A stretch of DNA of 64,000 nucleotides from Cymbomonas tetramitiformis. Its lineage: Eukaryota; Chlorophyta; Pyramimonadophyceae; Pyramimonadales; Pyramimonadaceae. Positions 1 through 64,000 of the stretch are shown here, piece after piece (the first letter of the stretch is position 1; every line of letters starts with the position of its first letter). Under the pieces are notes generated by a model that worked only from the letters and a program-made list of their open reading frames with translations, made no database searches and had not been told where the DNA came from. The stretch is from positions 1 through 64,000 of the forward strand of contig LGRX02035130.1 in assembly GCA_001247695.2 (NCBI GenBank). Reading direction: 5' to 3'. Position numbers and translations under genes: made by a program.

Positions 1-959
1 CCCCCCTAGGACTTGCATTCTACCCTTGGGGGGAAGCTCATGGTAATATAGAAATGTTTGTGATTGTAGAAGAGCAACACGTTGAAAGGGGAATTTAGGA
101 ATAAATTCCCCCACTCAGTGTTGACCAATTAAGATGATTGTGTATTAGTATTAGGTCGGAGTGCCTAATATAATTGCACCCTCGAAAGCGCAAGACCTGG
201 AGTGAAGTATCCGCAAAGCGCGGATGGTGATCTTCAAGACGCGTTTTGGGTTTGGGTTTGAATGTACCCAAACCCAAAACATCCACAGAGTTCCAATTCA
301 GTCCGGCGGGGGAGAGGCGTTACCCTCCCAGACGATCCATGGTGACGAGAAATGCACCCAAAACTCATACAAAATACTTTGAAAATCGATTGAGCCCGCG
401 GCGATGTTAGAACCAACGCCCCTCAGCACACACACACACACCCCTTCCTTTCCGCGTGCGAGGGTGGCACCGCGGGGCACTCCCGCCCCCACGCGCGCGA
501 AGGGGGAACCGCGGGGCACTCCGGTCATGAAAGGCGGATCGAGGCTGAATGATCATCTATCCCCGGAATCAGACCTGAAAAGCACGTCCAGGGGGTCGGG
601 GATGGATCCGAACGAACCCCCCCACGACCCGAAAAGCACGTCTATGGGAGGGGTCTGCCCCAGAAGCAAAGCGTGGAAGCGCGTGGACAGCGCGGGGGTA
701 CATGGAGATGTATACCCAAGCGGCGCGTTGTGTTTCAATGCCTAAATGCATTGATGTGCCATACTCGTCATCCACACAAACCCAAGCGAGGTCAAGGTAA
801 TAGTCAAGTTTAAATGGAAGGAGAAGGAAGGTGTCAGGCAAATAAAGCAAATACATAATGCAAGTAAAGAAGCCCCAACAAAGAGCTTAGAACTCCAAGC
901 GTAAAGAAATGGAAGGAGTGTACTTTACATCCCCTACGTTCCTACCATTGATTAACACG
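1..959. other. Gene-poor GC-rich stretch with short duplications
   Basis: No convincing gene. Around 455-530 a GC-rich segment containing CGCGGGGCACTCC is repeated twice, and a segment with GAAAAGCACGTC occurs twice around 577-642. A plus-strand ORF at 404-745 is open mainly because of this base composition, and its product is Pro/Arg/Ser-rich and repeats with the DNA. I treat it as non-coding. Confidence 0.5.
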
Positions 960-1985
960 CGTGGTATAGGCGTGTTAAACACGTGTTGAACTGTGCTTTA
1001 ACACAATTATTTACACGCCTTGACACCCGTTAACACGTGTGTAACACGCTGTAACGCTACTTTAACGCGGGTGTCGAGTGAGCCCTCTAGTGTTACAGAG
1101 TGTTACCGACGTATTAATGGAATCTGTGTAACACGTGTTAAAGACGTCTACGTATAACACTGTGTTATATTGATGTTAGCGGCATGTTGTAGACACGCGT
1201 ATATGCATGTTATGGACGCAATGTACGCATGTTGGACACATGTTGCAGACGTGTGGCAGACATGTTATATGTTTGATTAACACATGTTGTAAGTATACGT
1301 TGTATGACTACATCCACGACTCAGATATGATGAGAGTGATAACGGCCAGTTTTCAACTTTTGCATATGTTGCATGGGACCACGGCTATCATATTACATTA
1401 GGTCTTGGAAACTACAAGGTAACATGCAGAAGCCCAATGTGACCTGAGAACTTATATTTTCGTCATATCCAAAAACACCAAAAAGAAATGGAAATATCAT
1501 GAAAACGGCATTTTTTCGTTGTTTTGGGGCCCCAATGATCCAACGGATGGCGAAAAATGTGATTGCAAATGCAAAGGGACTTATTTTTAACATGTATTAT
1601 CGACTGGGAACTCGTGGGTGCCATGAAAAATGCCCTGAGACGCCCATTATCAGCTCACCACTATAAGCATCATATCTGAGTCGAAACGTGGATGTAGTCA
1701 TATTGTAGACATGCTATAGGTATATTAACGGCATGTTGAGGTCTTAGGTATGTTGTAGACATGTTATAGACATGCTGTTATAGACATGTTATAGACATGC
1801 TGTTATAGACATGCTATAGACATGTTGTAGATATATTGAAAACATGTTGTAGGGACATTACAGTCATGTTAAAGATACGTTAATGATGATATGCTGCAAA
1901 AATGTTGATTACGTGGTGCAAACTTGCTACAATGTATCAAACGCGTGCTTCAAATATGATATGCGTATTGCAATCATGCTAGAAT
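960..1985. repeat. Degenerate AACACGTGTT / ACATGTTGTAGAC repeat field
   Basis: From 960 to about 1190 the DNA is built of variants of TTAACACGTGTT. From 1190 to 1985 it is built of variants of ACATGTTGTAGACATGTTATAG. At 1072-1092 it contains GTGTCGAGTGAGCCCTC, which is also the right terminal inverted repeat of the element at 11817-12683. This suggests that the left part is the tail of a related mobile element whose other end lies outside the window. No gene seen. Confidence 0.6.
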
Positions 1986-2715
1986 GCTTCCCCTACCCTC
2001 TAACATTCGCAAGGTTCGGATACACGCAATGATGATGTGCGTGTCCAACTCTCTGGATGCATGCAATGATGTCGCGCGCGTGTGCCCAACCCTTACCAGT
2101 AAGAAAGCACGTAGTGAAAGTGATGTTTTCGTGCGTTGCAAAATATGCGTATGCTGAGTTCGTGTGACAATCATGCGTGAGGTCAACAAGATCAACAACA
2201 ACAACAACAAGAAACAAACAAGTCTCGTAGACGCTATTACAAACTTTACGTTTCGTTCAAACCAAACAAGTTACAAATTAGTTTACCCCATTCCAATGCT
2301 AGACTCGCAACAAAGACGCTATTTAGACTGGCGTTCCCTTCGTGGAAAACCTATCAAGCAAGATACGTAACAATATCCTTATCGTCTCTTGACGTTGGCG
2401 ATGGGCTGAAACATTGCTCCTCCTCCTCGCGCTCATTGCAAGTGGATCTTTTTTCAAATAACCCACATTTAATACAAGGAAGGAAAAATAATAAAGCACA
2501 CGAACTATTCTCTATTCAACTTAAATAAAACCCAAGAAGTTATCTAGAACGCACCACAAGCATCGAGTTGGCGATGGGCTGAAAATTCACTTTTCTCGCT
2601 CGCACATTTCAGCCCATCTGAAAAGCAAAAAAAACCATCAAACATAAAGGTTGGTAAGGCGGAAAAGTATTTTCAGAGGAGTTGAAATATGACACAAAGA
2701 ATAAAAACGCTCAAC
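1986..2715. other. Intergenic stretch with a duplicated 18-mer
   Basis: No gene recognised. The 18 bases beginning GTTGGCGATGGGCTG occur at 2394-2411 and again at 2567-2584, about 170 bp apart, each followed by a CTCGC-rich segment. An AACAACAAC run is at 2190-2211. Confidence 0.4.
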
Positions 2716-2785
2716 GAGGTGAGTTGGATTCGAACCAACCAACGATAGTCATGGACTATCGAGAAGACTGCTTCTCTATCACCTC
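2716..2785 (-). tRNA. tRNA-like gene, atypical cloverleaf (loop CAT)
   Basis: Read on the minus strand, a 70-nt cloverleaf can be drawn. The 7-bp acceptor stem is GAGGTGA/TCACCTC, the D stem is GAGA/TCTC, the anticodon stem is GATAG/CTATC with loop TCCATGA, and the T arm is GTTGG-TTCGAAT-CCAAC. The B box GGTTCGAATCC is perfect. Oddities are no base at position 26, C instead of T at position 33, a D loop without GG, and no encoded CCA. The centred triplet is CAT. It could be a diverged or organelle-derived tRNA, or the head of a tRNA-derived SINE. A covariance-model scan would settle it. Confidence 0.45.
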
Positions 2786-3394
2786 AATTCAACGTTTCAC
2801 GCACAATCATGCTACGCATCTGTGCGCGGAAAAAAACACAAGTAAGTGCAAGCAAAAACTATTAAGGTATCATAGAATGCGTATGGTAAAATTATGCAAT
2901 ATGTACGCAACACTGCACAGTGCACGCTGACTATGCGTTTGACCTCTGCGAGGCTGCAACGGTGACTGTGCTGTGTGGAAGGCTTTGATCGCTGTTCGAA
3001 AATTTTAACGTTCACCTCTACTGTCAACTGTATACTGTGTCACAGTATGAAGTGCTTACGCTTAACGCTTACGCTAGCGATAGCGTGACACGCGACGCGA
3101 CACGACGCGACGGTCACATCACAGCTCACATCATAGGCGAGGCGAGTGAGGGGATGCGGATGGAGAGCTGTGATGGCGCTATCTACTCGTACTGTATCGT
3201 GTATGGCTATACGCTATCGCTATCATTTTTCACATCACACGAGACGAGCAGATTGCGATCGTCTGTAAATGAATGAGCGATCGGATGACAGCATGACACG
3301 ATGTCAATTGACGATCATGGCGATGGGTGCGGGTGCCTAATCTTGAATCTGCCAATGCCTCTCCGCCCTGCGCCCCGCCCCCCGCGAAATCTAA
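2786..3394. other. Gene-free stretch
   Basis: No gene recognised. Around 3060-3110 the sequence has short alternating motifs (GCTTACGCTAGCGATAGCG, GACGCGACACGACGCGAC) typical of simple-sequence decay. Confidence 0.4.
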
Positions 3395-3399
3395 TGGTG

Positions 3400-3701
3400 T
3401 AGCGATATACTACCGGTATATTTCGGAAGTGAATATACATAATAACTGTGTACACCGGCTTTCGGAAACGATAACTTGATAATAAGTTCGTGTAAAAGTT
3501 AAGATAATAGAACCTAAAACCTCGCTCGGTCGGTCGGTCAGACTGCACTGTACAGTACAGCTACGGCTACTGTCAGTCCCACTGTACGGCTACCACTGTA
3601 GACTGTACGGCTACTGTCACTACCTCTGAACGAATTTGAGTCAGGGGTTAGGGGCCTGCCTGTCAGGGCTGCCTGGCTACCTAAACACCCGGATCTCGAC
3701 A
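3400..3701 (-). repeat. 3' LTR of the 8.2-kb element
   Basis: It matches 11306-11601 over its whole length with scattered substitutions and a few small indels (for example an extra TAA near 3480 and an extra block near 3598). On the minus strand it starts TGTCGAG and ends CGCTA, so the right terminus is TA rather than the usual CA. The divergence points to an old insertion, in contrast to the giant element next door. Confidence 0.85.
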
Positions 3702-3711
3702 CACCACCTCC
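3702..3711 (-). other. Polypurine tract of the 8.2-kb element
   Basis: Minus-strand GGAGGTGGTG lies immediately before the 3' LTR. The element at 48281-50862 has a nearly identical GTGAGGTGG in the same place, which suggests the two share a replication machinery. Confidence 0.55.
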
Positions 3712-3998
3712 GTACATGAGAGTGGTGACTAGCAGTAACAAAGTAAGGTCAGCAGGGCAAGTTAATGGCACTTGGCCAGGACACTTCTACTGTGCAATTC
3801 TGATCATTTGACAAAGCTAAAACAAACAGCTGCAGCCAAACAGGTTGTGCAAACTGTCAATACCAGGTAGATGCTTGTGTAAAACAAAGTAAAAGTCACA
3901 TTGAAGACTGAAACGAAGTAAATTGAAGAAAGTGTTGAAGTCAAAGGATTGCCGTGTATCAGTCACCACCGGACTGGCACACATCCAGAAAACCGCCG

Positions 3999-5687
3999 TC
4001 AGTCCACCTCGTCCATGCCAGAGCCATAGCCCGAGTCAGTGACCTCAGTGTCAGAGCCCTCCGAGTTCGGCTCGATGCCATAGAGGGAGGGGTTGTCATA
4101 GAAACGGGCTTGTGGAGGAAGGGGTCGGGTGAAGAAGTCTGCGATGGTGTGGTTGTCAGTCCGATGCAGCGGGGCGGTGATGTCAACTCCGTAGCGGTCG
4201 TCAATGTAGAAACCCCAATTGCGGGCGGAGCCGTGATCCCCGTTGAGGGTCGGCTGCTCTTCCTCCTCCGGGTCATAGTCCGGAGAAGGGGGCGCTCCAC
4301 TAGGAGGGCCACCAGGTGCAAACCACCATGGTCCAACAAAAGGCACAACCACTCGCGGTTGGGACGGCCCCGGATGCCACACGGCATGCCCCGGAGTGTG
4401 CTGGTTTCCGTAAAGGCCTTCCGGCCGCCGACTTGGGGGATCGCTGCCGGCCGCACGTCACCCGGGGGCATGCTACCGGAACCCTCACTTAGGCCAGCCG
4501 CTCCGGCGAAGCCGAGGCTCAGCAAGCTTAGGAAGCAAGCAAGCAAGCAAGATAAGTTTTGGCCGCGAAGGCCGAGTGGCGGAGTACCGCACCCCACCAC
4601 CAGCTGAGAGCGGTCCGCCGAAGCTCCACCAGATGCTCCCACGAATGAATTGAAGGAGTGAACTCCTCCTCCTCCGCCGCCTCCTCCTCCTCCTCCTCCG
4701 TTTCCATGAACAGCACGTCGAGTTGCGAAAGCCCGGATTCCTTCTCGGGCTCCACGAATTATTCCTCCGCCGCGTCAAGTGAGAAACGCACCGCGGAGAT
4801 GGGCGCGCCGAGCGTCACGAAAGGCGTGGTACGTGTCACGGCGTGTCGCACGGGCACAAGATGAACACCGCCCGGAAACTCCTCCGTTGGCACACTAAAG
4901 TGCGCGATGTGACCAGCCCGCATGTCGCTGCCAGTCGCAGCTGCACCACCGTGGCGTGGCACCACCTGCTGCTGCGGCCCCGCAGAGACGCCCGCAAACG
5001 AGAGCGAAGATGCGGAAGGTACAGAGGCTTGGCCGAAGGTTACCGATTTACGATCGCGCGGAGCTGCCGCAGCTCCTCCTGGACGTCAATTTCGTCGTCC
5101 TCGGACTCGTCGGACTCCACGACTGCGAAACCGTAGGCGAAGATGTCAACACCGCCGGGTGCCGCGCCCACTCTCACCACAGCGGGCGCACCGTACTGCA
5201 CTACTGCTCTACCGCCGCCGCCGCGAAAGCATCCTTGCCGCTGTCTGCAGCTGTCTGGTACACCTGACACAATGCAAGCGTGTGCAGCACCTCCGTCGTG
5301 CAGTCCTCCACTGGCTGACAGTAAGCAGCCGTGGAGCCTGCCGGATGTCGCTTCCCGCCGAGCGGACAGTCCGCCCATGCGTGATAGGGGTGCCCGGCTC
5401 TCGCCGTGGGGCACCGCGGGCACCTCGACAATGCTTTCTTCGCGCCGGGGTCGAAGCCAACACGCGGGTCGTGGCTGACCCCAACCAACGCGAAGTTACC
5501 CGTCGAGTCCTTTGCGGTTCCTCTTAGGAAGGACCGCCGGCGCACCTCCCATGCGCTGCGTTTTGATGAACGCCTCGATATTATCAAGCCGTGAAAGAAG
5601 CTTCTCGAGGATGCCGTCGCGGTCCGCCTTGTCGTCGCCAAGCAAGCACCCCCACCGCAGCCACGGTTCCAGGGGTGCTGCCTGCAT
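3999..5687 (-). pseudogene. Gag C-terminal part with zinc knuckle, frameshifted
   Basis: Protein-like pieces occur in several minus frames: a leucine-rich helical piece at 5496-5687, a zinc-knuckle-like piece at about 5366-5425 (Cys-x2-Cys, then His, then Cys, inside CPRC...HPYHAWADC), an acidic SDESEDDEIDVQEELRQL segment ending near 5040, an acidic Glu-run segment (4528-4755), and a C-terminal piece with PDYDPEEEEQ and FYIDDRYGVD ending at 3999. Nucleocapsid function (RNA binding during packaging) is what such knuckles do in Gag. Frame changes between pieces show that the gene is broken. The GC-rich composition makes long competing ORFs on the other strand (for example 3954-4607), which I regard as shadows. 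Confidence 0.5.
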
Positions 5688-5744
5688 ATACTACTCCCAC
5701 GATACGTAAATCGATGCCACCAAATTAGGTAGCACTTCACTTGT

Positions 5745-5885
5745 GTCGCATGATCTTTTATTTTTGTCGCACCATGCGACACAGCAGTTATATTCTGGGA
5801 CGACAAAAGCGAGTACGGGACTCATTATTGTCGCAGTGCGACAAACAGGGAGTAGGGGACTCATTATTGTCGCAGCGACAAAAAG
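5745..5885. repeat. TTGTCGCA...TGCGACAA hairpin repeats
   Basis: Three short palindromes of the form TTGTCGCANTGCGACAA (or TTGTCGCAGCGACAA) lie in tandem. Two of them are preceded by the same GGGACTCATTA. They sit at the boundary where the gag coding stops, so they may be the end of an insertion splitting the gag gene. Confidence 0.55.
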
Positions 5886-5889
5886 AAGA

Positions 5890-6600
5890 CTGATATTTAC
5901 GGACAGAGTATTTACAAAAAATAAACAAAAAATTACGACTATAAACATGATATTACGGTCTACGAAAGAAACAAATTTGACACGCTGGCATATTCAAACT
6001 AGCTAACAATCGGCAGGAGAATGTGCTCACGTTAGCACAGCATGATTCTATTTTCTACTCAAGTTTCATTACATTACTATGCATATACATTTACAATAAG
6101 TGTGCAGTGCATACTATTTCGAACATGAAGTCAAAGCTATGAACAAAACAAATCATTTCAAGGAGTGACTTCTGAAATCCAAAAGCTAAGCATGAATGAT
6201 GGGCACAGCAACAGGCAATTCGCCAGCGATGAAAGTAAAACTGAAATACCTGCACACAGCGAACGCTTAAACGTCAGAGCGAAGTGAAAAAGTATTGCAA
6301 AAAACATAAAAAACATTCCGGCAAACAAACATTCGGAACAATAAGCAAAATAGCTCAAAATACACTCTTCACAAATTCCACACGGCAACATGCGTCTTGC
6401 CAACGAGCATAAAAGATTTGAAAAACCTGCACGCAGTAAACGCAGACAAGTCAGAAATAAGATGAAACGACATAACCAGCTGCACACGCCACGGGAAACA
6501 GCACACACGCGAAACAAGCAATCAAGAAGGCTTTCAGTAATGCGGCGAAACAGGAAACAGCGATCAAATATCCTGCAAAATTACAGAGAGCAAAGTCAGT
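5890..6600. other. Gene-free AT-rich stretch
   Basis: No gene is supported. Several ORFs of 70-120 codons exist on both strands but overlap each other and show no recognisable motif. Confidence 0.4.
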
Positions 6601-6653
6601 GAGAGCGGTGGGACTCGAACCCACGCTGCACAATCTGGGCAGATATCGCCCTC
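6601..6653 (-). pseudogene. Truncated tRNA-like sequence
   Basis: On the minus strand a 7-bp acceptor stem (GAGGGCG/CGCTCTC, one G-T pair) encloses a T arm with the perfect B box GGTTCGAGTCC and an anticodon-arm-like CTGC/GCAG stem. The D arm is missing, giving 53 nt instead of about 72. It is either a tRNA pseudogene or part of a SINE. Organellar tRNAs without D arms exist, but the surroundings are not organellar. Confidence 0.45.
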
Positions 6654-7384
6654 GGGAAAAAAGGACACAACAGGAGAAACGAACAGAACGAATACAAATC
6701 AGGCGCTCGAAAACCAATAGTAATTTCCTGCAAAATATCGGTCAGTGAAAGCTTGTGACAACATTAAAACCGTCGGGCTGCGGCACAGCCCGCCAGCCGG
6801 CCTACAAGAATGCCGTCTACGTACGAAGAAATTTAAGTGCCGCCAGCAACCGAATGTTGCTGGCGGCGTCACACATAGAGCAACAACGAACGCGACCTGT
6901 AGAACAACGAAACGCAACTCAGCAAGGATGTTACGATTTAACGGGAAATTAGTTAGTATGCAAGAAAAGAATACATGCAGCAGAACGAAGCAGGACACAG
7001 CAGAAAACAGTGTGAGGTGCGCCGCAAAACGAAAGCGTCAAGAATGAACGTGTGAGTCCGGTCGTCCGGTCCAAATAGAGGTAATATCGGATATGTGAAA
7101 TCAGCCAGCCGCGGCCCGCGTGGGTCTCACCGGTGAGCCGATTTCGCCATGACATGACATGCGTTGCCATGTAGCATGTTGATATGGTTTCGGGTGTGGC
7201 ATTCAACTGTGACACTGTAATCTTTGTGCGACGAAAGAAAGCACCGTGTCGCAAATACCATGCCATGTCAGCATGTTGCGAAAGCATGTATTCAGTCGCA
7301 TCGCATTTGTCGCGACGACGCCAGACTTAAGGGCTTTTTGTGGTGCAGTTTTTTAATTTACCAATATCTAAATCGAAACTGATC
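6654..7384. other. Gene-free stretch with one short hairpin
   Basis: No gene recognised. Near 6837-6866 the inverted pair GTGCCGCCAGCAAC / GTTGCTGGCGGCG forms a short hairpin. Confidence 0.4.
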
Positions 7385-7870
7385 GCGTCGCTGATTGGCG
7401 TAGCCAGCGTCTGCAAACCATCTCGCTTTTGTCGTGCGATCCCTTTTCCTTGTCGTCCCATATTCATGGTGCCTATCTCAGGTGCTCGCACTTCTTATTG
7501 GCGGTTACGCGCGATCGGTCGAAAATATCTCATGTAAGCCACCCTGAAATCTGTAGCACGTGCTCCTCCTACGTGCACAGTCAGCTTATGGTATTTCGCG
7601 TGTGACCCATATTCATGGAGTTTATCTAATCTCATGGCTTCTCTGATTGGCGATTATGCGCGATCGGTCGGAAATATCTTTTATACGCCATCTGAAATCT
7701 GTCGCGCTGATAATTCTGCATGAATATCCATAATTCGATACTACGCCCAGGAATATTCTATGCGTCTCTGATTGGCGGCAATGCTCGATCGATTTGTATA
7801 ACTCTCCTGCTAGCCATATAAAGGTGACCGGTGTGGACTGCAACATAATTATATATGGGCGGTTACTCCC
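7385..7870. repeat. Degenerate tandem repeat, about 130 bp, four copies
   Basis: Units share CTGATTGGCG, then TGCGCGATCGGTCG, AAATATCT and CTGAAATCTGT. Copies begin near 7387, 7494, 7636 and 7765, with a last partial copy near 7858. The repeats end just where gag-like coding resumes at about 8002, which again points to inserted DNA inside the older element. Confidence 0.6.
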
Positions 7871-8001
7871 GATCTGTCGGGGAAATCACACTGTTTCCGT
7901 AAAAAAGGGGCCCCAAAAAGTTAAGCGCCGTGACACTTGAGACAGTTCTGGTAGTATCGTGTATGTCGATGTCACTTTTTCCAGGAAAACCTGTTTCGCT
8001 C

Positions 8002-8953
8002 CTATAAGGGAAACGCAGGACCTTGCAGCTTTTTTTTGAAAAAGCTGCGAACCGTCGTTGTATAATGTTGAGTATAATCGGATCTGTTTGCGACACGACA
8101 GAAAAAATACCCCTCGCGACAAAAGAAAGGCGCTTCCACCAAATTGGGCAGTTCCGCAATGCTAACCACATGCAAGTCCTGGAGGCGAGGATACTTGACC
8201 TTGACCGCCGCGTAAAATACGGGGTCAAGGCTCTCCCATAGCTGCGCCTTGCGCGTAGCAGCCGTGGGGGTCCAGTCAGCAGCACGGTTCTCGCGAATCA
8301 GCCGCTGCTCCATGGCCAGAATATGCCGCGGGTCGACACGGGCGGGGTACACTACACCAAAGCAGAATGTTCCGCTTGGTGCTTTTGTCTCGCCGCAGGG
8401 GGCACGCACCCCTTGATCGAGTCGACCAAGGCCCGTCGTCCATCTCGGTCAGCCGCGGAGTCCGTTCCCAGCAGATACCCGTAGGCCACAGTGTCAGGCT
8501 CGGTGATGTACGTGAGCGTGTCGTACACGAGCTCGTTCACAAATCGCTGAACCCCAAGGTTTGGGTGGACGGTGTCAGAGACATCGCAGTCCAGACCAGC
8601 CGTGGCGAGCTCGGATCGGAGGACTACAATCACCTTAGCCAGTTTGGAGACGTCGGCGCTGTCGTCGAAGTACGAATCCCCAAGCTGATGCTGCCGAATA
8701 GCTTTCGCCCATTTTCGATGTCGACCCTTCGCGTAGATGTTGCTGACGACGTCCTTGACCATCTCGTACCTCTCCCGAGCGGACTTGACATCGTCGTCCT
8801 CATTTGCAGCGGGGCCGCTGGAGCGGGCACCGGACGGAGGCGTGCGGCAGGTGGGCGAATCGCGCACCGCATCGAGAAGCCTGATGGAGGAGTCCAAGTC
8901 GGACTCCTTCAAAAGCTTACGTTGCTGTATTTTTTCTTGTTTCGTTCCATTTT
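8002..8953 (-). pseudogene. Gag-like N-terminal/capsid part, frameshifted
   Basis: Two overlapping minus-strand frames (about 8352-8912 and 8002-8409) read as one protein with a shift near 8380. The first contains an acidic, helical region (KWAKAIRQHQLGDSYF, SKLAKVIVVLRSEL). The second has LWESLDPVFYAAVKVKYPRL. The same LxPVFYxxV core recurs in the relic at 58.4-58.7 kb, so this is a repeat-family Gag and not a host gene. An ATG at 8951-8953 lies in another frame, separated by a run of A residues. Capsid assembly is the inferred original role. Confidence 0.55.
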
Positions 8954-9059
8954 AATGAAGCCCGTAGAGCAGGCAGGTGCTAGTCGGGGTGCGGGTTGGT
9001 CGTAAAATACGGAGATTGGAGATGTGGAATGCCAGAGTAGGCCACATCCCTACAAATTT

Positions 9060-9660
9060 AGGACACCTGTACCCGACATGTACCCGGCATGTACCCGGCA
9101 TGTACTTGGACAAGGTACATATGTACCTACCCACTCCCAACTTGGGGCGGGCCCAAAACTCAGTGAAAATCCGAGTTGTAGAAAAAATGCAATATTTTCA
9201 CATATAATTATGTCAAGGCCATGAGTGACTAAGACATCCTTGACACGTTTCGATGTAAACTAATGAGTTATTCCTTCAGAAATGGACATCCGAAAAACAG
9301 GACTGGCGTGTACCTACGTGTACCTACGTGTACCCCGTCGACGGGTACACATGTACGAAATCGGTGCATGCGGGGTGCATGTGTAGCTACGCAATCGAGT
9401 GCGTACACATGCACCCAACATGCACCGGGCGGGCACATGTAGGTACATGCCGGGTACATGGTTCCTCGTACACATGCACCCAACGTGTACCATATAGTAC
9501 ATGTTGGGTACATGTTGGGTACATGGTTCCTCGTACACATGTAATATCAGACATGTACCAAATGGCAGGCTAGTGCATGCTGGGTACATGTGAACGCACC
9601 CCCTTAGTACGACTTGGGTACATAGTTACCCCACGCGTGTTATATATGGCGTGCACGTGT
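9060..9660. repeat. GTACATGT / GGGTACATG palindrome-rich array
   Basis: About 600 bp carries dozens of overlapping GTACATGT, GTACCCGGCATGTACC and ACACATGCACCC motifs in both orientations, broken by about 130 bp of ordinary sequence near 9170-9300. ORFs rich in CysThr and MetTyrPro repeats are artefacts of the repeat. Confidence 0.7.
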
Positions 9661-10734
9661 ACCGACGATGTACCATGTGTCAATTTAACAATTCACCATA
9701 ACAAAAACGATCATTATATACAATTACATTTACCTATGTTTATCTATCATGCCTCATTGTCACTGGGATTCTCATCTCGGACAATCTGCTCAAAGAAGTC
9801 AGCTAGCGGATCCAAGACCACCGAGGTTTCCATGCAAGGATGCTTTCGAATCACCACTTGAGACGAGCAATCTCCTCGGCAAGCATAAACGGTTCTTTTC
9901 GGTCGAATTCAGTGGCCGGATTCTCTGGGTCCAAGACGTAGAAACACTTTGAAACACTATCCGCTCCTATGATGGAATGCCTCGCACTCAAAGCGGCCGT
10001 TAACCCCTCTTCCGGTAACGGAATCTCTCTCTTCTCTGGGACCATACATTTTCTTGAATATCTACATCTCTAGAGATCCGATTCAATTTTTGAACATACT
10101 CACGGAACGGTCTGGTCCAGGCGGATCCGATAAGCCTATGCAAATTCATTTTTTACCAACTACACACAATATTGCACTCAATAGAATCATAAAAGAAAGC
10201 AACTATCAGTATGACGTGTACTCACAATATGACAACCCTATTCATGACCCTAGCACGCCAATGTACTGTTTAGTCAAGGACTGAAAGTAGTTAGTGTTAG
10301 GGTTATAAACAATCATGTTAGGGTTGATACCAGGGATGAATATTTTCGGTAGGTAAAAAACCGCTGCACGTTTGTAAATATTTTTTACGTCTTTCCAAGT
10401 GTCACTTGTTTAAGTGGATGGCTAGTCGCGCCTTGAGTAGACGTTTCCATAACTATTTTCAAATTGCCATTTGGCTACGGAACACCGCCAGAATCCAAAT
10501 TTTAGTGTTTGTTACGCTAGCGTAACAAATACCGGAAGAGGTAATTTAGTTGGCTTCTTGAGCCACGAAACCTTGACAAACACGTACGGTCTTCCTCCAA
10601 GCTCCACTCGATAGATGTCATCCACCCGGCCGAACCTGGAATATAAGCATCCCCCCCTCCCGACATCAAGCACGTATGTACCATCACATCGATATCAAAT
10701 CAGTCTCGCACCGCTCGGCTCGTGCATGTTCGGC
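9661..10734. other. Gene-free stretch inside the leader of the 8.2-kb element
   Basis: No gene recognised. A plus-strand ORF at 10054-10284 has no family motif. GTTACGCTAGCGTAAC at about 10513 is a short palindrome. Confidence 0.35.
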
Positions 10735-10880
10735 CTGCACACTACTGTACACTGGTACATGTGTACCCAGGTGTACCCAGCATAAAGCCATGACGGGTAC
10801 ACATGTACCCACACGTTCCCATGTTAGGTGTGTATGTACCGAGGGTGTACGGGTACTGGCGGTACATGATTGTGTACTCA
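10735..10880. repeat. Second GTACACATGTACC array
   Basis: The same motif family as 9060-9660 (GGGTACACATGTACCC, GTGTACCCAGGTGTACCC) over about 145 bp. The two blocks frame 9.7-10.7 kb and may be the ends of one insertion. Confidence 0.6.
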
Positions 10881-11293
10881 CCGGTATGTTTGTTCCTTTG
10901 TTTGCTCGCGACCTTTCGTCCTCACCCTCTCGACGTAAAAGGATCGGAAGTAACATTGCACTGTCTTGAACTTTTTGTCCATGGATGATATACGCGAAGA
11001 CTGTGAAGGTGGAGTTCTCGATGTCGACGTCAACTAGTATCGCGGTTCTGCTCGGTGTCGGGGGTATCAGCCCAGACAATCGGTTCCGAGGAGGGGCCTC
11101 ATCAAACAAAGAAATGCGTCGCAGCGTCAAGTAAGCCCAGAATCAAATCAACATGTCTCCCGAATAGAAACCAACCGCGCATCCAAATGTGCACACCACC
11201 TGCTCAGCCGGCGGTGTTTACCCAAGCATGACCAAAGTAACTCAGTAGTGGAATAAACGTGGATGGGCCCACGACCCGCAGTGGAAGCGTGGT

Positions 11294-11305
11294 GGGCCCA
11301 TAACC
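11294..11305 (-). other. Primer-binding site, initiator-tRNA internal type
   Basis: Minus-strand GGTTATGGGCCC directly abuts the 5' LTR. Copia-type elements are known to use a half-molecule of initiator Met tRNA cut in the anticodon loop (CTCATAACC), and this sequence is nearly its complement. Confidence 0.7.
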
Positions 11306-11601
11306 TAGCGATATATTACGTACCGGTATATCTCGGAAGTGAATATACAGAATAACTGTGTACACCGGCTTTCGGAAACGATAACTTGATAAGTTCGTGT
11401 AAAAGTTAAGATAATAGAACCTAAAACCTCGCTCGGTCGGTCGGTCAGACTGCACTGCCCAATACAGCTACGGCTACTGTCAGTCTTACTGTACGGCTAC
11501 CACTGTACGGCCACTGTCACTACCTCTGGACGGATTTGAGTCAGGGGTTAGGGGCCTGTCTGTCAGGGCTGCCTGGCTACCTAAACCCCCGGATCTCGGC
11601 A
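11306..11601 (-). repeat. 5' LTR of the 8.2-kb element
   Basis: Direct copy of 3400-3701, followed by the TGGTG duplication at 11602-11606. Its start on the minus strand is TGCCGAG, against TGTCGAG in the other copy. Confidence 0.85.
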
Positions 11602-11816
11602 TGGTGCAGATTTTGTGCGATTTTGATCCTCGGGCGCGAGAATCGTCCGTACGGACCCGATTTCAAGGTACGGTATTTTCCAAACCCCCTCTAACCCCCA
11701 AACCATCGAAGCCGTTCGATTCACGATCGAGCGGTGTGACATGTTTGTGGAATTTTTAGAAGGAATCGAAAAAGTTATTGAGAAACGTTGATGCTTGTGC
11801 AACACGTCTATAACAT

Positions 11817-12683
11817 GGAGGGCTCACTCGACACCTGTGTTGCAAATGCAATTGTGTTAAATGCATGTTGGAGACATGTTGTGTGTGTGTTGAAAATAAC
11901 GATTTTGGTTTGGGTGACGTTATTTAGCGTCGTTATTTAGCAAATCGTTATTTCGTTTGATGTTTAATGTCTGTTACCCATCTGTTGGCTATAGCCAACA
12001 TTAGGGCCCCTTCTTATGTTGGCTGGAGCCAACATAAGCCTTGCTGACAATGTCGGGAGCTGTCGGTACCGGATTGTACATTTTATTAGCTCAAAATGAC
12101 GGCGGGGATGTTCTCTTTCACACATGCGTTAACAACATTGGGACGCTCGAAATCATCGGCGAGAATTTGGGTTACTATTCAAGAGAATGTGAACTTTTGT
12201 GAAATTTCCAAGGAATTTTGGGTGTTTACATACCCATGTTACTTCGATCGATATTTTGAGGGTCAAGATGAACTCGGATGAAAGTTTTGACAAGACACTT
12301 CAGAAAGAGCAGCTCGAGATCTTGACAACATGGGTGTCCGATTTTTCAATGCCCTTCTCATGCCGCTCACATTGCACAATTTTCTTATGTTGGCTGCAGC
12401 CAACATAATGAGCATTTTGTATTTTCGCATACCCCAACTCTAGGGCACAATTATGCAAGCCCCCATGGGTGTAAGAAGGTATACCACGTATTGCCATTTT
12501 TTTAAAGGTCTAGTAGCCCTTCAAACAACATTACTTTGGAGCAATATGTACCATTAGCCATAAGTAATATGCTTCGGAACTTTGGGTTTTATGTTGGCTG
12601 CAGCCAACATAAAGATGGGTAAGAGACATTAACACGCCCGCAACACGTCCACAACACAAATAGAGGTGTCGAGTGAGCCCTCC
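11817..12683. mobile_element. MITE-like element with palindromic interior
   Basis: The terminal inverted repeats GGAGGGCTCACTCGACACC and GGTGTCGAGTGAGCCCTCC enclose 867 bp. Inside, the 20-base palindrome ATGTTGGCTGCAGCCAACAT (or one- or two-base variants) occurs near 11994, 12015, 12387 and 12592. No transposase is present, and I see no clear target-site duplication. The same terminal sequence appears at 1072-1092. Confidence 0.65.
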
Positions 12684-12765
12684 CACTTTTTTTCGATTCA
12701 AATAAATTTCTAAATCGTGCCGAGAATTTTATGGGGTTCCAACATATTGCAAGCATGTTGAGCGA

Positions 12766-13180
12766 CTACTGAGCCTTGCCATGAGCCCTGTCCTGAGCTG
12801 GAGGGCTCACTCCAGCTCTCTGCCCTGAGCCCCGCCTGAGCCTAGCCCTGAGCCCAGCCCTGAGCCATATCTTGAGCCCTCGCTGCCTCCTCCAACATGC
12901 TCGCAATATGTTGAAAACGTGTGGTGACGAAACACCCAATTTTGTGCGCAAGCAAGCATGATTCGGGGGAAAACATTTGTCTTCGATTTTAGGGAGACTT
13001 TGCATGTGGATTCAGAAAGCCATACTTTGCGGCATATATGGTGTTTGTTTCTTTTGAGGGGATCTCGTTGCCTCGGTTTGGGGTTGGTGCTTTACATGGA
13101 AATATATGCAGCATCTTGTAACACGATGTTACACGCATATACGATGTATCCAACACGTTGCATGTATGTTACACACATAT
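12766..13180. repeat. Tandem duplication, copy 1 (intact)
   Basis: About 420 bp beginning in a CCTGAGCC-rich segment and running through ATATGTTGAAAACGTGTGG, TTTGTCTTCGATTT and GGTTTGGGGTTGGTGCTTTACATGG. The second copy starts near 13190 and is split by the giant retrotransposon, so this copy serves as a model of the empty site. Confidence 0.8.
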
Positions 13181-13189
13181 TGCGCCCTG

Positions 13190-13428
13190 CCATTACCTGG
13201 AGGGCTCACTCCAGGAGCTGGTGGGTCCACTCCAGCTCTGCCCTAAGCCCCGCTTGAGTCCCGCCCAGAGCCCAATACTTAGCCATATCTTGAGCCCTCG
13301 TTGCCTCCGCCTCCAACATGCTTACGATATGTTGAAAACGTGTGGTAACGAAACACCCAATTTTGTGAGCAAGCATGATTCGGGCAAACATTTGTCTTCG
13401 ATTTGAGTGAGGCTTTTGATGTGGACTC
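13190..13428. repeat. Tandem duplication, copy 2, left fragment
   Basis: Matches 12790-13010 of copy 1 up to GATGTGGACTC and is then interrupted by the LTR. It continues at 35885. The last five bases, GACTC (13424-13428), are the target-site duplication of the insertion. Confidence 0.85.
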
Positions 13429-13944
13429 TGTAGGAGGCAGTACTAAACCTTCTACTTGACAGTGACTGTGAAACTACTGGTGGATCATATATAGTGCAGG
13501 GTTCTATATTATGCACTATATAAGACTAATCAAGCTATGTCGATTCTTAGGAACTATGTCCAGACTCATTGCATATATTTGCAGTAAGAATTAGGTATTA
13601 TATTGTCTTTTGCCAGGCGGCTGTTTTTACTCTAGAAATCTCAACTGTTTCTTTGGCCTTGGCCATTACTTATTCACTCAGCTCTCTGAGGTAATCCTAG
13701 TCAGCATGGCCAAGTCTCATCAACCTATCATATGCTTGTACTACATTATCATGCAGTATGATGTGCCAGTATTCTACATGTCACATTATTACACAGTACA
13801 GTGGTACTGTGTACTCCCATATAAGGGGGGTCTCTTCCTCAACAGGGGTCTCGGGCGCTAATGCTGTAAGGCGCGTATGACACTTCTGGCATGTATGACA
13901 TTGCTGAGTCATCCGCGCATGACACCGTGCGTTGTCCTAGCACA
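13429..13944 (-). repeat. 3' LTR of the giant element
   Basis: 516 bp, starting TGTGCTAGG and ending CCTACA on the minus strand. It contains a TATA-like TTATATAG at about 13516-13523. The only difference from the other LTR is C at 13832 (A at 35772). Confidence 0.97.
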
Positions 13945-13960
13945 ACTCCCCCCCCCTTCA
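13945..13960 (-). other. Polypurine tract
   Basis: Minus-strand GAAGGGGGGGGGAGT lies directly before the 3' LTR, as needed to prime plus-strand DNA. Confidence 0.9.
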
Positions 13961-13999
13961 GGTGGGAAGCGTCCTCGCTTGTGCTTAGATGCACAGTCG

Positions 14000-14356
14000 T
14001 TAGGCTGATTCGGAGCCCATGGTGTCCCACTCGCTGTCGTCGGACATCACTGGTGGCGGCGTAGGGCTGTACTCCGGCATCAAGGTCACAGGCTCCTCGT
14101 CAACTCCTTCCGGATTAGCGCAGACTCTTTCATCGTTGAGATCTGTCTCATTTTCATCTCTCCAGAGCAGCTCCGCTAGGTATTCACACACCGCTGCGAT
14201 TGCCCCCACGCACGGGCTGTTCCACCGGTAGAGAGCTGAATAATTGCAAGGCTGCGGGGATGCCATACACGTGCCATCCAGCTCCCATACCTGGCCTAGG
14301 GTCGCCCGACTCTCTGCTGGTGGAGCCGCTCTGCGCCATCTTCTCGTGTCGACCAT
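14000..14356 (-). CDS. Small acidic C-terminal ORF of the giant element
   Basis: 118 codons from an ATG at 14356, overlapping the end of the methyltransferase ORF in another frame. The product has a neutral N-terminal half and an acidic tail (ENETDLND, SDDSEWDTMGSE). No family is recognised. It could be the true C-terminus of the upstream protein after a frameshift, or an out-of-frame passenger. Confidence 0.35.
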   Translation of the reverse strand: MVDTRRWRRAAPPAESRATLGQVWELDGTCMASPQPCNYSALYRWNSPCVGAIAAVCEYLAELLWRDENETDLNDERVCANPEGVDEEPVTLMPEYSPTPPPVMSDDSEWDTMGSESA

Positions 14357-16016
14357 AACGGCGTTTGAAGTCGCAGGGGTTTTCGGGGTCGCAAGACTTC
14401 AGGGTGGTGATAGGCGCGTTGGTCCAGAAGTGGGTGGGTTTCTTGTAGGGCATACCATACTTACAATACGTAGCCAGATGCGGAGGTGGCAACCCTTGCA
14501 TGCATCGGCGAGTGTGTAACCCATGAGGAGCTCGGCCACGCGGGTTCTCGATGAAGTAGAAGCTCGGCTGGAGGTACTTGATGATCTCCAGCGTTCTCCG
14601 CACTTGCCTGTCAGCACCACGCAAGTTTCGTATCCCTACCGTTTTGGCTTGGCTGTACTCTGTGCATGGAGGGCTCGCCCAAATGACGTCAAAGTGCTTG
14701 GGCGAGAACTGCCGATAGTCCCAGTGCAGGATGTTTTCGCAGTGAGTGGGCTTCCATCGGTTCTGGATGTCCACCGAGACTACCTCACACCTAGGAAACT
14801 GCTTGCTGAACTGTCGTTCGACGGAGCCCGTGCCACAAAACAACACCAAGATCCGTATTGGGCGTCGAGACGGCTGTAGGCGTGCTGCTCCTCGTCCAGG
14901 TCCTTGGGATGGCATGAAACTAGTGGGCGACACCGTCGCGAATGTGCCCACCTCGTCGTCGGCTCGTTCTTCCGGGATCCACGCCATTCCGTCCGCCTGT
15001 AGCTCTTCAGGATCCGTCAACCATATCGCTCCTGCTGACTCCTCGCGTTTGCGATTGACTCTGCTCTTTTCACGTTCTTGCCTCTTGGCCTCGACCTTCT
15101 CGAACTCCTGAAGAGCGCGGTTAGGTATCCCTTTTCGGCCAACTCCATCGAACTCGAGGTCCTCGCGAGTTTTCCATTCATTCTCGGAGCGCGGCATACC
15201 TACCCATTTGACCATGTACTCCGTCCATGTCCGCCCGCTACGTCTCCTCGTGCGTGACCTCTCAATGCACTCCACCGCCATCTCCTTACGACCGCTTACA
15301 TCCACAGGGGGAGGCGGAATCTCCGCACTCCTGTCCGCGAACTTGTCCTGGCCCGACTCCACTGGGGTGAGTCTATCCACTGTGAAGACGTCGTGCACCT
15401 TCCACTGTGGTGGTAGCTTCAGGCGGTAAGCCGCGGGGGCCCCTCGGTCCTCGGGGGCGAGCTCCATCTGCCGATCGCTGTGGAAGGCCTCCAGTACCTC
15501 CATCGGGCCCAGGCGCTTCTTCAGCAACTTCTTGTGTAGGCCCCGATCCCCGGGCTGGGTGAGATGCGTGGCGTCCACCCACACCATGTCACCTATTGCG
15601 TACCGGCGAGCGCGATGGCGAGCGTCATACTGGGCCACTTGCTGCTGCTGAGCTACCAGCAACCTATCGCGAGCAGTCTGCAACTGCTGAACAAACTGCC
15701 GGGCGGTCTCGTGGGCCGTGCCTTTCTTCACGACGTCCCCTCTCCCCCCCTTGGCGCGGCCCCTACGAGAGGCCAATGCAGCTTCTATGAAGAAGTCGAG
15801 CTGCGACGCCGGGGCATGCCCATAGCAAAGCTCGAAGGGTGTGAATCCAGTAACCGCGGACCTGGAGTCGTTAATGGCGTACTCCACCGGGGTGCGCCAT
15901 AAATCCCAGTCTGTCTGGTTTGCGTCAACGTAGGCGCGCAACATGCGCTCCACCGTGTGGTTTGTGTGCTCCGCTTGGCCGTCCCCTTGTGGATGGTACG
16001 GCGTAGTGGAGGCCAC
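14184..16016 (-). CDS. Integrase C-terminal half, chromodomain and C5-cytosine methyltransferase-like domain
   Basis: 610 codons continuing the integrase after an in-frame TAG (16017-16019). Residues 1-60 hold the end of the integrase catalytic core, with the catalytic Glu in HPQGDGQAE (E16). Residues 100-220 form the GPY/F-type C-terminal region (KKRLGPMEVLE, HDVFTVDRLTP). Residues 246-300 are a chromodomain (EYMVKWVGMPRSENEWKTRED), which binds histone marks and targets insertion in chromoviruses. Residues 388-590 resemble a cytosine-C5 methyltransferase: motif I LVLFCGTGS, motif IV ASPPCTEYS with the catalytic-type Cys451, and motif VI IENP. A later YCKYGMPYKKPTHFWTN segment takes the place of a large target-recognition domain. 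Cys, Asn-Pro and the SAM loop are all retained, so activity is conceivable. The natural start is not 16016; this part should be reached from the pol frame upstream. Confidence 0.85.
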   Translation of the reverse strand: MASTTPYHPQGDGQAEHTNHTVERMLRAYVDANQTDWDLWRTPVEYAINDSRSAVTGFTPFELCYGHAPASQLDFFIEAALASRRGRAKGGRGDVVKKGTAHETARQFVQQLQTARDRLLVAQQQQVAQYDARHRARRYAIGDMVWVDATHLTQPGDRGLHKKLLKKRLGPMEVLEAFHSDRQMELAPEDRGAPAAYRLKLPPQWKVHDVFTVDRLTPVESGQDKFADRSAEIPPPPVDVSGRKEMAVECIERSRTRRRSGRTWTEYMVKWVGMPRSENEWKTREDLEFDGVGRKGIPNRALQEFEKVEAKRQEREKSRVNRKREESAGAIWLTDPEELQADGMAWIPEERADDEVGTFATVSPTSFMPSQGPGRGAARLQPSRRPIRILVLFCGTGSVERQFSKQFPRCEVVSVDIQNRWKPTHCENILHWDYRQFSPKHFDVIWASPPCTEYSQAKTVGIRNLRGADRQVRRTLEIIKYLQPSFYFIENPRGRAPHGLHTRRCMQGLPPPHLATYCKYGMPYKKPTHFWTNAPITTLKSCDPENPCDFKRRYGRHEKMAQSGSTSRESGDPRPGMGAGWHVYGIPAALQLFSSLPVEQPVRGGNRSGV

Positions 16017-19000
16017 CTACACCCCCTTAAGGCGATGCAACTCCATATGAAAGGCGTCACGGAAGCGAGAGTCCCTGTCACAAATGATTTCATAGGAGCA
16101 CCGTGCAGTCGCCAAACATGGTCGAAGTACATTCGTGCCACTTGCTCAGCAGAACTGTCGGAGTACAGCATGGGGACCACGTGCACCATCTTGGACAACT
16201 TGTCCGTGAACGTGGCGAAGGCGTCGTAGCCCCGCTCCGTGCGCGGCAGTCCTGTGACGAAGTCAATGCTCACCACCTGCCACAGCCTGACCGGGACCTG
16301 GAGGGGGTTCAGCTGGCCATCCGGATAGCTGTTCCTCGGGCGGGTCTGCTGGCATATCAAGCACGAGCGGGTCCAGTCGGTGACGTCTTTGTTCATGCGG
16401 GGCCACCAGAACCGCCGCACTATCCGAGCAAGAGTCTTATCTCGCCCGGTGTGTCCCGCCGCGGGAGACTCGTGCGCTTCACGCATGACTATCTCTCGAA
16501 GGGGAGAGTCGGACGATAACACCAGCTGGTAGCGTCCCTCCGCGATGCGCCAGATCATGTCGTCAACCATGCGGAAGGTGTCCGTGCGCTGGTGCGGGGC
16601 GGTTAAAAGCTCTTCCTTTAACATCGTGAGGTAAGGGCTACGTTCGTACTCCGCGCGTAGTGCTTTTACGAACTGGCATGCCTTCAGTGGTCCTTTGGCT
16701 GCGCGCGCCTTGGCCGCTGGCCCCGTCGTGACCATAGGCTCGCTTGCACCTTGAGCTGCGGGCGCACGGGCACTCTTCGCTCGAGGCCGAGTCCGGCTGG
16801 CCGCTGGCGCCCACACCAGCAGCACGGGCCACCGCAGCGCTGGTCGGCCTCCATAGTCTGGTGACTCAAACAAGCATGTATGGTGACCCTTGGCATCCTT
16901 GAGGTCGAACACCTTGACCACGTGCAGGCCGTACTTGGGCTGGATAAGGGTGCGCCAGGACGCGTCATAGTCCGGCAGTAGGAACATCGCCGACGTGTTC
17001 TCTGGGTCGGCGCGCCACTCAGCCATGAAGTGGCGTAGGATCCTCTCAATGAGGTTGTTATCCTTGGTGTAGGGGGCTTTGCACCAGAAGTGCTTTCCCC
17101 GCCATTGCTGCTTGAGGCACTCCGTCCAATAATAGGTGTCCACTTGGCGGTTGACGCCCATGGAGTCACAACACGCGTCCACATCGAACGGGCCGTACTG
17201 CGCTGAGATCTCTTCGAACTTCTCCTTTACCAGTTTCCAGTCCTGCCGGTCTACCACGTTATCGTAGTGGGAGCTTGACGCGGGAGGGGAACTTTGTTTG
17301 CTGGGAGGGGAAGGACTAAGGGGAGTTGAGGGGGTTGGAGAGGGGGCTTGCTCCGGTTGCGAGCGAGAGCGAGTAGTGACGCCAGCAAGGGTGGCTTCAT
17401 GCAAGGCGCGCTCCGCGGTGTGCAACGTCTCAGCTGCGTCTTCCCACAGGTCGGGGGTTTCCACCCAGGTGAGCCCATTCAGATGAGTGAGCTCCCCAAC
17501 GACCAACGGAGGGCTGACCGGAGGTACAGACTCGTCTTCAGAGTCGGAGTAATCAAACGTGGTGTCGAGCACCGAGATGGGGTCTTCAAGGATCTTGACT
17601 TTAGCGGGCTCCTCGGACGGCTCTTCGTCGGTGTCGTCCTCGTCGATTGCACCGAATACTGAGGTGGGATCGGCGGGGGTCGAGCTCTCAGCCGGCTCCC
17701 TTGGCACACTCTGACGAGGCTCGTCTGTATCCCGGTCGACCACGCCCTTCTCCTTGAGCCCCTCCCTGGCGGATGACTGCTTGTAGTCTGGTCGTCTGGA
17801 TTGGGCGTCCGGAACTACTAGGCATCGGCCAGGTACGTGCTCCATTTGGTGCACGCCCACTTCCACCAAGTCCTCATACCAGCGTGCCTGGCGTCGACTC
17901 AGCTCCCGAGCCGGTGCGAAGAGCCACTGCAAGGGTTGGTGGTCACCCATGAGTTTGAAGTCGGTGAATATAAGGTAATGCCTCCACGTCACTGTGGTGC
18001 AGTGGTGGATGGCGCACAGCTCCCGCTCCCCAGCGTGGTAGTTCTGCTCGGCCGAGGAGAATTGCCTGCTCTCGAAAGCCAGCGGTTGAAGACCTCGCCC
18101 CAGGTCTTGCATCAGCACGCCTCCTAGTGCGACCGCACTGGCGTCGGTCTGCACGCAAAATGGACGAGACCCATCGGCTGCTGAGCGCTGGTCCGGTAGG
18201 GCGAGGATTGGTGCTGAAATCAATGCTGACTTCAATCGTTGGAAGGCTTCTTTCTCCTCCTTGCCCCAAGTCCATGGCACTCCCATCTTCGTGAGGCGAG
18301 TGAGAGGGTGGGCAATGTGAGCGAAGGACTGGATGTACCGCCGGTAAAAGCCACACATTCCAAGGAATTGGCGCACGTGGGTGACAGTCTCGAGCTCCGG
18401 CCAGTCGCGAACTGAGGCAACTTTGTCGCGTTGGGGGCGACAACCTTCCTTACTGCACACATGGCCAAGGAAGCGTACTGCTCGCATGCACAACTTCAAC
18501 TTGCTTCGCTTGAGGTATACTTTGTGCTGGCGACAGGCAGCTAATACAGCTCGTACATGGCCGACATGCTGCTCAGGTGTGTCACTGAAAATCATGATGT
18601 CGTCCACGAACACTCTGCAGAAGGGTAGGTGTCCGAGGTACTGCGTCATCATTCTTTGCCACGTGCTCGGTGAGTTGCTCAGTCCCATAGGCATGACCAG
18701 CCACTCATAAGCTCCAAAGTGGGTGGTCATGGCTGTCTTCTCGATGTCCTCCTGTTCCATGGGAACTTGCCAGAATCCCCACAAGGCGTCTGCAGTGGAG
18801 AAGACGGTTGCTCCTTGTAGGTCATCGAGGAGGGTTTGTACGTCAGGAAGAGGGTACTTGTCCTTGACCGTGATCTCATTTATCGACCTGTAGTCGATAA
18901 CCAAGCGCAACTCCTTAGGGTTGCTCGGCTTCGGCACCATAAGTACCGGACAACCCCAGGGAGACGCCGATGGACGGATGTACCCCTTGGCCAACAGCTC

Positions 19001-19198
19001 GTCAAGTTGTGCACGAAGTTGCCGAAGCTCCTCTTGCGACAACTTGTAGTTACGCCGATGTAGCGGCTGTCCACTCCAGTCGGATCGCAAGCGAATGTTG
19101 TTCTTGTAGTCGCGGCTTTGGACGGAGTCAGGCAGCTCCGTACATATGACGTCCCTGAACTCCTCCTCAAGGTCACGCAGCTGTTGGCCTGTTGCCAT
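15785..19198 (-). CDS. pol: Pol: reverse transcriptase, RNase H, Dam-like domain, integrase N-terminal half
   Basis: Starts at ATG 19198. Residues 75-245 are the reverse transcriptase (first Asp at 137 in FSTADA, catalytic FVDD at 197-200). Residues 345-460 are RNase H (Asp352, Glu391-393, Asp419). Residues 470-645 are a Ser/Pro/Asp-rich linker. Residues 651-800 match phage-type Dam N6-adenine methyltransferases in layout: GPFDVDACCD, then a W-rich segment ending WCKAPY (706-710) where NPPY is expected, then FLLPDYDASW and WPVLLVW. The integrase zinc finger is His909, His916, Cys946, Cys949, and its first catalytic Asp is 979. Near 16090 one base appears to be missing: the second Asp (in CDRDSRF) is found in the next frame, so residues after about 1036 are out of frame. 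The upstream acidic ORF end near 19200 also changes frame. Its neighbours are protease upstream and chromodomain downstream. Confidence 0.92.
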   Translation of the reverse strand: MATGQQLRDLEEEFRDVICTELPDSVQSRDYKNNIRLRSDWSGQPLHRRNYKLSQEELRQLRAQLDELLAKGYIRPSASPWGCPVLMVPKPSNPKELRLVIDYRSINEITVKDKYPLPDVQTLLDDLQGATVFSTADALWGFWQVPMEQEDIEKTAMTTHFGAYEWLVMPMGLSNSPSTWQRMMTQYLGHLPFCRVFVDDIMIFSDTPEQHVGHVRAVLAACRQHKVYLKRSKLKLCMRAVRFLGHVCSKEGCRPQRDKVASVRDWPELETVTHVRQFLGMCGFYRRYIQSFAHIAHPLTRLTKMGVPWTWGKEEKEAFQRLKSALISAPILALPDQRSAADGSRPFCVQTDASAVALGGVLMQDLGRGLQPLAFESRQFSSAEQNYHAGERELCAIHHCTTVTWRHYLIFTDFKLMGDHQPLQWLFAPARELSRRQARWYEDLVEVGVHQMEHVPGRCLVVPDAQSRRPDYKQSSAREGLKEKGVVDRDTDEPRQSVPREPAESSTPADPTSVFGAIDEDDTDEEPSEEPAKVKILEDPISVLDTTFDYSDSEDESVPPVSPPLVVGELTHLNGLTWVETPDLWEDAAETLHTAERALHEATLAGVTTRSRSQPEQAPSPTPSTPLSPSPPSKQSSPPASSSHYDNVVDRQDWKLVKEKFEEISAQYGPFDVDACCDSMGVNRQVDTYYWTECLKQQWRGKHFWCKAPYTKDNNLIERILRHFMAEWRADPENTSAMFLLPDYDASWRTLIQPKYGLHVVKVFDLKDAKGHHTCLFESPDYGGRPALRWPVLLVWAPAASRTRPRAKSARAPAAQGASEPMVTTGPAAKARAAKGPLKACQFVKALRAEYERSPYLTMLKEELLTAPHQRTDTFRMVDDMIWRIAEGRYQLVLSSDSPLREIVMREAHESPAAGHTGRDKTLARIVRRFWWPRMNKDVTDWTRSCLICQQTRPRNSYPDGQLNPLQVPVRLWQVVSIDFVTGLPRTERGYDAFATFTDKLSKMVHVVPMLYSDSSAEQVARMYFDHVWRLHGAPMKSFVTGTLASVTPFIWSCIALRGCRWPPLRRTIHKGTAKRSTQTTRWSACCAPTLTQTRQTGIYGAPRWSTPLTTPGPRLLDSHPSSFAMGMPRRRSSTSS

Positions 19199-19497
19199 AT
19201 CTCCGGGGACACCGTCTCGTCAATCTCGTCCGGCTCCTCCGCTTCCATGGCGTGGGGCTTGGGCGGCGGTGACGGTGGTTCCTCGGCCACTGGAGCAGCC
19301 TGCTCTTGAGATAAACCTTCAGTATGGGGCTTCTCGTCGCTCCAGCGCACACGCTTGCGTCGCGGCCGACGTTCGCGGAGTAAGCGCCTTCCCTGCTCCA
19401 GCGCGGCTGCGGCTTCGGCATGCCAGGTGGGTGGTTTCCCTTGCGCGTGGTCGTCGATTGCCTGGGCACGTACGTGCTCAGGTAATAAAGCAAATGC

Positions 19498-20289
19498 TCA
19501 CAAAGCTTCCCGCTTGCTCTGGAAGAACCCCACATGTAGGTTGTTGGATGGCGCATTGTCCGCCGGGGGACCAACGGCACCCTCCAGCGCGACCACGTCA
19601 AAGTTTTGTGGGCGGGTGGACTCCACTGTTGCGTACACTTTATCCAAGTGGTCCTCGTCACTGGTGCCTGGGCTGGGCCGCACAGATTCCCGGAGGAGTA
19701 GAGCGTCCTCGGCTTCGGAGTCGGTGTCTGACGCGGACATCAGCGCAGGCGCGTCCGTCTCACCCAGATCCGCTTGGGAGGAGTCCATGGCGCCCGCGAC
19801 TTGGGCGTCTTGCTGCTCAGAGCTAGACGTGGCGCGACGCTCGGACGAAGCGTCCTTGGGCTTGGCGTTGGTCTCGGCGTCGGCCTCTTCGTCACAGGCG
19901 ACCGCCCCGAAGGTGCCGTCGGGTGCCAGGTACACCACGAAGGCACACTCATCCTTAGATTGGAGGGCTCGAAGGTCCTTGCGTACCCTTTTGGGGTCCA
20001 ACAAGACTCCTTGTACCAGCGCCATGGCCTTATCCTTGGGTCTTGAGGGGTCTGGCGTTCCCGACGAGCAGCCTGTAATGACCACTCTCTTGCTTCCAGA
20101 ACCAAACCGGATGGAACCCCATCGGGAGTAATCCAAGGTGACTGGGGGGTGGGAGGCTAGCCAAGGTCCTCCAAGGATAATATCCACGCAAAGATCAATG
20201 GGCATCACTCTGAGCTCCAATTGCTTGACGTACAACCCCTTGGTGGTCTCTATCTGCTTGCAGTCGAGGGCGGACGCACGTGTTGACAT
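19498..20289 (-). CDS. Protease C-terminal part and acidic linker
   Basis: 264 codons from ATG at 20289, overlapping the previous ORF by 95 bp in another frame. The first 60 residues (LELRVMPIDLCVDIILGGPW, then LDYSRWGSIRF) are the second half of a retropepsin-type aspartic protease, in which DIILGxxWL is a family hallmark. The rest is Asp/Glu/Ser-rich and probably an unstructured linker towards RT. Because the first half of the protease is in another frame, either one base was lost or gained near 20240-20290, or ribosomes shift frame here. Confidence 0.75.
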   Translation of the reverse strand: MSTRASALDCKQIETTKGLYVKQLELRVMPIDLCVDIILGGPWLASHPPVTLDYSRWGSIRFGSGSKRVVITGCSSGTPDPSRPKDKAMALVQGVLLDPKRVRKDLRALQSKDECAFVVYLAPDGTFGAVACDEEADAETNAKPKDASSERRATSSSEQQDAQVAGAMDSSQADLGETDAPALMSASDTDSEAEDALLLRESVRPSPGTSDEDHLDKVYATVESTRPQNFDVVALEGAVGPPADNAPSNNLHVGFFQSKREAL

Positions 20290-21283
20290 CGTACGACGCG
20301 CCGTCAGCTACTCGCACTCGCATGGGGTTTTCGTGAGGTCGAGGCGTCAGAGAGGCAATGCTGCGTACAGTCTTGTCCGAGATAATGTTGGTGGAGCACC
20401 CAGTGTCCACCAGCACCTTTACGCGACGACCGTTCACGTACGCCCAGAACAACAACAAGGTGGGGGCCTTGGAATTGTTGATCTGTCGAGGTGGCGCTCG
20501 CGATGTTGATACAGCCGCCAAGAGATCACTCCAACCAGGGCTCATGTCCCCACTGTCGGTGATGCTGTTGAGCTGGCATACGATGGGGTCGTCCTTGGCA
20601 TGAGGGTCGCCTAGGTCAAGAGGGTCGTCCATGGCAGAGTCCCATGGTAACTCGTAGGTGCCTGCATCGGCCAAGAGCCCTTGAGCGGTGGCTGTCTGCA
20701 CCAGGTCCCTGGGTGGGTAATCAGGTGGGTACAAGGCCACTTGGATGACCTTGTCCTTCGCTGCTCGCGCCATATCATTCGTCGCCAAGTCACTTGCGTA
20801 CTGGAGGAGTCCGTCTTCTACTTCCTCTTGCGCTTGTTCCTTGGCTAAGATGTGCAGTAGCTCTTCGTCTATAGGAGAGTCCCGCTCCAAATATGGGAGG
20901 CCACTGGCATAATCCCGCTTAAGCTTCTCTCGTTGGCGAACCTTCTCCAGCCCACTGAGCCACCTCCTCATTGGTGCTCCTTCAGCTCGAGCTGCATGGG
21001 TCGGTGACAACCATGGTCGGGGGCGGTCACTCCGTGTGGTTGAGGTTGCCTCGACAGTCGTGTTGTCGTTAGTTGAGGGCGTACGAGGTTGACGCCCAAG
21101 CTGGATGTCTTGACGTCGTCGTCGGTATTCTTGCAGCCTTTTAAGTTTGCTAAGGGCTGCGGGTAAGGGTGATCGAGCTCGAGCTTCTCGCTTGTTGGCG
21201 GTAACCGCGTTGTGCGTTGGTGACCGCGTGGGTCCTCGGCTACTGCGTCGATTGTCTATTGGGCTTATGGTGGGGTAACCCAC
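20195..21283 (-). CDS. Aspartic protease N-terminal part (retropepsin-like)
   Basis: The reading frame enters from the inserted element at 21289-21908 and has no natural start of its own. The first 200 residues are Arg-rich and then acidic. Near the C-terminus lies VNGRRVKVLVDTGCSTNIIS with the catalytic DTG and the usual hydrophobic-hydrophobic-DTG-x-x pattern. Retropepsins cut Gag-Pol into working proteins. Removing the insert and one 13-base duplicate joins this frame directly to the ORF at 21909-22449, so the ancestral product was a Gag-tail plus protease fusion. Confidence 0.8.
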   Translation of the reverse strand: MGYPTISPIDNRRSSRGPTRSPTHNAVTANKREARARSPLPAALSKLKRLQEYRRRRQDIQLGRQPRTPSTNDNTTVEATSTTRSDRPRPWLSPTHAARAEGAPMRRWLSGLEKVRQREKLKRDYASGLPYLERDSPIDEELLHILAKEQAQEEVEDGLLQYASDLATNDMARAAKDKVIQVALYPPDYPPRDLVQTATAQGLLADAGTYELPWDSAMDDPLDLGDPHAKDDPIVCQLNSITDSGDMSPGWSDLLAAVSTSRAPPRQINNSKAPTLLLFWAYVNGRRVKVLVDTGCSTNIISDKTVRSIASLTPRPHENPMRVRVADGASYDVNTCVRPRLQADRDHQGVVRQAIGAQSDAH

Positions 21284-21288
21284 CGTAA

Positions 21289-21908
21289 CGAAGCGTTACG
21301 GTGGGTTAACCATTCCCTAAGGTCTTAGCTAGTTATTATCATTCTGAAGCATTATATCTGATCATACACGTGACACACATTGACTTTAGATTCATATCCA
21401 CCATGTGAAATGGAGAATATACCGCTAGATCGCCGACAGGGTAGCAAATAAAAAACATGCCACCGCAAGCGAAAACAATAATGCACCGTATTTCTGTATA
21501 TTCAGGACATTTTTCAAGCCATACCCCCTCGTGTAAACCGCCTTAGAATTCCATCTATAATCAGATGATAACTGAACCCCATCTAAGAGAGGTCCCCTAG
21601 GTGTCATAGATGATAGAAAATTTCTAATATACATGTTCCAGATGCAATCTGCGTTCTTAAAATCTACCCATAGATGAAAAAATGGGTTAGCCCACCGTAA
21701 GGATTTGGGGCATTTTTCTGCTTGACCCCTTGGTATTAGGGCGTATATAAGACACACCTATACGATATGTCTCGTATTTTTCGCAAGTCTATGCATTAAT
21801 ATAACCCCTAAGGTGTCTCAAAAAGCATGGGTTTGCCAAGTTGTCACAATATGCTAGCACTAGCATGCGGTATCCGAAAACCTCTTACGGTGGGTTAACC
21901 CACCGTAA
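21289..21908. mobile_element. Palindromic 0.6-kb element inserted in gag-pro
   Basis: The 13-mer TAACCCACCGTAA occurs at 21276-21288 and 21896-21908, and collapsing the two restores one reading frame across the site. Both ends fold back: TTACGGTGGGTTAACC and its complement occur near 21295-21310 and 21885-21908, with a partial internal copy near 21686. No ORF of note. The mechanism is unclear: it could be a foldback/MITE type, or the 13-mer duplication could be longer than a true target duplication. Confidence 0.65.
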
Positions 21909-22449
21909 GGTGCGCCCAATAAACACGATGCCCGGCTCTCCAAAGCGGTGGGCTCGTGCTCCGCGGAGGTGTACGGGGCGGTGCAAGGTCCGTTTCCAGA
22001 GCCTTGATGGAGGACCTCAAGCCCCGTGTGCCCACCTTGGAGCGTAGAGCGCCCGTCCCTTGCCCTCGGACAGCTCGAAATTGCCAACCTTGCAATGGTT
22101 GGCCCGTTGGCTCCAAGTGCACGCGGTAGCTCTCGGTCACCTTCAGGGTACGTCGGTGCCGTTTCTCAACGTGCTGGGAGTCGTCTGAGAGGTCCTCGCT
22201 TGTACACACTGGAGACTTGGCTTCCTTGCGAAGACGAGCTTCGACCACTTGACGCTCCGGCGCGAGAGGAGGGCTGGTCATCGCCCGCGAGGGTAGCATG
22301 TTGAGCTCATCGGAGTCTAGGTATCCTGTGCAAGGAGCACTCCGCCTTTGACGTCGACGGGCTCTTCTCCACTTCTCCCGCAACTGTTGCTCCGAGAGGT
22401 AGGAGGGGGGCTCATCGCGGGGATGTGGGGTTCCACAGCCCGAGCTCAT
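21909..22449 (-). CDS. Basic Gag-tail / Pro leader ORF
   Basis: Begins with an ATG at 22449 that overlaps the TAA stop of the preceding ORF (TAATG), and runs through an Arg/Ser-rich product (LREKWRRARRRQRRS) until it meets the inserted element. No domain is recognised. The highly basic character would suit nucleic-acid binding. The stop-start overlap would permit termination-reinitiation, or it may mark a lost frame. Confidence 0.6.
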
Positions 22450-23219
22450 TAGGACTTGGAGGGTACTCCGAGCTCGAGGGAGTCCTCCGCGGCAAAATCC
22501 ATTAGTTCCTTTGGCAACACCGCGTTGAGCACGTCGCAGTATTCATCCGTTTCCACTTCGTGCATGATCATGTCCAAGGTTTCAGCCAGAAGTGCTTTGG
22601 CCCACTCCTTTTTACGAAGAGCAGCCTGTGGGCACTCTCGAGCATAGTGCTCTTTGCTTTGGCACAGCCTGCAACCAGTGTACTCCGGGGAGCCCAGACG
22701 TTGCCCAGTAGGAGTTGCACCCGCGGGACGATCTTCGGCTAGAGCTAGTAGCTCCTCCGAGACCTCCACCGCTGCCAGTAGCTGCACTGGCGCTCTCCTA
22801 CTCGTCGCGTTGTTCAAATGCAACTCCGCCTCAATGGCGTATTCCAGCGCTAGGCGTCGACTGGCTGGAAGGGCGCGGTCGAGGAGGATCAAGGGGGTCC
22901 CCTTCCGCTCTGCAATCTCGAACGCCTCCTTCCGTACCTCCGCGGATAAGCCCGAGAGGAAGACGTCCAGGAGGTCGGATTCCGGAACCGGAGTGGTGAG
23001 CTCGTGTGTCGCCAACATGGTCACCACGCGATGGGCTAGATGCAGTCCATCCCAAAACTCGCGCACTTTGCGCGGTGTCGCCATGCGTCCTTGAGTTTGG
23101 CGTACTCGGCGTAGGAACGAGCCCAAGGTGGCCATTTCACTCTTCAGCGGCACGATCAACTTCGCCAGCGGCACGATGACCTTCTCAAGGTTCAATGACT
23201 TGTCCGCTTCGGCATCCAA
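22449..23219 (-). CDS. gag: Gag: capsid C-terminal part and CCHC zinc knuckle
   Basis: 256 codons, open upstream without an ATG (the first codon of the open frame is TTG), so it should be entered from the ORF at 23192-24364 by a frame change within their 28-bp overlap. The helical capsid region (FWDGLHLAHRVVTML, LLDVFLSGLSAEVRKEAFE) follows the retrotransposon Gag pattern. A zinc knuckle C-RLC-QSKE-H-YARE-C (Cys-x2-Cys-x4-His-x4-Cys) identifies the nucleocapsid that binds element RNA. An acidic tail follows. Confidence 0.88.
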   Translation of the reverse strand: MDAEADKSLNLEKVIVPLAKLIVPLKSEMATLGSFLRRVRQTQGRMATPRKVREFWDGLHLAHRVVTMLATHELTTPVPESDLLDVFLSGLSAEVRKEAFEIAERKGTPLILLDRALPASRRLALEYAIEAELHLNNATSRRAPVQLLAAVEVSEELLALAEDRPAGATPTGQRLGSPEYTGCRLCQSKEHYARECPQAALRKKEWAKALLAETLDMIMHEVETDEYCDVLNAVLPKELMDFAAEDSLELGVPSKS

Positions 23220-24364
23220 GAGAACCCCTCGCAGCTCCGTTCCTTCGGAGCGCTAGGTGTAGGGAAGCAGTGCTGGGTGATCTCCTTCAACAAAATATGC
23301 ACCGAGAGAATCGGCTCTCCGAACTCGAATGCTCCGTTGGGCACGTTGCATGGGGTGTTCATCGCGAGGAGCACCACTGGAAGGGTTAAGCACCTGTCGA
23401 ACTCGTCCACGAATCGTAACAGCGGGCCGAAGGGGTTCGTGGACCCCTCCAACGGTGCTGAGTACAAGGACATGATGTCCTTCGCGGCCTTGAGGGCATA
23501 TGAGTGCCTCGTGTACTCCTCCCTTTGCTGCCTGCCATCATTGTACGAGGACCTCCTACTCGAACCGAAGCTGTAGGACGTCTCATCGTCGGGCGGATCG
23601 TCACCGCCTCCGCCCCCGCCATGGCCGCGACGTCCATCTCCAAGATTCCGCGAGGGGTCGCTAGGCGCGTCAGAAGTGGGGTCGCCAGGCGGCTCATTCC
23701 CCCCCCCTTGATGGCCACCGGGTCCTCCCGGGTCGTCACCGTCGTCATCACCATCACCTCCATCGTCGTCGCCTCCGCCGCCCCCACTGGTCCCACCAAT
23801 TGCTGAGGATGGCCTCGGGGTCACTGAAGGGAAGCGGTCAAAGGCACCCGGCCAAACCCCGCGCGTGCAATATATACACAACGGCAGGAATTGAGTGGTT
23901 TCAGACAAGTCTGAAAGAGCTGTAAGCCCGCAATTCCATATGGCTACAGGGGGCTGCGGGCTACGAGTGCATCTCGAGCACGGAACGTTGGACGTGCTGG
24001 ACGCGACTTCGTCGTACACGCAACGAACGATCGCCGTTCCCGCCAGAGGTGGTGAAGGAAGTTGAGAGGCTGGGGCTTCGGAGACCGGCGGTCCACACCC
24101 AGACGCTAGGTCATGGTCTCGGTACCTTCTTGCCACGTCACAGAACATGCGCTCCGCTTCCATCTTGCCCACGTGGCCAGGTAAGTACTCCTCCACGTGT
24201 GCACGGATAGCGGTAACGGCTGGCACACTAATGGACCTCCAATCCATTTTGGCTAGGCGGTCATGCACACTCGTGGGGGAAGATGCACGCGTGGAGGTGT
24301 CCTCCTCGAACGTCACGCCTTTGTGGCCCCGTACGTCAACAGTCGTGGCTGACGGGGGCACCAT
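23192..24364 (-). CDS. Gag: acidic/Gly-rich N-terminal region and capsid start
   Basis: 390 codons from ATG 24364, overlapping the preceding ORF by 29 bp. It contains a Gly/Asp-rich stretch (GGGGDDDGGDGDDDGDD at roughly residues 193-209) and then a helical part (RHSYALKAAKDIMSLYSAP, LLRFVDEFDRCL) that continues into the capsid region of the next ORF. The Gly/Asp run is disordered and its role is unknown. The end (after about residue 375) is out of frame with Gag, so the last residues are probably not native. Confidence 0.7.
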   Translation of the reverse strand: MVPPSATTVDVRGHKGVTFEEDTSTRASSPTSVHDRLAKMDWRSISVPAVTAIRAHVEEYLPGHVGKMEAERMFCDVARRYRDHDLASGCGPPVSEAPASQLPSPPLAGTAIVRCVYDEVASSTSNVPCSRCTRSPQPPVAIWNCGLTALSDLSETTQFLPLCIYCTRGVWPGAFDRFPSVTPRPSSAIGGTSGGGGGDDDGGDGDDDGDDPGGPGGHQGGGNEPPGDPTSDAPSDPSRNLGDGRRGHGGGGGGDDPPDDETSYSFGSSRRSSYNDGRQQREEYTRHSYALKAAKDIMSLYSAPLEGSTNPFGPLLRFVDEFDRCLTLPVVLLAMNTPCNVPNGAFEFGEPILSVHILLKEITQHCFPTPSAPKERSCEGFSWMPKRTSH

Positions 24365-25655
24365 CGATCAGAGCCTCGTGTTCAGCTTCTTGAGCATCAC
24401 TTGTGACGGTCGCATAGCTCGCGGGGGTATTAGGTGGTTGCTCTGGCCGTGAGTGCGCTCGTCCGTCAGCGGCTTCAAGTGCGGCCTGCACCACTATCTT
24501 GCTCTCCGCCACTTGTTGCTCCAGCAGTCGTTGATCTCGAGCTGCTTGGTCAAGTTGTTGGCGTTGCTCTTCCGCGGCGCGCTGCATTTCTCGAAGTTGT
24601 TGGTGATGACGTGCAGCTTCCTCCGCCTGCGATGCTACAGCTTGTTCATGCTGATGTGAGACAGCGTCCGCGGCATGCTGCATGCGCGCTATCTGCTCCT
24701 CAGCAGATTCGAGAGCGGCCTGTCGCGCTTCTTGGCACACCTTGGTGCGGAGCTCCTGCTGCATCCGAGTTGCTTCCTCCACGGCATTGTGCATGTCCAT
24801 GCGCAACGCTGTGAGCTGCGCTTGGTGCGCAGTGGCTGCATCCAACGCGACTCGTTCGGTCTCCTCTTGCAGCTCTCGTAGTTGCCGCTCGTGTCGCGTG
24901 ACTTGAGCTTGGCGTCGCCGTTGGCGTCCACCCTTTTGCCGAGAGCTCCTAGATGAAGAGGTGTGCGAGGCGTCAGAGGAGAGCGCTTCAGTAGAAGATG
25001 TTTGACACGATGAAAGTGTGGACTTCTCCTCACTGGACGTAGAGGTGGAGTCGTACATCAATTTACCTTCGTCACTGCGACGTCGAGCCTTGGCGAGCTT
25101 GCGCTTGGCCAACTTCTGCCGCTTCCGCTCCTGCTTCGCCACCTCCTTCTTGTGGGCTAACTCCGTCAAAGCCTGGACACGTACAGCACGTTCTCGTTGT
25201 GTGGGTCGTGGGGCAGATGAAGCTTTTGATCGAGGTGGTTGTGGGGCGGAGTCAGCGGAATGAACGTCTTCCTCATCGATCGTGGAGTCATCTTCAGACG
25301 ACAAGACGCCATAGGGGTTGCGGCTAGGTACAGATTGTACGCCATGCTGTTGAACACTTGCTCCCAAAGTGGTTGTACGCCTTAGAGTCTTTATCACCTC
25401 CTCGACGCTCACTCCCAACCGCACCAGCCTTGCAGGCCGGTTGGCTGGGATGGTCGTGACGAGTGGTCGTGCAGAGTGGAGGTGATGATAATGGTGGCTT
25501 GCTGAGGTAACATGCGACAGAAGGAGTCCACGAGATGGGATCACGCGTTGCTCTCCACTCTTCGTTCTCAGCTGCACCTCCCATGTGATTGCAGCAATGG
25601 AGTCTTCTTGGCCACACAGGCGGCGAAGATGTCTACGCAAGGTCGCCCATTGTTT
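24336..25655 (-). CDS. Coiled-coil ORF, C-terminal part of the element's first protein
   Basis: The open frame runs out of the nested TIR element with no ATG. Residues after the junction (WATLRRHLRRLCGQEDS) are followed by Ser/Thr-rich sequence, a basic cluster (RKRQKLAKRKLAKARRRS) and about 170 residues of heptad-like coiled coil rich in Gln, Glu and Ala. The stop at 24336-24338 lies inside the next ORF. Coiled coils in Gag-type proteins can support multimerisation; that is inference. With the insert removed the frame continues from 27603-28424. Confidence 0.7.
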   Translation of the reverse strand, partial: KQWATLRRHLRRLCGQEDSIAAITWEVQLRTKSGEQRVIPSRGLLLSHVTSASHHYHHLHSARPLVTTIPANRPARLVRLGVSVEEVIKTLRRTTTLGASVQQHGVQSVPSRNPYGVLSSEDDSTIDEEDVHSADSAPQPPRSKASSAPRPTQRERAVRVQALTELAHKKEVAKQERKRQKLAKRKLAKARRRSDEGKLMYDSTSTSSEEKSTLSSCQTSSTEALSSDASHTSSSRSSRQKGGRQRRRQAQVTRHERQLRELQEETERVALDAATAHQAQLTALRMDMHNAVEEATRMQQELRTKVCQEARQAALESAEEQIARMQHAADAVSHQHEQAVASQAEEAARHHQQLREMQRAAEEQRQQLDQAARDQRLLEQQVAESKIVVQAALEAADGRAHSRPEQPPNTPASYATVTSDAQEAEHEALIDGAPVSHDC

Positions 25656-26063
25656 TGATAAAGCCTATCCAACACCAGGTGGGAAGGATGCCATAGCCCG
25701 ATCGCGTCATGGTGACCTGAAATCGCGACCTGACCTCATGAAGGCGTGACACAAGCGTTGCCACGCTCGTGTCGCCGGCGATTCCTGGCGAAATCCAAAC
25801 GACCGCTCCCTAGATTCGATGATGCCTCGACTTTTGTTGTTAAATCCCTGAAACTCGCCTCTCTGCGCTACAGTTCGTACGATTGGGGCATGCCCGCCGC
25901 TGCGGCGGGCATGCCCCATGGTATCCCCCACTGCAAGCTTTAACAAAATTTAACCTTCGCAGCGCCCGCTTTACCTTTACCTCTTACTTCCTTCTTTCTC
26001 GCAAAAATGCCAGGCGCGTGCAATGACCCAGATGCTGCTGAGGGAAAATATATTCAGAAAGTC

Positions 26064-26987
26064 TTAAACCGCACGCGACGAGATGAACAAGATGCTGACG
26101 GCTGCTGGTTGGTCGACCTCTGCGTCGACTGCAAGTTCGACTTCTTGAAGAGTCGAAAAGAAATCGAACGCTGTCGCAGGCAACATGAGGGACCGAACTG
26201 GTACACCGTCGTGTTCCCAGCTGGTGCTGATACAGTGGTTCGCGTGTTCCATGTTGACGTAGGTTATTGGAACAACCGGATACTCGGCACCCAAAGAGGA
26301 GGCAACTGGCACGCCGATCCGAAAGGAGGCAGAGCAGCCACAAAACCGCGCAGATCTGTTTTGTTTGAGCTTTGTGGCGGGACGTGGAACAACGCCTTCT
26401 GGAGGGGGAGCACATGCATCTTTCGCAGCTTGGCGTTTCCACCATTCGGACTGGAACCCGCAACGACATGCGTAATGATGTTTGTAGGGCCAACCATCAT
26501 GCGCGGGACGAGGTTTAGCTAAACTGCGGTCCGTTTTGGGAGGTTTCGTATATGGTTTTGTCTTGGCGCTGGCGTCGTTTCTAACGCGCACAATGTGAAA
26601 CTGGTTCGGATTAGGATCACTGGAAGGTGATCCGTAGTTTCCTTCGCCCCGGACAAAATCCTGTACGCGAGACACTGGAAGGTACGTTGTTGGGAGCAGT
26701 TTTGGTTTAGCTGATCGCGGTATGCTTTCCCAGGACCAGTGAAGATCGTGGCGAGAAAGCGACCCCCAAGGGATCCGGTATTCTAGAGAGCCAGCGGTGC
26801 CAATAGTGAACATGGTATCGGCAAGGAGGTTGGTAGCGTCGGGCTGTAGGTTGGGGCATGTAGGTTTAGAACCCGCTGGTTCTGTGCTAACCTCCGCGGT
26901 GTTCGCATGCGATGCAACCAGATGCGACGCAAAGCCGAACATCGCGCGTGAACGCCCGCTAAGGGTTAGGCGTGAAAAGAAAGACAT
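26064..26987 (-). CDS. Zinc-finger-like ORF of the nested TIR element
   Basis: 307 codons from ATG 26987. The middle shows a possible metal-binding module: YACRCGF, about 45 residues later RFCGCSASFRI, then ITYVNMEHANHC with spaced His and Cys. FAR1/MULE-type transposases begin with DNA-binding modules of similar layout (Cys pairs followed by H-x-x-H-C), so the protein may bind the element's ends. No catalytic Asp/Asp/Glu domain follows. The long plus-strand ORF at 26007-26522 is its shadow. Confidence 0.55.
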   Translation of the reverse strand: MSFFSRLTLSGRSRAMFGFASHLVASHANTAEVSTEPAGSKPTCPNLQPDATNLLADTMFTIGTAGSLEYRIPWGSLSRHDLHWSWESIPRSAKPKLLPTTYLPVSRVQDFVRGEGNYGSPSSDPNPNQFHIVRVRNDASAKTKPYTKPPKTDRSLAKPRPAHDGWPYKHHYACRCGFQSEWWKRQAAKDACAPPPEGVVPRPATKLKQNRSARFCGCSASFRIGVPVASSLGAEYPVVPITYVNMEHANHCISTSWEHDGVPVRSLMLPATAFDFFSTLQEVELAVDAEVDQPAAVSILFISSRAV

Positions 26988-27048
26988 GCCTTAGGAGTAG
27001 GAAAGCAGAAGACAACGGACCGGTAGAGGCTAGACACTGGTCGCTGAC

Positions 27049-27357
27049 CTATTGGGTAACGAAACGCCCCACGCGGGCGTCGTACCAAGCTGGAATGGTC
27101 CACTTAGGTACACCGTGCTGGTTGTAGAAGACCCAAAAGAATCCGCAATCTCTATTTGGTGGCAGCCAGCGCCGAAGCTGCAGTCTGAACGCGAGTGGAA
27201 GATGAATAGAACCGTCGTCTACATCTAATGAGTAAAACTCTAAGCGCCAGTGGCGAATGCGCGGAACCGCATAATTTCTGGTTTGTCTTATAGTAAAAGG
27301 ATTGTGAGGACGAGCAGCTTCAGCTTCAGGATTGGGGGGACGCAGTGGTATCGCCAT
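27049..27357 (-). CDS. Small ORF of the nested TIR element
   Basis: 103 codons from ATG 27357, upstream of the zinc-finger-like ORF on the same strand. The product is rich in Pro, Trp and Tyr (FWVFYNQHGVPKWTIPAWYD), which does not look random, but no family is recognised. It might be a first exon of the neighbouring ORF. Confidence 0.4.
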   Translation of the reverse strand: MAIPLRPPNPEAEAARPHNPFTIRQTRNYAVPRIRHWRLEFYSLDVDDGSIHLPLAFRLQLRRWLPPNRDCGFFWVFYNQHGVPKWTIPAWYDARVGRFVTQ

Positions 27358-27602
27358 GTAATACAAACAAAATGAATGCAGGGCGGCTGTTTTTTGGAAG
27401 CATTTAAGTGCTGTGAAGTGAAGATTTCGCGGGAAGAATGGAATCTAGGGAGCGGTCGTTTGTACTTCGCCAGAAATCGCCGGCGACACGAGCGTGGCAA
27501 CGCTTGTGTCACGCCTTGATGAGGTCAGGTCGCGATTTCAGGTCACCATGACGCGATCAAGCCATGACATCCTTCCCACCTGGTGTTGGATAGGCTTTAT
27601 CA

Positions 27603-28504
27603 TTGTTTCGGGGTCACGTCAGGCGTGTCCGTCAGAGCTGACCACTCGTGGAGGACTTCGCGCTTCACATGTTGTTCACGCTGGACCGCAAAGGTGGTGC
27701 ACTTGGAAGCGAAGTCCACGGTAGCCTTCCACGCTTTCATACACTTCCTCACGTAGAACTCGGACCGGGCGATGTTGCACACCGTGATTTCGAGAGTGAT
27801 CTCTTTTACACGACGTTGTTCTTCTCGCCATGCTCTCAAGAGCCGGGACGCCAATCGTGAACTTGCGTGTCCAGCAAAATCTTGCTTTTTGCGTTGGACC
27901 TGATTCTTGCGGTGAGCTCGCTCGTGCCATGCTGTAAGGGAAACACGCATGCGTGCGAGACGGGCACGTAGGCGCCATGTCGTAAGCGCAGATGAAACAC
28001 GCCCGCTGAGCACTCGTGCTGTCCAAGTACTCCACCAATTACGCAATGCACATACCGCTAGAATATCCACTGCTACAGCTTGGCGTGCCAGCCTGACGCT
28101 CCACTCGTTCACGCTTGACAAACCGCGCTCGCCACTTGGAGGTGCACTTTCACGCCTAGGCGTAAATATGTTGCTCTCATGGGTCAGGTTTCCAACGTGA
28201 TGCTCTGGTGCCAAAGGCAAATGGTCAACTACAGCTTCGCTATGAGGAGATGATCTCAAATTATGAGCGGTGGCTATAGCGACCGTGTTGAGCTCCTCGA
28301 GAGCTGGTTGGCTACGTTGTAGACCTGAGGCACCTGCACGCGAGCCGTCGGGGAAATTCGTGGGCGTGGCAGGCAGCGATGCTTGGGTGCGACTTTCCTC
28401 TTGAGGTAGAGGCGCGCTCGCCAAAAGCGCGTATTCGCCCTCCAGAGAACGTTGTATGCTCCCCCCCCCCTGCTGCCCCGCCGCGCTCCGGCTGGCGCCT
28501 CCAT
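27603..28504 (-). CDS. Trp-repeat ORF, N-terminal part of the element's first protein
   Basis: The open frame reaches upstream through a ten-G run (plus 28461-28470). An ATG at 28502-28504 lies in the frame before that run, so the likely start needs slippage or a one-base change in it. The product has tryptophans spaced in helical segments (CALRNWWSTWTARVL, ALTTWRLRARLARM, LTAWHERAHRKNQ, LLRAWREEQRR, CMKAWKATVDF) at about 23-38-residue intervals, recalling Sfi1-type centrin-binding repeats. I cannot exclude a chance helical pattern. The TIR insertion now ends this part, just after PKQ. Confidence 0.65.
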
Positions 28505-30163
28505 CCGGGTTTTTTGAGTGTGCAGTTTTTTAACATATTTATTCGAATCGTGCCACTCCAGTATATGGGACACAACCCGATTCGGGTGCATTTTAGGAAC
28601 ATAATCCTCGCGACAAGTCATTTTTGAATCATTATACACGAGTGACGTCAGACTGTATAAATGACATGAATCGTGTTTTTCGTATCAGAATTCAGGAGTG
28701 ACGGTATCCACGAGGTTTACGATATCAGTCGAGTATACTAAATTATCACTGGACGCGCTTTCCGGAACCGATCGGTGAGTATCGTGGCGTTCTTATATAT
28801 TTTCACTTTTCGGATTCGACTGTATTGAAACGTGTGTAATATATAATTCATATTTTTGTGACTCGCGTTGCACATGAAGGAAATACGGTGAACGAGCTCG
28901 TGCTATAAATCGTCGTATCCAAGATTCGGCCGTTATCCTACGACAATAGTACAGCAGGCAGCAAATCGGTAAGTCTTGCGAATCATCGCGAATATATAAC
29001 TAGTGTATAAATTCCGTGGCCTGATGCAATTTGAAATCGGCTGTAGTTCTTCTGTTGTCCGTCCAGTATCCTATAAATCAGCATATACACTATTCGGCCG
29101 TTATCATACTACAGTTATACGATGAGCTGCAAATGGATAAGTCATGGTGATCATCGTGGAAATATAAATATTACATAATTTCCGACCACCGATGCAATTT
29201 GGGATCTGCCGAAATTCGTCTATCGTCGTCCACTATTCGACAAATGACGAAAGTCGCATCGGGCAGCATCTTGGCTCGAAGAACCAAAGCGCCGTCCCGT
29301 GATTGGAGATCGAAATGATGCCCATCGGGCGCAATGCGCCGTTCATGCGGAAAACATTCGCTCAGTGACATTGACAGTCGAGTGAAGAAAAACATGCATC
29401 ATCATCACCCGGTCTGTTCGTTGTGGTCATCGGTGAATTTGAATGCAGAATGCGCCGACGGAGGCAGAAATAAAATCGAATTCTATGCAGAGATAATTTC
29501 AAAAATTGCGGTCAAAGATGCAGCAGCAGCAGGAAATGATTTCGTTCACTGCGTTCTTAAACGCAGCTTCCTTGCGGAAATATATCAAGCGATTGAAATA
29601 AGGGCGCGAGGTAAGATTTTGTTCTCGCTTGGAAACCCTCGCTAAAGGGAACTCAAATTGGCAACTGAGGGTTGCACTGCTTTCACAGCAAAACTCAGCG
29701 CGAAAGAGACAAGATGTTTCTATTTCACACACTTCAATTGGGTAATTTTACCGAAACTTGCGTTTTCCTTTTGGCCAAACTAAGTATTCTTCCACTCGCA
29801 GATTTTTCAGCGCGACGCTTTTCTACCGCAACCGTTTATCTGACGAAATTTCTGAGAACGTCACGTTACTCTCCGTGAAAAATTACGACATGTAGCTACT
29901 TCGTTTGATTCATAATCGAAGTATTCACGAAAATCGTCCATGGGGCCTGTATTTGTGGCACACTGTGCCACAGTAGGAGGCCTTCCATGGTAGGCCAAAA
30001 TTCCGGACATCACATATCAAAGCGCGAGGAAGGAATTCGTTCCAATGGATGGAATTGAGAAGGTATGAGTCGTCGATCGTTCTATTTTAGTGGCATTAGC
30101 TCAAATCTAAAGAGCGCCGAACCAAGTTCGGAGATCTCAGTTGGACCTGAGATGCCACCTTTC
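28505..30163. other. Leader of the giant element, part 1
   Basis: No gene recognised. Near 28925-29080 and 29095-29220 a unit of about 170 bp is roughly duplicated (ATTCGGCCGTTATC, GATGCAATTTG and GGTAAGTC-like parts). Several 60-100-codon ORFs at 29.2-29.9 kb show no family motif. Confidence 0.5.
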
Positions 30164-30372
30164 ATCACATTGCTGTGGCGCACTTCACGAAAATGAGGGT
30201 TAGAGCCCCTTGCCTGGCAAGAGAGCGCTCCCTCAGGATCGTGCAGCTAAAGAGCCAAGCATGTGAATTATCACATTGCTGTGGCGCACTTCACGAAACC
30301 GAGGGCAAGAGCCCCTTGCCTGGCAAGAGAGCGCTCCCTCAGGATCGTAAAGCTAAAGAGCCAAGCATGTGA
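30164..30372. repeat. 106-bp direct repeat, two copies
   Basis: Units start at 30164 and 30270 with ATCACATTGCTGTGGCGCAC and differ at a few positions. Each contains CCTTGCCTGGCAAGAGAGCG. Confidence 0.85.
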
Positions 30373-30407
30373 GCTAAAGAGGCAAGCTTGCCAAAAAGGC
30401 AAGCTTG

Positions 30408-30540
30408 CCATCCGAGCATCCGAACTCGCCATCCGAGCATACCCACTCGCCATCCGAGCATACCCACTCGCCATCCGAGCATACCCACTCGCCATCCGAG
30501 CATCCGAACTTGTCATTCGAGCATACCGCAACTAGTCATC
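30408..30540. repeat. 21-bp tandem repeat, about six copies
   Basis: Unit CCATCCGAGCATACCCACTC plus one base. The outer copies carry the variant CATCCGAACT. It is translated in any frame into regular repeats, so the ORFs here are artefacts. Confidence 0.9.
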
Positions 30541-30959
30541 CAAGCTTTAAACTTAGCATATACCACTTGCATATCACTCATACAGTCATAACTTATCATA
30601 ACTTATCTTGACGCGAGCTTTTGTTAGCTCATACCTTACATACTCTTCTTTTTGTATTTTTCTAACTTTTTACATACTTATCCTTTCGGGCTGAAATTTA
30701 GTGTGCTGAATAGGTTTTGCATAGACAAAAATTTCGGTATATAGTTTATTAGCACGATAGGCGTAATATATCGAAAACTATGACACTATCGGTTTGAGGC
30801 TACGCACGATTAGCGGAAACGATGCATTTCCCTAACTTGTTACATACTTATCCTTTCGGGCCAAAATTTAGTGTGTTGAGTAGGTATTTGATAGACGAAA
30901 AGGTTAATATAGTGTTGGTGGCGGTGGCTCCTCGGCCTCATCCTCTATGCCAATATTTA

Positions 30960-31960
30960 TCATCTCCGGAATGACTCTCCTCTCCGTGGCATTCGCGTGC
31001 CTCCGGAATATTTGGCATCTCGTGAATATTTCCCATCTCCACTATCACATTCGCGCGACTCCGGAAAAGTTTTCTCCTCCGGAAAATTTCTCATCACCGG
31101 AATGACTCTCCTCTTCGTGCTATCGTTCGCGTGCCTCCGGAATCGATTTCTCCCATCTCCGGAATATTTCCCATCTCCATTATCACATTCGTGTGACTCC
31201 GGAATAGTTCTCTCCCGCCGGAAAAATTCTCATCTCCGGAATGACTCTCCTCTCCGTGAAATTCGCGTGACTCCGGAATATTTCTCATCATCTCGTCCAA
31301 AATATTTCCCATCTCCACTATCACTCATGGGAGTGCCAACTTTCTCCCCCCATAAGGGGGGAACAATGGTGCCCCCTGTGTCACCCCTCGCCTGGTAGGA
31401 TGTCACTTGCAGTGCCTGCCTGTTTGCTCCGCGAGTGTGTCACGGTCCTGCCAGCTTAAGTCCGACCATCTTTATTGTTATATCTGACATTAGCCGAGAA
31501 CCGAACCGCCGAAACCCTACCGCGCTGCATTTCATTTTTAGTGACAAGTATATATATCAATATTATTTGCTTTCACATCAATCACATTCACGTGACTCCG
31601 GAATATTTGGCATCTCCTCCAAAATATTTCCCATCTCCACTATCACATTCGCGTGACTCCGGAATATTTCTCATGTCTCCGGAATATTTCTCATCGTTTC
31701 CGGAATGACTCTCCTCACCGTGACATTCGTCGCGTGACTCCGGAAAAGGGAAAAGTTCTCATCTCCGGAATTACTCTCCTCTCCGTGACACGATTCGCGT
31801 GACTCCCGAAGATTTGGCATCTCCTCCACGAAAATATTTCCCATCTCCACTATCACATTCACGTGCCTCCGGAATATGTTTTATTTCCGGAATACGATTC
31901 GTTGCCATCTCCACTATCACGCATTCGCGTGACGACTCAGAATATTTCTAATTTCCGGAA
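30960..31960. repeat. Degenerate TCCGGAATATTT / CATCTCCACTATCAC array
   Basis: About 1 kb in which CTCCGGAATATTTCTCATC, GGAATGACTCTCCTC and CATCTCCACTATCACATTCG recur in shuffled order more than twenty times. Interrupted near 31330-31570 by unrelated sequence. No coding. Confidence 0.85.
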
Positions 31961-32189
31961 TATTTTTGCAGTGCATTTTCTTTTCGGCAGAATTTGATGG
32001 TGTAACGAAATTATCTTACCCCACGAGTTTTAGTTCGTTTGAGAAATCTCGAATTGGGTCAAATGAAATCGCTTGAGACTCGTCTAAAAATGTGTCGTTA
32101 CGTGCACCCGGGATCACCACCCTTGACCGGCGAAGTGTTTGCGGCCTCTATCAGCTCGATGGCGCGAACCATCAGCATAAATTGTCTTC

Positions 32190-35112
32190 ATGCTGCGCGG
32201 TGTGTAATGATGGTTTATAGTGGATTGTGGAAAGTGGGCGCTTTTAGGGCCTAAAAGCGCCTGGGTACAGTGCTCTTAACACTTAAGGCTGAGGGGCAGT
32301 GCTTTGCGGTTCAGATGGTCTTCATAGCGCTAGCGCCGCGCGGTATGACAGCGACATCGACATGAAAATGTGATGACATGACATGACATGACACGACATG
32401 ACACGACATCCGACATGAGATGACATAACTTGCCACGACGCGACGCGACGCGTACTTGTAGCTCCGCTCCGCTCCGCTCCGTCGCGTCGCTGATGACAGA
32501 CTGACGGATGACGAGTTGACTCGCGCACCAGAATTCATGAGAAAGAGTTCGAATGCTCATAACAATTTTGGATTGCCGTTGAGTTAAAGGAGACTGTCGG
32601 CTGACGAACGTGCGCCCAGCAGCGGGTCTTGTCAGCCGTCAGTCTTCTTTTCGTTTTCGTGCTGCGTGCTTTTTCGGATACTTTTTGAAATTTTAGAACA
32701 CGCTCATACGACTTGTGTATGTTACAGGTTGGGTTCGCTGGAACTCCCGAGAAAGTAGTTTGGGCGCGCGGCTCCAATTTTGAAGTTGGTAAGGCGGGTG
32801 CTCTTCTTTTTGCGGGTGCTTCTCCTTCCTTGGACAGAAATCTTTCGCATTAGCTAGTCCGATCACACTATCCTCGCTGTTTGTTTTCTGTGACTCACTG
32901 ACTAATTTCAGCGTTTCTTACGTGTGCAGGCTTAGACACGTCAGAGGTTTCCCTGCGGAAGCAATCATCGAACGTGGAACGACACAGGTGAGTTTTCTTT
33001 TTCCTTAAAAGTCCCCATGCTCATAACGTTTTGCCAGGTTTGTACAATTCCTTTTTCATCGTGATGTTTCGACATCACCACCTTCGGCGCAGTGCGCCGA
33101 AGGTGAATTTTGTGAAATATGACTTCCGTATGCTGAGTGCAGTTGCCTTTTTCGCAGGTGCAAGGCGACGTGCAAAGAAGAGCCAGAATGCTGACTTATT
33201 TTAACGAAACTAGATTAGACTTGCCTCTAACCTTGTATATGTGATAGTAGAAGTAATTGACTGTAACACTGATATGTGATAGTAACTGTAATAGACCATC
33301 TTAAATATGTAAGATTTGTTTTTCTTTGAATATTTGTAACGCGTTTCGATAGTTTCCGAGCATTTGAAAACTGTGTTCTAACTCATCTTGATCACTTCCA
33401 AGCATATGTTTCGACCTTTCGGCCAACTTGTCGGTGCCACGCATCGAGACAGTAGCACTCAGCCGTGGATTGCATCTACGGCTGAATGTTACACACAACA
33501 GCCGTGGATTGCATCTACGGCTGAATGTTACACACAACAGCGCGTCACGTGATACATATATAATGCAAATATATTACATATATATGCGCGATGCATACTA
33601 CCCGCAACTATTCCGGATCCACAAATATGCAGCATACTTACACGAAACACGATATGTAGTATGCTGCATACTTACGGAACCTGGAGTGATAGTGTGCATG
33701 ATTGCGGAGGGTGCATATTTCTCGAAAATATGCGGAGGGTGCATATTTTATGAAAATATGCGGAGGGTGCATATTTCCCGTATACATACCGTTTGTATCT
33801 TGAATGTGGCAAATTTACATAAGCTATATTCTGTTGTAAATTTACATAACCCGGAGTGATAGTGCATATATTTACAGCATCTGTCTAGAACCCGAAAATC
33901 TACGTAGACTATGCGGGTCGAAAAAAACCCGGATGTCCCATTCCGGGACAAAGTACGGGGTGGGCCCCAAAGCCCCAAGCTCATCCAATCCCCGGTGCTC
34001 AAACACCCGGACCGAGCTGGAGAGCCCGGAGGGCCCAGAAGCAGCACCCGCCACCCCCGAGCGCCGCTGAGGCGGAATATACAGCGAAGAAGCCCGCCGT
34101 GAAGAGGACATTGAAAAAGCTGCTTAAGTCGGTGGAGAAACGCAGCAAACTGATTTTGAAAAATCTGCCAGCGCTTCCGCCGTACAGGCGTATAGTGTTA
34201 AGAGCGAAGACGCAGAAGCCAGGCCCAACAGCAAATAAACAACTGCCGTTACCAAATCCCAACCAAAGTTTTCCAGCGAACTCGAAGAGGTAAGACGAAA
34301 ACAAATTGAGCAAAATTGGTCAACGATCGGCCCACGGAAGTCAAAGCAACGCTGCAGCGCGATACCACCTAGGGTTAGCTACTGCTAAGAGCGCGTTAAG
34401 GGCAACGCAAGTAAGCCGCATCTGCCAATTCAAAGAACATTCTCGAATTCCTCAGCATAAATTTGCGCAATCCCGCGCAGCCGCAAAGACACGTGACGAA
34501 GAACACGCACGCCAGCGGAATAGCGCTAATTCGAAGCTGCATCACGCCAATTCCGAGCCATAGAAGAACGCTGCGCACACATTCCAATCGCAGAGCAGAG
34601 AGCAGACGAAGATTCCGCGGAAAACACTGACCAATTGGCACAATTTCCGAGAAGAATTAACGGCGCAAAACTGCCAGCGAGTAAGAAAAACGCCGAGTCG
34701 TCGACCAGTGCGTCAGAGCGCAAATATGAAGCCCAGCAGCCAGAAGTAGATTCTCAAATCCCGCAAAGCCGGTCTCCAAGGAAGAATTACAATTCTCGAC
34801 ACAATTCGCACCGTGAATTCGCCAGTCGCGCACGCGAATGGAACGCAGAAAGGATAACGCAACGAGGCCAAGACCCAAATAGCCGTTACACTGTACACTG
34901 AACAAGTCGCAATTCTCTAATCTCCACAGATCACGACGCCACGAAGAATTAAGTCTCCATTGACAACTGAAAGATAAGATACAACGTCAAAAAGCGTCAC
35001 GGAGGCCAGCAAGCGAAAAACGACTGTAATTTTGCAGTTGGGCGCTTTTAGGCCCTAAAAGCGCCCGATTTCGGGAATCCAGTGTAAACCATCATCTCGC
35101 AACGCGCTGAAG
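32190..35112. mobile_element. Probable nested TIR element in the leader
   Basis: Inverted arms of about 70 bp face each other. The left arm has CTTCATGCTGCGCGG, ATGATGGTTTATAGTGGA and a 26-bp perfect palindrome at 32236-32261; the right arm has the reverse order with a 27-bp palindrome at 35040-35066 and TCCAGTGTAAACCATCAT. Both palindromes share GGGCGCTTTTAGG/CCTAAAAGCGCC. The outer ends and target duplication are not clear. Inside are ACATGACATGACACGAC microsatellite-like DNA (32360-32420), a 39-bp tandem pair and a few Pro/Lys-rich plus-strand ORFs (33911-34563) without recognised domains. Confidence 0.55.
33461..33540. repeat. 39-bp tandem repeat, two copies
   Basis: Two identical copies starting AGCCGTGGATTGCATCTACG, the second at 33500. 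Inside each, GCCGTGGAT...ATCTACGGC is a near-palindrome. A further run of ATATGCGGAGGGTGCATATT units follows at 33710-33780. Confidence 0.9.
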
Positions 35113-35356
35113 AAGAAATTCAATCCGGATTGGTCATAAAAGACAACTTATTTGAGCATTGAGCACCAACTAGCCGAAAGGAACTGAAGCGAAGCTGCTG
35201 GCCAGTGAGGCCCGGGGTACCCGTAACGCACTAGCAGTGCGAGAGCTCAAATATCATCCGAAGAATAGGAGAACACATAAACTCGCCCGAAAAGCTATAA
35301 TTGTAAAACAGAAAAAACGTGTGGAAGCGGTGGTGGCGGTGGTGGTGCGTAGCACA

Positions 35357-35365
35357 CTGATACCA
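35357..35365 (-). other. Primer-binding site (initiator Met tRNA 3' end)
   Basis: Minus-strand TGGTATCAG begins three bases after the 5' LTR. This is the 3'-end complement of eukaryotic initiator Met tRNA used by many Ty3/gypsy elements. Pairing beyond nine bases is poor. Confidence 0.85.
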
Positions 35366-35368
35366 TTT

Positions 35369-35884
35369 TGTAGGAGGCAGTACTAAACCTTCTACTTGAC
35401 AGTGACTGTGAAACTACTGGTGGATCATATATAGTGCAGGGTTCTATATTATGCACTATATAAGACTAATCAAGCTATGTCGATTCTTAGGAACTATGTC
35501 CAGACTCATTGCATATATTTGCAGTAAGAATTAGGTATTATATTGTCTTTTGCCAGGCGGCTGTTTTTACTCTAGAAATCTCAACTGTTTCTTTGGCCTT
35601 GGCCATTACTTATTCACTCAGCTCTCTGAGGTAATCCTAGTCAGCATGGCCAAGTCTCATCAACCTATCATATGCTTGTACTACATTATCATGCAGTATG
35701 ATGTGCCAGTATTCTACATGTCACATTATTACACAGTACAGTGGTACTGTGTACTCCCATATAAGGGGGGTATCTTCCTCAACAGGGGTCTCGGGCGCTA
35801 ATGCTGTAAGGCGCGTATGACACTTCTGGCATGTATGACATTGCTGAGTCATCCGCGCATGACACCGTGCGTTGTCCTAGCACA
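35369..35884 (-). repeat. 5' LTR of the giant element
   Basis: 516 bp, equal to 13429-13944 except for one base. The promoter for element transcription would lie here, and the TATA-like TTATATAG is conserved. Confidence 0.97.
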
Positions 35885-36040
35885 GACTCGGAAGCCATAC
35901 TTTGCGACATAGATGGCGTTGGTTTCTTTTGAGGGGATCTCGTTACCTCGGTTTGGGGTTGGTGCTTTACATGGCAATGTATGCAGGTAACGCACGACGT
36001 TACACGCATATAACATGTCTCCAACACCTTGTTTGTTTCC
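35885..36040. repeat. Tandem duplication, copy 2, right fragment
   Basis: Starts with the GACTC duplication and continues GGAAGCCATACTTTGCG, matching copy 1 from about 13011 to 13160. It confirms that everything from 13429 to 35884 was inserted as one unit. Confidence 0.88.
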
Positions 36041-37161
36041 CGCTATCGAAGGGCCTGATAACTTGCGCGAATTTTTCAAAAAGGAGAGGGTAAGTCAATG
36101 AGGGTAAGAAAACACTCTTCTATTGTGGGGTATCTCGGGTTGTTTCACCGAGCGAGATCTCCAAACCGCAGGTTTGGCGCTCTGTTTGAGCTAATGCCAC
36201 GAACGAGTTGCAAGCTGAAAAAAACACTGTAGCCAAAAATATAGGGTTGCCAAGTGTGCCTCCATATTTTCGAAAAATTGACCAAATGGAGTGATGTAAA
36301 TATGATCATGTGGTAGTTTTCCGCGAGGAGAACGCTGGTAAAGTCCTAAACGCCGTTAGACATAGCGGGTTTCCCGCTTGCAAAGGGTCTGCCGATCGGT
36401 GATTTTGTAAAGAAGAGAAAGCTCAAGTGCAAACGCGTTTGTTTACTACAAAAAGTTAATGTCGCCATATAATATAACGGGCATAAATGACTAATCTACG
36501 CTAAAAAAATCGAAGAGCACCATCTCGTCGAAACTTCCCAAAGCCAAAGAGCGTTGCAAGCGCGAGCGTAAATCTCTTATAGAGTGGCCCACAACATGGT
36601 GTGGACATACTGAAACGAAATATAGAGACCAAATAAAATAAAGTACTGCGCTGAAATCATACCATGCGCCCACTATACTGGGACAAACTTCCCAAAGGGT
36701 AGTATTTACCAGCCTCTAAAGTGCAGTTGCAAGTCGAAAAAATCAAGGGGTCGCTCCACTAGAAAGTTGTTTTTATATATTTCCAAGAGAAAATCTCGTG
36801 ACAGTTGTATAATTTCTGCTGTGACGTTCAGTCAGACCCTGAACTTTTCATCGTAAGTAGCCCCCGTCCAACTACCGGATCTATTGCGCTTCTCATGAGG
36901 AATCGGGTTGTGGTATTGTCAAGACATTTCACCACGAGATCGGTGCACACATGACGCGGGCAAATATGCATACGTTGGGTACATCGTGATGTACCCAAGG
37001 CCGGATAGTGGACATTCGCAAATCTGTTCAAATCGTATACATCTTTCGCAAATCTTTCGCAATGGTTCGGGGACGGGGCACACTGTACACGCAAAAATCT
37101 AGCTACTTGATGGGCGCACCGTAATATACGGAGTACCGTATACGCACAGCCAACCAGAAGT
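36041..37161. other. Intergenic stretch before the secreted-protein gene
   Basis: No gene seen. No strong repeats. The last 100 bp before the ATG at 37162 should hold the promoter, but I see no clear TATA box. Confidence 0.4.
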
Positions 37162-37419
37162 ATGAAGCCTGCCAGCTTATTATTAGCTTATTGTGTCATA
37201 TTCTTCGGGATTTCATTCTCAGGCGTTCTCTGTGAAGATACTATCACAGAACGCGATGTTAACGTGACCATCGCATGGGCGCCATTCGATCCTGACGAGC
37301 TCGTGCATATGTGGGACGTAGATGAGGGCGAAAGTGTGGTTTCAATCCCACAAGCCTTCTACGAAGACATCATCAGCAAGCTCAAATATATTGTGAAGGC
37401 TAAGAAACCGGCGACCTGA
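37162..37419 (+). CDS. Small secreted protein
   Basis: 85 codons from ATG 37162. Residues 1-24 form a textbook signal peptide: Lys at position 2, a hydrophobic core LLLAYCVIFFGISF and a small-residue cleavage region GVLC. The mature part of about 60 residues is acidic in the middle (DPDELVHMWDVDEGESV) and ends in a Lys-rich tail, with at most one Cys. It ends at TGA 37417-37419. No family is recognised; it should enter the secretory pathway. Codon use and composition look more gene-like than the surroundings. It could be one exon of a longer gene. Confidence 0.6.
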   Translation: MKPASLLLAYCVIFFGISFSGVLCEDTITERDVNVTIAWAPFDPDELVHMWDVDEGESVVSIPQAFYEDIISKLKYIVKAKKPAT

Positions 37420-39693
37420 TTTACAATGCTGTATCATGCCAAGGTCATTGGATGTCAGCCCAGAGCCTCAGGCTGCTTTCGGGTTTGGTTTTATAGTTTC
37501 GATGATGTACATGCTTTATGGATTTGCCTAGCTAGCTAGGTACCGTATTGCGCAGTGTTACTCTGCATATATATTTCAAAACGTCCGTGTGTTAACAATG
37601 ATCGATTCCTTCCTAACGTTGTGCAGATTTCTCCACATCACTCCGCAGATATTTCGGAGTGACGTTGCATCGTGCGGGACAAACCATAACAGGGCGAACT
37701 ATCAATTAATCTAAACCCAACCATCGGTGTGCGTGGGACAAACAAACATAAGGTAAAATATCTTTTGAATCTCGATTTCTCCATCATTATTGAACGACGT
37801 AAACTAACAAAGCGAGAAAATAATTGAATAACTATTTTGGAAGCCACCTTGCGGTTGTTCCTTTTCCCCAAAATTGAAAACAAAAGTGAGGGGGGAAAGA
37901 ATACCGTACAGGGAGACAATGTAGTGTCGAAAATCGCGAATCCTACGTCAAGGTAGCGTTTGCGCGAAGGCCTGTTTTTGCAAAAAAGAAATCAAAATAC
38001 TTTTATTGGGTGAATAGGTCGCCCTGATGAGTAATCTAAACAGATTGGGCACTTCAAGAATTAAATTGGTCATGTGCTGGAAAAGTTATGGTCAATACCG
38101 CTCGATCTTCTCTCATACTTAACCATGCTTAAGCACAAACCTAGATCGCTTATATCTCAAGTTCTAGAATCTGAAAAGTTTTTGCAGAAAAAGGCCTTCG
38201 CGCACACAATGAAGCGATACCTTGATGTACATGAGGGCATGTCATTTCAACTTAGCTGGTCTATTACGCTATACGATATCGATGTATATCAAGGTTTGGC
38301 TTGCGCCGAATCGCAAAAGGGCCCATATAAGGACATGTCCGGCTATATGTGTCAAAATGTCCCTACATATATATGTCACCACAGTCCCTGTATGTTTCAA
38401 AGTGTCTTTGTATGTGCCTCAATCGTCACAAAACATGACGCGACCGTGCGAATATTATCTACGTGGCATTAATATTTACACAGAGTGTATATAAATCGGT
38501 ATTCATCGGACAAAAAATGCGAAAGGAGGGAGAATACAAAGGCGGCGCAATCTTCGACAGCTCGAGTTCCCCTAGGGTTTACGGTTTTAGGGTTTCCCAC
38601 GATTTTACCTCCCACGATTTTAATTCTCGGGGGTACGGATGAAATACTCCCCTTCTCGGGGGGGGGGAGGAGGTGAAGGGTGGAGGGGGTTCCTCCCGCA
38701 ATTCTGAGTTCGGTGACAACGTGACGGGTAGATGATTGTCTTTATCACACCCTATTCTCAAGATCCACTGGCTGGTTTAGCGATTGCACCGACTTTCCAC
38801 GAGCTACGAGCGGTCAAATAGGCAAAATTTGGCTTCAAAAGTTTTTGCACAAGAGGACTCCGCGCGCAAGTCCAGCCTTGATATCCAGTCGATTGGGTGG
38901 CCTTACCTTTTAATGCCATGATGCATAATGATGTATAAATCATGACTAGATACGATAGTGAGATCCTCGACCACTGATGTGGAATGATTGTGATGTATGC
39001 TTACAACCTTAAGAACCTGTATACAGTACAAGCTTACATGCATCGAGGCTACCGCCCTCGCTAGGCATTTGTACCGCTTGTCTCCTGCTTCGTTACATTA
39101 CTGCAATAGATCGATTAAGTATTTAAAATGCATATTTGTTATATGTTTCTTATGCAACGAGTTTTCTTGGTAGCACTGTCATGCAAATGGTAAAGACTAA
39201 AGAGGTACTTTGAAATATAAAGGAGGACTTACATATTGCATTCATTACTTGGCATTCACCTCTACCAAAATATATGGCAAACTCTTCAAATTTTTATCAA
39301 GTTACCTAAAATCCTGCTCGACCCCTAGATAAGGCATATTTCACCCAAACATCACCAACCAAAATCAATTAACTGGTGACCAAATGATATCGATGGGCAC
39401 ATCGCGCGAATCTAGTGGTGCTCAAAGTCCGCGATGTCGTTGGCCTGTGAAGTTGTGTAATCCAGCGGTTTGTCCCTTATGCACAGAACCCATTCCGTTC
39501 CTCATACAACTCATACAATTTAGTATCAGTCTATCAAAATTATGTGTTGAACCCTTCGGGTATGGGCATATAGCAGTGCAGCCAACATTGTTACGTGGCA
39601 AATATGGTGCCAAAGAAATTGGTCCAAGGATAAGCGCAAATAAGCATGTAGAACGTATATACAATAGGGTGGGAATCTAGGGTGGGGATCTAG
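37420..39693. other. Intergenic stretch
   Basis: No gene can be supported. A plus-strand ORF at 38074-38472 (132 codons) is AT-rich and motif-free. An 8-G run lies near 38660. Confidence 0.35.
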
Positions 39694-40469
39694 TCAAATA
39701 CTCACTACGATTGTTGGGTCAAACGATAGAGAACGAGTCAAATGATCCGCTGGAATGTGATATGCCGAAAAGGGTACATTGCATGTTGGGCAGCTCGCGC
39801 GCAAGTGAAACATCTGCTGTGCGCACTCCAGACACATGGTAAAATGGCCTGCATACAATAGAATAATACATACTCAGCAACTGTGCAATCTCAGTCCGTT
39901 CCCGTACTGAGTTAGAAAATAATGGGCATTTACTACTTACGACGCAAGCGCCCAAATGAAGCATCGAATCTCGGTGAGGCGGTGGCATGAACCTTATAAT
40001 GTTAAAATTTACGCTCTGCACATCATAGGCGGATAAAACATGCATGCAACCACGCTTCATGCTGTATGTATCAACATGTGCGCGTGTGTAGTACCTTCAT
40101 TCGTTCCCAACCACAACATTATTGCAAGTGGAATAAGAAGAAGTTCTCACCACAGGGCAAAGCCACCTGGCGTTGTTCATCATGACATATGATGCACTCC
40201 TTCCTTGCAGCAGTTGGCAGCAAAGACGCCATCTGCTGAACAACTAGGCCAGAATTTGGACCTGGGGGAACCCTAGTTCGTCGAGAGGTGCTTCGTTGTG
40301 TGGAACCTGGCGCCCTGCTGCCCGAGATGGATATTATCCCATTGTCGTCGATATTTCGAATCACCACATTTATCAAGCGATCCCGGCCGTTTACCCGGTA
40401 TATCAAAGGGTCGGTCAGCCGGTGTTTCCAAAACTCGATACGGTCGTTGTCAGTGTCAGTAAATGAGAC
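39694..40469 (-). CDS. RING-finger protein, probable E3 ubiquitin ligase (last two exons)
   Basis: Exon 40469-40151 starts after CACCAG and ends at G|GTGAGA. The next exon, 39848-39694, starts after TGCAG and ends at a TGA. Joined in phase 1 they give a C3HC4 RING: ECIICHDEQ...LPCG, then HFTMCLEC and CPTC. RING proteins pass ubiquitin from E2 to a target. Upstream of the RING (exon residues 1-60) is a domain starting VSFTDTDNDRIEFW and containing YRVNGRDRLINVVI and ISISGSRAPG, which recurs in two neighbouring genes. Exons further upstream (above 40.5 kb) and the start codon were not found, so the 5' end is partial. A second GTGAGT near 39705 could be another donor. Confidence 0.8.
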
Positions 40470-40681
40470 CTGGTGCACACCATAAACGAATTGTGAGGCA
40501 ACCTTTCATCTCTTGTTACACAACACATTTGGATACCTGTATGTAAGTTGGTGAGACTGCTCTCTTTCACAATCCTACATACGAAGGGTGGTGTTAGGCT
40601 CGCGGTTTAAATAGCAATTTCTTCTGCTCGTTAACACAAATTTACTTGCTTACAATCTGCAAGGATAAGAGCATAATACAC

Positions 40682-41085
40682 ACTGAACGGCATGAGGCCG
40701 CGACAAAAGCCAGCCCACCCTCATCCTAGTGGATGCGTGAAAGTATTCAGGAATAGGTCAGAGCCGTGACAAGATACCAACGACGCGCGCGCGCACACAA
40801 ACTGAGTGGCATGAGATCGGCCAACAAAATCCAACCAACCATCATCCCAGTGGATGTGAGAAACAAATCAAGAGCAGGGCGGGGCCGTGACAAGATACCA
40901 CAAACACATACATATTCCCAACCCAAATGCAAAGCAGCACACACTGAACGCATGAGATCGGCCAACAAAAGCCAGCCCATCATCATCCCAGTGGATGTGA
41001 AAAGCAAATCAAGAGCAGGGCGGGGCCGTGACAAGATACCACAAACGCATACATATTCCCAACCCAAATGCAAAGCAGCATGGAA
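40682..41085. repeat. Tandem repeat of about 142 bp, three units
   Basis: Units start near 40682 (shorter, diverged), 40801 and 40943. The shared core is ATGAGATCGGCCAACAAAA, CATCATCCCAGTGGATGTG and GGGGCCGTGACAAGATACC. The last two units are nearly identical. They lie upstream of the RING exons and may sit in an intron or its 5' region. Confidence 0.88.
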
Positions 41086-41279
41086 AGATGATACGATGTG
41101 ACCGATCGTCGCCAAACAACTGTTGGTCTCTGGGTTACGGAGTAAGCGGACCCTGCTGGCATGCCCCCCAGTGGCTCCCGGTCGATGGATGGGACCTGTT
41201 GGTCCATGGTTATGTCATGAATGCAGTCACACCACACAGCATGGACACCCCATGTCAAAAAAAGGAAACATGCGGGCAC

Positions 41280-41509
41280 CTAAGTGCTCCCCACAAAATT
41301 CAAGGGAAAACACAGAAGGTGTACTTCACCACCTTCTGCCTCTCCTCGCAGCACGACAGACGAATCTACCGAGCTCTCCAAGAGGCAGTGCCCGCCAGAA
41401 TGGCACCACAGGGATAACCGCCTCCCAAAACCCACTTCCACCCGGCGGCCAGCCCCGTTCACAGCGATCCGCCAGTACTTCATATCAAGGTCAAAGAACA
41501 CAAGGTCAA

Positions 41510-41537
<28 letters not shown>
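41280..41537 (-). CDS. Possible exon of an FTD-domain paralogue
   Basis: The minus-strand reading VFFDLDMKYWRIAVNGAGRR resembles the start of the shared domain (hydrophobic-F-x-D-x-D, then VNG). It lacks checked splice sites and ends in other sequence, so it may be a relic exon. A CACACA microsatellite lies just upstream, at about 41514-41540. Confidence 0.3.
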
Positions 41538-41540
<3 letters not shown>

Positions 41541-41957
41541 AAATCATCTCAAACCAAATGCAATGCAATAAGGATAGCTGACTATAATGATATACTAGTC
41601 ACTGCCACACACACATTTTGTGAGATAGTGCAACCTCTGCATACATGTTGCTTGATTCGAGGGTGTCCGTGGAATGCAACCTGTTGGTCGATGAATACAA
41701 ACCAATGGTCTGACAATGGAAGGAAGATACATCAAAGCATAAACCAGATTGAAGCGCGCAACGAGGCGCAAAGATCCCCACAGAGATCAAGGGAGGACTC
41801 AGAGTGAGGCTTTGTTGAGGAGCTCTTTATTGTAGGACATTTCCATGTAGCTAGATAGGCTCCATTTAACTTTCTTGATGTAGGCTAATGCTTCTGGCAC
41901 AAGTGCCAAAGCATCAAACCACTTATGACGGGCATGCATGCATGTATGGCCACTAAC

Positions 41958-42242
41958 CTGGAAGCAGGCAGAATCTGGAAGAAGCAATCTCGAGGGAGTA
42001 GTGGTTAATAAGGTTTTCAATCGCTGGATAGCATCACGAGGCACCGTAAATATCCGGGATGTGCAGTACGACTCATCAACGCCTGGTGCCCGGATACCCG
42101 TGATCGAAACGTGTCCATCATCGTTGACGCTGTTCACCACAACATTGTTCAACTTGTCCTCGCCATTGACCCGATATGTCAGAGGGTCTGTCGGCAGGCG
42201 CCTCACAAACTCGAGGTGGTAGCGGCCAAGCTGGAAAGCCAC
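41958..42242 (-). CDS. FTD-domain exon, paralogue of the RING gene
   Basis: An exon of 285 bp between CGCAG| and CCAG|GTTAGT. Its product begins VAFQLGRYHLEFVRRL and holds YRVNGEDKLNNVVV, DDGHVSITGIRAPG and a C-terminal helical part, aligning with the exon at 40151-40469. Both exons start in phase 0 with Val right after the acceptor, which argues for a shared ancestral intron. No RING follows in the 250 bp I could read downstream, where an in-frame continuation ends after LLNKASL next to an AATAAA. It may be a RING-less gene or a broken copy. Confidence 0.65.
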
Positions 42243-43499
42243 CTGCGTGGACGATGACAGGTACGTACATATGGAAGTGAATAATTTAAGCAGCCGATCA
42301 TCACGATTTCTACTGCTTGAACAGTATGGCTCCAACTTGGTTTGCAAGACACATCCTACGCTGTTCATAGTATTGCACTCTCGGAGCATGCATTGGCTGC
42401 GCTGTGACATCTCACAGATATAATTACAAAACCAAATGGGTTTGCTTGTCTGTCGACCAGTTTGCCACTGATGATGCAGCCAATGCGCATGCAATTCAGC
42501 ATGCATAAATATATATATGTGCTGTAGTAGTGCGCATCCCGATACAATATGAAATACAGCAATTGAGCAATAGCGTTGCTCCATCGGTGGGTTGTGCATG
42601 GCAGCAGGCAAGGTAGTGCATGGAAGTGTGTGAATCAGGAGGAGTACGCTACATACTATCGATTTGAATTCAATGATGTGCCTTTCCAGTGACCGAAGAG
42701 CTCACTGTTATCATATATATATATATATATATATAGATAGTACTCAATCATGTCCATAGTGGCATTGATCCGTTTAACAAAGTTGGGGGGAAATACATAA
42801 CAATTTTTTTCTTCATGCTTCTGACTTGGCAACAAAGAGAACAGAAAGAGATAGAGACAGTGCTGCACAGGGAGAGATCGGAACGATAAATAGGAAACGT
42901 AGTGACCACAAGGATCGACTGTAGCAAACGTAGTGACCACTGCAAGTAGTGACAGCGATTCGGTGGGTCATCATTCTCAATAGCAAGAAGCAAGCTGAGG
43001 TAGAAATATTTCCAGCTCTATCTCAGACCCGCCATGCATGGGAGACACGCCCTGAAATAATCTCCCTCCCCCTCCCCCCGCACCGTCCCATGCATGTGTG
43101 GGACAGCTGAGCACAATGCCGAGTCAGCCTGTTGCCCAGCAGCTTGGGCTGTGAAATTTCCACATCAGAATGGATTACAAACCACAACACATGCATGCCA
43201 TTAGCATATTCCTGGGGGCAGTGTCTTTTATTTCATTCTTGTTAAGTGAATCAAACTGAAGACATGCAGCCAAAGCTGATCGTAACGCCAAGCTCGTGCA
43301 CAATGTATCGGAGTCCTTGCATTTTACAGTACCGACTACTAACGCATGATTGGATCAGTGCAGACAACCGATCTGGGTCCAACCGGGACCCGTTTGCGCT
43401 TTGAGAGTTCCCATTTTTTGCAGGATCCCACCCCATCCGTCCCCAACCAAGCAATGGACATTGCTAAAAAATCATGAATAAACCTCTTGTGAATGTAAT
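42243..43499. other. Intron/intergenic with TA microsatellite
   Basis: No gene recognised. An AT dinucleotide run lies at 42713-42734. The remainder may be intron or 5' sequence of the FTD-domain gene. Confidence 0.4.
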
Positions 43500-44654
43500 A
43501 AGCTGTCAACTGGTTCAAGCAAACAGACTATCTAGTGCTTCTGGTACAGCTGAAACCACATCAAGTCAACCACAAATGGCAAGAAGGGCAAGCAAGGACA
43601 CCAACCTGGAAATGCATGGGTCCCAGTGGCCCGAAGGGAAAAGCTGGCACCTGCGTTTGCCACAGCGATCTCAGCTGCAGCTGGTGCTCGTGCGGTTGCT
43701 GCTGCTGCCAAAGCCACTGTCGTTGCAATCCGGGACAGAGGATTAAACAGGTGTGCAGAATGATGAGAACTACTACGGTGTATTCTGTGACATTGAAGAT
43801 AAGAAATTACTGTATGCATCTGGAAGTTGTCACGGCATACTGTATATATATAGTGTTGTGCCTGTATTGCACGAGTGAGTTATATATGAAGACACCAATT
43901 ACTGTTGGGGCTTTGCAAGTACCGACCGCAGCTCTATTCTAGATAGACGCTTCTCGGATACATGATCAGGGAGAAGCCAGAAATACAGCCACACAAATCA
44001 CACTGAAGTGCGTGCAGGCCTAGATCAAAGTGTCAATAAGCCTAGCTTGGCATGCAGCAGACGTCCTAATCCATTTAAGAGACTAAATATACTGTACTGT
44101 ACTAATTATACTATTAAAACTAGCAAATATTAACGGGCACACACCTGCTGGGGAAGCACAGCTTCAGCAAACCCCAGTGGCAGCGGCACTGGTGCAGCCT
44201 GGTACAGGTCCGAAGGAATGTATTGCACAGAATGCCCTTCCACAAGCAGTGCTCGAGCTGGGCCTGAGTCGGTGAGTTTGTAACAGTGATGATTGAGATG
44301 CCTTGTCCACAGGTCTGCCTGTGCCGCAGTTGTGCTTTGCGCATGTGGTAAAAGGGATATTTTCTCCACAGTTCCATTGAGTAAGTTCCGTTTGCCGGGG
44401 AAGAGCCTCAACCCAGATAGATCCTGTAACGCTTCTGCATGTTCCTGAGATAAGGACAACATCTTCATCCTCAGTTTGGCAGTGCTGTTCACAAGTGAAC
44501 AATATTCTAAGTCATCACAGGTAGACGGGATGAAAAGTGCTGGTGTACCTATGTTGGTGACAGTGTTGGCCATATGTTCACTATGAAGTGTGTGAAATTG
44601 CCACTTTTTGCTGAAAATGCATTTGGATAACATACTCTCGTTTGAAGCTCGCAA
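43500..44654 (-). CDS. Unrecognised spliced gene, partial
   Basis: A minus-strand open frame to about 44142 ends at CCAGCAG|GTGTGT, a good donor. A possible next exon near 43720-43611 is Ala-rich (ALAAAATARAPAAAEIAVAN) and ends at CCAG|GTTGGT. The first part reads QDLSGLRLFPGKRNLLNG and, further on, SVQYIPSDLYQ, with no known domain. Its 5' portion near 44507-44563 overlaps DNA duplicated in the 3' end of the peptidase gene next door, so that part is suspect. Confidence 0.35.
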
Positions 44655-45013
44655 CAGATAATTGAGCTCTACAAAAGCCTACATTTTTTTTCAGCTCAAA
44701 CCCTACAACCCTATTTGCTTAGATTTCGATTTCACCCAGTATTCAGTGAGTTACGAGGGTCGCCGTTTGTCCACATAAAACGACCCTAGCATGTCATTTT
44801 GTGGACAAACGGCGACCCTTGTAACTCGCTCGATTCGATTCGAAATCGATTTCTGAAAAAAATGTCGATCTACATTTGAGCTGGAAAAAAAACAGCAATT
44901 TTCAGATCGTGAATACCTGTGACGGTTCGCAAGCTATGAAACCCAAACCCAAACCCTAACTTTAACTTGGCCGAAAACGACAAGTTCTGTCACCAACATA
45001 GGTACACCAGCAC
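44537..45013. repeat. Nested inverted repeats
   Basis: Outer arms of 27 bp (44537-44563 and 44987-45013, sharing TGGTGTACCTATGTTGGTGA) enclose inner arms of about 27 bp (44748-44775 and 44800-44827, sharing GGGTCGCCGTTTGTCCAC). The inner hairpin has an A/T-rich 24-base loop. It may be a small foldback element inserted between the gene and its duplicated end. Confidence 0.75.
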
Positions 45014-45059
45014 AAAAGTTTCAGCTGGCAGCAGTGAATAATTTATTCTAAACTTGTCG

Positions 45060-46323
45060 TCACAGGTAGACAGGAGAAGCATTTCTTGCCTCTAGGTAGG
45101 CATCGCGCTCCCCGCCAATCCTCATCCTTCCTTTCCAAAACATGGTTTCAATACTCTCTCCGGTGACGATTGAACCTGCGCTGATCCCATAGTACACTAC
45201 TCCAGCATCCAGCAGCTTGTACATCCACCACGCAGGAGCCTGCATTGCAGCACTCCCCGACGGTGCTGCTATGGGACCGCCTGCACCTGTCATCCGTAAG
45301 CTCTTTATGAGCCTGCACGGCGAGCAGAAGAGTTTCCCCGCCTCAGGGTGAAATAAAATCTCGAAAGTACGAAGCAATATCCCCGAAGTGTAAACATTGA
45401 CCCTGGAACTACAGACAACCACGACAGTTACGGCCATCCACTGTGGATTTCAGGAGAAGGTTTAGGCTTCCAAGGCAGGCACGTTGACAGTCTGCGTTTT
45501 TGAGCTGTTTTATTTTGAATCGGAACAGTTTTCATTACTATTACCTGCAAACGGAGCCCCCGACGACCCACAACACGTCCGCCTCGTTAATTGCTGTCAC
45601 CGCCTCCGCCTGGTCTGCCGCGTTGAAACCGCCTGCTTGAATCAGCTGCTTAAGACAAATCCCAGTGGCCGATGCCACGTGGCTCCGCAGCTGAGGGAGC
45701 GTGCTGATGTTAAAGGGACCTGGACCGAGAAGGCGTTCACCGTTGGCTATCCATTGTTCTTTACCCCGCTTACACGACGTATTGGCGTCCAAAATAATCA
45801 CGATTCTCGCAGTGCGAAGGACATGCAACGAGCGACGTATGAAATCCGACGTGTATTCGACAGGAGACGGGTTGATGTACACAGGACCAGCCTGACGTCC
45901 CTGCTCTCGAAGTCTGAGCTCCACCAACCGAAGAAAGTGATGCGAGTGCTCAGGGTCACCGACTCCGTTACTTGAGAGAATTAGTCGGGGCAGCTGACCC
46001 AACGGTGTTCCACGTGAAACACAGCCCTCCCACCAGGGCACCCCAGTCTGCTCGCACAGCTGCTTGAGTGAGCCACGTATGCCTCTCGGCACATGTGCTC
46101 CTAACCCTGTCTGATCAGTAAGGTATGCCGAGCTCGGATTGAATTGCAGCAGGGTGACTGCACGCAGGAAGTTCCCATTGCAATGTTTTTCGAGTCCCGG
46201 AGCGTTATGCCCAAGGCCGAGGCGAATGGTCATACGGTCGCTATCAGAGTCAGTGAAGGTCACCCCGATGAGCATGTTGTGCTCGGTGGAAAGCTCGTTT
46301 CGCCAGTCATTAAGCTCTGCCAT
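45060..46323 (-). CDS. Peptidase S51-like protein (dipeptidase E / cyanophycinase family)
   Basis: Exon 1 is 46323-45545 and exon 2 is 45300-45060, with donor GCAG|GTAATAG and acceptor AAAGAG|C (intron 244 bp, phase 2). Residues 15-100 carry an FTD-type domain (VTFTDSDSDRMTIRL). From LPRLILSSNG onward the layout is that of S51 serine peptidases: a beta-alpha start, RIVIILDAN, NEADVLWVVGG, then in exon 2 VVYYGISAGS with the nucleophilic Ser in GxSAGS. The family cleaves Asp dipeptides or cyanophycin; the substrate here is unknown. The protein ends only about 40 residues after the Ser, where family members usually contribute a His, so it may be truncated or have another exon. AATAAA lies just beyond the stop (about 45042). 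The start codon sits in a CCATGG palindrome. Confidence 0.75.
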
Positions 46324-46925
46324 GGCAGCAGATATTGAGGAGCTTGAGAGTTCCCTCCCTGTTGCACAAGATGCCGTAATTTTCAAAGCTAAGCGTATTC
46401 TTGCACGTGTCTTCACTCCAGAGTTCCAATACTGTAATGATTCGAAAGTCCGCAGCGGTTTTTAGGCCACCTTCAAATAGTCACTGGAGCTAGTAGCCTT
46501 TCTCTGAAGGGTCAGTCGAAAAGGCAATCTGAGCTGTATAGATGCCACAGAACCGTGCTATTTCACGACTGCATTTCAAGGATCTAATCGAAATTGCTTT
46601 ATCTATCTATTCCACTGCATCCGAAAGTTGCCACTTGAGTGCTTCAAGCTGCCCAGGCGCGCCACTGAACAGGGACGTCCGCTGGCAGCATTGGAATGAG
46701 TCCCACTTCGGTGCTCCGATGAGGGCTCAGAAGGCGCGAGTGAGCGCACCTAGCTGTAATAGGTTTTCGAGCTTCCGATCTTCCGTCCACGTTTCACCAG
46801 AGCAATTTCGGAAGGTGAAGCAAAAAGATGAGGCTGTACGTGAACTTCGAAACTTGGTGGAGTCACGATACAGTCGAATGCCAAGGTTGAAAGCTTTTAC
46901 TTACAAGTACAGATCAGGCTGTTAA
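46322..46925 (+). CDS. Possible plus-strand gene divergent from the peptidase
   Basis: Two open stretches, 46322-46465 (AADIEELESSLPVAQDAVIF, helical) and 46542-46925 (ending with SPEQFRKVKQKDEAVRELRN, also helical), could be exons of one gene. The first ATG overlaps the peptidase ATG on the other strand. No family or splice sites are recognised. The alternative is that the first part is simply the reverse of the peptidase 5' region. Confidence 0.25.
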
Positions 46926-48275
46926 GTGTTAACCGTTAAAACGGTTATCTTATTATGCAGACTTGAGAGCCTGATCTTCTGGACTGCTGCACACCTGCAC
47001 TGCTGCACTTCTACTAGTACTAGGCGGATCGATCTCAAAAAGAGATCTCCACGAGGCCATCTGACCGTAGGATCATGTGCGCGACAGTGCTTCGCTTTTT
47101 GCTTCCCAACATGCCATGCCATAACGCGAGGGTGGCGTCGCGATAAATGTACGCGACTGCAGTGGCACTGTCATCGTTAGCGTCTGGCGATCGTGAGATC
47201 GGAAGTTCGTCTGTGTCGCCCGTTGGGATTCGCGCTTTGCTGATTAAGTAAGGTAAGAAGTAAGGTAAGTAAGGTAAGTAAGTAAGGTAATAAGGTAATT
47301 TGGTCCGGTTCCAAATTATAAGGAGCAGAGGTTTCTACGTATGGGGGGAAATCTTTATATTGTCCCCCTCTTTGAAAAATTCAGTTTTTTTGTCATTATT
47401 ATATTGCATATTTAAGGGTAGGGTGGCCAGACCGCGTTGCCGCGGGGACAGACCGCGTCCATCTTTTTCATTACATTTTTCATATTTAACTTTCGGTAAA
47501 AACAAGGAATATTTAGCTCATCTTTCCGATTCTTTCCATCGAAAATGACACATACGTTTCAAATATAACTTTTTCCTCCCATAGAATTATGGGTTTTGAA
47601 CGCATATAAGCCTTTATAGATTTTTTTATTGTTTGTATTTTTTATTGTGAATTTTCAAAGTACGTCAAACAAGTGAAATAAAAAGCGAAATTTGAATATG
47701 GAAATTGTTATGAAAGATATTTTAAATTGTGGCCACCGCGGCAAAGTGGCCACCCTACGTCACGCTTTTGTATATATAAATGAACCCAAATCTATAAATC
47801 ATAAGACTTCATTAACTAGTTTATTTATTTTTCTACTCCCCTTGACACTTCGCGTCAGCGTCACGCCACTTTATCTCTATGACGGTCCACCCCCCAGAGT
47901 TGGTGGGACGGCAGGTAGGGAGCAGTTGGCGTGCTCTAGCGGCGTGTAGCTCGATGCCCAAGGCAAGATGCATGGTGAGAATGTCGAACGAAGGTCATCG
48001 GGTGGGATGTGGGACTACCGCGCCTTGCCACATCCCACCCTCGGGACACCCCTAATTCTAGTGCAAAAGGTTGTTGATGTAGATTGTGGTAGGTGGGGGC
48101 ACTGAAGGGGTGACCCAAGCATGGTTGCGCTGACGGAACAGGGCGTAGCGAGCGAACCGCTTCGATTCGTGCGGCGTGCGAGGTGTCCCAACACACTAGA
48201 AGAGTGGCGGAATGATACTTTTGGGGTGGTTGGTGGGGGCGGGTGGGGAGGTTCGAAATGCATGACAGAGACGGT
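46926..48275. other. Intergenic stretch with AAGTAAGGT repeats
   Basis: No gene. A short tandem of AAGTAAGGT variants lies at about 47247-47302. AT-rich sequence follows from 47340 to 47880. Confidence 0.5.
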
Positions 48276-48280
48276 GAAAT

Positions 48281-48520
48281 TCACGGGAAGCTGAAATCCC
48301 CCCCTATGGGGTCCAGCTCCTCCTAGCATCACCCCTTGTTGCGTGTGTAACTGGTCGTGTGTCACCGTAAGACACTCACCTGCTAGAAAACTCACTCCCG
48401 TAATTCTTCTATCAGTTTTGTATCACCGGTTTCCCCAGCCACTGCTTTCTGAGTCCCTGTTTCAGTGATACTGTTATATATCTTTATCAATATATATACA
48501 CATTTTCACCTGTTCTATCA
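48281..48520 (+). repeat. 5' LTR of the 2.6-kb element
   Basis: 240 bp. It starts TCACGGGAAGC where the other copy has TGTCACGGGGAAGC, so the terminal TG has probably been lost. It contains ATATATCTTTATCAATATAT. Confidence 0.9.
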
Positions 48521-48533
48521 GGTTATCGGTCCC
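48521..48533 (+). other. Primer-binding site of the 2.6-kb element
   Basis: GGTTATCGGTCCC directly follows the LTR. It resembles GGTTATGGGCCC at 11294-11305, so both elements probably use the same initiator-tRNA fragment. Confidence 0.6.
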
Positions 48534-48786
48534 ACTTCACGTGAGTGGTGATTCCGGTTGGTTCGGCTCGCCCGCTTCGGTTCATCCGATTCTAAAAACC
48601 GTCAGCACCGTTTTATTTACCGTCAACTTGCAGATTAATTCAACTGCAAACCGTACCAGCGGCATTTTTTCCGTCTCCGTTCCCCTTGCCGCTTCCGTTT
48701 ACCGTGGTTTACCCTACCGATTGTGACTGGGAATCCGCGCACCGTTTCCGTCAACTTTGAGCATTCTGGATTATTTTTTACCAAAC

Positions 48787-50439
48787 ATGTCTCAACAGCG
48801 CCAGATCGGGCTCGCTGAGGCCCTCCGTTCAGCAAGGCGGGCTAGTGCCACGCCATCACCGTCACCCGTGGACTCCGGCGGTACTACGCCGAGTCCGACA
48901 CGTCCGAGAAGAATTGTGTCGACCACTTCTTTGCGTTCACGTCCATCGTCACTGCGGCCGTCTCCGCTGCCGTCCGAATTCTTCAACGATCCGTCAGTCC
49001 TTGTCTCCACCCCGGTGGAGGAAGGCCGGGAAGAAGAGTATTTGGAGCAACTATCGTACGCCTTCACGTACTCCGCCGACATCATCGCGGTTTTACGGCC
49101 TGGAGGCTACAACCCTACGCATGGCTATACCCTCGACACCGAGACTGCTGACACCGACTTCAACGCCTTGATTGCGGCCTTTCGACACGTTATGTACCCC
49201 GTGTCCTTCCCCGAATTCTCCAAACTTCTGGACCTTGAGCACGACTACGATTACTACCACGTGGTGCTCAACGAGATCATTTTCACCGTCCTCCCCATCG
49301 TTCTTCGTGGTACGGCTCTGGCGCTATACACCTAGGCGGCTCGTTCCCACCCTGGGGACGGCCGTTACATCTTACAGCGCCTCCGCTACGAGGTCGAGGG
49401 GGTCCCCGATTCCGACTCCGACCGTTTTTGGGTTAAAATGCGCTCAATCATCATCAACGAGCCCGACGACCCATCGCCGCAGCTTACGGCTATCCGTACT
49501 CTTGGTGACAAGCACGCCAGGATCAACCCCGACTACAGCGAGGCCAAGCGTGTAAAGGACCTTTGGCACATCCTCACCAACTCGGCCAAGCAAACTCCGT
49601 ACGTCACCCCCTTGTACGTCAACGTCATCCGCGATTTACGAGGTGGTACACCTTTCTCATTCTCCACGCTCTGCCTGCGGATCCGCACGGTATGGCGCGA
49701 GGAGCTCGACTTCGCCACCCCTGTGAAGGACACCGGCTACACCGTGCCCTCTGGTGGTGGTGGTGATGGGCGTGAGAAGAAACCGTCCCTCAACTCCGTC
49801 TCCTTTGATCGTAAGCCCGCCTACACCACCAAGCCCGTCGGTGAGTGGAAGGCGGAACCCGTTGGCGCCATGGTGAGGCGCTGGGTGGGTGTCGGGTACC
49901 CCTGCATTCTTTGCTTCCGCATGTGGGGTGTCACCGATGCACACCCTGACACCCGTGGATGCTGCCCTTACATGTGTAAGGAGGCATTTGGCAGTGGGCG
50001 CGCGCCCGACACCGCGCTCCCCGCTGGGAAGCGGCCCCCGCCCCCAGACTTCGTTGTTGCCATCGCGGCATTCCGGGCGACGGATTGCCCTGCCGACGGC
50101 CCTCCGGTGGTGCCAGCCCCCCAGTCTGACACCCCGGCGGACGTGGCAATCATGACGTTCGTTGCCCCCGTGATCGACCCGTCACCACAGCTCGCTCCGT
50201 TATCCGCATCTACGGCTGGCGAGCCGGTGGTGCCGTCTGCGGAGCCACCGCTTACTCAGCCGGCTCTGCACTTGGCATGCTCTGACCCCGACGAGGTACC
50301 CGAGGACCCCGATGACGACGCCGCCCTTCATGGCTTCACTGAGGAGGAAGACTTCGATTGGCCGGCTTTCCGAGAGACTCCGTGGATTCCGTCGATCGTC
50401 ACCAGCGCCAACACCAAAAAGACCGTAGAGCGGGACTAG
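48787..50439 (+). pseudogene. gag: Gag-like protein with one in-frame stop
   Basis: From ATG 48787 one frame runs to 50439, broken only by TAG at 49333-49335 (after TALALYT). About 550 codons in all. The N-terminus is Ser/Pro/Arg-rich. The middle is helical and capsid-like (FNALIAAFRHVMYPVSF, then after the stop GDGRYILQRLRYEVEGV and AKRVKDLWHILTNSA). Near 49900-49970 Cys-x2-Cys...His...Cys (PCILCFRMW...DAHPDTRGCC) is a zinc-knuckle-like nucleocapsid. The tail is Pro-rich and acidic. The stop could be a recent inactivating mutation, be read through, or be suppressed; intact copies elsewhere would tell. Confidence 0.8.
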
Positions 50440-50614
50440 CCCGCCTAGCCTGTTTGTATGTCTCTTAGATGCCTAGGCAGCGCCCATGCACGGATGTGCT
50501 TCTAGCTGGGTTGGAAAAGGCCCCCTCGGCCTGGACACTAAATTGACATTGGGTTAGGGCTTAGGGTTTACCCTGCTCTTGCATGGCCACTCACACCTTC
50601 GGGGTGAGGTGGTG

Positions 50615-50862
50615 TCACGGGGAAGCTGAAATCCCCCCCCCACTGTATGGGGGTCCAGCTCCTCCTAGCATCACCCCTTGCTGCGTGTGTCACTGGTCGT
50701 GTGTCACCGTATGACACTCACCTGCTAGAAAACTCACTCCCGTAATTCTTCTATCAGTTTTGTATCACCGGTTTCCCCAGCCACTGCTTTCTGAGTCCCT
50801 GTTTCAGTGATACTGTTATATATCTTTATCAATATATATACACATTTTCACCTGTTCTATCA
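50615..50862 (+). repeat. 3' LTR of the 2.6-kb element
   Basis: About 248 bp, or 250 if the preceding TG (50613-50614) is counted. Longer than the 5' copy because of a longer C run near 50632-50642. Confidence 0.9.
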
Positions 50863-50867
50863 GAAAT

Positions 50868-52080
50868 ATTAACAGTGAATATATACGACGACGGTGGGAT
50901 ATATGCACGGATATTCGGTCTCCACAAACGCTGTGAAGCTGAGACGAGATGCTCGGATGGTATCAAAGTCTAAGATGCATGAAAATAAAATACAGGGGGT
51001 TTTATTTTCCCCACCACAGATGATAGGGTTGACCAGGCACCTCGGGTCGAGGGGTGACAGAAAGACCACAGCTCCCTCCCCCCAGGGGGGTGGAAGTTTG
51101 TGTCTCCATGACACCACCTCACCCTGAAGAGGTGAGGTGCCAGACCCGGCATGCAAGCTAGAAACCCTAACCCTAAAGCACACAAATTGTTACAGGCCCA
51201 GAGGGACCTTTTTCAGTCCATCTAGTTGCGGATCCACAGCGGTGTGGTGCTTGGGGAACCACAGGAGTATGATGCGTGCCTGGAGTTGCGGGAGCTTCTG
51301 AGGGATACGGTGGCTTTTGGGAGGGTTGTGTACCACGAACAGCACAAGGATGTGGTCTGGATTGGTGGCCCCATCGTGAAGCCAAAGGAAGGTGCAAAAC
51401 AAGGGACGGCACGCATGCTGGGTATATGGGCCGTGGCTTGTGGCGGATCCAGTGGGGAGTAAGATTCCGCGGAGGAGGGTGCTGTTCCGCGCTACGGCGT
51501 TGAACAGCAAGCTAGGTTTGCTAACACAAGCCAGGGAATGGGAGGTGAAGCACTACGACAACATGAACGCGGAAGGAGGCTTTTTTGATGAGGCATACAA
51601 TTCCTTTAAGCACGGTCTGGTGAATGAGGGGGTGATTCGGGTGATGAAAAGTCTGCATGCATATGGGAAGGGGCATGCGGAGACGTTGACCGGCGAGTCA
51701 GCGGGGGCCAACACGCGCGGCGGGTCCCAACACGCGCGGCGGGGGCCAACACGCGCGGCGGCGGCGGCGGGTCCCACGACACGCGCAGCGTACCGTGGGG
51801 TCTTTCGTAGTATTACGAGTGATCCGACATGCGCCGCAGGCGAAAATTTTCAAATAGCGACATTGCTGATTCGTATGAAATGCACCATATTCGTTCTTTC
51901 CCCTCCGTTTTCGACCCGGGGACCCCGGACTCCGTTTCGACCCGGGTATCCCCGACATTTGCGATGTGTTCTTGCCCCCCCTCCGGGAAAGCGGCGGCAG
52001 CGGCTAATCCATTTCGCGGTGATCTATAAATTTAACAAGCCCTTTAGCGTCGTTGAGATGAAAACTGCGAAAGAATTTTA
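50868..52080 (+). other. Region with an unassigned ORF series and GC-rich repeats
   Basis: Between 51226 and 51830 two plus-strand frames contain protein-like pieces (EYDACLELRELLRDTVAFGR, VVYHEQHKDVVWIGGPIV, then NAEGGFFDEAYNSFKHGLV and EGVIRVMKSLHAYG) that could form one gene with a frameshift near 51400-51450. I do not recognise the family. It runs into a GC-rich AACACGCGCGGCGGG tandem at 51708-51780 and then loses protein character. Confidence 0.35.
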
Positions 52081-52415
52081 AGGCGTGCAACTCTCGTGGA
52101 CAGATTTGTGAAGCGTTTATGGAGAGCCGCATCCGATGCGATGCGGATATAAACCGAGGTATTTGTTCGAACCTGTGACTGTCGATCAGTGACCATCGGA
52201 CGGAGATAATTGTGGGGATATGGATTGGGGGGGGAGGGCTCTCGTAAGTGGATAGGTGGGGGACTCTTGTAGGGGAAATCTCATAAAGACATGTTTGTAT
52301 ATATCAACGCGAACACCGTCAAACAGTGTCCGTCACATCGGACGAATCGAGACCCCTACGACACCCCCGCGCGCACCCCCGAGACACCTCCGCGCTATTT
52401 CGATTTAATCGCGAT

Positions 52416-52486
52416 TCGCGTCGCATCGCGTCGCATCGCGTCGCATCGCGTCGCATCGCGTCGCATCGCGTCGCATCGCGTCGCAA
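52416..52486. repeat. Decamer tandem repeat (CGCGTCGCAT)n
   Basis: Seven perfect copies of a 10-base unit CGTCGCATCG. The open frames across it are artefacts. Confidence 0.95.
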
Positions 52487-52890
52487 ATCGAACATCGAAA
52501 ATCGTACATCGTAAATCGAACATTGTTAATCGTTCATCATTCCTTTTCTGCATACCCTCCTCATTTACCTTCACTAATGCCGCATCGAAGAGTAATGTTA
52601 AAAACACGCGTGACCTATGGGAGCAGCAACGTACGCTCAGAATTATTGCATTTTCGATTTTCGATCCATGTTCGATTTGAGATTTCCAGATTTTGCATTT
52701 TGCATTTTCGATTTTCAATCAATGTTCGATTCGTTCAGATTTTCAGATTTTGCATCTTCAATTTCCGATCCATGTTCGATTTTAGATTTTGCATTTCGCA
52801 TTTCAGATTTCAGATTTCAGAATTTGCATTGTGCATTTCGCATTTCAGATTTCAGATTTTGCATTATGCATTTCGCATTTCAGATCGAAC
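52487..52890. repeat. Low-complexity TTTGCATTTCAGATTTC region
   Basis: First ATCGAACATCG/AATCGTACATCG variants, then long runs of GATTTTGCATTTTCGATTTT and CAGATTTCAGATTT. Phe/Ser-rich ORFs on the plus strand are by-products. Confidence 0.85.
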
Positions 52891-54676
52891 ATCGCGAATC
52901 GATCTGTTCTCACACGTCGGGGAGGAGGCGGAGCCCCCTACCCCCGAAGGAGGGCTAGTTGATATAAACTCAAAAGTAGCCCTCCCAGCCCGCGTGGGGT
53001 GGGGGGGGCTTGTAGAGAGACGACGCCTCGACCTCCGGTTCACCCCTCCTCGTTAATCGATACGAGCGCGCGAGCGCGAGCGGAGCGGGGGCGAAGCCTC
53101 CGCGACGCGAAGCGGGAGCAGCGCGCGGTCGGTTGATGTTCGACTTCGAATGCCGTGATGCACATGCCATGCCATGCCAACGGCAAGTCAAAACTCCTAC
53201 AAGCTACAACAAACAACCACTCGCAACAACAATGAATTTTGGAGATTGATTTTTCCCCACATGTACGTTCACGTACCCCCTATATATGTATATAATGTAT
53301 ATATAAACGTTGTGCCCAGTTGTGTTTATATCCCCGCGGAGCGGGGCGGGGCGCGTTTATAGCGTTCTGCCGCGCGGATCGGAATCACTGTGGCACGAGG
53401 GGAAACAGTATTGAGTGTATAATAGACGAGGTATTTTGAAATAACTTGCCCACATATAGGATCTGCCATTTTCAAAAGTAGTAGATAGTCCCCCCACCCT
53501 GTTCTTCCACCTCGGGTCGCAAGCCCCCCCATATTATCACAGCGGGTAGCAAGCTCCCCCGGCCACCCTTGTCGAAGCCGGCGCGTCAAGTGGGTAGTCC
53601 CCCTCCTCCTACCTGAATTTTTTGGTATGCAAATTTACGAAATCGGCCGAAAATTTTCGCGAAACCCCGAATTTTCGCCCGTCGGTTAGCGAGATTTGAA
53701 CCCGAGACGTTCACGGGAACCCCCCACACACACACACACACACACACAATAAAGTGGGGGGACTGTCTCCTGCTGTCCCCCCTCGGAGAGCCGTGTCACG
53801 TGTATGTGTCTGTGTCACTCGGCCAACCGTTGCGACGACATAAAACCCTAAAGTAGTTTATGTTATGCATTTTAGTTTCACCGAGAGTTGCAGTGCCACC
53901 ACATGTCAAGGGATTGTTTACGCGAGGGCGGATTTACACAAAACTTCCGACTTTCTAGATCGCGAGATATAATCGTTTTAAGTTTGCGCTTAAGTATGGT
54001 TAAGTATGGGTGGAAAATGAATGGTATCGACCACAACTTTTCTAAAACTTGGTCAATTTATTTGATCCCTGAAGTGCACAATACGTTTATAATGGTTTAA
54101 GGAAACCGTTTATCGAATAAAAATGTTTTCGGAATTTTTGTGTAAATCCGCCTTTTGACTTGAATACATACATCAAGGTATGTATTCCGCCTTCAATGTA
54201 TATTACTCGTATATATATATATATATCACCGACCGTGGTTTCACTTCTTCCCTAAGGTTACGGGTTGTACCACTTCTGTGGTTGCGTTGATTCTTTATTT
54301 CTTTTGGCGTACTAATTTCCGTCTCGTCGAACGCACCGGCTACCGACAGTTGTTAGATATACAGCTTCGTGTTGTATAGAGACTGTTTCGGGTAGTGCCG
54401 CATACAAGTGTGATCAAATAAAACGCGTAAACCAAATAAGAAGTCTCGACCTAGGGATCTGTCACCGAGTATTGTACGAGTACTGGTACAGTCCGTTGGA
54501 GACTGGTGACCCCCTATAACGGGTGACACACAGAATCCATCACACCACCATGTAACATTACTGTACACAGTGAAGACTAGGGAGTCCAAAACAACAAACA
54601 GCTCGGGGGCGGAAACTCTATAGGGAGGCCTGTGCTTTCTGCCAGGGCTGTCCCGTTCTAGGAAGCTGCTAGGAGA
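52891..54676. other. Gene-free stretch with microsatellites
   Basis: No gene. CACACA run at 53727-53748, ATAT run at 54212-54226, GC-rich CGCGAGCGCGAGCGGAGCGGG near 53066. At 53691-53712 a degenerate GGTTCAAATC (minus strand) recalls a tRNA B box, but no cloverleaf can be built. Confidence 0.5.
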
Positions 54677-55117
54677 TTGCAAGCTGCTAATTCCTACAGC
54701 ACGGCACTAACCGAACTAGCCACTTTGGGAGTGGTCCACAACACTGCAGAGTTCACTGTTGTTGAAGAAGTTGCATGTGTCAAAGATGTCGAGCCAGAAC
54801 CAGAGTCCAGAAGCCAGAGTCCAGAACCAGAGTCCAGAAGCCAGAAGCCAGAGCCAGAGTCCAGAACCAGATGCGTAGACCAAATTCAGAAACCCGGAAA
54901 TTGTAAATTGAAGTCCAGAAGCCAGAAGGCTACAATCCAGGAAACCAACAGGAAATCAGACGGTGGTCCAGACAGGCGGATGGCTACTACCCAAATTCAT
55001 GGTCCTACCACAAGGACCAATGGGCAATTGCGGTTTCGATCACTAAATCGACTATTTGAGGCACAGGCAACATTTGCACATGATATTTATGAGTTAAATG
55101 GATTTTATTTCTTGTAG
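54677..55117 (+). repeat. CCAGAGTCCAGAAG minisatellite and its ORF
   Basis: From 54794 to 54945 the sequence CCAGAACCAGAGTCCAGAAG recurs in variants, giving a Pro-Glu-Ser-Arg-Gln repeat in the open frame. The frame has no ATG at its left end, so a real protein is doubtful. TGGTCCTACCACAAGGACCA, a 20-bp near-palindrome, lies at about 55000-55019 and again near 55202. Confidence 0.5.
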
Positions 55118-55995
55118 CGGCGGCCCCCATGAGACTTTAGGTGTGTGGTTGAACGACACGCTTTAGGGGTGTAATTTCACTAAAAGCTTGAAGAAAATGG
55201 TGGTCCTACCACAAGGACCACCGTTATTTTGAGTATTAGGAGTCACATGGGGGGCTCACGGTGATGCTCATGGTTATACATCTTGAGTTTATGACCAAAT
55301 AAGATAACTGAATCGGTCACTTCGCACCCTCATCATCATTTCCGCTCTATTTCAGCATGGCGCATGTTCAACACAATGCAAATTCCGAATTTAGTGAATT
55401 TCGGACTTTAGAAATTGGCATTCATCCATTCTAAAATGTACACGCCAGTCGAAAAATAAGATATTTGGATGATGTTAGACTTTCAGAAATTCGCAATACA
55501 TATATACTTGAAGATTTAATGTGCTGCACACACCAACCTTGCGATATATGCCCTCTAGCAAGCAATTATGATGGCTGGCTGGTCAGCTCGCGTGACCACT
55601 GTTTTAGGGGGGAAACCAACGAGCCAATATATTAGAGGGGAATCCAACGAGCCAACGAGCCAATATATGCATTCCAACCGGGCCTACCGCCCAAATATGA
55701 TTGGGACATATGTATAGGTCCAATTTGATGGTATCCGCGCAGGTGTAGTGTTGATATATGATTGGTAAAAAATTATTGAAGACGAGTCACTAATTTGCCA
55801 CATTTTGAATGTTCCAAAAAATCCGTTTTGAAAAATTTGAGTGTAGAGGTTTGAAATGCGTTCGTCATGGATATATGGGATGGATATATGCCAAACCAGC
55901 GTTCAAATAAATTAATATAGGACCTATATATACCACCTTTCATGGGATAGCGACCACAAATATCGGTAAGCGACAAATTAAATTATTTGAAAAGC
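55118..55995. other. Gene-free AT-rich stretch
   Basis: No gene. GAGCCAATATATTAG and GAGCCAACGAGCC repeats lie near 55620-55670. Confidence 0.4.
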
Positions 55996-56041
55996 GGTCC
56001 TTGTTGGAGGACCAGATCCGGATCTGGTCCTCCCACAAGGA
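55996..56041. repeat. 46-bp near-perfect palindrome
   Basis: The arms GTCCTTGT and GGAGGACCAGATC face each other around a central TCCGGA, with mismatches only at the TTG/CCC step. The outer part (GTCCTTGT/ACAAGGAC) is shared with the 20-bp palindromes at about 55000 and 55202, so a family of hairpins punctuates 55-56 kb. Confidence 0.85.
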
Positions 56042-56095
56042 CTGCGGGGCAGTAGCCACGGAGGGCAGTGCCCATCGGCGGGTGGCCACACGTGG

Positions 56096-56869
56096 TCAGC
56101 CGAGGTATGCAAGTCGGTCGGTGAACCCAGTACCACCGACCCCTGAGCTGCTGAAGCACATGCAAGGAACATGAGCAGAGGCAAGGCAAATGACGTCAAG
56201 CTCAGGGACCTCGGAAGGGGTGCCGGACCTACAGGACGGACAGAGCGGACTGTGGGAACCTTCTGAAGCCCAACCGTCTGAGCCATCGTCGGAGGCGGAG
56301 TCCTCATCGTCAATCACGGACATCTCGGGGTCGTAAACCGCTAGTGGGCGGACAACCGAGCATGCATTAAGGGAGGCGTCGGGAAGCCCAACCTGACCGA
56401 AAACATTGTCCATGAAGTTGATGGACGCGAACGGAGCCTCGAAGCGGGCCGGGTCGCATGCCGACACGGGGTACATCGTACCGTCCGACTCGGGTAAGGC
56501 GGGTGGCCGCTCATCTTCCTGGGTGGGTGGTGGCACATCGGACACCACTGGCGGCAGAGCAGTCCGACCTAGATTAAGTGAGCTCGCCAGCGGTGCTCCA
56601 GAACCACCGGCTCTTGCAGCCGCAGACTGCAAGGAAGACTGTATACCCCGAGCCTCGGCGAGGGCATCGCGCATGTCGGCGGAAGGGGAGTCACTACGAG
56701 CCAAACCGGCGTACTGGGCACGGAGCCCAATGCCTAATGCTTCAGGGTAGGTGAAAGGCTCAGACTCACCACGTACCAGCGGCTGGTTGTGCTGCTTGCA
56801 GAGCTCAGCGAAGGCGCCGTCGTCCTCATCGTCGAAAGCCGTCTGAAATGCGGAGACGACGCCGTCCAT
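56096..56869 (-). CDS. Unrecognised acidic ORF, possible Gag tail
   Basis: 257 codons from ATG 56869. It begins with an acidic helical part (VVSAFQTAFDDEDDGAFAEL), has an Ala/Arg-rich middle and a Pro-rich part, then an acidic run (VIDDEDSASDDGSDGWASEG) and CPSCRSG. The acidic tail and lone Cys pair resemble the C-terminal parts of the gag-only elements in this window. It stands downstream of the gag relic on the same strand, so it could be the end of that gene. No LTRs found. Confidence 0.5.
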   Translation of the reverse strand: MDGVVSAFQTAFDDEDDGAFAELCKQHNQPLVRGESEPFTYPEALGIGLRAQYAGLARSDSPSADMRDALAEARGIQSSLQSAAARAGGSGAPLASSLNLGRTALPPVVSDVPPPTQEDERPPALPESDGTMYPVSACDPARFEAPFASINFMDNVFGQVGLPDASLNACSVVRPLAVYDPEMSVIDDEDSASDDGSDGWASEGSHSPLCPSCRSGTPSEVPELDVICLASAHVPCMCFSSSGVGGTGFTDRLAYLG

Positions 56870-56879
56870 ATCGATTGTA

Positions 56880-57430
56880 TAGCTGGCAATTTACCGGGTA
56901 AAGGATTTTGGCCCTTGGTAATACCGGGTAAAAATAATACCGGTAATACTTTGAGTGGTATTACCTAGGTAATACTATTCTGGGATTTTTGGCAATATTC
57001 AAAACGATCATGGGGCAACACGCCCACATTATTATTGGGAGCCACACAAGTGTGCTCCTAGAGGCTTTGATGTATGCGCAATCGATCTAAGAAGGTGGCT
57101 AGACCAAATTCAAATGTTGTCGCCACCAAACGAACGAAAACTACTTTCCAGAAAGTACAGGCAGCCGCCCCGATTTTGGGGATTGGTTACATGCTGCACT
57201 CTCGGGTGCCGTCACCTGCCGTACAAATGTGCTCCTAGAGGCTTTGATGTATGCGCAATCGCTCTATGAAGGTGGCTAGACCAAATTCGAATGTCGTCGC
57301 CACCGAAACGAACAAAAACTACTTCTCAGAAAGTACAGACAGCCGCCCCGATTTTCGGGATTGGTAATACCCTTAACCGGTATTACCAATGGTAAAATTT
57401 GGTATTTTGGCATGGAGGACGGTCAGAGTG
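56880..57430. repeat. GGTAATACC arrays and a 177-bp tandem pair
   Basis: 56890-56985 and 57360-57410 are dense in TACCGGGTAAAA and GGTAATACC, mutually inverted. Between them a 177-bp unit (GTGCTCCTAGAGGCTTTGATG...) occurs at 57052 and 57229, over 90 percent alike. Confidence 0.8.
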
Positions 57431-57589
57431 TCCTAAGAAGGGTGAATCCATGACGGATACGATCTCTCGTGTTGCCACGCAGGGATGTACTCGCGTTGTG
57501 AACTGTTTAGACTTCGAGCACGTATCACCCTCTCACGGAATGGGGATGTTGGAAATCGTCCTGGCGTGACGGCTGAGAAGCCGTCGATT

Positions 57590-57785
57590 TGATTTTTCCC
57601 ATGGTAAAATGGGTAAAATCGATGGTAATACCCGGTAATACCCATACCCGGTATTACCGATGGTAAAACTTTTTGGTAACGTGCGGTAATACCCCCCTGC
57701 ACTAGGGTAAGGACTTTTTGGGGCAAAGTAATACTTGGTAAAATACTGGTAATACCTATACCTAGTATTACCTTTGGTAAAATTC
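57590..57785. repeat. GGTAATACC / GGTAAAA array
   Basis: The same motif family as 56880-57430 (ACCCGGTATTACCGATGGTA, ATACCTAGTATTACC) over 190 bp. More copies lie at 59745-59840 and 60900-61010. Confidence 0.8.
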
Positions 57786-58059
57786 GTGCCAGCCATAATC
57801 GATTGGCTCATTGCGGAGCCCCACATCGCAATCACCACACACGGCAGGGCATCGAGCCGTGTCGTGGTAATGCCCAGGACACAGGGGCACTCCTGGACGA
57901 ATGCAGAGGACAGGGTGTGGAAGGACACGCACCGAGCCGCCTGCCTACCGTGGGATTATTGGCCCCAATTGCCGCCCTGCTTCAACGGCGAAGCCGCTAA
58001 ACGGTGTTGAAGCTGGCGGTTTCGCCCATGGAATTTCCCATTAGGCTGCCGGTTCCTCT

Positions 58060-59544
58060 CGTCAGTCGTCACGCCACTTAGACGCAGGGAACCGCACGCC
58101 ACCACCGCCCTTCTGGCGATCGCCAAAGCGCTTCTCGGGCGGCGGGTCGGCATGGGCATCGTCGCTCGCACGCTGCAGGCCCTCAAGCAAGGCGGCGGCA
58201 TCACGAATGACTCGCTGGAACTCCTCCACGAAGGAACGAACATCGGTCTCGTGCGGAGCGGCGTAGGCGGCAGCCGAGACGTGAGGTGGCGAAGGGGCGT
58301 GAGTCACCTTCGCTCGAGGGCAGGGGAGAAGTCCTGTCGCAATTGACCGGCCCCTGGCCGAGCGAGTCTCTCAATAAGAGGGTTTGGCCGAAGATTGGCC
58401 GAAAGATTTTTCACCCTTAAGTATGAAGAAAGATGTAAAAACAAGAAAAAAACAAATGTTTTCGGCTAACTTGACCGAACGACCTCCGGAGAGGACTTCT
58501 CCCCTCGCTGCTCGAGGGGGGCCATCGGGGTGGGAGGACCATCACACCTCCAAAACGTGCGTGTAAATCTCTTCTAGCTAGGGATACCTTGGCAAGTTTG
58601 GTGTCGAGGCGGAGCGGGGTGATAACCTCCTTGTAGAAAACCGGGCCAAGGGCAGCCAACAGCTGCCGCTTGGCGTCGTCCTTCTCGCTGAGAGCGCCCG
58701 CACCCGAGGCGTCAATCGCCTTCATTCAAGCACTCGTGAAATTGAGTTAGTTACCAGAGGCTCGGGGTCATCGGTGGAGCCAAAAGAAATCGCAAGGAGC
58801 TCCTCATGGTGGCGAAGAAGAGGGCGGTGTCCAAGAGGCATCAGCCGCTTCGTGATTTCAAGCAGCGCACGCTTGCTTGCCGTCTCGCGGTGAAACGCGG
58901 GCAGAGGCTTCGAACCACCTAGTACGAGCGGGCGATTGGGGGTGGTCAACGATACCAACGCCCTCAAAAGGATGTCGTTGAAGATCGGGTTCACCTCTTT
59001 GTCCAAGTCGACGAGGTCAAAGATGTCGTCGGACCCATTGTCCTTCGCGGCAAAGGACTGATGCAGCGAAGTAATCAGCGAGTCCCATAAAATTTGGCGG
59101 TGGGGCTCATTTCCAGAGAACGAGGACGCCTTGTTCCCCAAGCAAGGTGTCCTTGGCCACGCGCTTCACGATGTCGACGTCCCACGTCGACTGAAGCACT
59201 GCCACGGCTCTCTTCTCATCTGCGGAGGCGAGCACCACAGCAGGGGACTGCGGGGTGGCTCGATAACGAGTCCCTACGTTCCTAGAAAAATGTTGTCTAA
59301 TCTCATGCGAGAGGTCGCGCCCATCGGAGGCGTAAATACAGAAGTAGCACTCATCACGAATAAAATCTTGCAAGTCCTGCAGGGGAGGCGTTGGGTAAAG
59401 CCGGAATTGATGTAGGTGGTCGCGTGCAAACGAGACGTACCGCGGCTGCGTGATAGCGAAATGATGAGAAGTGGGGGCGAGCGAAAGAAAGCAAGTCGAG
59501 ATATACGGTGGCCAAGCAAGGTGTAGTCGACAATGGTTGATCAA
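58060..59544 (-). pseudogene. Gag-like relic, frameshifted
   Basis: Minus-strand pieces run in order: 59544-59107 (LHQFRLYPTPPLQDLQDFIR, then VAVLQSTWDVDIVKRVAKD), 59141-58722 (HRQILWDSLITSLHQSF, PIFNDILLRALVSL), 58725-58417 (KRQLLAALGPVFYKEVITPL) and 58307-58062 (FVEEFQRVIRDAAALLEGL). Each overlaps the next by a few bases in another frame, for example at TGAATG near 58722. The LGPVFYKEV core matches LDPVFYAAV in the relic at 8.0-8.4 kb, so this is a Gag of the same broad family. No pol and no LTR pair identified. Alternatively the breaks are short introns, but no donor or acceptor pairs fit. Confidence 0.5.
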
Positions 59545-59564
59545 GCCAAGTCAGAAACAAACAT

Positions 59565-59640
59565 CAACGTAGACAATGTTCTGCAGAGCGACGCGCTAAC
59601 CAACCGCGTTAACAATAGATCTTGGAAATTTTCAGAAATT
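59565..59640 (-). other. tRNA A-box-like fragment
   Basis: Minus-strand CGGTTGGTTAGCGCGTCGC (about 59587-59605) is close to the D-arm/A box of a nuclear tRNA, but no T arm follows at the expected distance. Perhaps a SINE relic. Confidence 0.3.
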
Positions 59641-59744
59641 TGGTAAGATGTGTACTATAAAATTTTGATAAATTTGATATCGTCAAGTTCCGAGGGTAGG
59701 TTCCGCTGCAGTCGTCAGGCGGGGGGTCGCGTATGCGGGTAAGG

Positions 59745-59840
59745 CTGTTATTTTACCGGGTAAAATGATATTGGCCTTGGTATTACCAGGTAATTTACCG
59801 GTAATACTGAGCCTGGTATTACCAAAGTATTACCGCTCAA
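59745..59840. repeat. GGTAATACC array, third block
   Basis: TTACCGGGTAAAATGATATT and CTGGTATTACCAAAGTATTA variants, as at 56.9 and 57.6 kb. Confidence 0.75.
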
Positions 59841-59984
59841 TAACACCGCTCAATTGTTGAATACGCAGCTCATGGCACTTGATCCGTGCATGATATTTAT
59901 ACTTTATTTGGATTTTCCCTGGGGACCTGCAATGTTATTAGTTGCTTTAGGATGTATAGATGTACCGGATATCGTCATCAGCTA

Positions 59985-60070
59985 CGTTCATATGTACGTA
60001 CCAGATATCATCATCAGCCATGTACAGCTGTACCAGATATCATCATCAGCTTTGTACAGATGCACCAGGC
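59985..60070. repeat. Short ACCAGATATCATCATCAGC repeat
   Basis: Four diverged copies of GTACCAGATATCATCATCAG with a 5' partner TGTACAG lie at about 59955-60070. The ORFs here are repeat artefacts. Confidence 0.7.
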
Positions 60071-60150
60071 ATCAAAAGCTATTATAATGCTCGTACCTGC
60101 GAGGACATGAAGTCATGTTGAGTGATACACAGATATTGATATCGCTAAAT

Positions 60151-60501
60151 TTATTCCATGTTGAGGCAGCACCTACAAAGATATTGATACGCGGTGGTGT
60201 TGATAGCTACATCATACTTGCATATCAGCTTTATAGTCTTCACACTATTTTCGAGAGTAAGGCTCCCGTGAGCAGGGTTCTCGTAGATCGCGTTGTCCTC
60301 GAATGAACTCAGAATAAATGTATGAACACTACCAGGAGCTTGGCCACGAAAGGGCGCACATAAAGCGTCGTAAATATCTTTCGAAAGTGCAACTCCCGTC
60401 CATTCGAACACCTCGGTGGTGACTGGCGCGCTAAATACAACGAGGGCGATCGAAGTGGGTTCTGATCCAGTTGCATCTCGGGTAGGGGAGAGTGACGACA
60501 T
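60151..60501 (-). CDS. Hypothetical ORF
   Basis: 116 codons from ATG 60501. The first 90 residues look globular (SIALVVFSAPVTTEVFEWTG, LSKDIYDALCAPFRGQAPGS), the rest AT-rich. No family is recognised. Its start is 42 bp from that of the divergent ORF at 60546. Confidence 0.35.
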   Translation of the reverse strand: MSSLSPTRDATGSEPTSIALVVFSAPVTTEVFEWTGVALSKDIYDALCAPFRGQAPGSVHTFILSSFEDNAIYENPAHGSLTLENSVKTIKLICKYDVAINTTAYQYLCRCCLNME

Positions 60502-60545
60502 AGCTGCACGAGTGGCTGCAAGAATATACTCGTTTAGCGTTCTTG

Positions 60546-60902
60546 ATGAATGAACTTCTGTCGGTTGGCCGGAATAAGCAGTTTTCCTGGTGCCAGGTGA
60601 AACGCATTAAAGCGAACTACACTTCAAGAGCTGCGCGCGCATTTTCGAATTTTCAAATATACGAATACGGTGCTTGCTTAACTGGCAATGCGTGTTCAAA
60701 ATGTACCAGTAAAAAGCGATATTGTGTGTTGTGGGACGCCAAAATTCGGAGGCAGTGGATTTGCCGCTTACACGTGAGTGCGAGACCTCTTGGTTCGCGC
60801 TTGGCTTCAACGTACTACAAGGTCTCGCGACAGTGCCATCCTACTTGGATCGACGGCAGGGTAATGCCGGTAAAACGGGGTAGTAGCACCGCTGAATTTT
60901 GA
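60546..60902 (+). CDS. Hypothetical Cys/Arg-rich ORF
   Basis: 118 codons from ATG 60546. A Cys cluster, CLTGNACSKCTSKKRYC, could bind metal, and the product is strongly basic. No family recognised. It stops at the next GGTAATACC array, so it may belong to a mobile element. Confidence 0.3.
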   Translation: MNELLSVGRNKQFSWCQVKRIKANYTSRAARAFSNFQIYEYGACLTGNACSKCTSKKRYCVLWDAKIRRQWICRLHVSARPLGSRLASTYYKVSRQCHPTWIDGRVMPVKRGSSTAEF

Positions 60903-61010
60903 CAATGGTAAAACCACTATGGTAAAATAAAATCGGCCGTGGTAATACCCGGTAATTTACTGGTGATACCGTTACCGGTAATACCCGGCGATTTTACCTT
61001 AACAACCTTA
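60900..61010. repeat. GGTAATACC array, fourth block
   Basis: GGTAATACCCGGTAATTTACTGG and similar units in inverted order relative to the block at 59745-59840, so the two could be ends of one element containing the two hypothetical ORFs. Confidence 0.7.
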
Positions 61011-63340
61011 TATGCGGGCAAGTTTTTTCAAAATATCACGTCTATAATATAGGCATACTTTTCATCAGATTTGTCGCCTTTGCGAAGACCGAAACTCTGA
61101 AAACCGTCCGATACACGAGAAGATATTTAATTGAACGTCTGTTGTTAGTATAGGTGGCAGATTACTTAATCGACGCTTATGAGACAATGCGTATGTTCAT
61201 AAGCCAGAATCCGACGCGTCAATTTTAAATGAACTCAACCGAAGTTGTGTGCAAATCTGCAAAAAGAGTGGAAACCGAGTCAAACCGTGACGGTCAATGC
61301 AGAGGAAGGGCGATGAAACCATGACGAAAATGTGAAAGCGCTCGAACCGGATTGGCCCGTTTCTGAAAGTTTCATGAAAACGGGGAATAGGGACAGAATC
61401 AGATTTCGTAACGGCTGGAACGGTACTCAATACTTGTCCCCATAGTTTCTCCGAGCGCGGCCGCTGCGCGGCCTGCGACACGCGAGGGTCAACGTTACAG
61501 TTTATCGAAGAGGCTTGGAGAAATGGACCCCAGAACGTTACAACCCCTAATAAGTCTAATTCAGTCCATAAGCTCTTGGGAACAAGAGTAGATGGAACGG
61601 TAGGAAGATTCATATGCACGCATATGCACGCATATGCACGCATATGCACGCATTGAGAATATATTAAACGGTTTCAATGTTCAGTCGATTTTACTTTGTG
61701 GTGAATCGGATGCACTGTTAGCTTAGAATATGGTGTGCGAATCTGTGCATAAACGATGTGCGAATCTCCATACCGTACCGCCACCGGCTAGGGCCATATT
61801 GGATGCCACGCCGCGCGCCGTGTTCAAGGTGTCACCACACAAATCTGCACGACACCCCTCAAACGTAATTTTATAATTATGGATTTATTTGTTCGATACC
61901 TCTGCTCTTATATGGTCTAGGACCAAAGCAAATTACCTTACTTACTTACTTACTCACTCACTCACTTGCTCACTTACTTACTTACTCACTCACTTATTTA
62001 CTTACTTACTCAAACAACCAAACCGCGAATGATAGAGCGGGATGATGACATTATTAGCGTCGGTCATGGGCATGGCTTAGTCAGCGTTTACTGTTTATTG
62101 TTTCACTGTTTATTCTTTCATCTTTGTAAAATATAAGCGAATGATGAGATAATCGAACGATCAGATTTCAGATGGCCTACAGATACAGGCCTAGCGGAGA
62201 TCTCAAAATTGAGATCGACCAAGCCTAGTATATATATGATATTTTGATAGTTTATTTCACTACCGAATATAAAATAATCGGTTGGGGAAATATACGAGCA
62301 ACAGTCGTGTATAAAACGAAAGTGGTAATATATAGAATATTGGGCCCTCGCCATAGCATAGCACAGCACTCCCAAGTCACAGGATCTGACGATGGATGTC
62401 CCTTAGTAGTACCGATGTACCCCTGGTCCACTAAGGCCGCATCCCGCATGAATTCCTATCCTGCGTCGGGGTCACCCCCCATTCCCCGATTTTCAGAGAA
62501 TCCCCAGGTTGGATACATACTTAAGCCATACTTAAGAAATCCCCATCCCCTAAAGTGTTCAAGTATTCCTTAAGTATGGCAACTTGACTTCTCAGTGAAA
62601 AAGTGGTATCGTGATCCTTAAGTATGTATGGGCGGAAAGTTGACCACTTGAAAATTTTGACCGATCCCCCCACTATGGTGGAAAAAGTGACCCCGACGCG
62701 GGATACGACTTCGCGCGGCTTAAGACCACCGCACGTGGCGCGAAACGATAGTACCGTGACTAGCCCTTTTATAGGGGCCGGGGGATTTTAAAACTTTTAC
62801 CGAATTTCTTGAATCGATTTTTTAGAAAAGCTTTTCACTCATGCGTATAAACAAAAAGTGAACACTCGGCACTTCAAAAAGTTGGTCTATATAAATACAT
62901 CGAAGGTCTGTGCGGAATATGTGTATAATTTTCAAATGCTCCTTGGACGCAGAGACGCTTTCGAACGTATTATGCCATACTGTACTCGTAATGATTAATT
63001 GAGGAACCCCCCCACGCTGGGCGAAGTCTTTAAAAAGTCCCGTAGTAATGGATACCACGTATGACGAATAGCACAGCATGACGCTTATCAAATGCCAGGT
63101 CGATGTGGCGGCTGGCGCCCATCGATGATTACGTATCGCTGTCACAGTGTATGACCCACGCACGCGACCTGTAAAATTCTCGGTCGAGAATTCTGATGAT
63201 GACAGGTGCTGTGCCCGGAGGCACAGCGTGAGCCGATATGCCTATACGTCCGTATGCGTGCCATCGGGAGTAATCTGGGATTGGCACGATGACAGTGAAA
63301 TTGGGCTTGAAATCACGATGAGAATGAGTACCAGATGTCC
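61011..63340. other. Gene-free stretch with simple repeats
   Basis: No gene. ATATGCACGC decamer repeated four times at about 61613-61651. ACTTACTTACTC/CACTCACT tetranucleotide repeat at 61935-62012. CTTAAGTATG occurs four times between 62515 and 62630. Confidence 0.6.
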
Positions 63341-63344
63341 AGAG

Positions 63345-63570
63345 TATGACAGTATGACAGTATGACACTATGACACTATGACACTATAGTAGTATGACAG
63401 TACTGTGGGGGGTGTCATCGTGGCACTCAGTCAGACCCTCGAAGAATGGTTGGATTCGCATCGGGGTTGAAAAGACAATGAGATCGAATATCAGATATCA
63501 AGGTTATGACAGTATGACAGTATGACGCTATGACAGTATGACAGTATGCCAGTACAGCAGTATGACAGTA
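63345..63570. repeat. TATGACAG octamer-nonamer arrays
   Basis: Two blocks (63345-63405 and 63504-63575) of GTATGACAGTATGACACTATGACA. Each ends in GTATGACAGTACTGTGGG and is followed by a similar GTCATCGTG, so the whole 160-bp unit is duplicated. Confidence 0.85.
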
Positions 63571-63575
63571 CTGTG

Positions 63576-64000
63576 GGACAGTCATCGTGTCAGTCTGTCG
63601 GCATAACATCTGAATCAAGAATGACGAATCGGAATTAGAAATGAGATCGGATCGGGAATTGAACGTTGAGCCGAAGTGTGACATCGGCTGTCGAGAGGTT
63701 GACCTTGCAACCTGAGTGACGAGTGAATAAGTGGAGCACTTGAGAAGTGTTTAGCCTTCAGAACTCGGAACCGAATTATCGTTTGTACCTCAATCTGGCC
63801 CTGATCCAGTATATTATAAAATCCGAATTGTGTACCTTTGCACGTTCAATCAAAAACATTATTCCGAGCATCTGTCGTACTGCCCACGGGCACAATTGGT
63901 ATCAATGAGCGTTACTTGAACACCTCCGCGCGTTCAACCACGGCGTTACCGTAACTTTCGTTATACTGCGGGGGGAGACTCGTACTTTTGGGAAACTTTG
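63576..64000. other. Gene-free right end
   Basis: No gene or clear repeat recognised. Confidence 0.4.

Follow-up and report, generated by a model that had tools for sequence, protein, structure and literature searches.

We analysed a window of 64,000 nucleotides from the alga Cymbomonas tetramitiformis (contig LGRX02035130.1) and found that the minus-strand interval 13429–35884 is an LTR retrotransposon of the Ty3/gypsy type, present here as one damaged copy of its family. The element almost certainly represents a young, high-copy family of this type whose polyprotein carries two inherited methyltransferase domains, one Dam-like and predicted to act on N6 of adenine, the other a short predicted cytosine-C5 enzyme. 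The best explanation overall, which we place just short of an even chance, is that both domains are inherited working parts that would mark cDNA or insertion-site DNA to aid new copies.

The termini are those of an LTR retrotransposon, with LTRs, a short target duplication, a primer-binding site and a polypurine tract all present (Table 1). As a preliminary description of the locus had proposed, the two LTRs are near-identical, with a single mismatch across 516 bp, and GACTC is duplicated on both sides. The primer-binding site, TGGTATCAG, is one that we take to resemble the 3' end of initiator tRNA-Met. Between the LTRs, the order protease, reverse transcriptase (RT), RNase H, integrase is preserved, with frame switches, and the full order was found in 27 proteins. 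In the window, the curated Pfam cut-offs were passed by RVT_1, RT_RNaseH, Integrase_H2C2, Asp_protease_2, SH3_Tf2-1, Chromo, DNA_methylase and Dam, and ten further open reading frames (nine outside the element and one inside) gave no Pfam match above cut-off.

Table 1. Features of the retrotransposon copy and its insertions, in window coordinates
Feature	Positions	Strand	Remarks
Left target-site duplication	13424..13428		GACTC
3' LTR	13429..13944	-	516 bp; TG...CA in element sense
Polypurine tract	13945..13959	-	adjoins 3' LTR; read from sequence
Second ORF	14184..16016	-	integrase end, GPY/SH3, chromodomain, C5 methyltransferase
Short cytosine-C5 methyltransferase (predicted)	14247..14858	-	PF00145; FCGTGS, PPC and ENP motifs
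Chromodomain	15150..15278	-	PF00385, E 6.1e-7
GPY / SH3_Tf2-1 module	15354..15548	-	Pfam and relatives-built profiles
Pol ORF	15785..19198	-	RT, RNase H, Dam-like, H2C2, integrase start
Integrase zinc finger and first core part	16088..16507	-	Pfam and relatives-built profiles
Dam-like N6-adenine methyltransferase domain (predicted)	16856..17251	-	PF05869; relatives-built profile E 2e-53
RNase H	17864..18268	-	PF17917, E 2.1e-27
Reverse transcriptase	18458..18937	-	PF00078, E 6e-32
Aspartic protease	20291..20443	-	within ORF 20195-21283; Pfam PF13650, E 5.2e-7
Gag-like ORF	22449..23219	-	zinc-knuckle match below cut-off: PF13696 21.0 vs 27 bits, PF00098 18.9 vs 20.8 bits
Nested insertion, about 1.95 kb	25656..27600 (about)		165-bp terminal inverted repeats; 7-8 bp duplication ATTGTTT; missing from copy C8014
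Nested insertion, 5.4 kb	28510..33935 (about)		short terminal inverted repeats; 3-bp duplication; missing from copy C8014
Primer-binding site	35357..35365	-	TGGTATCAG; read from sequence
5' LTR	35369..35884	-	516 bp
Right target-site duplication	35885..35889		GACTC

Chromoviruses are chromodomain-bearing Ty3/gypsy elements with the order protease, RT, RNase H, integrase, a GPY module and a C-terminal chromodomain. The Cymbomonas element is like them in this order and in having a GPY module and a chromodomain (29.7 bits against a cut-off of 25.1) behind the integrase, and adds two methyltransferase domains. We call the element a putative chromovirus on the strength of its GPY/SH3 module and its chromodomain.

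The preliminary description gave the element 22.5 kb, which is ruled out as its natural length by two nested insertions, 7.4 kb in total, neither of which occurs in the 5' part of copy C8014 (9.2 kb long, some parts missing); a further copy (C4766) spans about 14.5 kb from LTR to LTR. In the window copy, the frame switches lie in or near the protease, before the RT, in the integrase, whose frame is broken near 16090, and near the C5 end, where a switch near 14211 alters the tail of the domain. Its Dam motif reads KAPY instead of NPPY and is accompanied by two 3-bp insertions.

The adenine-type domain that the preliminary description had placed inside Pol sits between RNase H and integrase and passes the PF05869 cut-off narrowly in the window (28.6 versus 28.1 bits, E 1.3e-6), and it lies above cut-off in all six relatives (32.8–43.6 bits). 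The window's Pol ORF had no PHROG match, while phrog_111 was matched by all four Dam-bearing relatives; among the 15 matches listed of 703, phage relatives of the domain are 28–36% identical. NCBIfam methyltransferase matches for both the Dam-like and the C5 domain fell far under their cut-offs, and the window's Pol ORF has no such match. An AlphaFold model of a relative's Dam-like domain matches methyltransferases of this kind. A PDB sequence search with the Dam domain returned no methyltransferase, and a second structure-match list, for the relative P0004, consisted mostly of RT and RNase H chains and therefore says little about alternative folds of the Dam part. The catalytic motif of the Dam family is D/N/S-PP-Y/F/W. 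It is present in 47 of the 62 proteins with a Dam match, and the 30 fetched copies, including that of the window, comprise 24 with NPPY, one with SPPY, four with NTPY and one with KAPY; altered forms such as SPPC, SPPH, SPPS and NPVY occur in some relatives. Because the motif is lost or changed in the window copy, the NTPY copies and some relatives, Dam activity appears not to be required in every lineage.

The cytosine-type domain likewise lies where the preliminary description had it, behind the chromodomain, and is short (~210 residues). It exceeds the PF00145 cut-off in the window (26.2 versus 22 bits, E 6.9e-6); of six relatives, one passes (P0018), three fall under the cut-off and two have no match, the latter lacking the C5 part or most of it. 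The Pfam match ends at position 112 of the 324-position profile, short of the full profile with its target-recognition part, and the domain resembles standalone proteins of ~205–220 residues rather than the full profile. Many of the shorter hits in the search behind this comparison (120 listed of 939) are probably pieces of elements. The window domain also matches phrog_757 (E 2.2e-15). C5 methyltransferases share motifs I (FxGxG), IV (PC) and VI (EN), and all three are found in the window domain as FCGTGS, PPC and ENP. Simple patterns recovered motif I in 49, PC in 67 and EN in 65 of the 67 proteins with a C5 match, and PPC and ENP are kept in all 30 fetched copies. The AlphaFold model of the window domain (pLDDT 90.6), a predicted structure, matches the C5 methyltransferase fold, its closest neighbours being DNMT3 and bacterial DNA enzymes.

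The two domains could modify RNA instead of DNA. The adenine domain would then, like PCIF1/CAPAM, act on the cap or body of the element's mRNA, and the C5 domain would serve as an RNA m5C enzyme like DNMT2, which might guard genomic RNA or tune translation or packaging. We consider this unlikely, given that the matched PHROG families carry DNA methyltransferase names and that the nearest C5 folds are those of DNA enzymes, yet a shared fold reveals no substrate. Another possibility, which we regard as quite unlikely, is camouflage, in which methylated cDNA would be hidden, as in phages, from a host or viral nuclease or sensor that recognises foreign DNA by its lack of methylation, with no effect on chromatin. 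The resemblance of both domains to phage enzymes fits this idea, as do the 233 IMG/VR stretches coding for proteins related to the standalone C5 enzyme. Against it, we know of no restriction-like system from Cymbomonas, and when 80 of those stretches were kept for tree building with FastTree, 80 of the 81 viral C5 rows clustered away from the element and the remaining rows, which gives no support to a recent transfer from the viruses sampled. Scans of viral_contigs with two profiles of the element (A1 and A2) likewise gave no confirmed relative, leaving a recent capture of the C5 domain from a sampled virus unsupported.

Both domains recur in the genome. All 150 scored Dam places (of 7,957 candidates) are free of stops and 96–100% identical to the window's domain; for C5, 150 places were scored (7,850 candidates), of which 146 are without a stop; 40 scored LTR places, the window's two included, are 98–100% identical (1,439 candidates). 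Eight contigs bear RNase H, Dam and C5 matches in frames of 2,615–2,618 codons. The C. tetramitiformis family is thus young and high-copy. In the clade of the pol tree formed with relatives from public assemblies, the Dam-like domain is found in 37 of 37 members and the C5 domain in 31 of 37, in the same protein, and both are conserved lineage parts. With both conserved across the lineage, neither of the outcomes named as fatal in the preliminary description, a lack of profile matches or other copies without the domains, was seen. A margin of just 0.5 bit for the window Dam match might have hinted at fortuitous profile matches or at domains picked up by a single copy, but the genomic Dam places, the existence of relatives in other data sets, and the copies and relatives that carry both domains rule this out, and we assign it a negligible probability. 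In two other pol clades C5 and Dam are placed differently, and a single founding acquisition is accordingly a possibility only.

The domains might also be passengers, or structural parts without catalysis such as nucleic-acid binding modules. Both drift faster than the RT, RNase H and integrase parts of Pol, which together with the altered Dam motifs of the window copy and some relatives would suit such a role, but the near-invariant PC and EN motifs and the low pN/pS of both domains across copies argue against it, making it very unlikely. The pN/pS sets were assembled by using C5 places to predict 20 Dam places; ten of these matched, and after three were dropped for gaps seven were used, and seven C5 copies were taken from a 610-aa search whose query contains C5. 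Where the copies had not been picked through the domain being measured, the sets are small and the intervals wide, and in these sets C5 does not fall clearly under its own linker (0.14, 0.00–0.91).

Retroelements bearing DNMT domains and DIRS elements bearing Dam-like domains are known, and the Cymbomonas element is a variant that joins both kinds in one polyprotein. KnitGypsy-Dnmt3 of Klebsormidium nitens, likewise a Gypsy LTR element, encodes in its Pol frame a cytosine methyltransferase that shows evidence of purifying selection (de Mendoza 2018, PMC5890265), but as described there its enzyme is a eukaryotic Dnmt3, whereas the Cymbomonas element has a phage-like C5 domain and a Dam-like domain besides. 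DIRS elements with Dam-like domains and SymbioDIRS-Dnmt3 encode a Dam-like or Dnmt domain with a retroelement RT, as here (PMC5890265, PMC6338049), and in the available part of PMC5890265 Dam-like domains are named for DIRS only. DIRS elements, however, use a tyrosine recombinase, whereas the Cymbomonas element was found to have integrase domains, LTRs, a 5-bp duplication, a chromodomain and both kinds of methyltransferase, and is not a DIRS member. The Sola DNA transposon of Ectocarpus is also an algal mobile element with a methyltransferase (ParB and N4C/6mA methyltransferase domains), but its description gives one such domain and no reverse transcriptase (PMC12477816). The preliminary description held the architecture to be undescribed. 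The combination of Dam-like, C5 and chromodomain was not found in the open-licence literature searched, but three Cymbomonas scaffolds at >10,000x with homology to chromodomain, RNase H and cytosine DNA methyltransferase had already been noted, in an account whose available part gives neither an element architecture nor an adenine domain (Burns 2015, PMC5741210).

Together, the alignments and structure models show the presence, order, predicted folds and motif conservation of the two domains and low amino-acid change across copies; the activity of the enzymes, the nucleic acid they act on and the timing of that action are inferred. In the favoured reading, both domains would be made and packaged together with RT and integrase, would act on new cDNA or on insertion-site DNA, and the resulting methylation state would help the new copy persist in chromatin selected by the chromodomain. 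The marking of DNA itself, on the element's own cDNA or at the insertion site, is a tentative step, somewhat less than evenly probable. The proposal of the preliminary description, that the element writes methylation on its own copies or on target chromatin, likewise stays at the level of a hypothesis. It is less likely than not, though conceivable, that a broad LTR-retrotransposon lineage of algae and other hosts acts as a dual-base genome modifier, with phage-like adenine and cytosine DNA methyltransferases in a polyprotein that also holds RT and a chromatin-reading integrase, and marks each new copy on two bases when it integrates or earlier; if true, eukaryotes would have their own equivalent of DNA modification by phages.

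The puzzle is why a parasite normally silenced by methylation would carry a methylation writer. With both kinds of domain in one polyprotein, candidate places numbering thousands within a single genome, relatives elsewhere and natural Dam-motif variants, self-marking of copies, and the base used, become directly testable in one alga. The presence of 6mA in eukaryotic DNA is disputed, and the adenine domain bears on that dispute.

CpG transitions between copies were examined as a possible footprint of methylation. In the coding parts they showed no significant excess (odds 1.17, p 0.32; 1.21, p 0.24), which speaks against the favoured reading. Among the 40 LTR rows, in which some places occur twice, they were weakly raised (9/25 versus 38/226 sites, p 0.03, one of three tests).

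The interval 13429–35884 on the minus strand holds one LTR retrotransposon. Its near-identical LTRs and 5-bp duplication, noted in the preliminary description, were confirmed, with GACTC on both flanks of the LTR pair; a purine tract adjoins the 3' LTR on its upstream side, and the primer site is, we assume, that of initiator tRNA-Met. Pfam matches comprised aspartic protease, RT, RNase H, integrase zinc finger, SH3_Tf2-1 and chromodomain, as well as both predicted methyltransferase domains, adenine-N6 (Dam) and cytosine-C5 (C5), so that the two domains and the chromodomain proposed from the sequence were all recovered. In six relatives, Dam scored above the Pfam cut-off in 6/6, whereas PF00145 passed in 1/6, fell just below or below the cut-off in three and had no match in two, and by these profile scores is the weaker of the two methyltransferase labels.

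Features of the element and its nested insertions
Feature	Position	Size or score	Remarks
LTRs	13429-13944 and 35369-35884	516 bp each	1 mismatch over 516 bp; TG...CA in element sense
Primer site TGGTATCAG	three bases after 5' LTR		read from sequence
Dam (PF05869)	Pol ORF residues 650-720	28.6 bits (cut-off 28.1)	Pfam; thin margin
DNA_methylase (PF00145)	residues 389-493 of ORF next to Pol ORF	26.2 bits (cut-off 22)	Pfam
Nested DNA element	25656-27600		terminal inverted repeats of 165 bp, 94.5% alike; duplication of 7-8 bp
Nested insertion	28510-33935	5.4 kb	short inverted ends; internal tandem repeats

The length of 22.5 kb originally assigned to the element has to be revised, as it includes two later insertions, without which the window copy measures about 15.1 kb. 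When the 5' part of C8014, another copy in the same genome, is aligned with the window, the matching blocks skip approximately these two stretches; each has inverted ends and a short duplication, which identifies both as later insertions. Measured from end to end of the LTR pair, a further copy (C4766) spans 14.5 kb and C8014 spans 9.2 kb. A Pfam search with the 307-aa ORF of the nested DNA element gave no match, and no ORF of at least 150 aa was listed within the larger insertion.

Other genomic copies were collected from an assembly of 851.7 Mb in 25,745 contigs; the genome of this marine alga, Cymbomonas tetramitiformis, to which near-identical proteins are assigned, is estimated at 850 Mb to 1.2 Gb (PMC5741210). 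First-look candidates, which are not confirmed copies and of which only the best in each list were scored, numbered 12,174 for the C-terminal ORF (6 of the best 72 with a stop), 7,957 for Dam, 7,850 for C5, 9,869 for RNase H and 1,439 for the LTR (best 40, 98–100% identical). Among the best 150 places scored for each domain, the frame was free of stops in 150/150 for Dam (28 of these in frames ≥2,600 codons long), in 146/150 for C5 and in all for RNase H (30 in such frames). With the lists restricted to frames ≥2,600 codons long, eight contigs are shared by those for Dam, C5 and RNase H; since frame length (2,615–2,618 codons), strand and spacing agree across the three lists, we infer that the three domains share one frame there.

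The window copy itself is damaged. Proteins of close relatives match it in several frames, the frame switching at or close to the protease, ahead of RT, within the integrase and towards the end of C5, with a jump at 21925/21253; this copy is thus unable to make the polyprotein as one frame. Its LTRs indicate that the copy is young, and sequencing error may lie behind the breaks. Its Dam carries two 3-bp insertions and the motif reads KAPY, the other 29 of 30 fetched copies having NPPY (24), NTPY (4) or SPPY (1). The NTPY motif is common to the copies L092, L093, L094 and L095, which suggests an amplified subfamily with a changed Dam, or copying in trans.

Searches with the Dam part and with the C5 part of the related protein P0015 returned 20 proteins and 65 long proteins, respectively. 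A local profile scan matched Dam in 62 proteins (motif in 47/62) and C5 in 67 (PC in 67/67, EN in 65/67, FxGxG in 49/67); 51 proteins had both hits, and 27 showed the complete series from protease through to C5. The pol tree comprised 60 rows, of which 37 form a clade (SH-aLRT 96). Dam comes after RNase H in 37/37 members of this clade, with integrase parts next in 36 (P0019 stops after Dam), and C5 lies within the same protein in 31/37, 30 times behind the chromodomain and once at the N terminus. The six proteins without C5 stop short of its place and include the window's Pol ORF, where C5 occupies the next ORF. C5 is also present in a sister clade of 13, with no detected chromodomain and a Dam that varies in position or is absent; in another clade of 10, C5 lies before or inside Pol. 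Within the main clade, RT identity correlates with that of Dam (0.86) and C5 (0.83), and at RT identities of 0.80–0.90 mean identity is 0.87 for RNase H and integrase, 0.73 for Dam, 0.71 for C5 and 0.43 for the linker. This comparison indicates that Dam and C5 have long travelled with Pol, yet drift faster.

Among 29 copies picked by Dam similarity, pN/pS was 0.03 for Dam, 0.40 for the linker before it and 0.17 for the part after, and among 29 picked by C5 similarity, 0.04 for C5 and 0.21 for chromodomain plus linker, although picking copies by a domain biases its own pN/pS downward. Dam stretches were also sought in C5-picked copies (10/20 matched, 7 used), giving 0.07 (0.00–0.21, codon bootstrap) for Dam vs 0.46 (0.15–2.07) for the linker; in 7 copies from the C-terminal ORF search, C5 gave 0.07 (0.00–0.31) vs 0.14 (0.00–0.91). 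These smaller sets agree in direction with the larger ones, with wide intervals, and their C5 contrast is not clear.

Dam sits between RNase H and integrase, and C5 follows the chromodomain, an arrangement suggestive of joint action of the two with Pol. The likeliest role of the predicted domains would be, in our view, modification of the cDNA or of the insertion site, as discussed for other DNMT elements, in which purifying selection on the DNMT domain is reported (PMC5890265). Loss of the Dam motif in some lineages argues against such modification, as does the lack of a significant excess of CpG transitions between copies in the coding parts. CpG observed/expected is 0.43 in the LTR vs 0.92 in the coding part, and LTR CpG transitions are in weak excess (9/25 vs 38/226, p 0.03, one of three tests); together these are a lead, no more.

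DNMTs occur in LINE, DIRS and Gypsy elements, with Dam cited in DIRS (PMC5890265); a second source lists Dam in DIRS, and Gypsy as well as DIRS elements with cytosine enzymes (PMC6338049), and a DNA transposon carries a methyltransferase (PMC12477816). In the Cymbomonas genome, three scaffolds at >10,000x have homology to chromodomain, RNase H and cytosine methyltransferase (PMC5741210). The DNMT-bearing Gypsy elements described in these sources (PMC5890265, PMC6338049) have a cytosine enzyme, like the window element, which adds a Dam-like domain; searches of open-licence papers yielded no description of a Gypsy element with both kinds.

A few relatives come from named records (Cymbomonas, Prorocentrum, Tetraselmis, Tara). 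The C5 relatives P0086, P0106 and P0130 come from records named Prorocentrum minimum and, by label, Tetraselmis (Tetstr1), and the family may, judging from these sequences, reach dinoflagellates and other green algae. In P0182, P0183, P0184, P0186 and P0188 the Dam-like domain is C-terminal rather than inside Pol, and its motif departs from N-PP-Y/F in 4/5. P0152, P0155, P0159 and P0164 carry a precomputed PHD finger (PF00628), a further predicted chromatin-reader domain in the same lineage.
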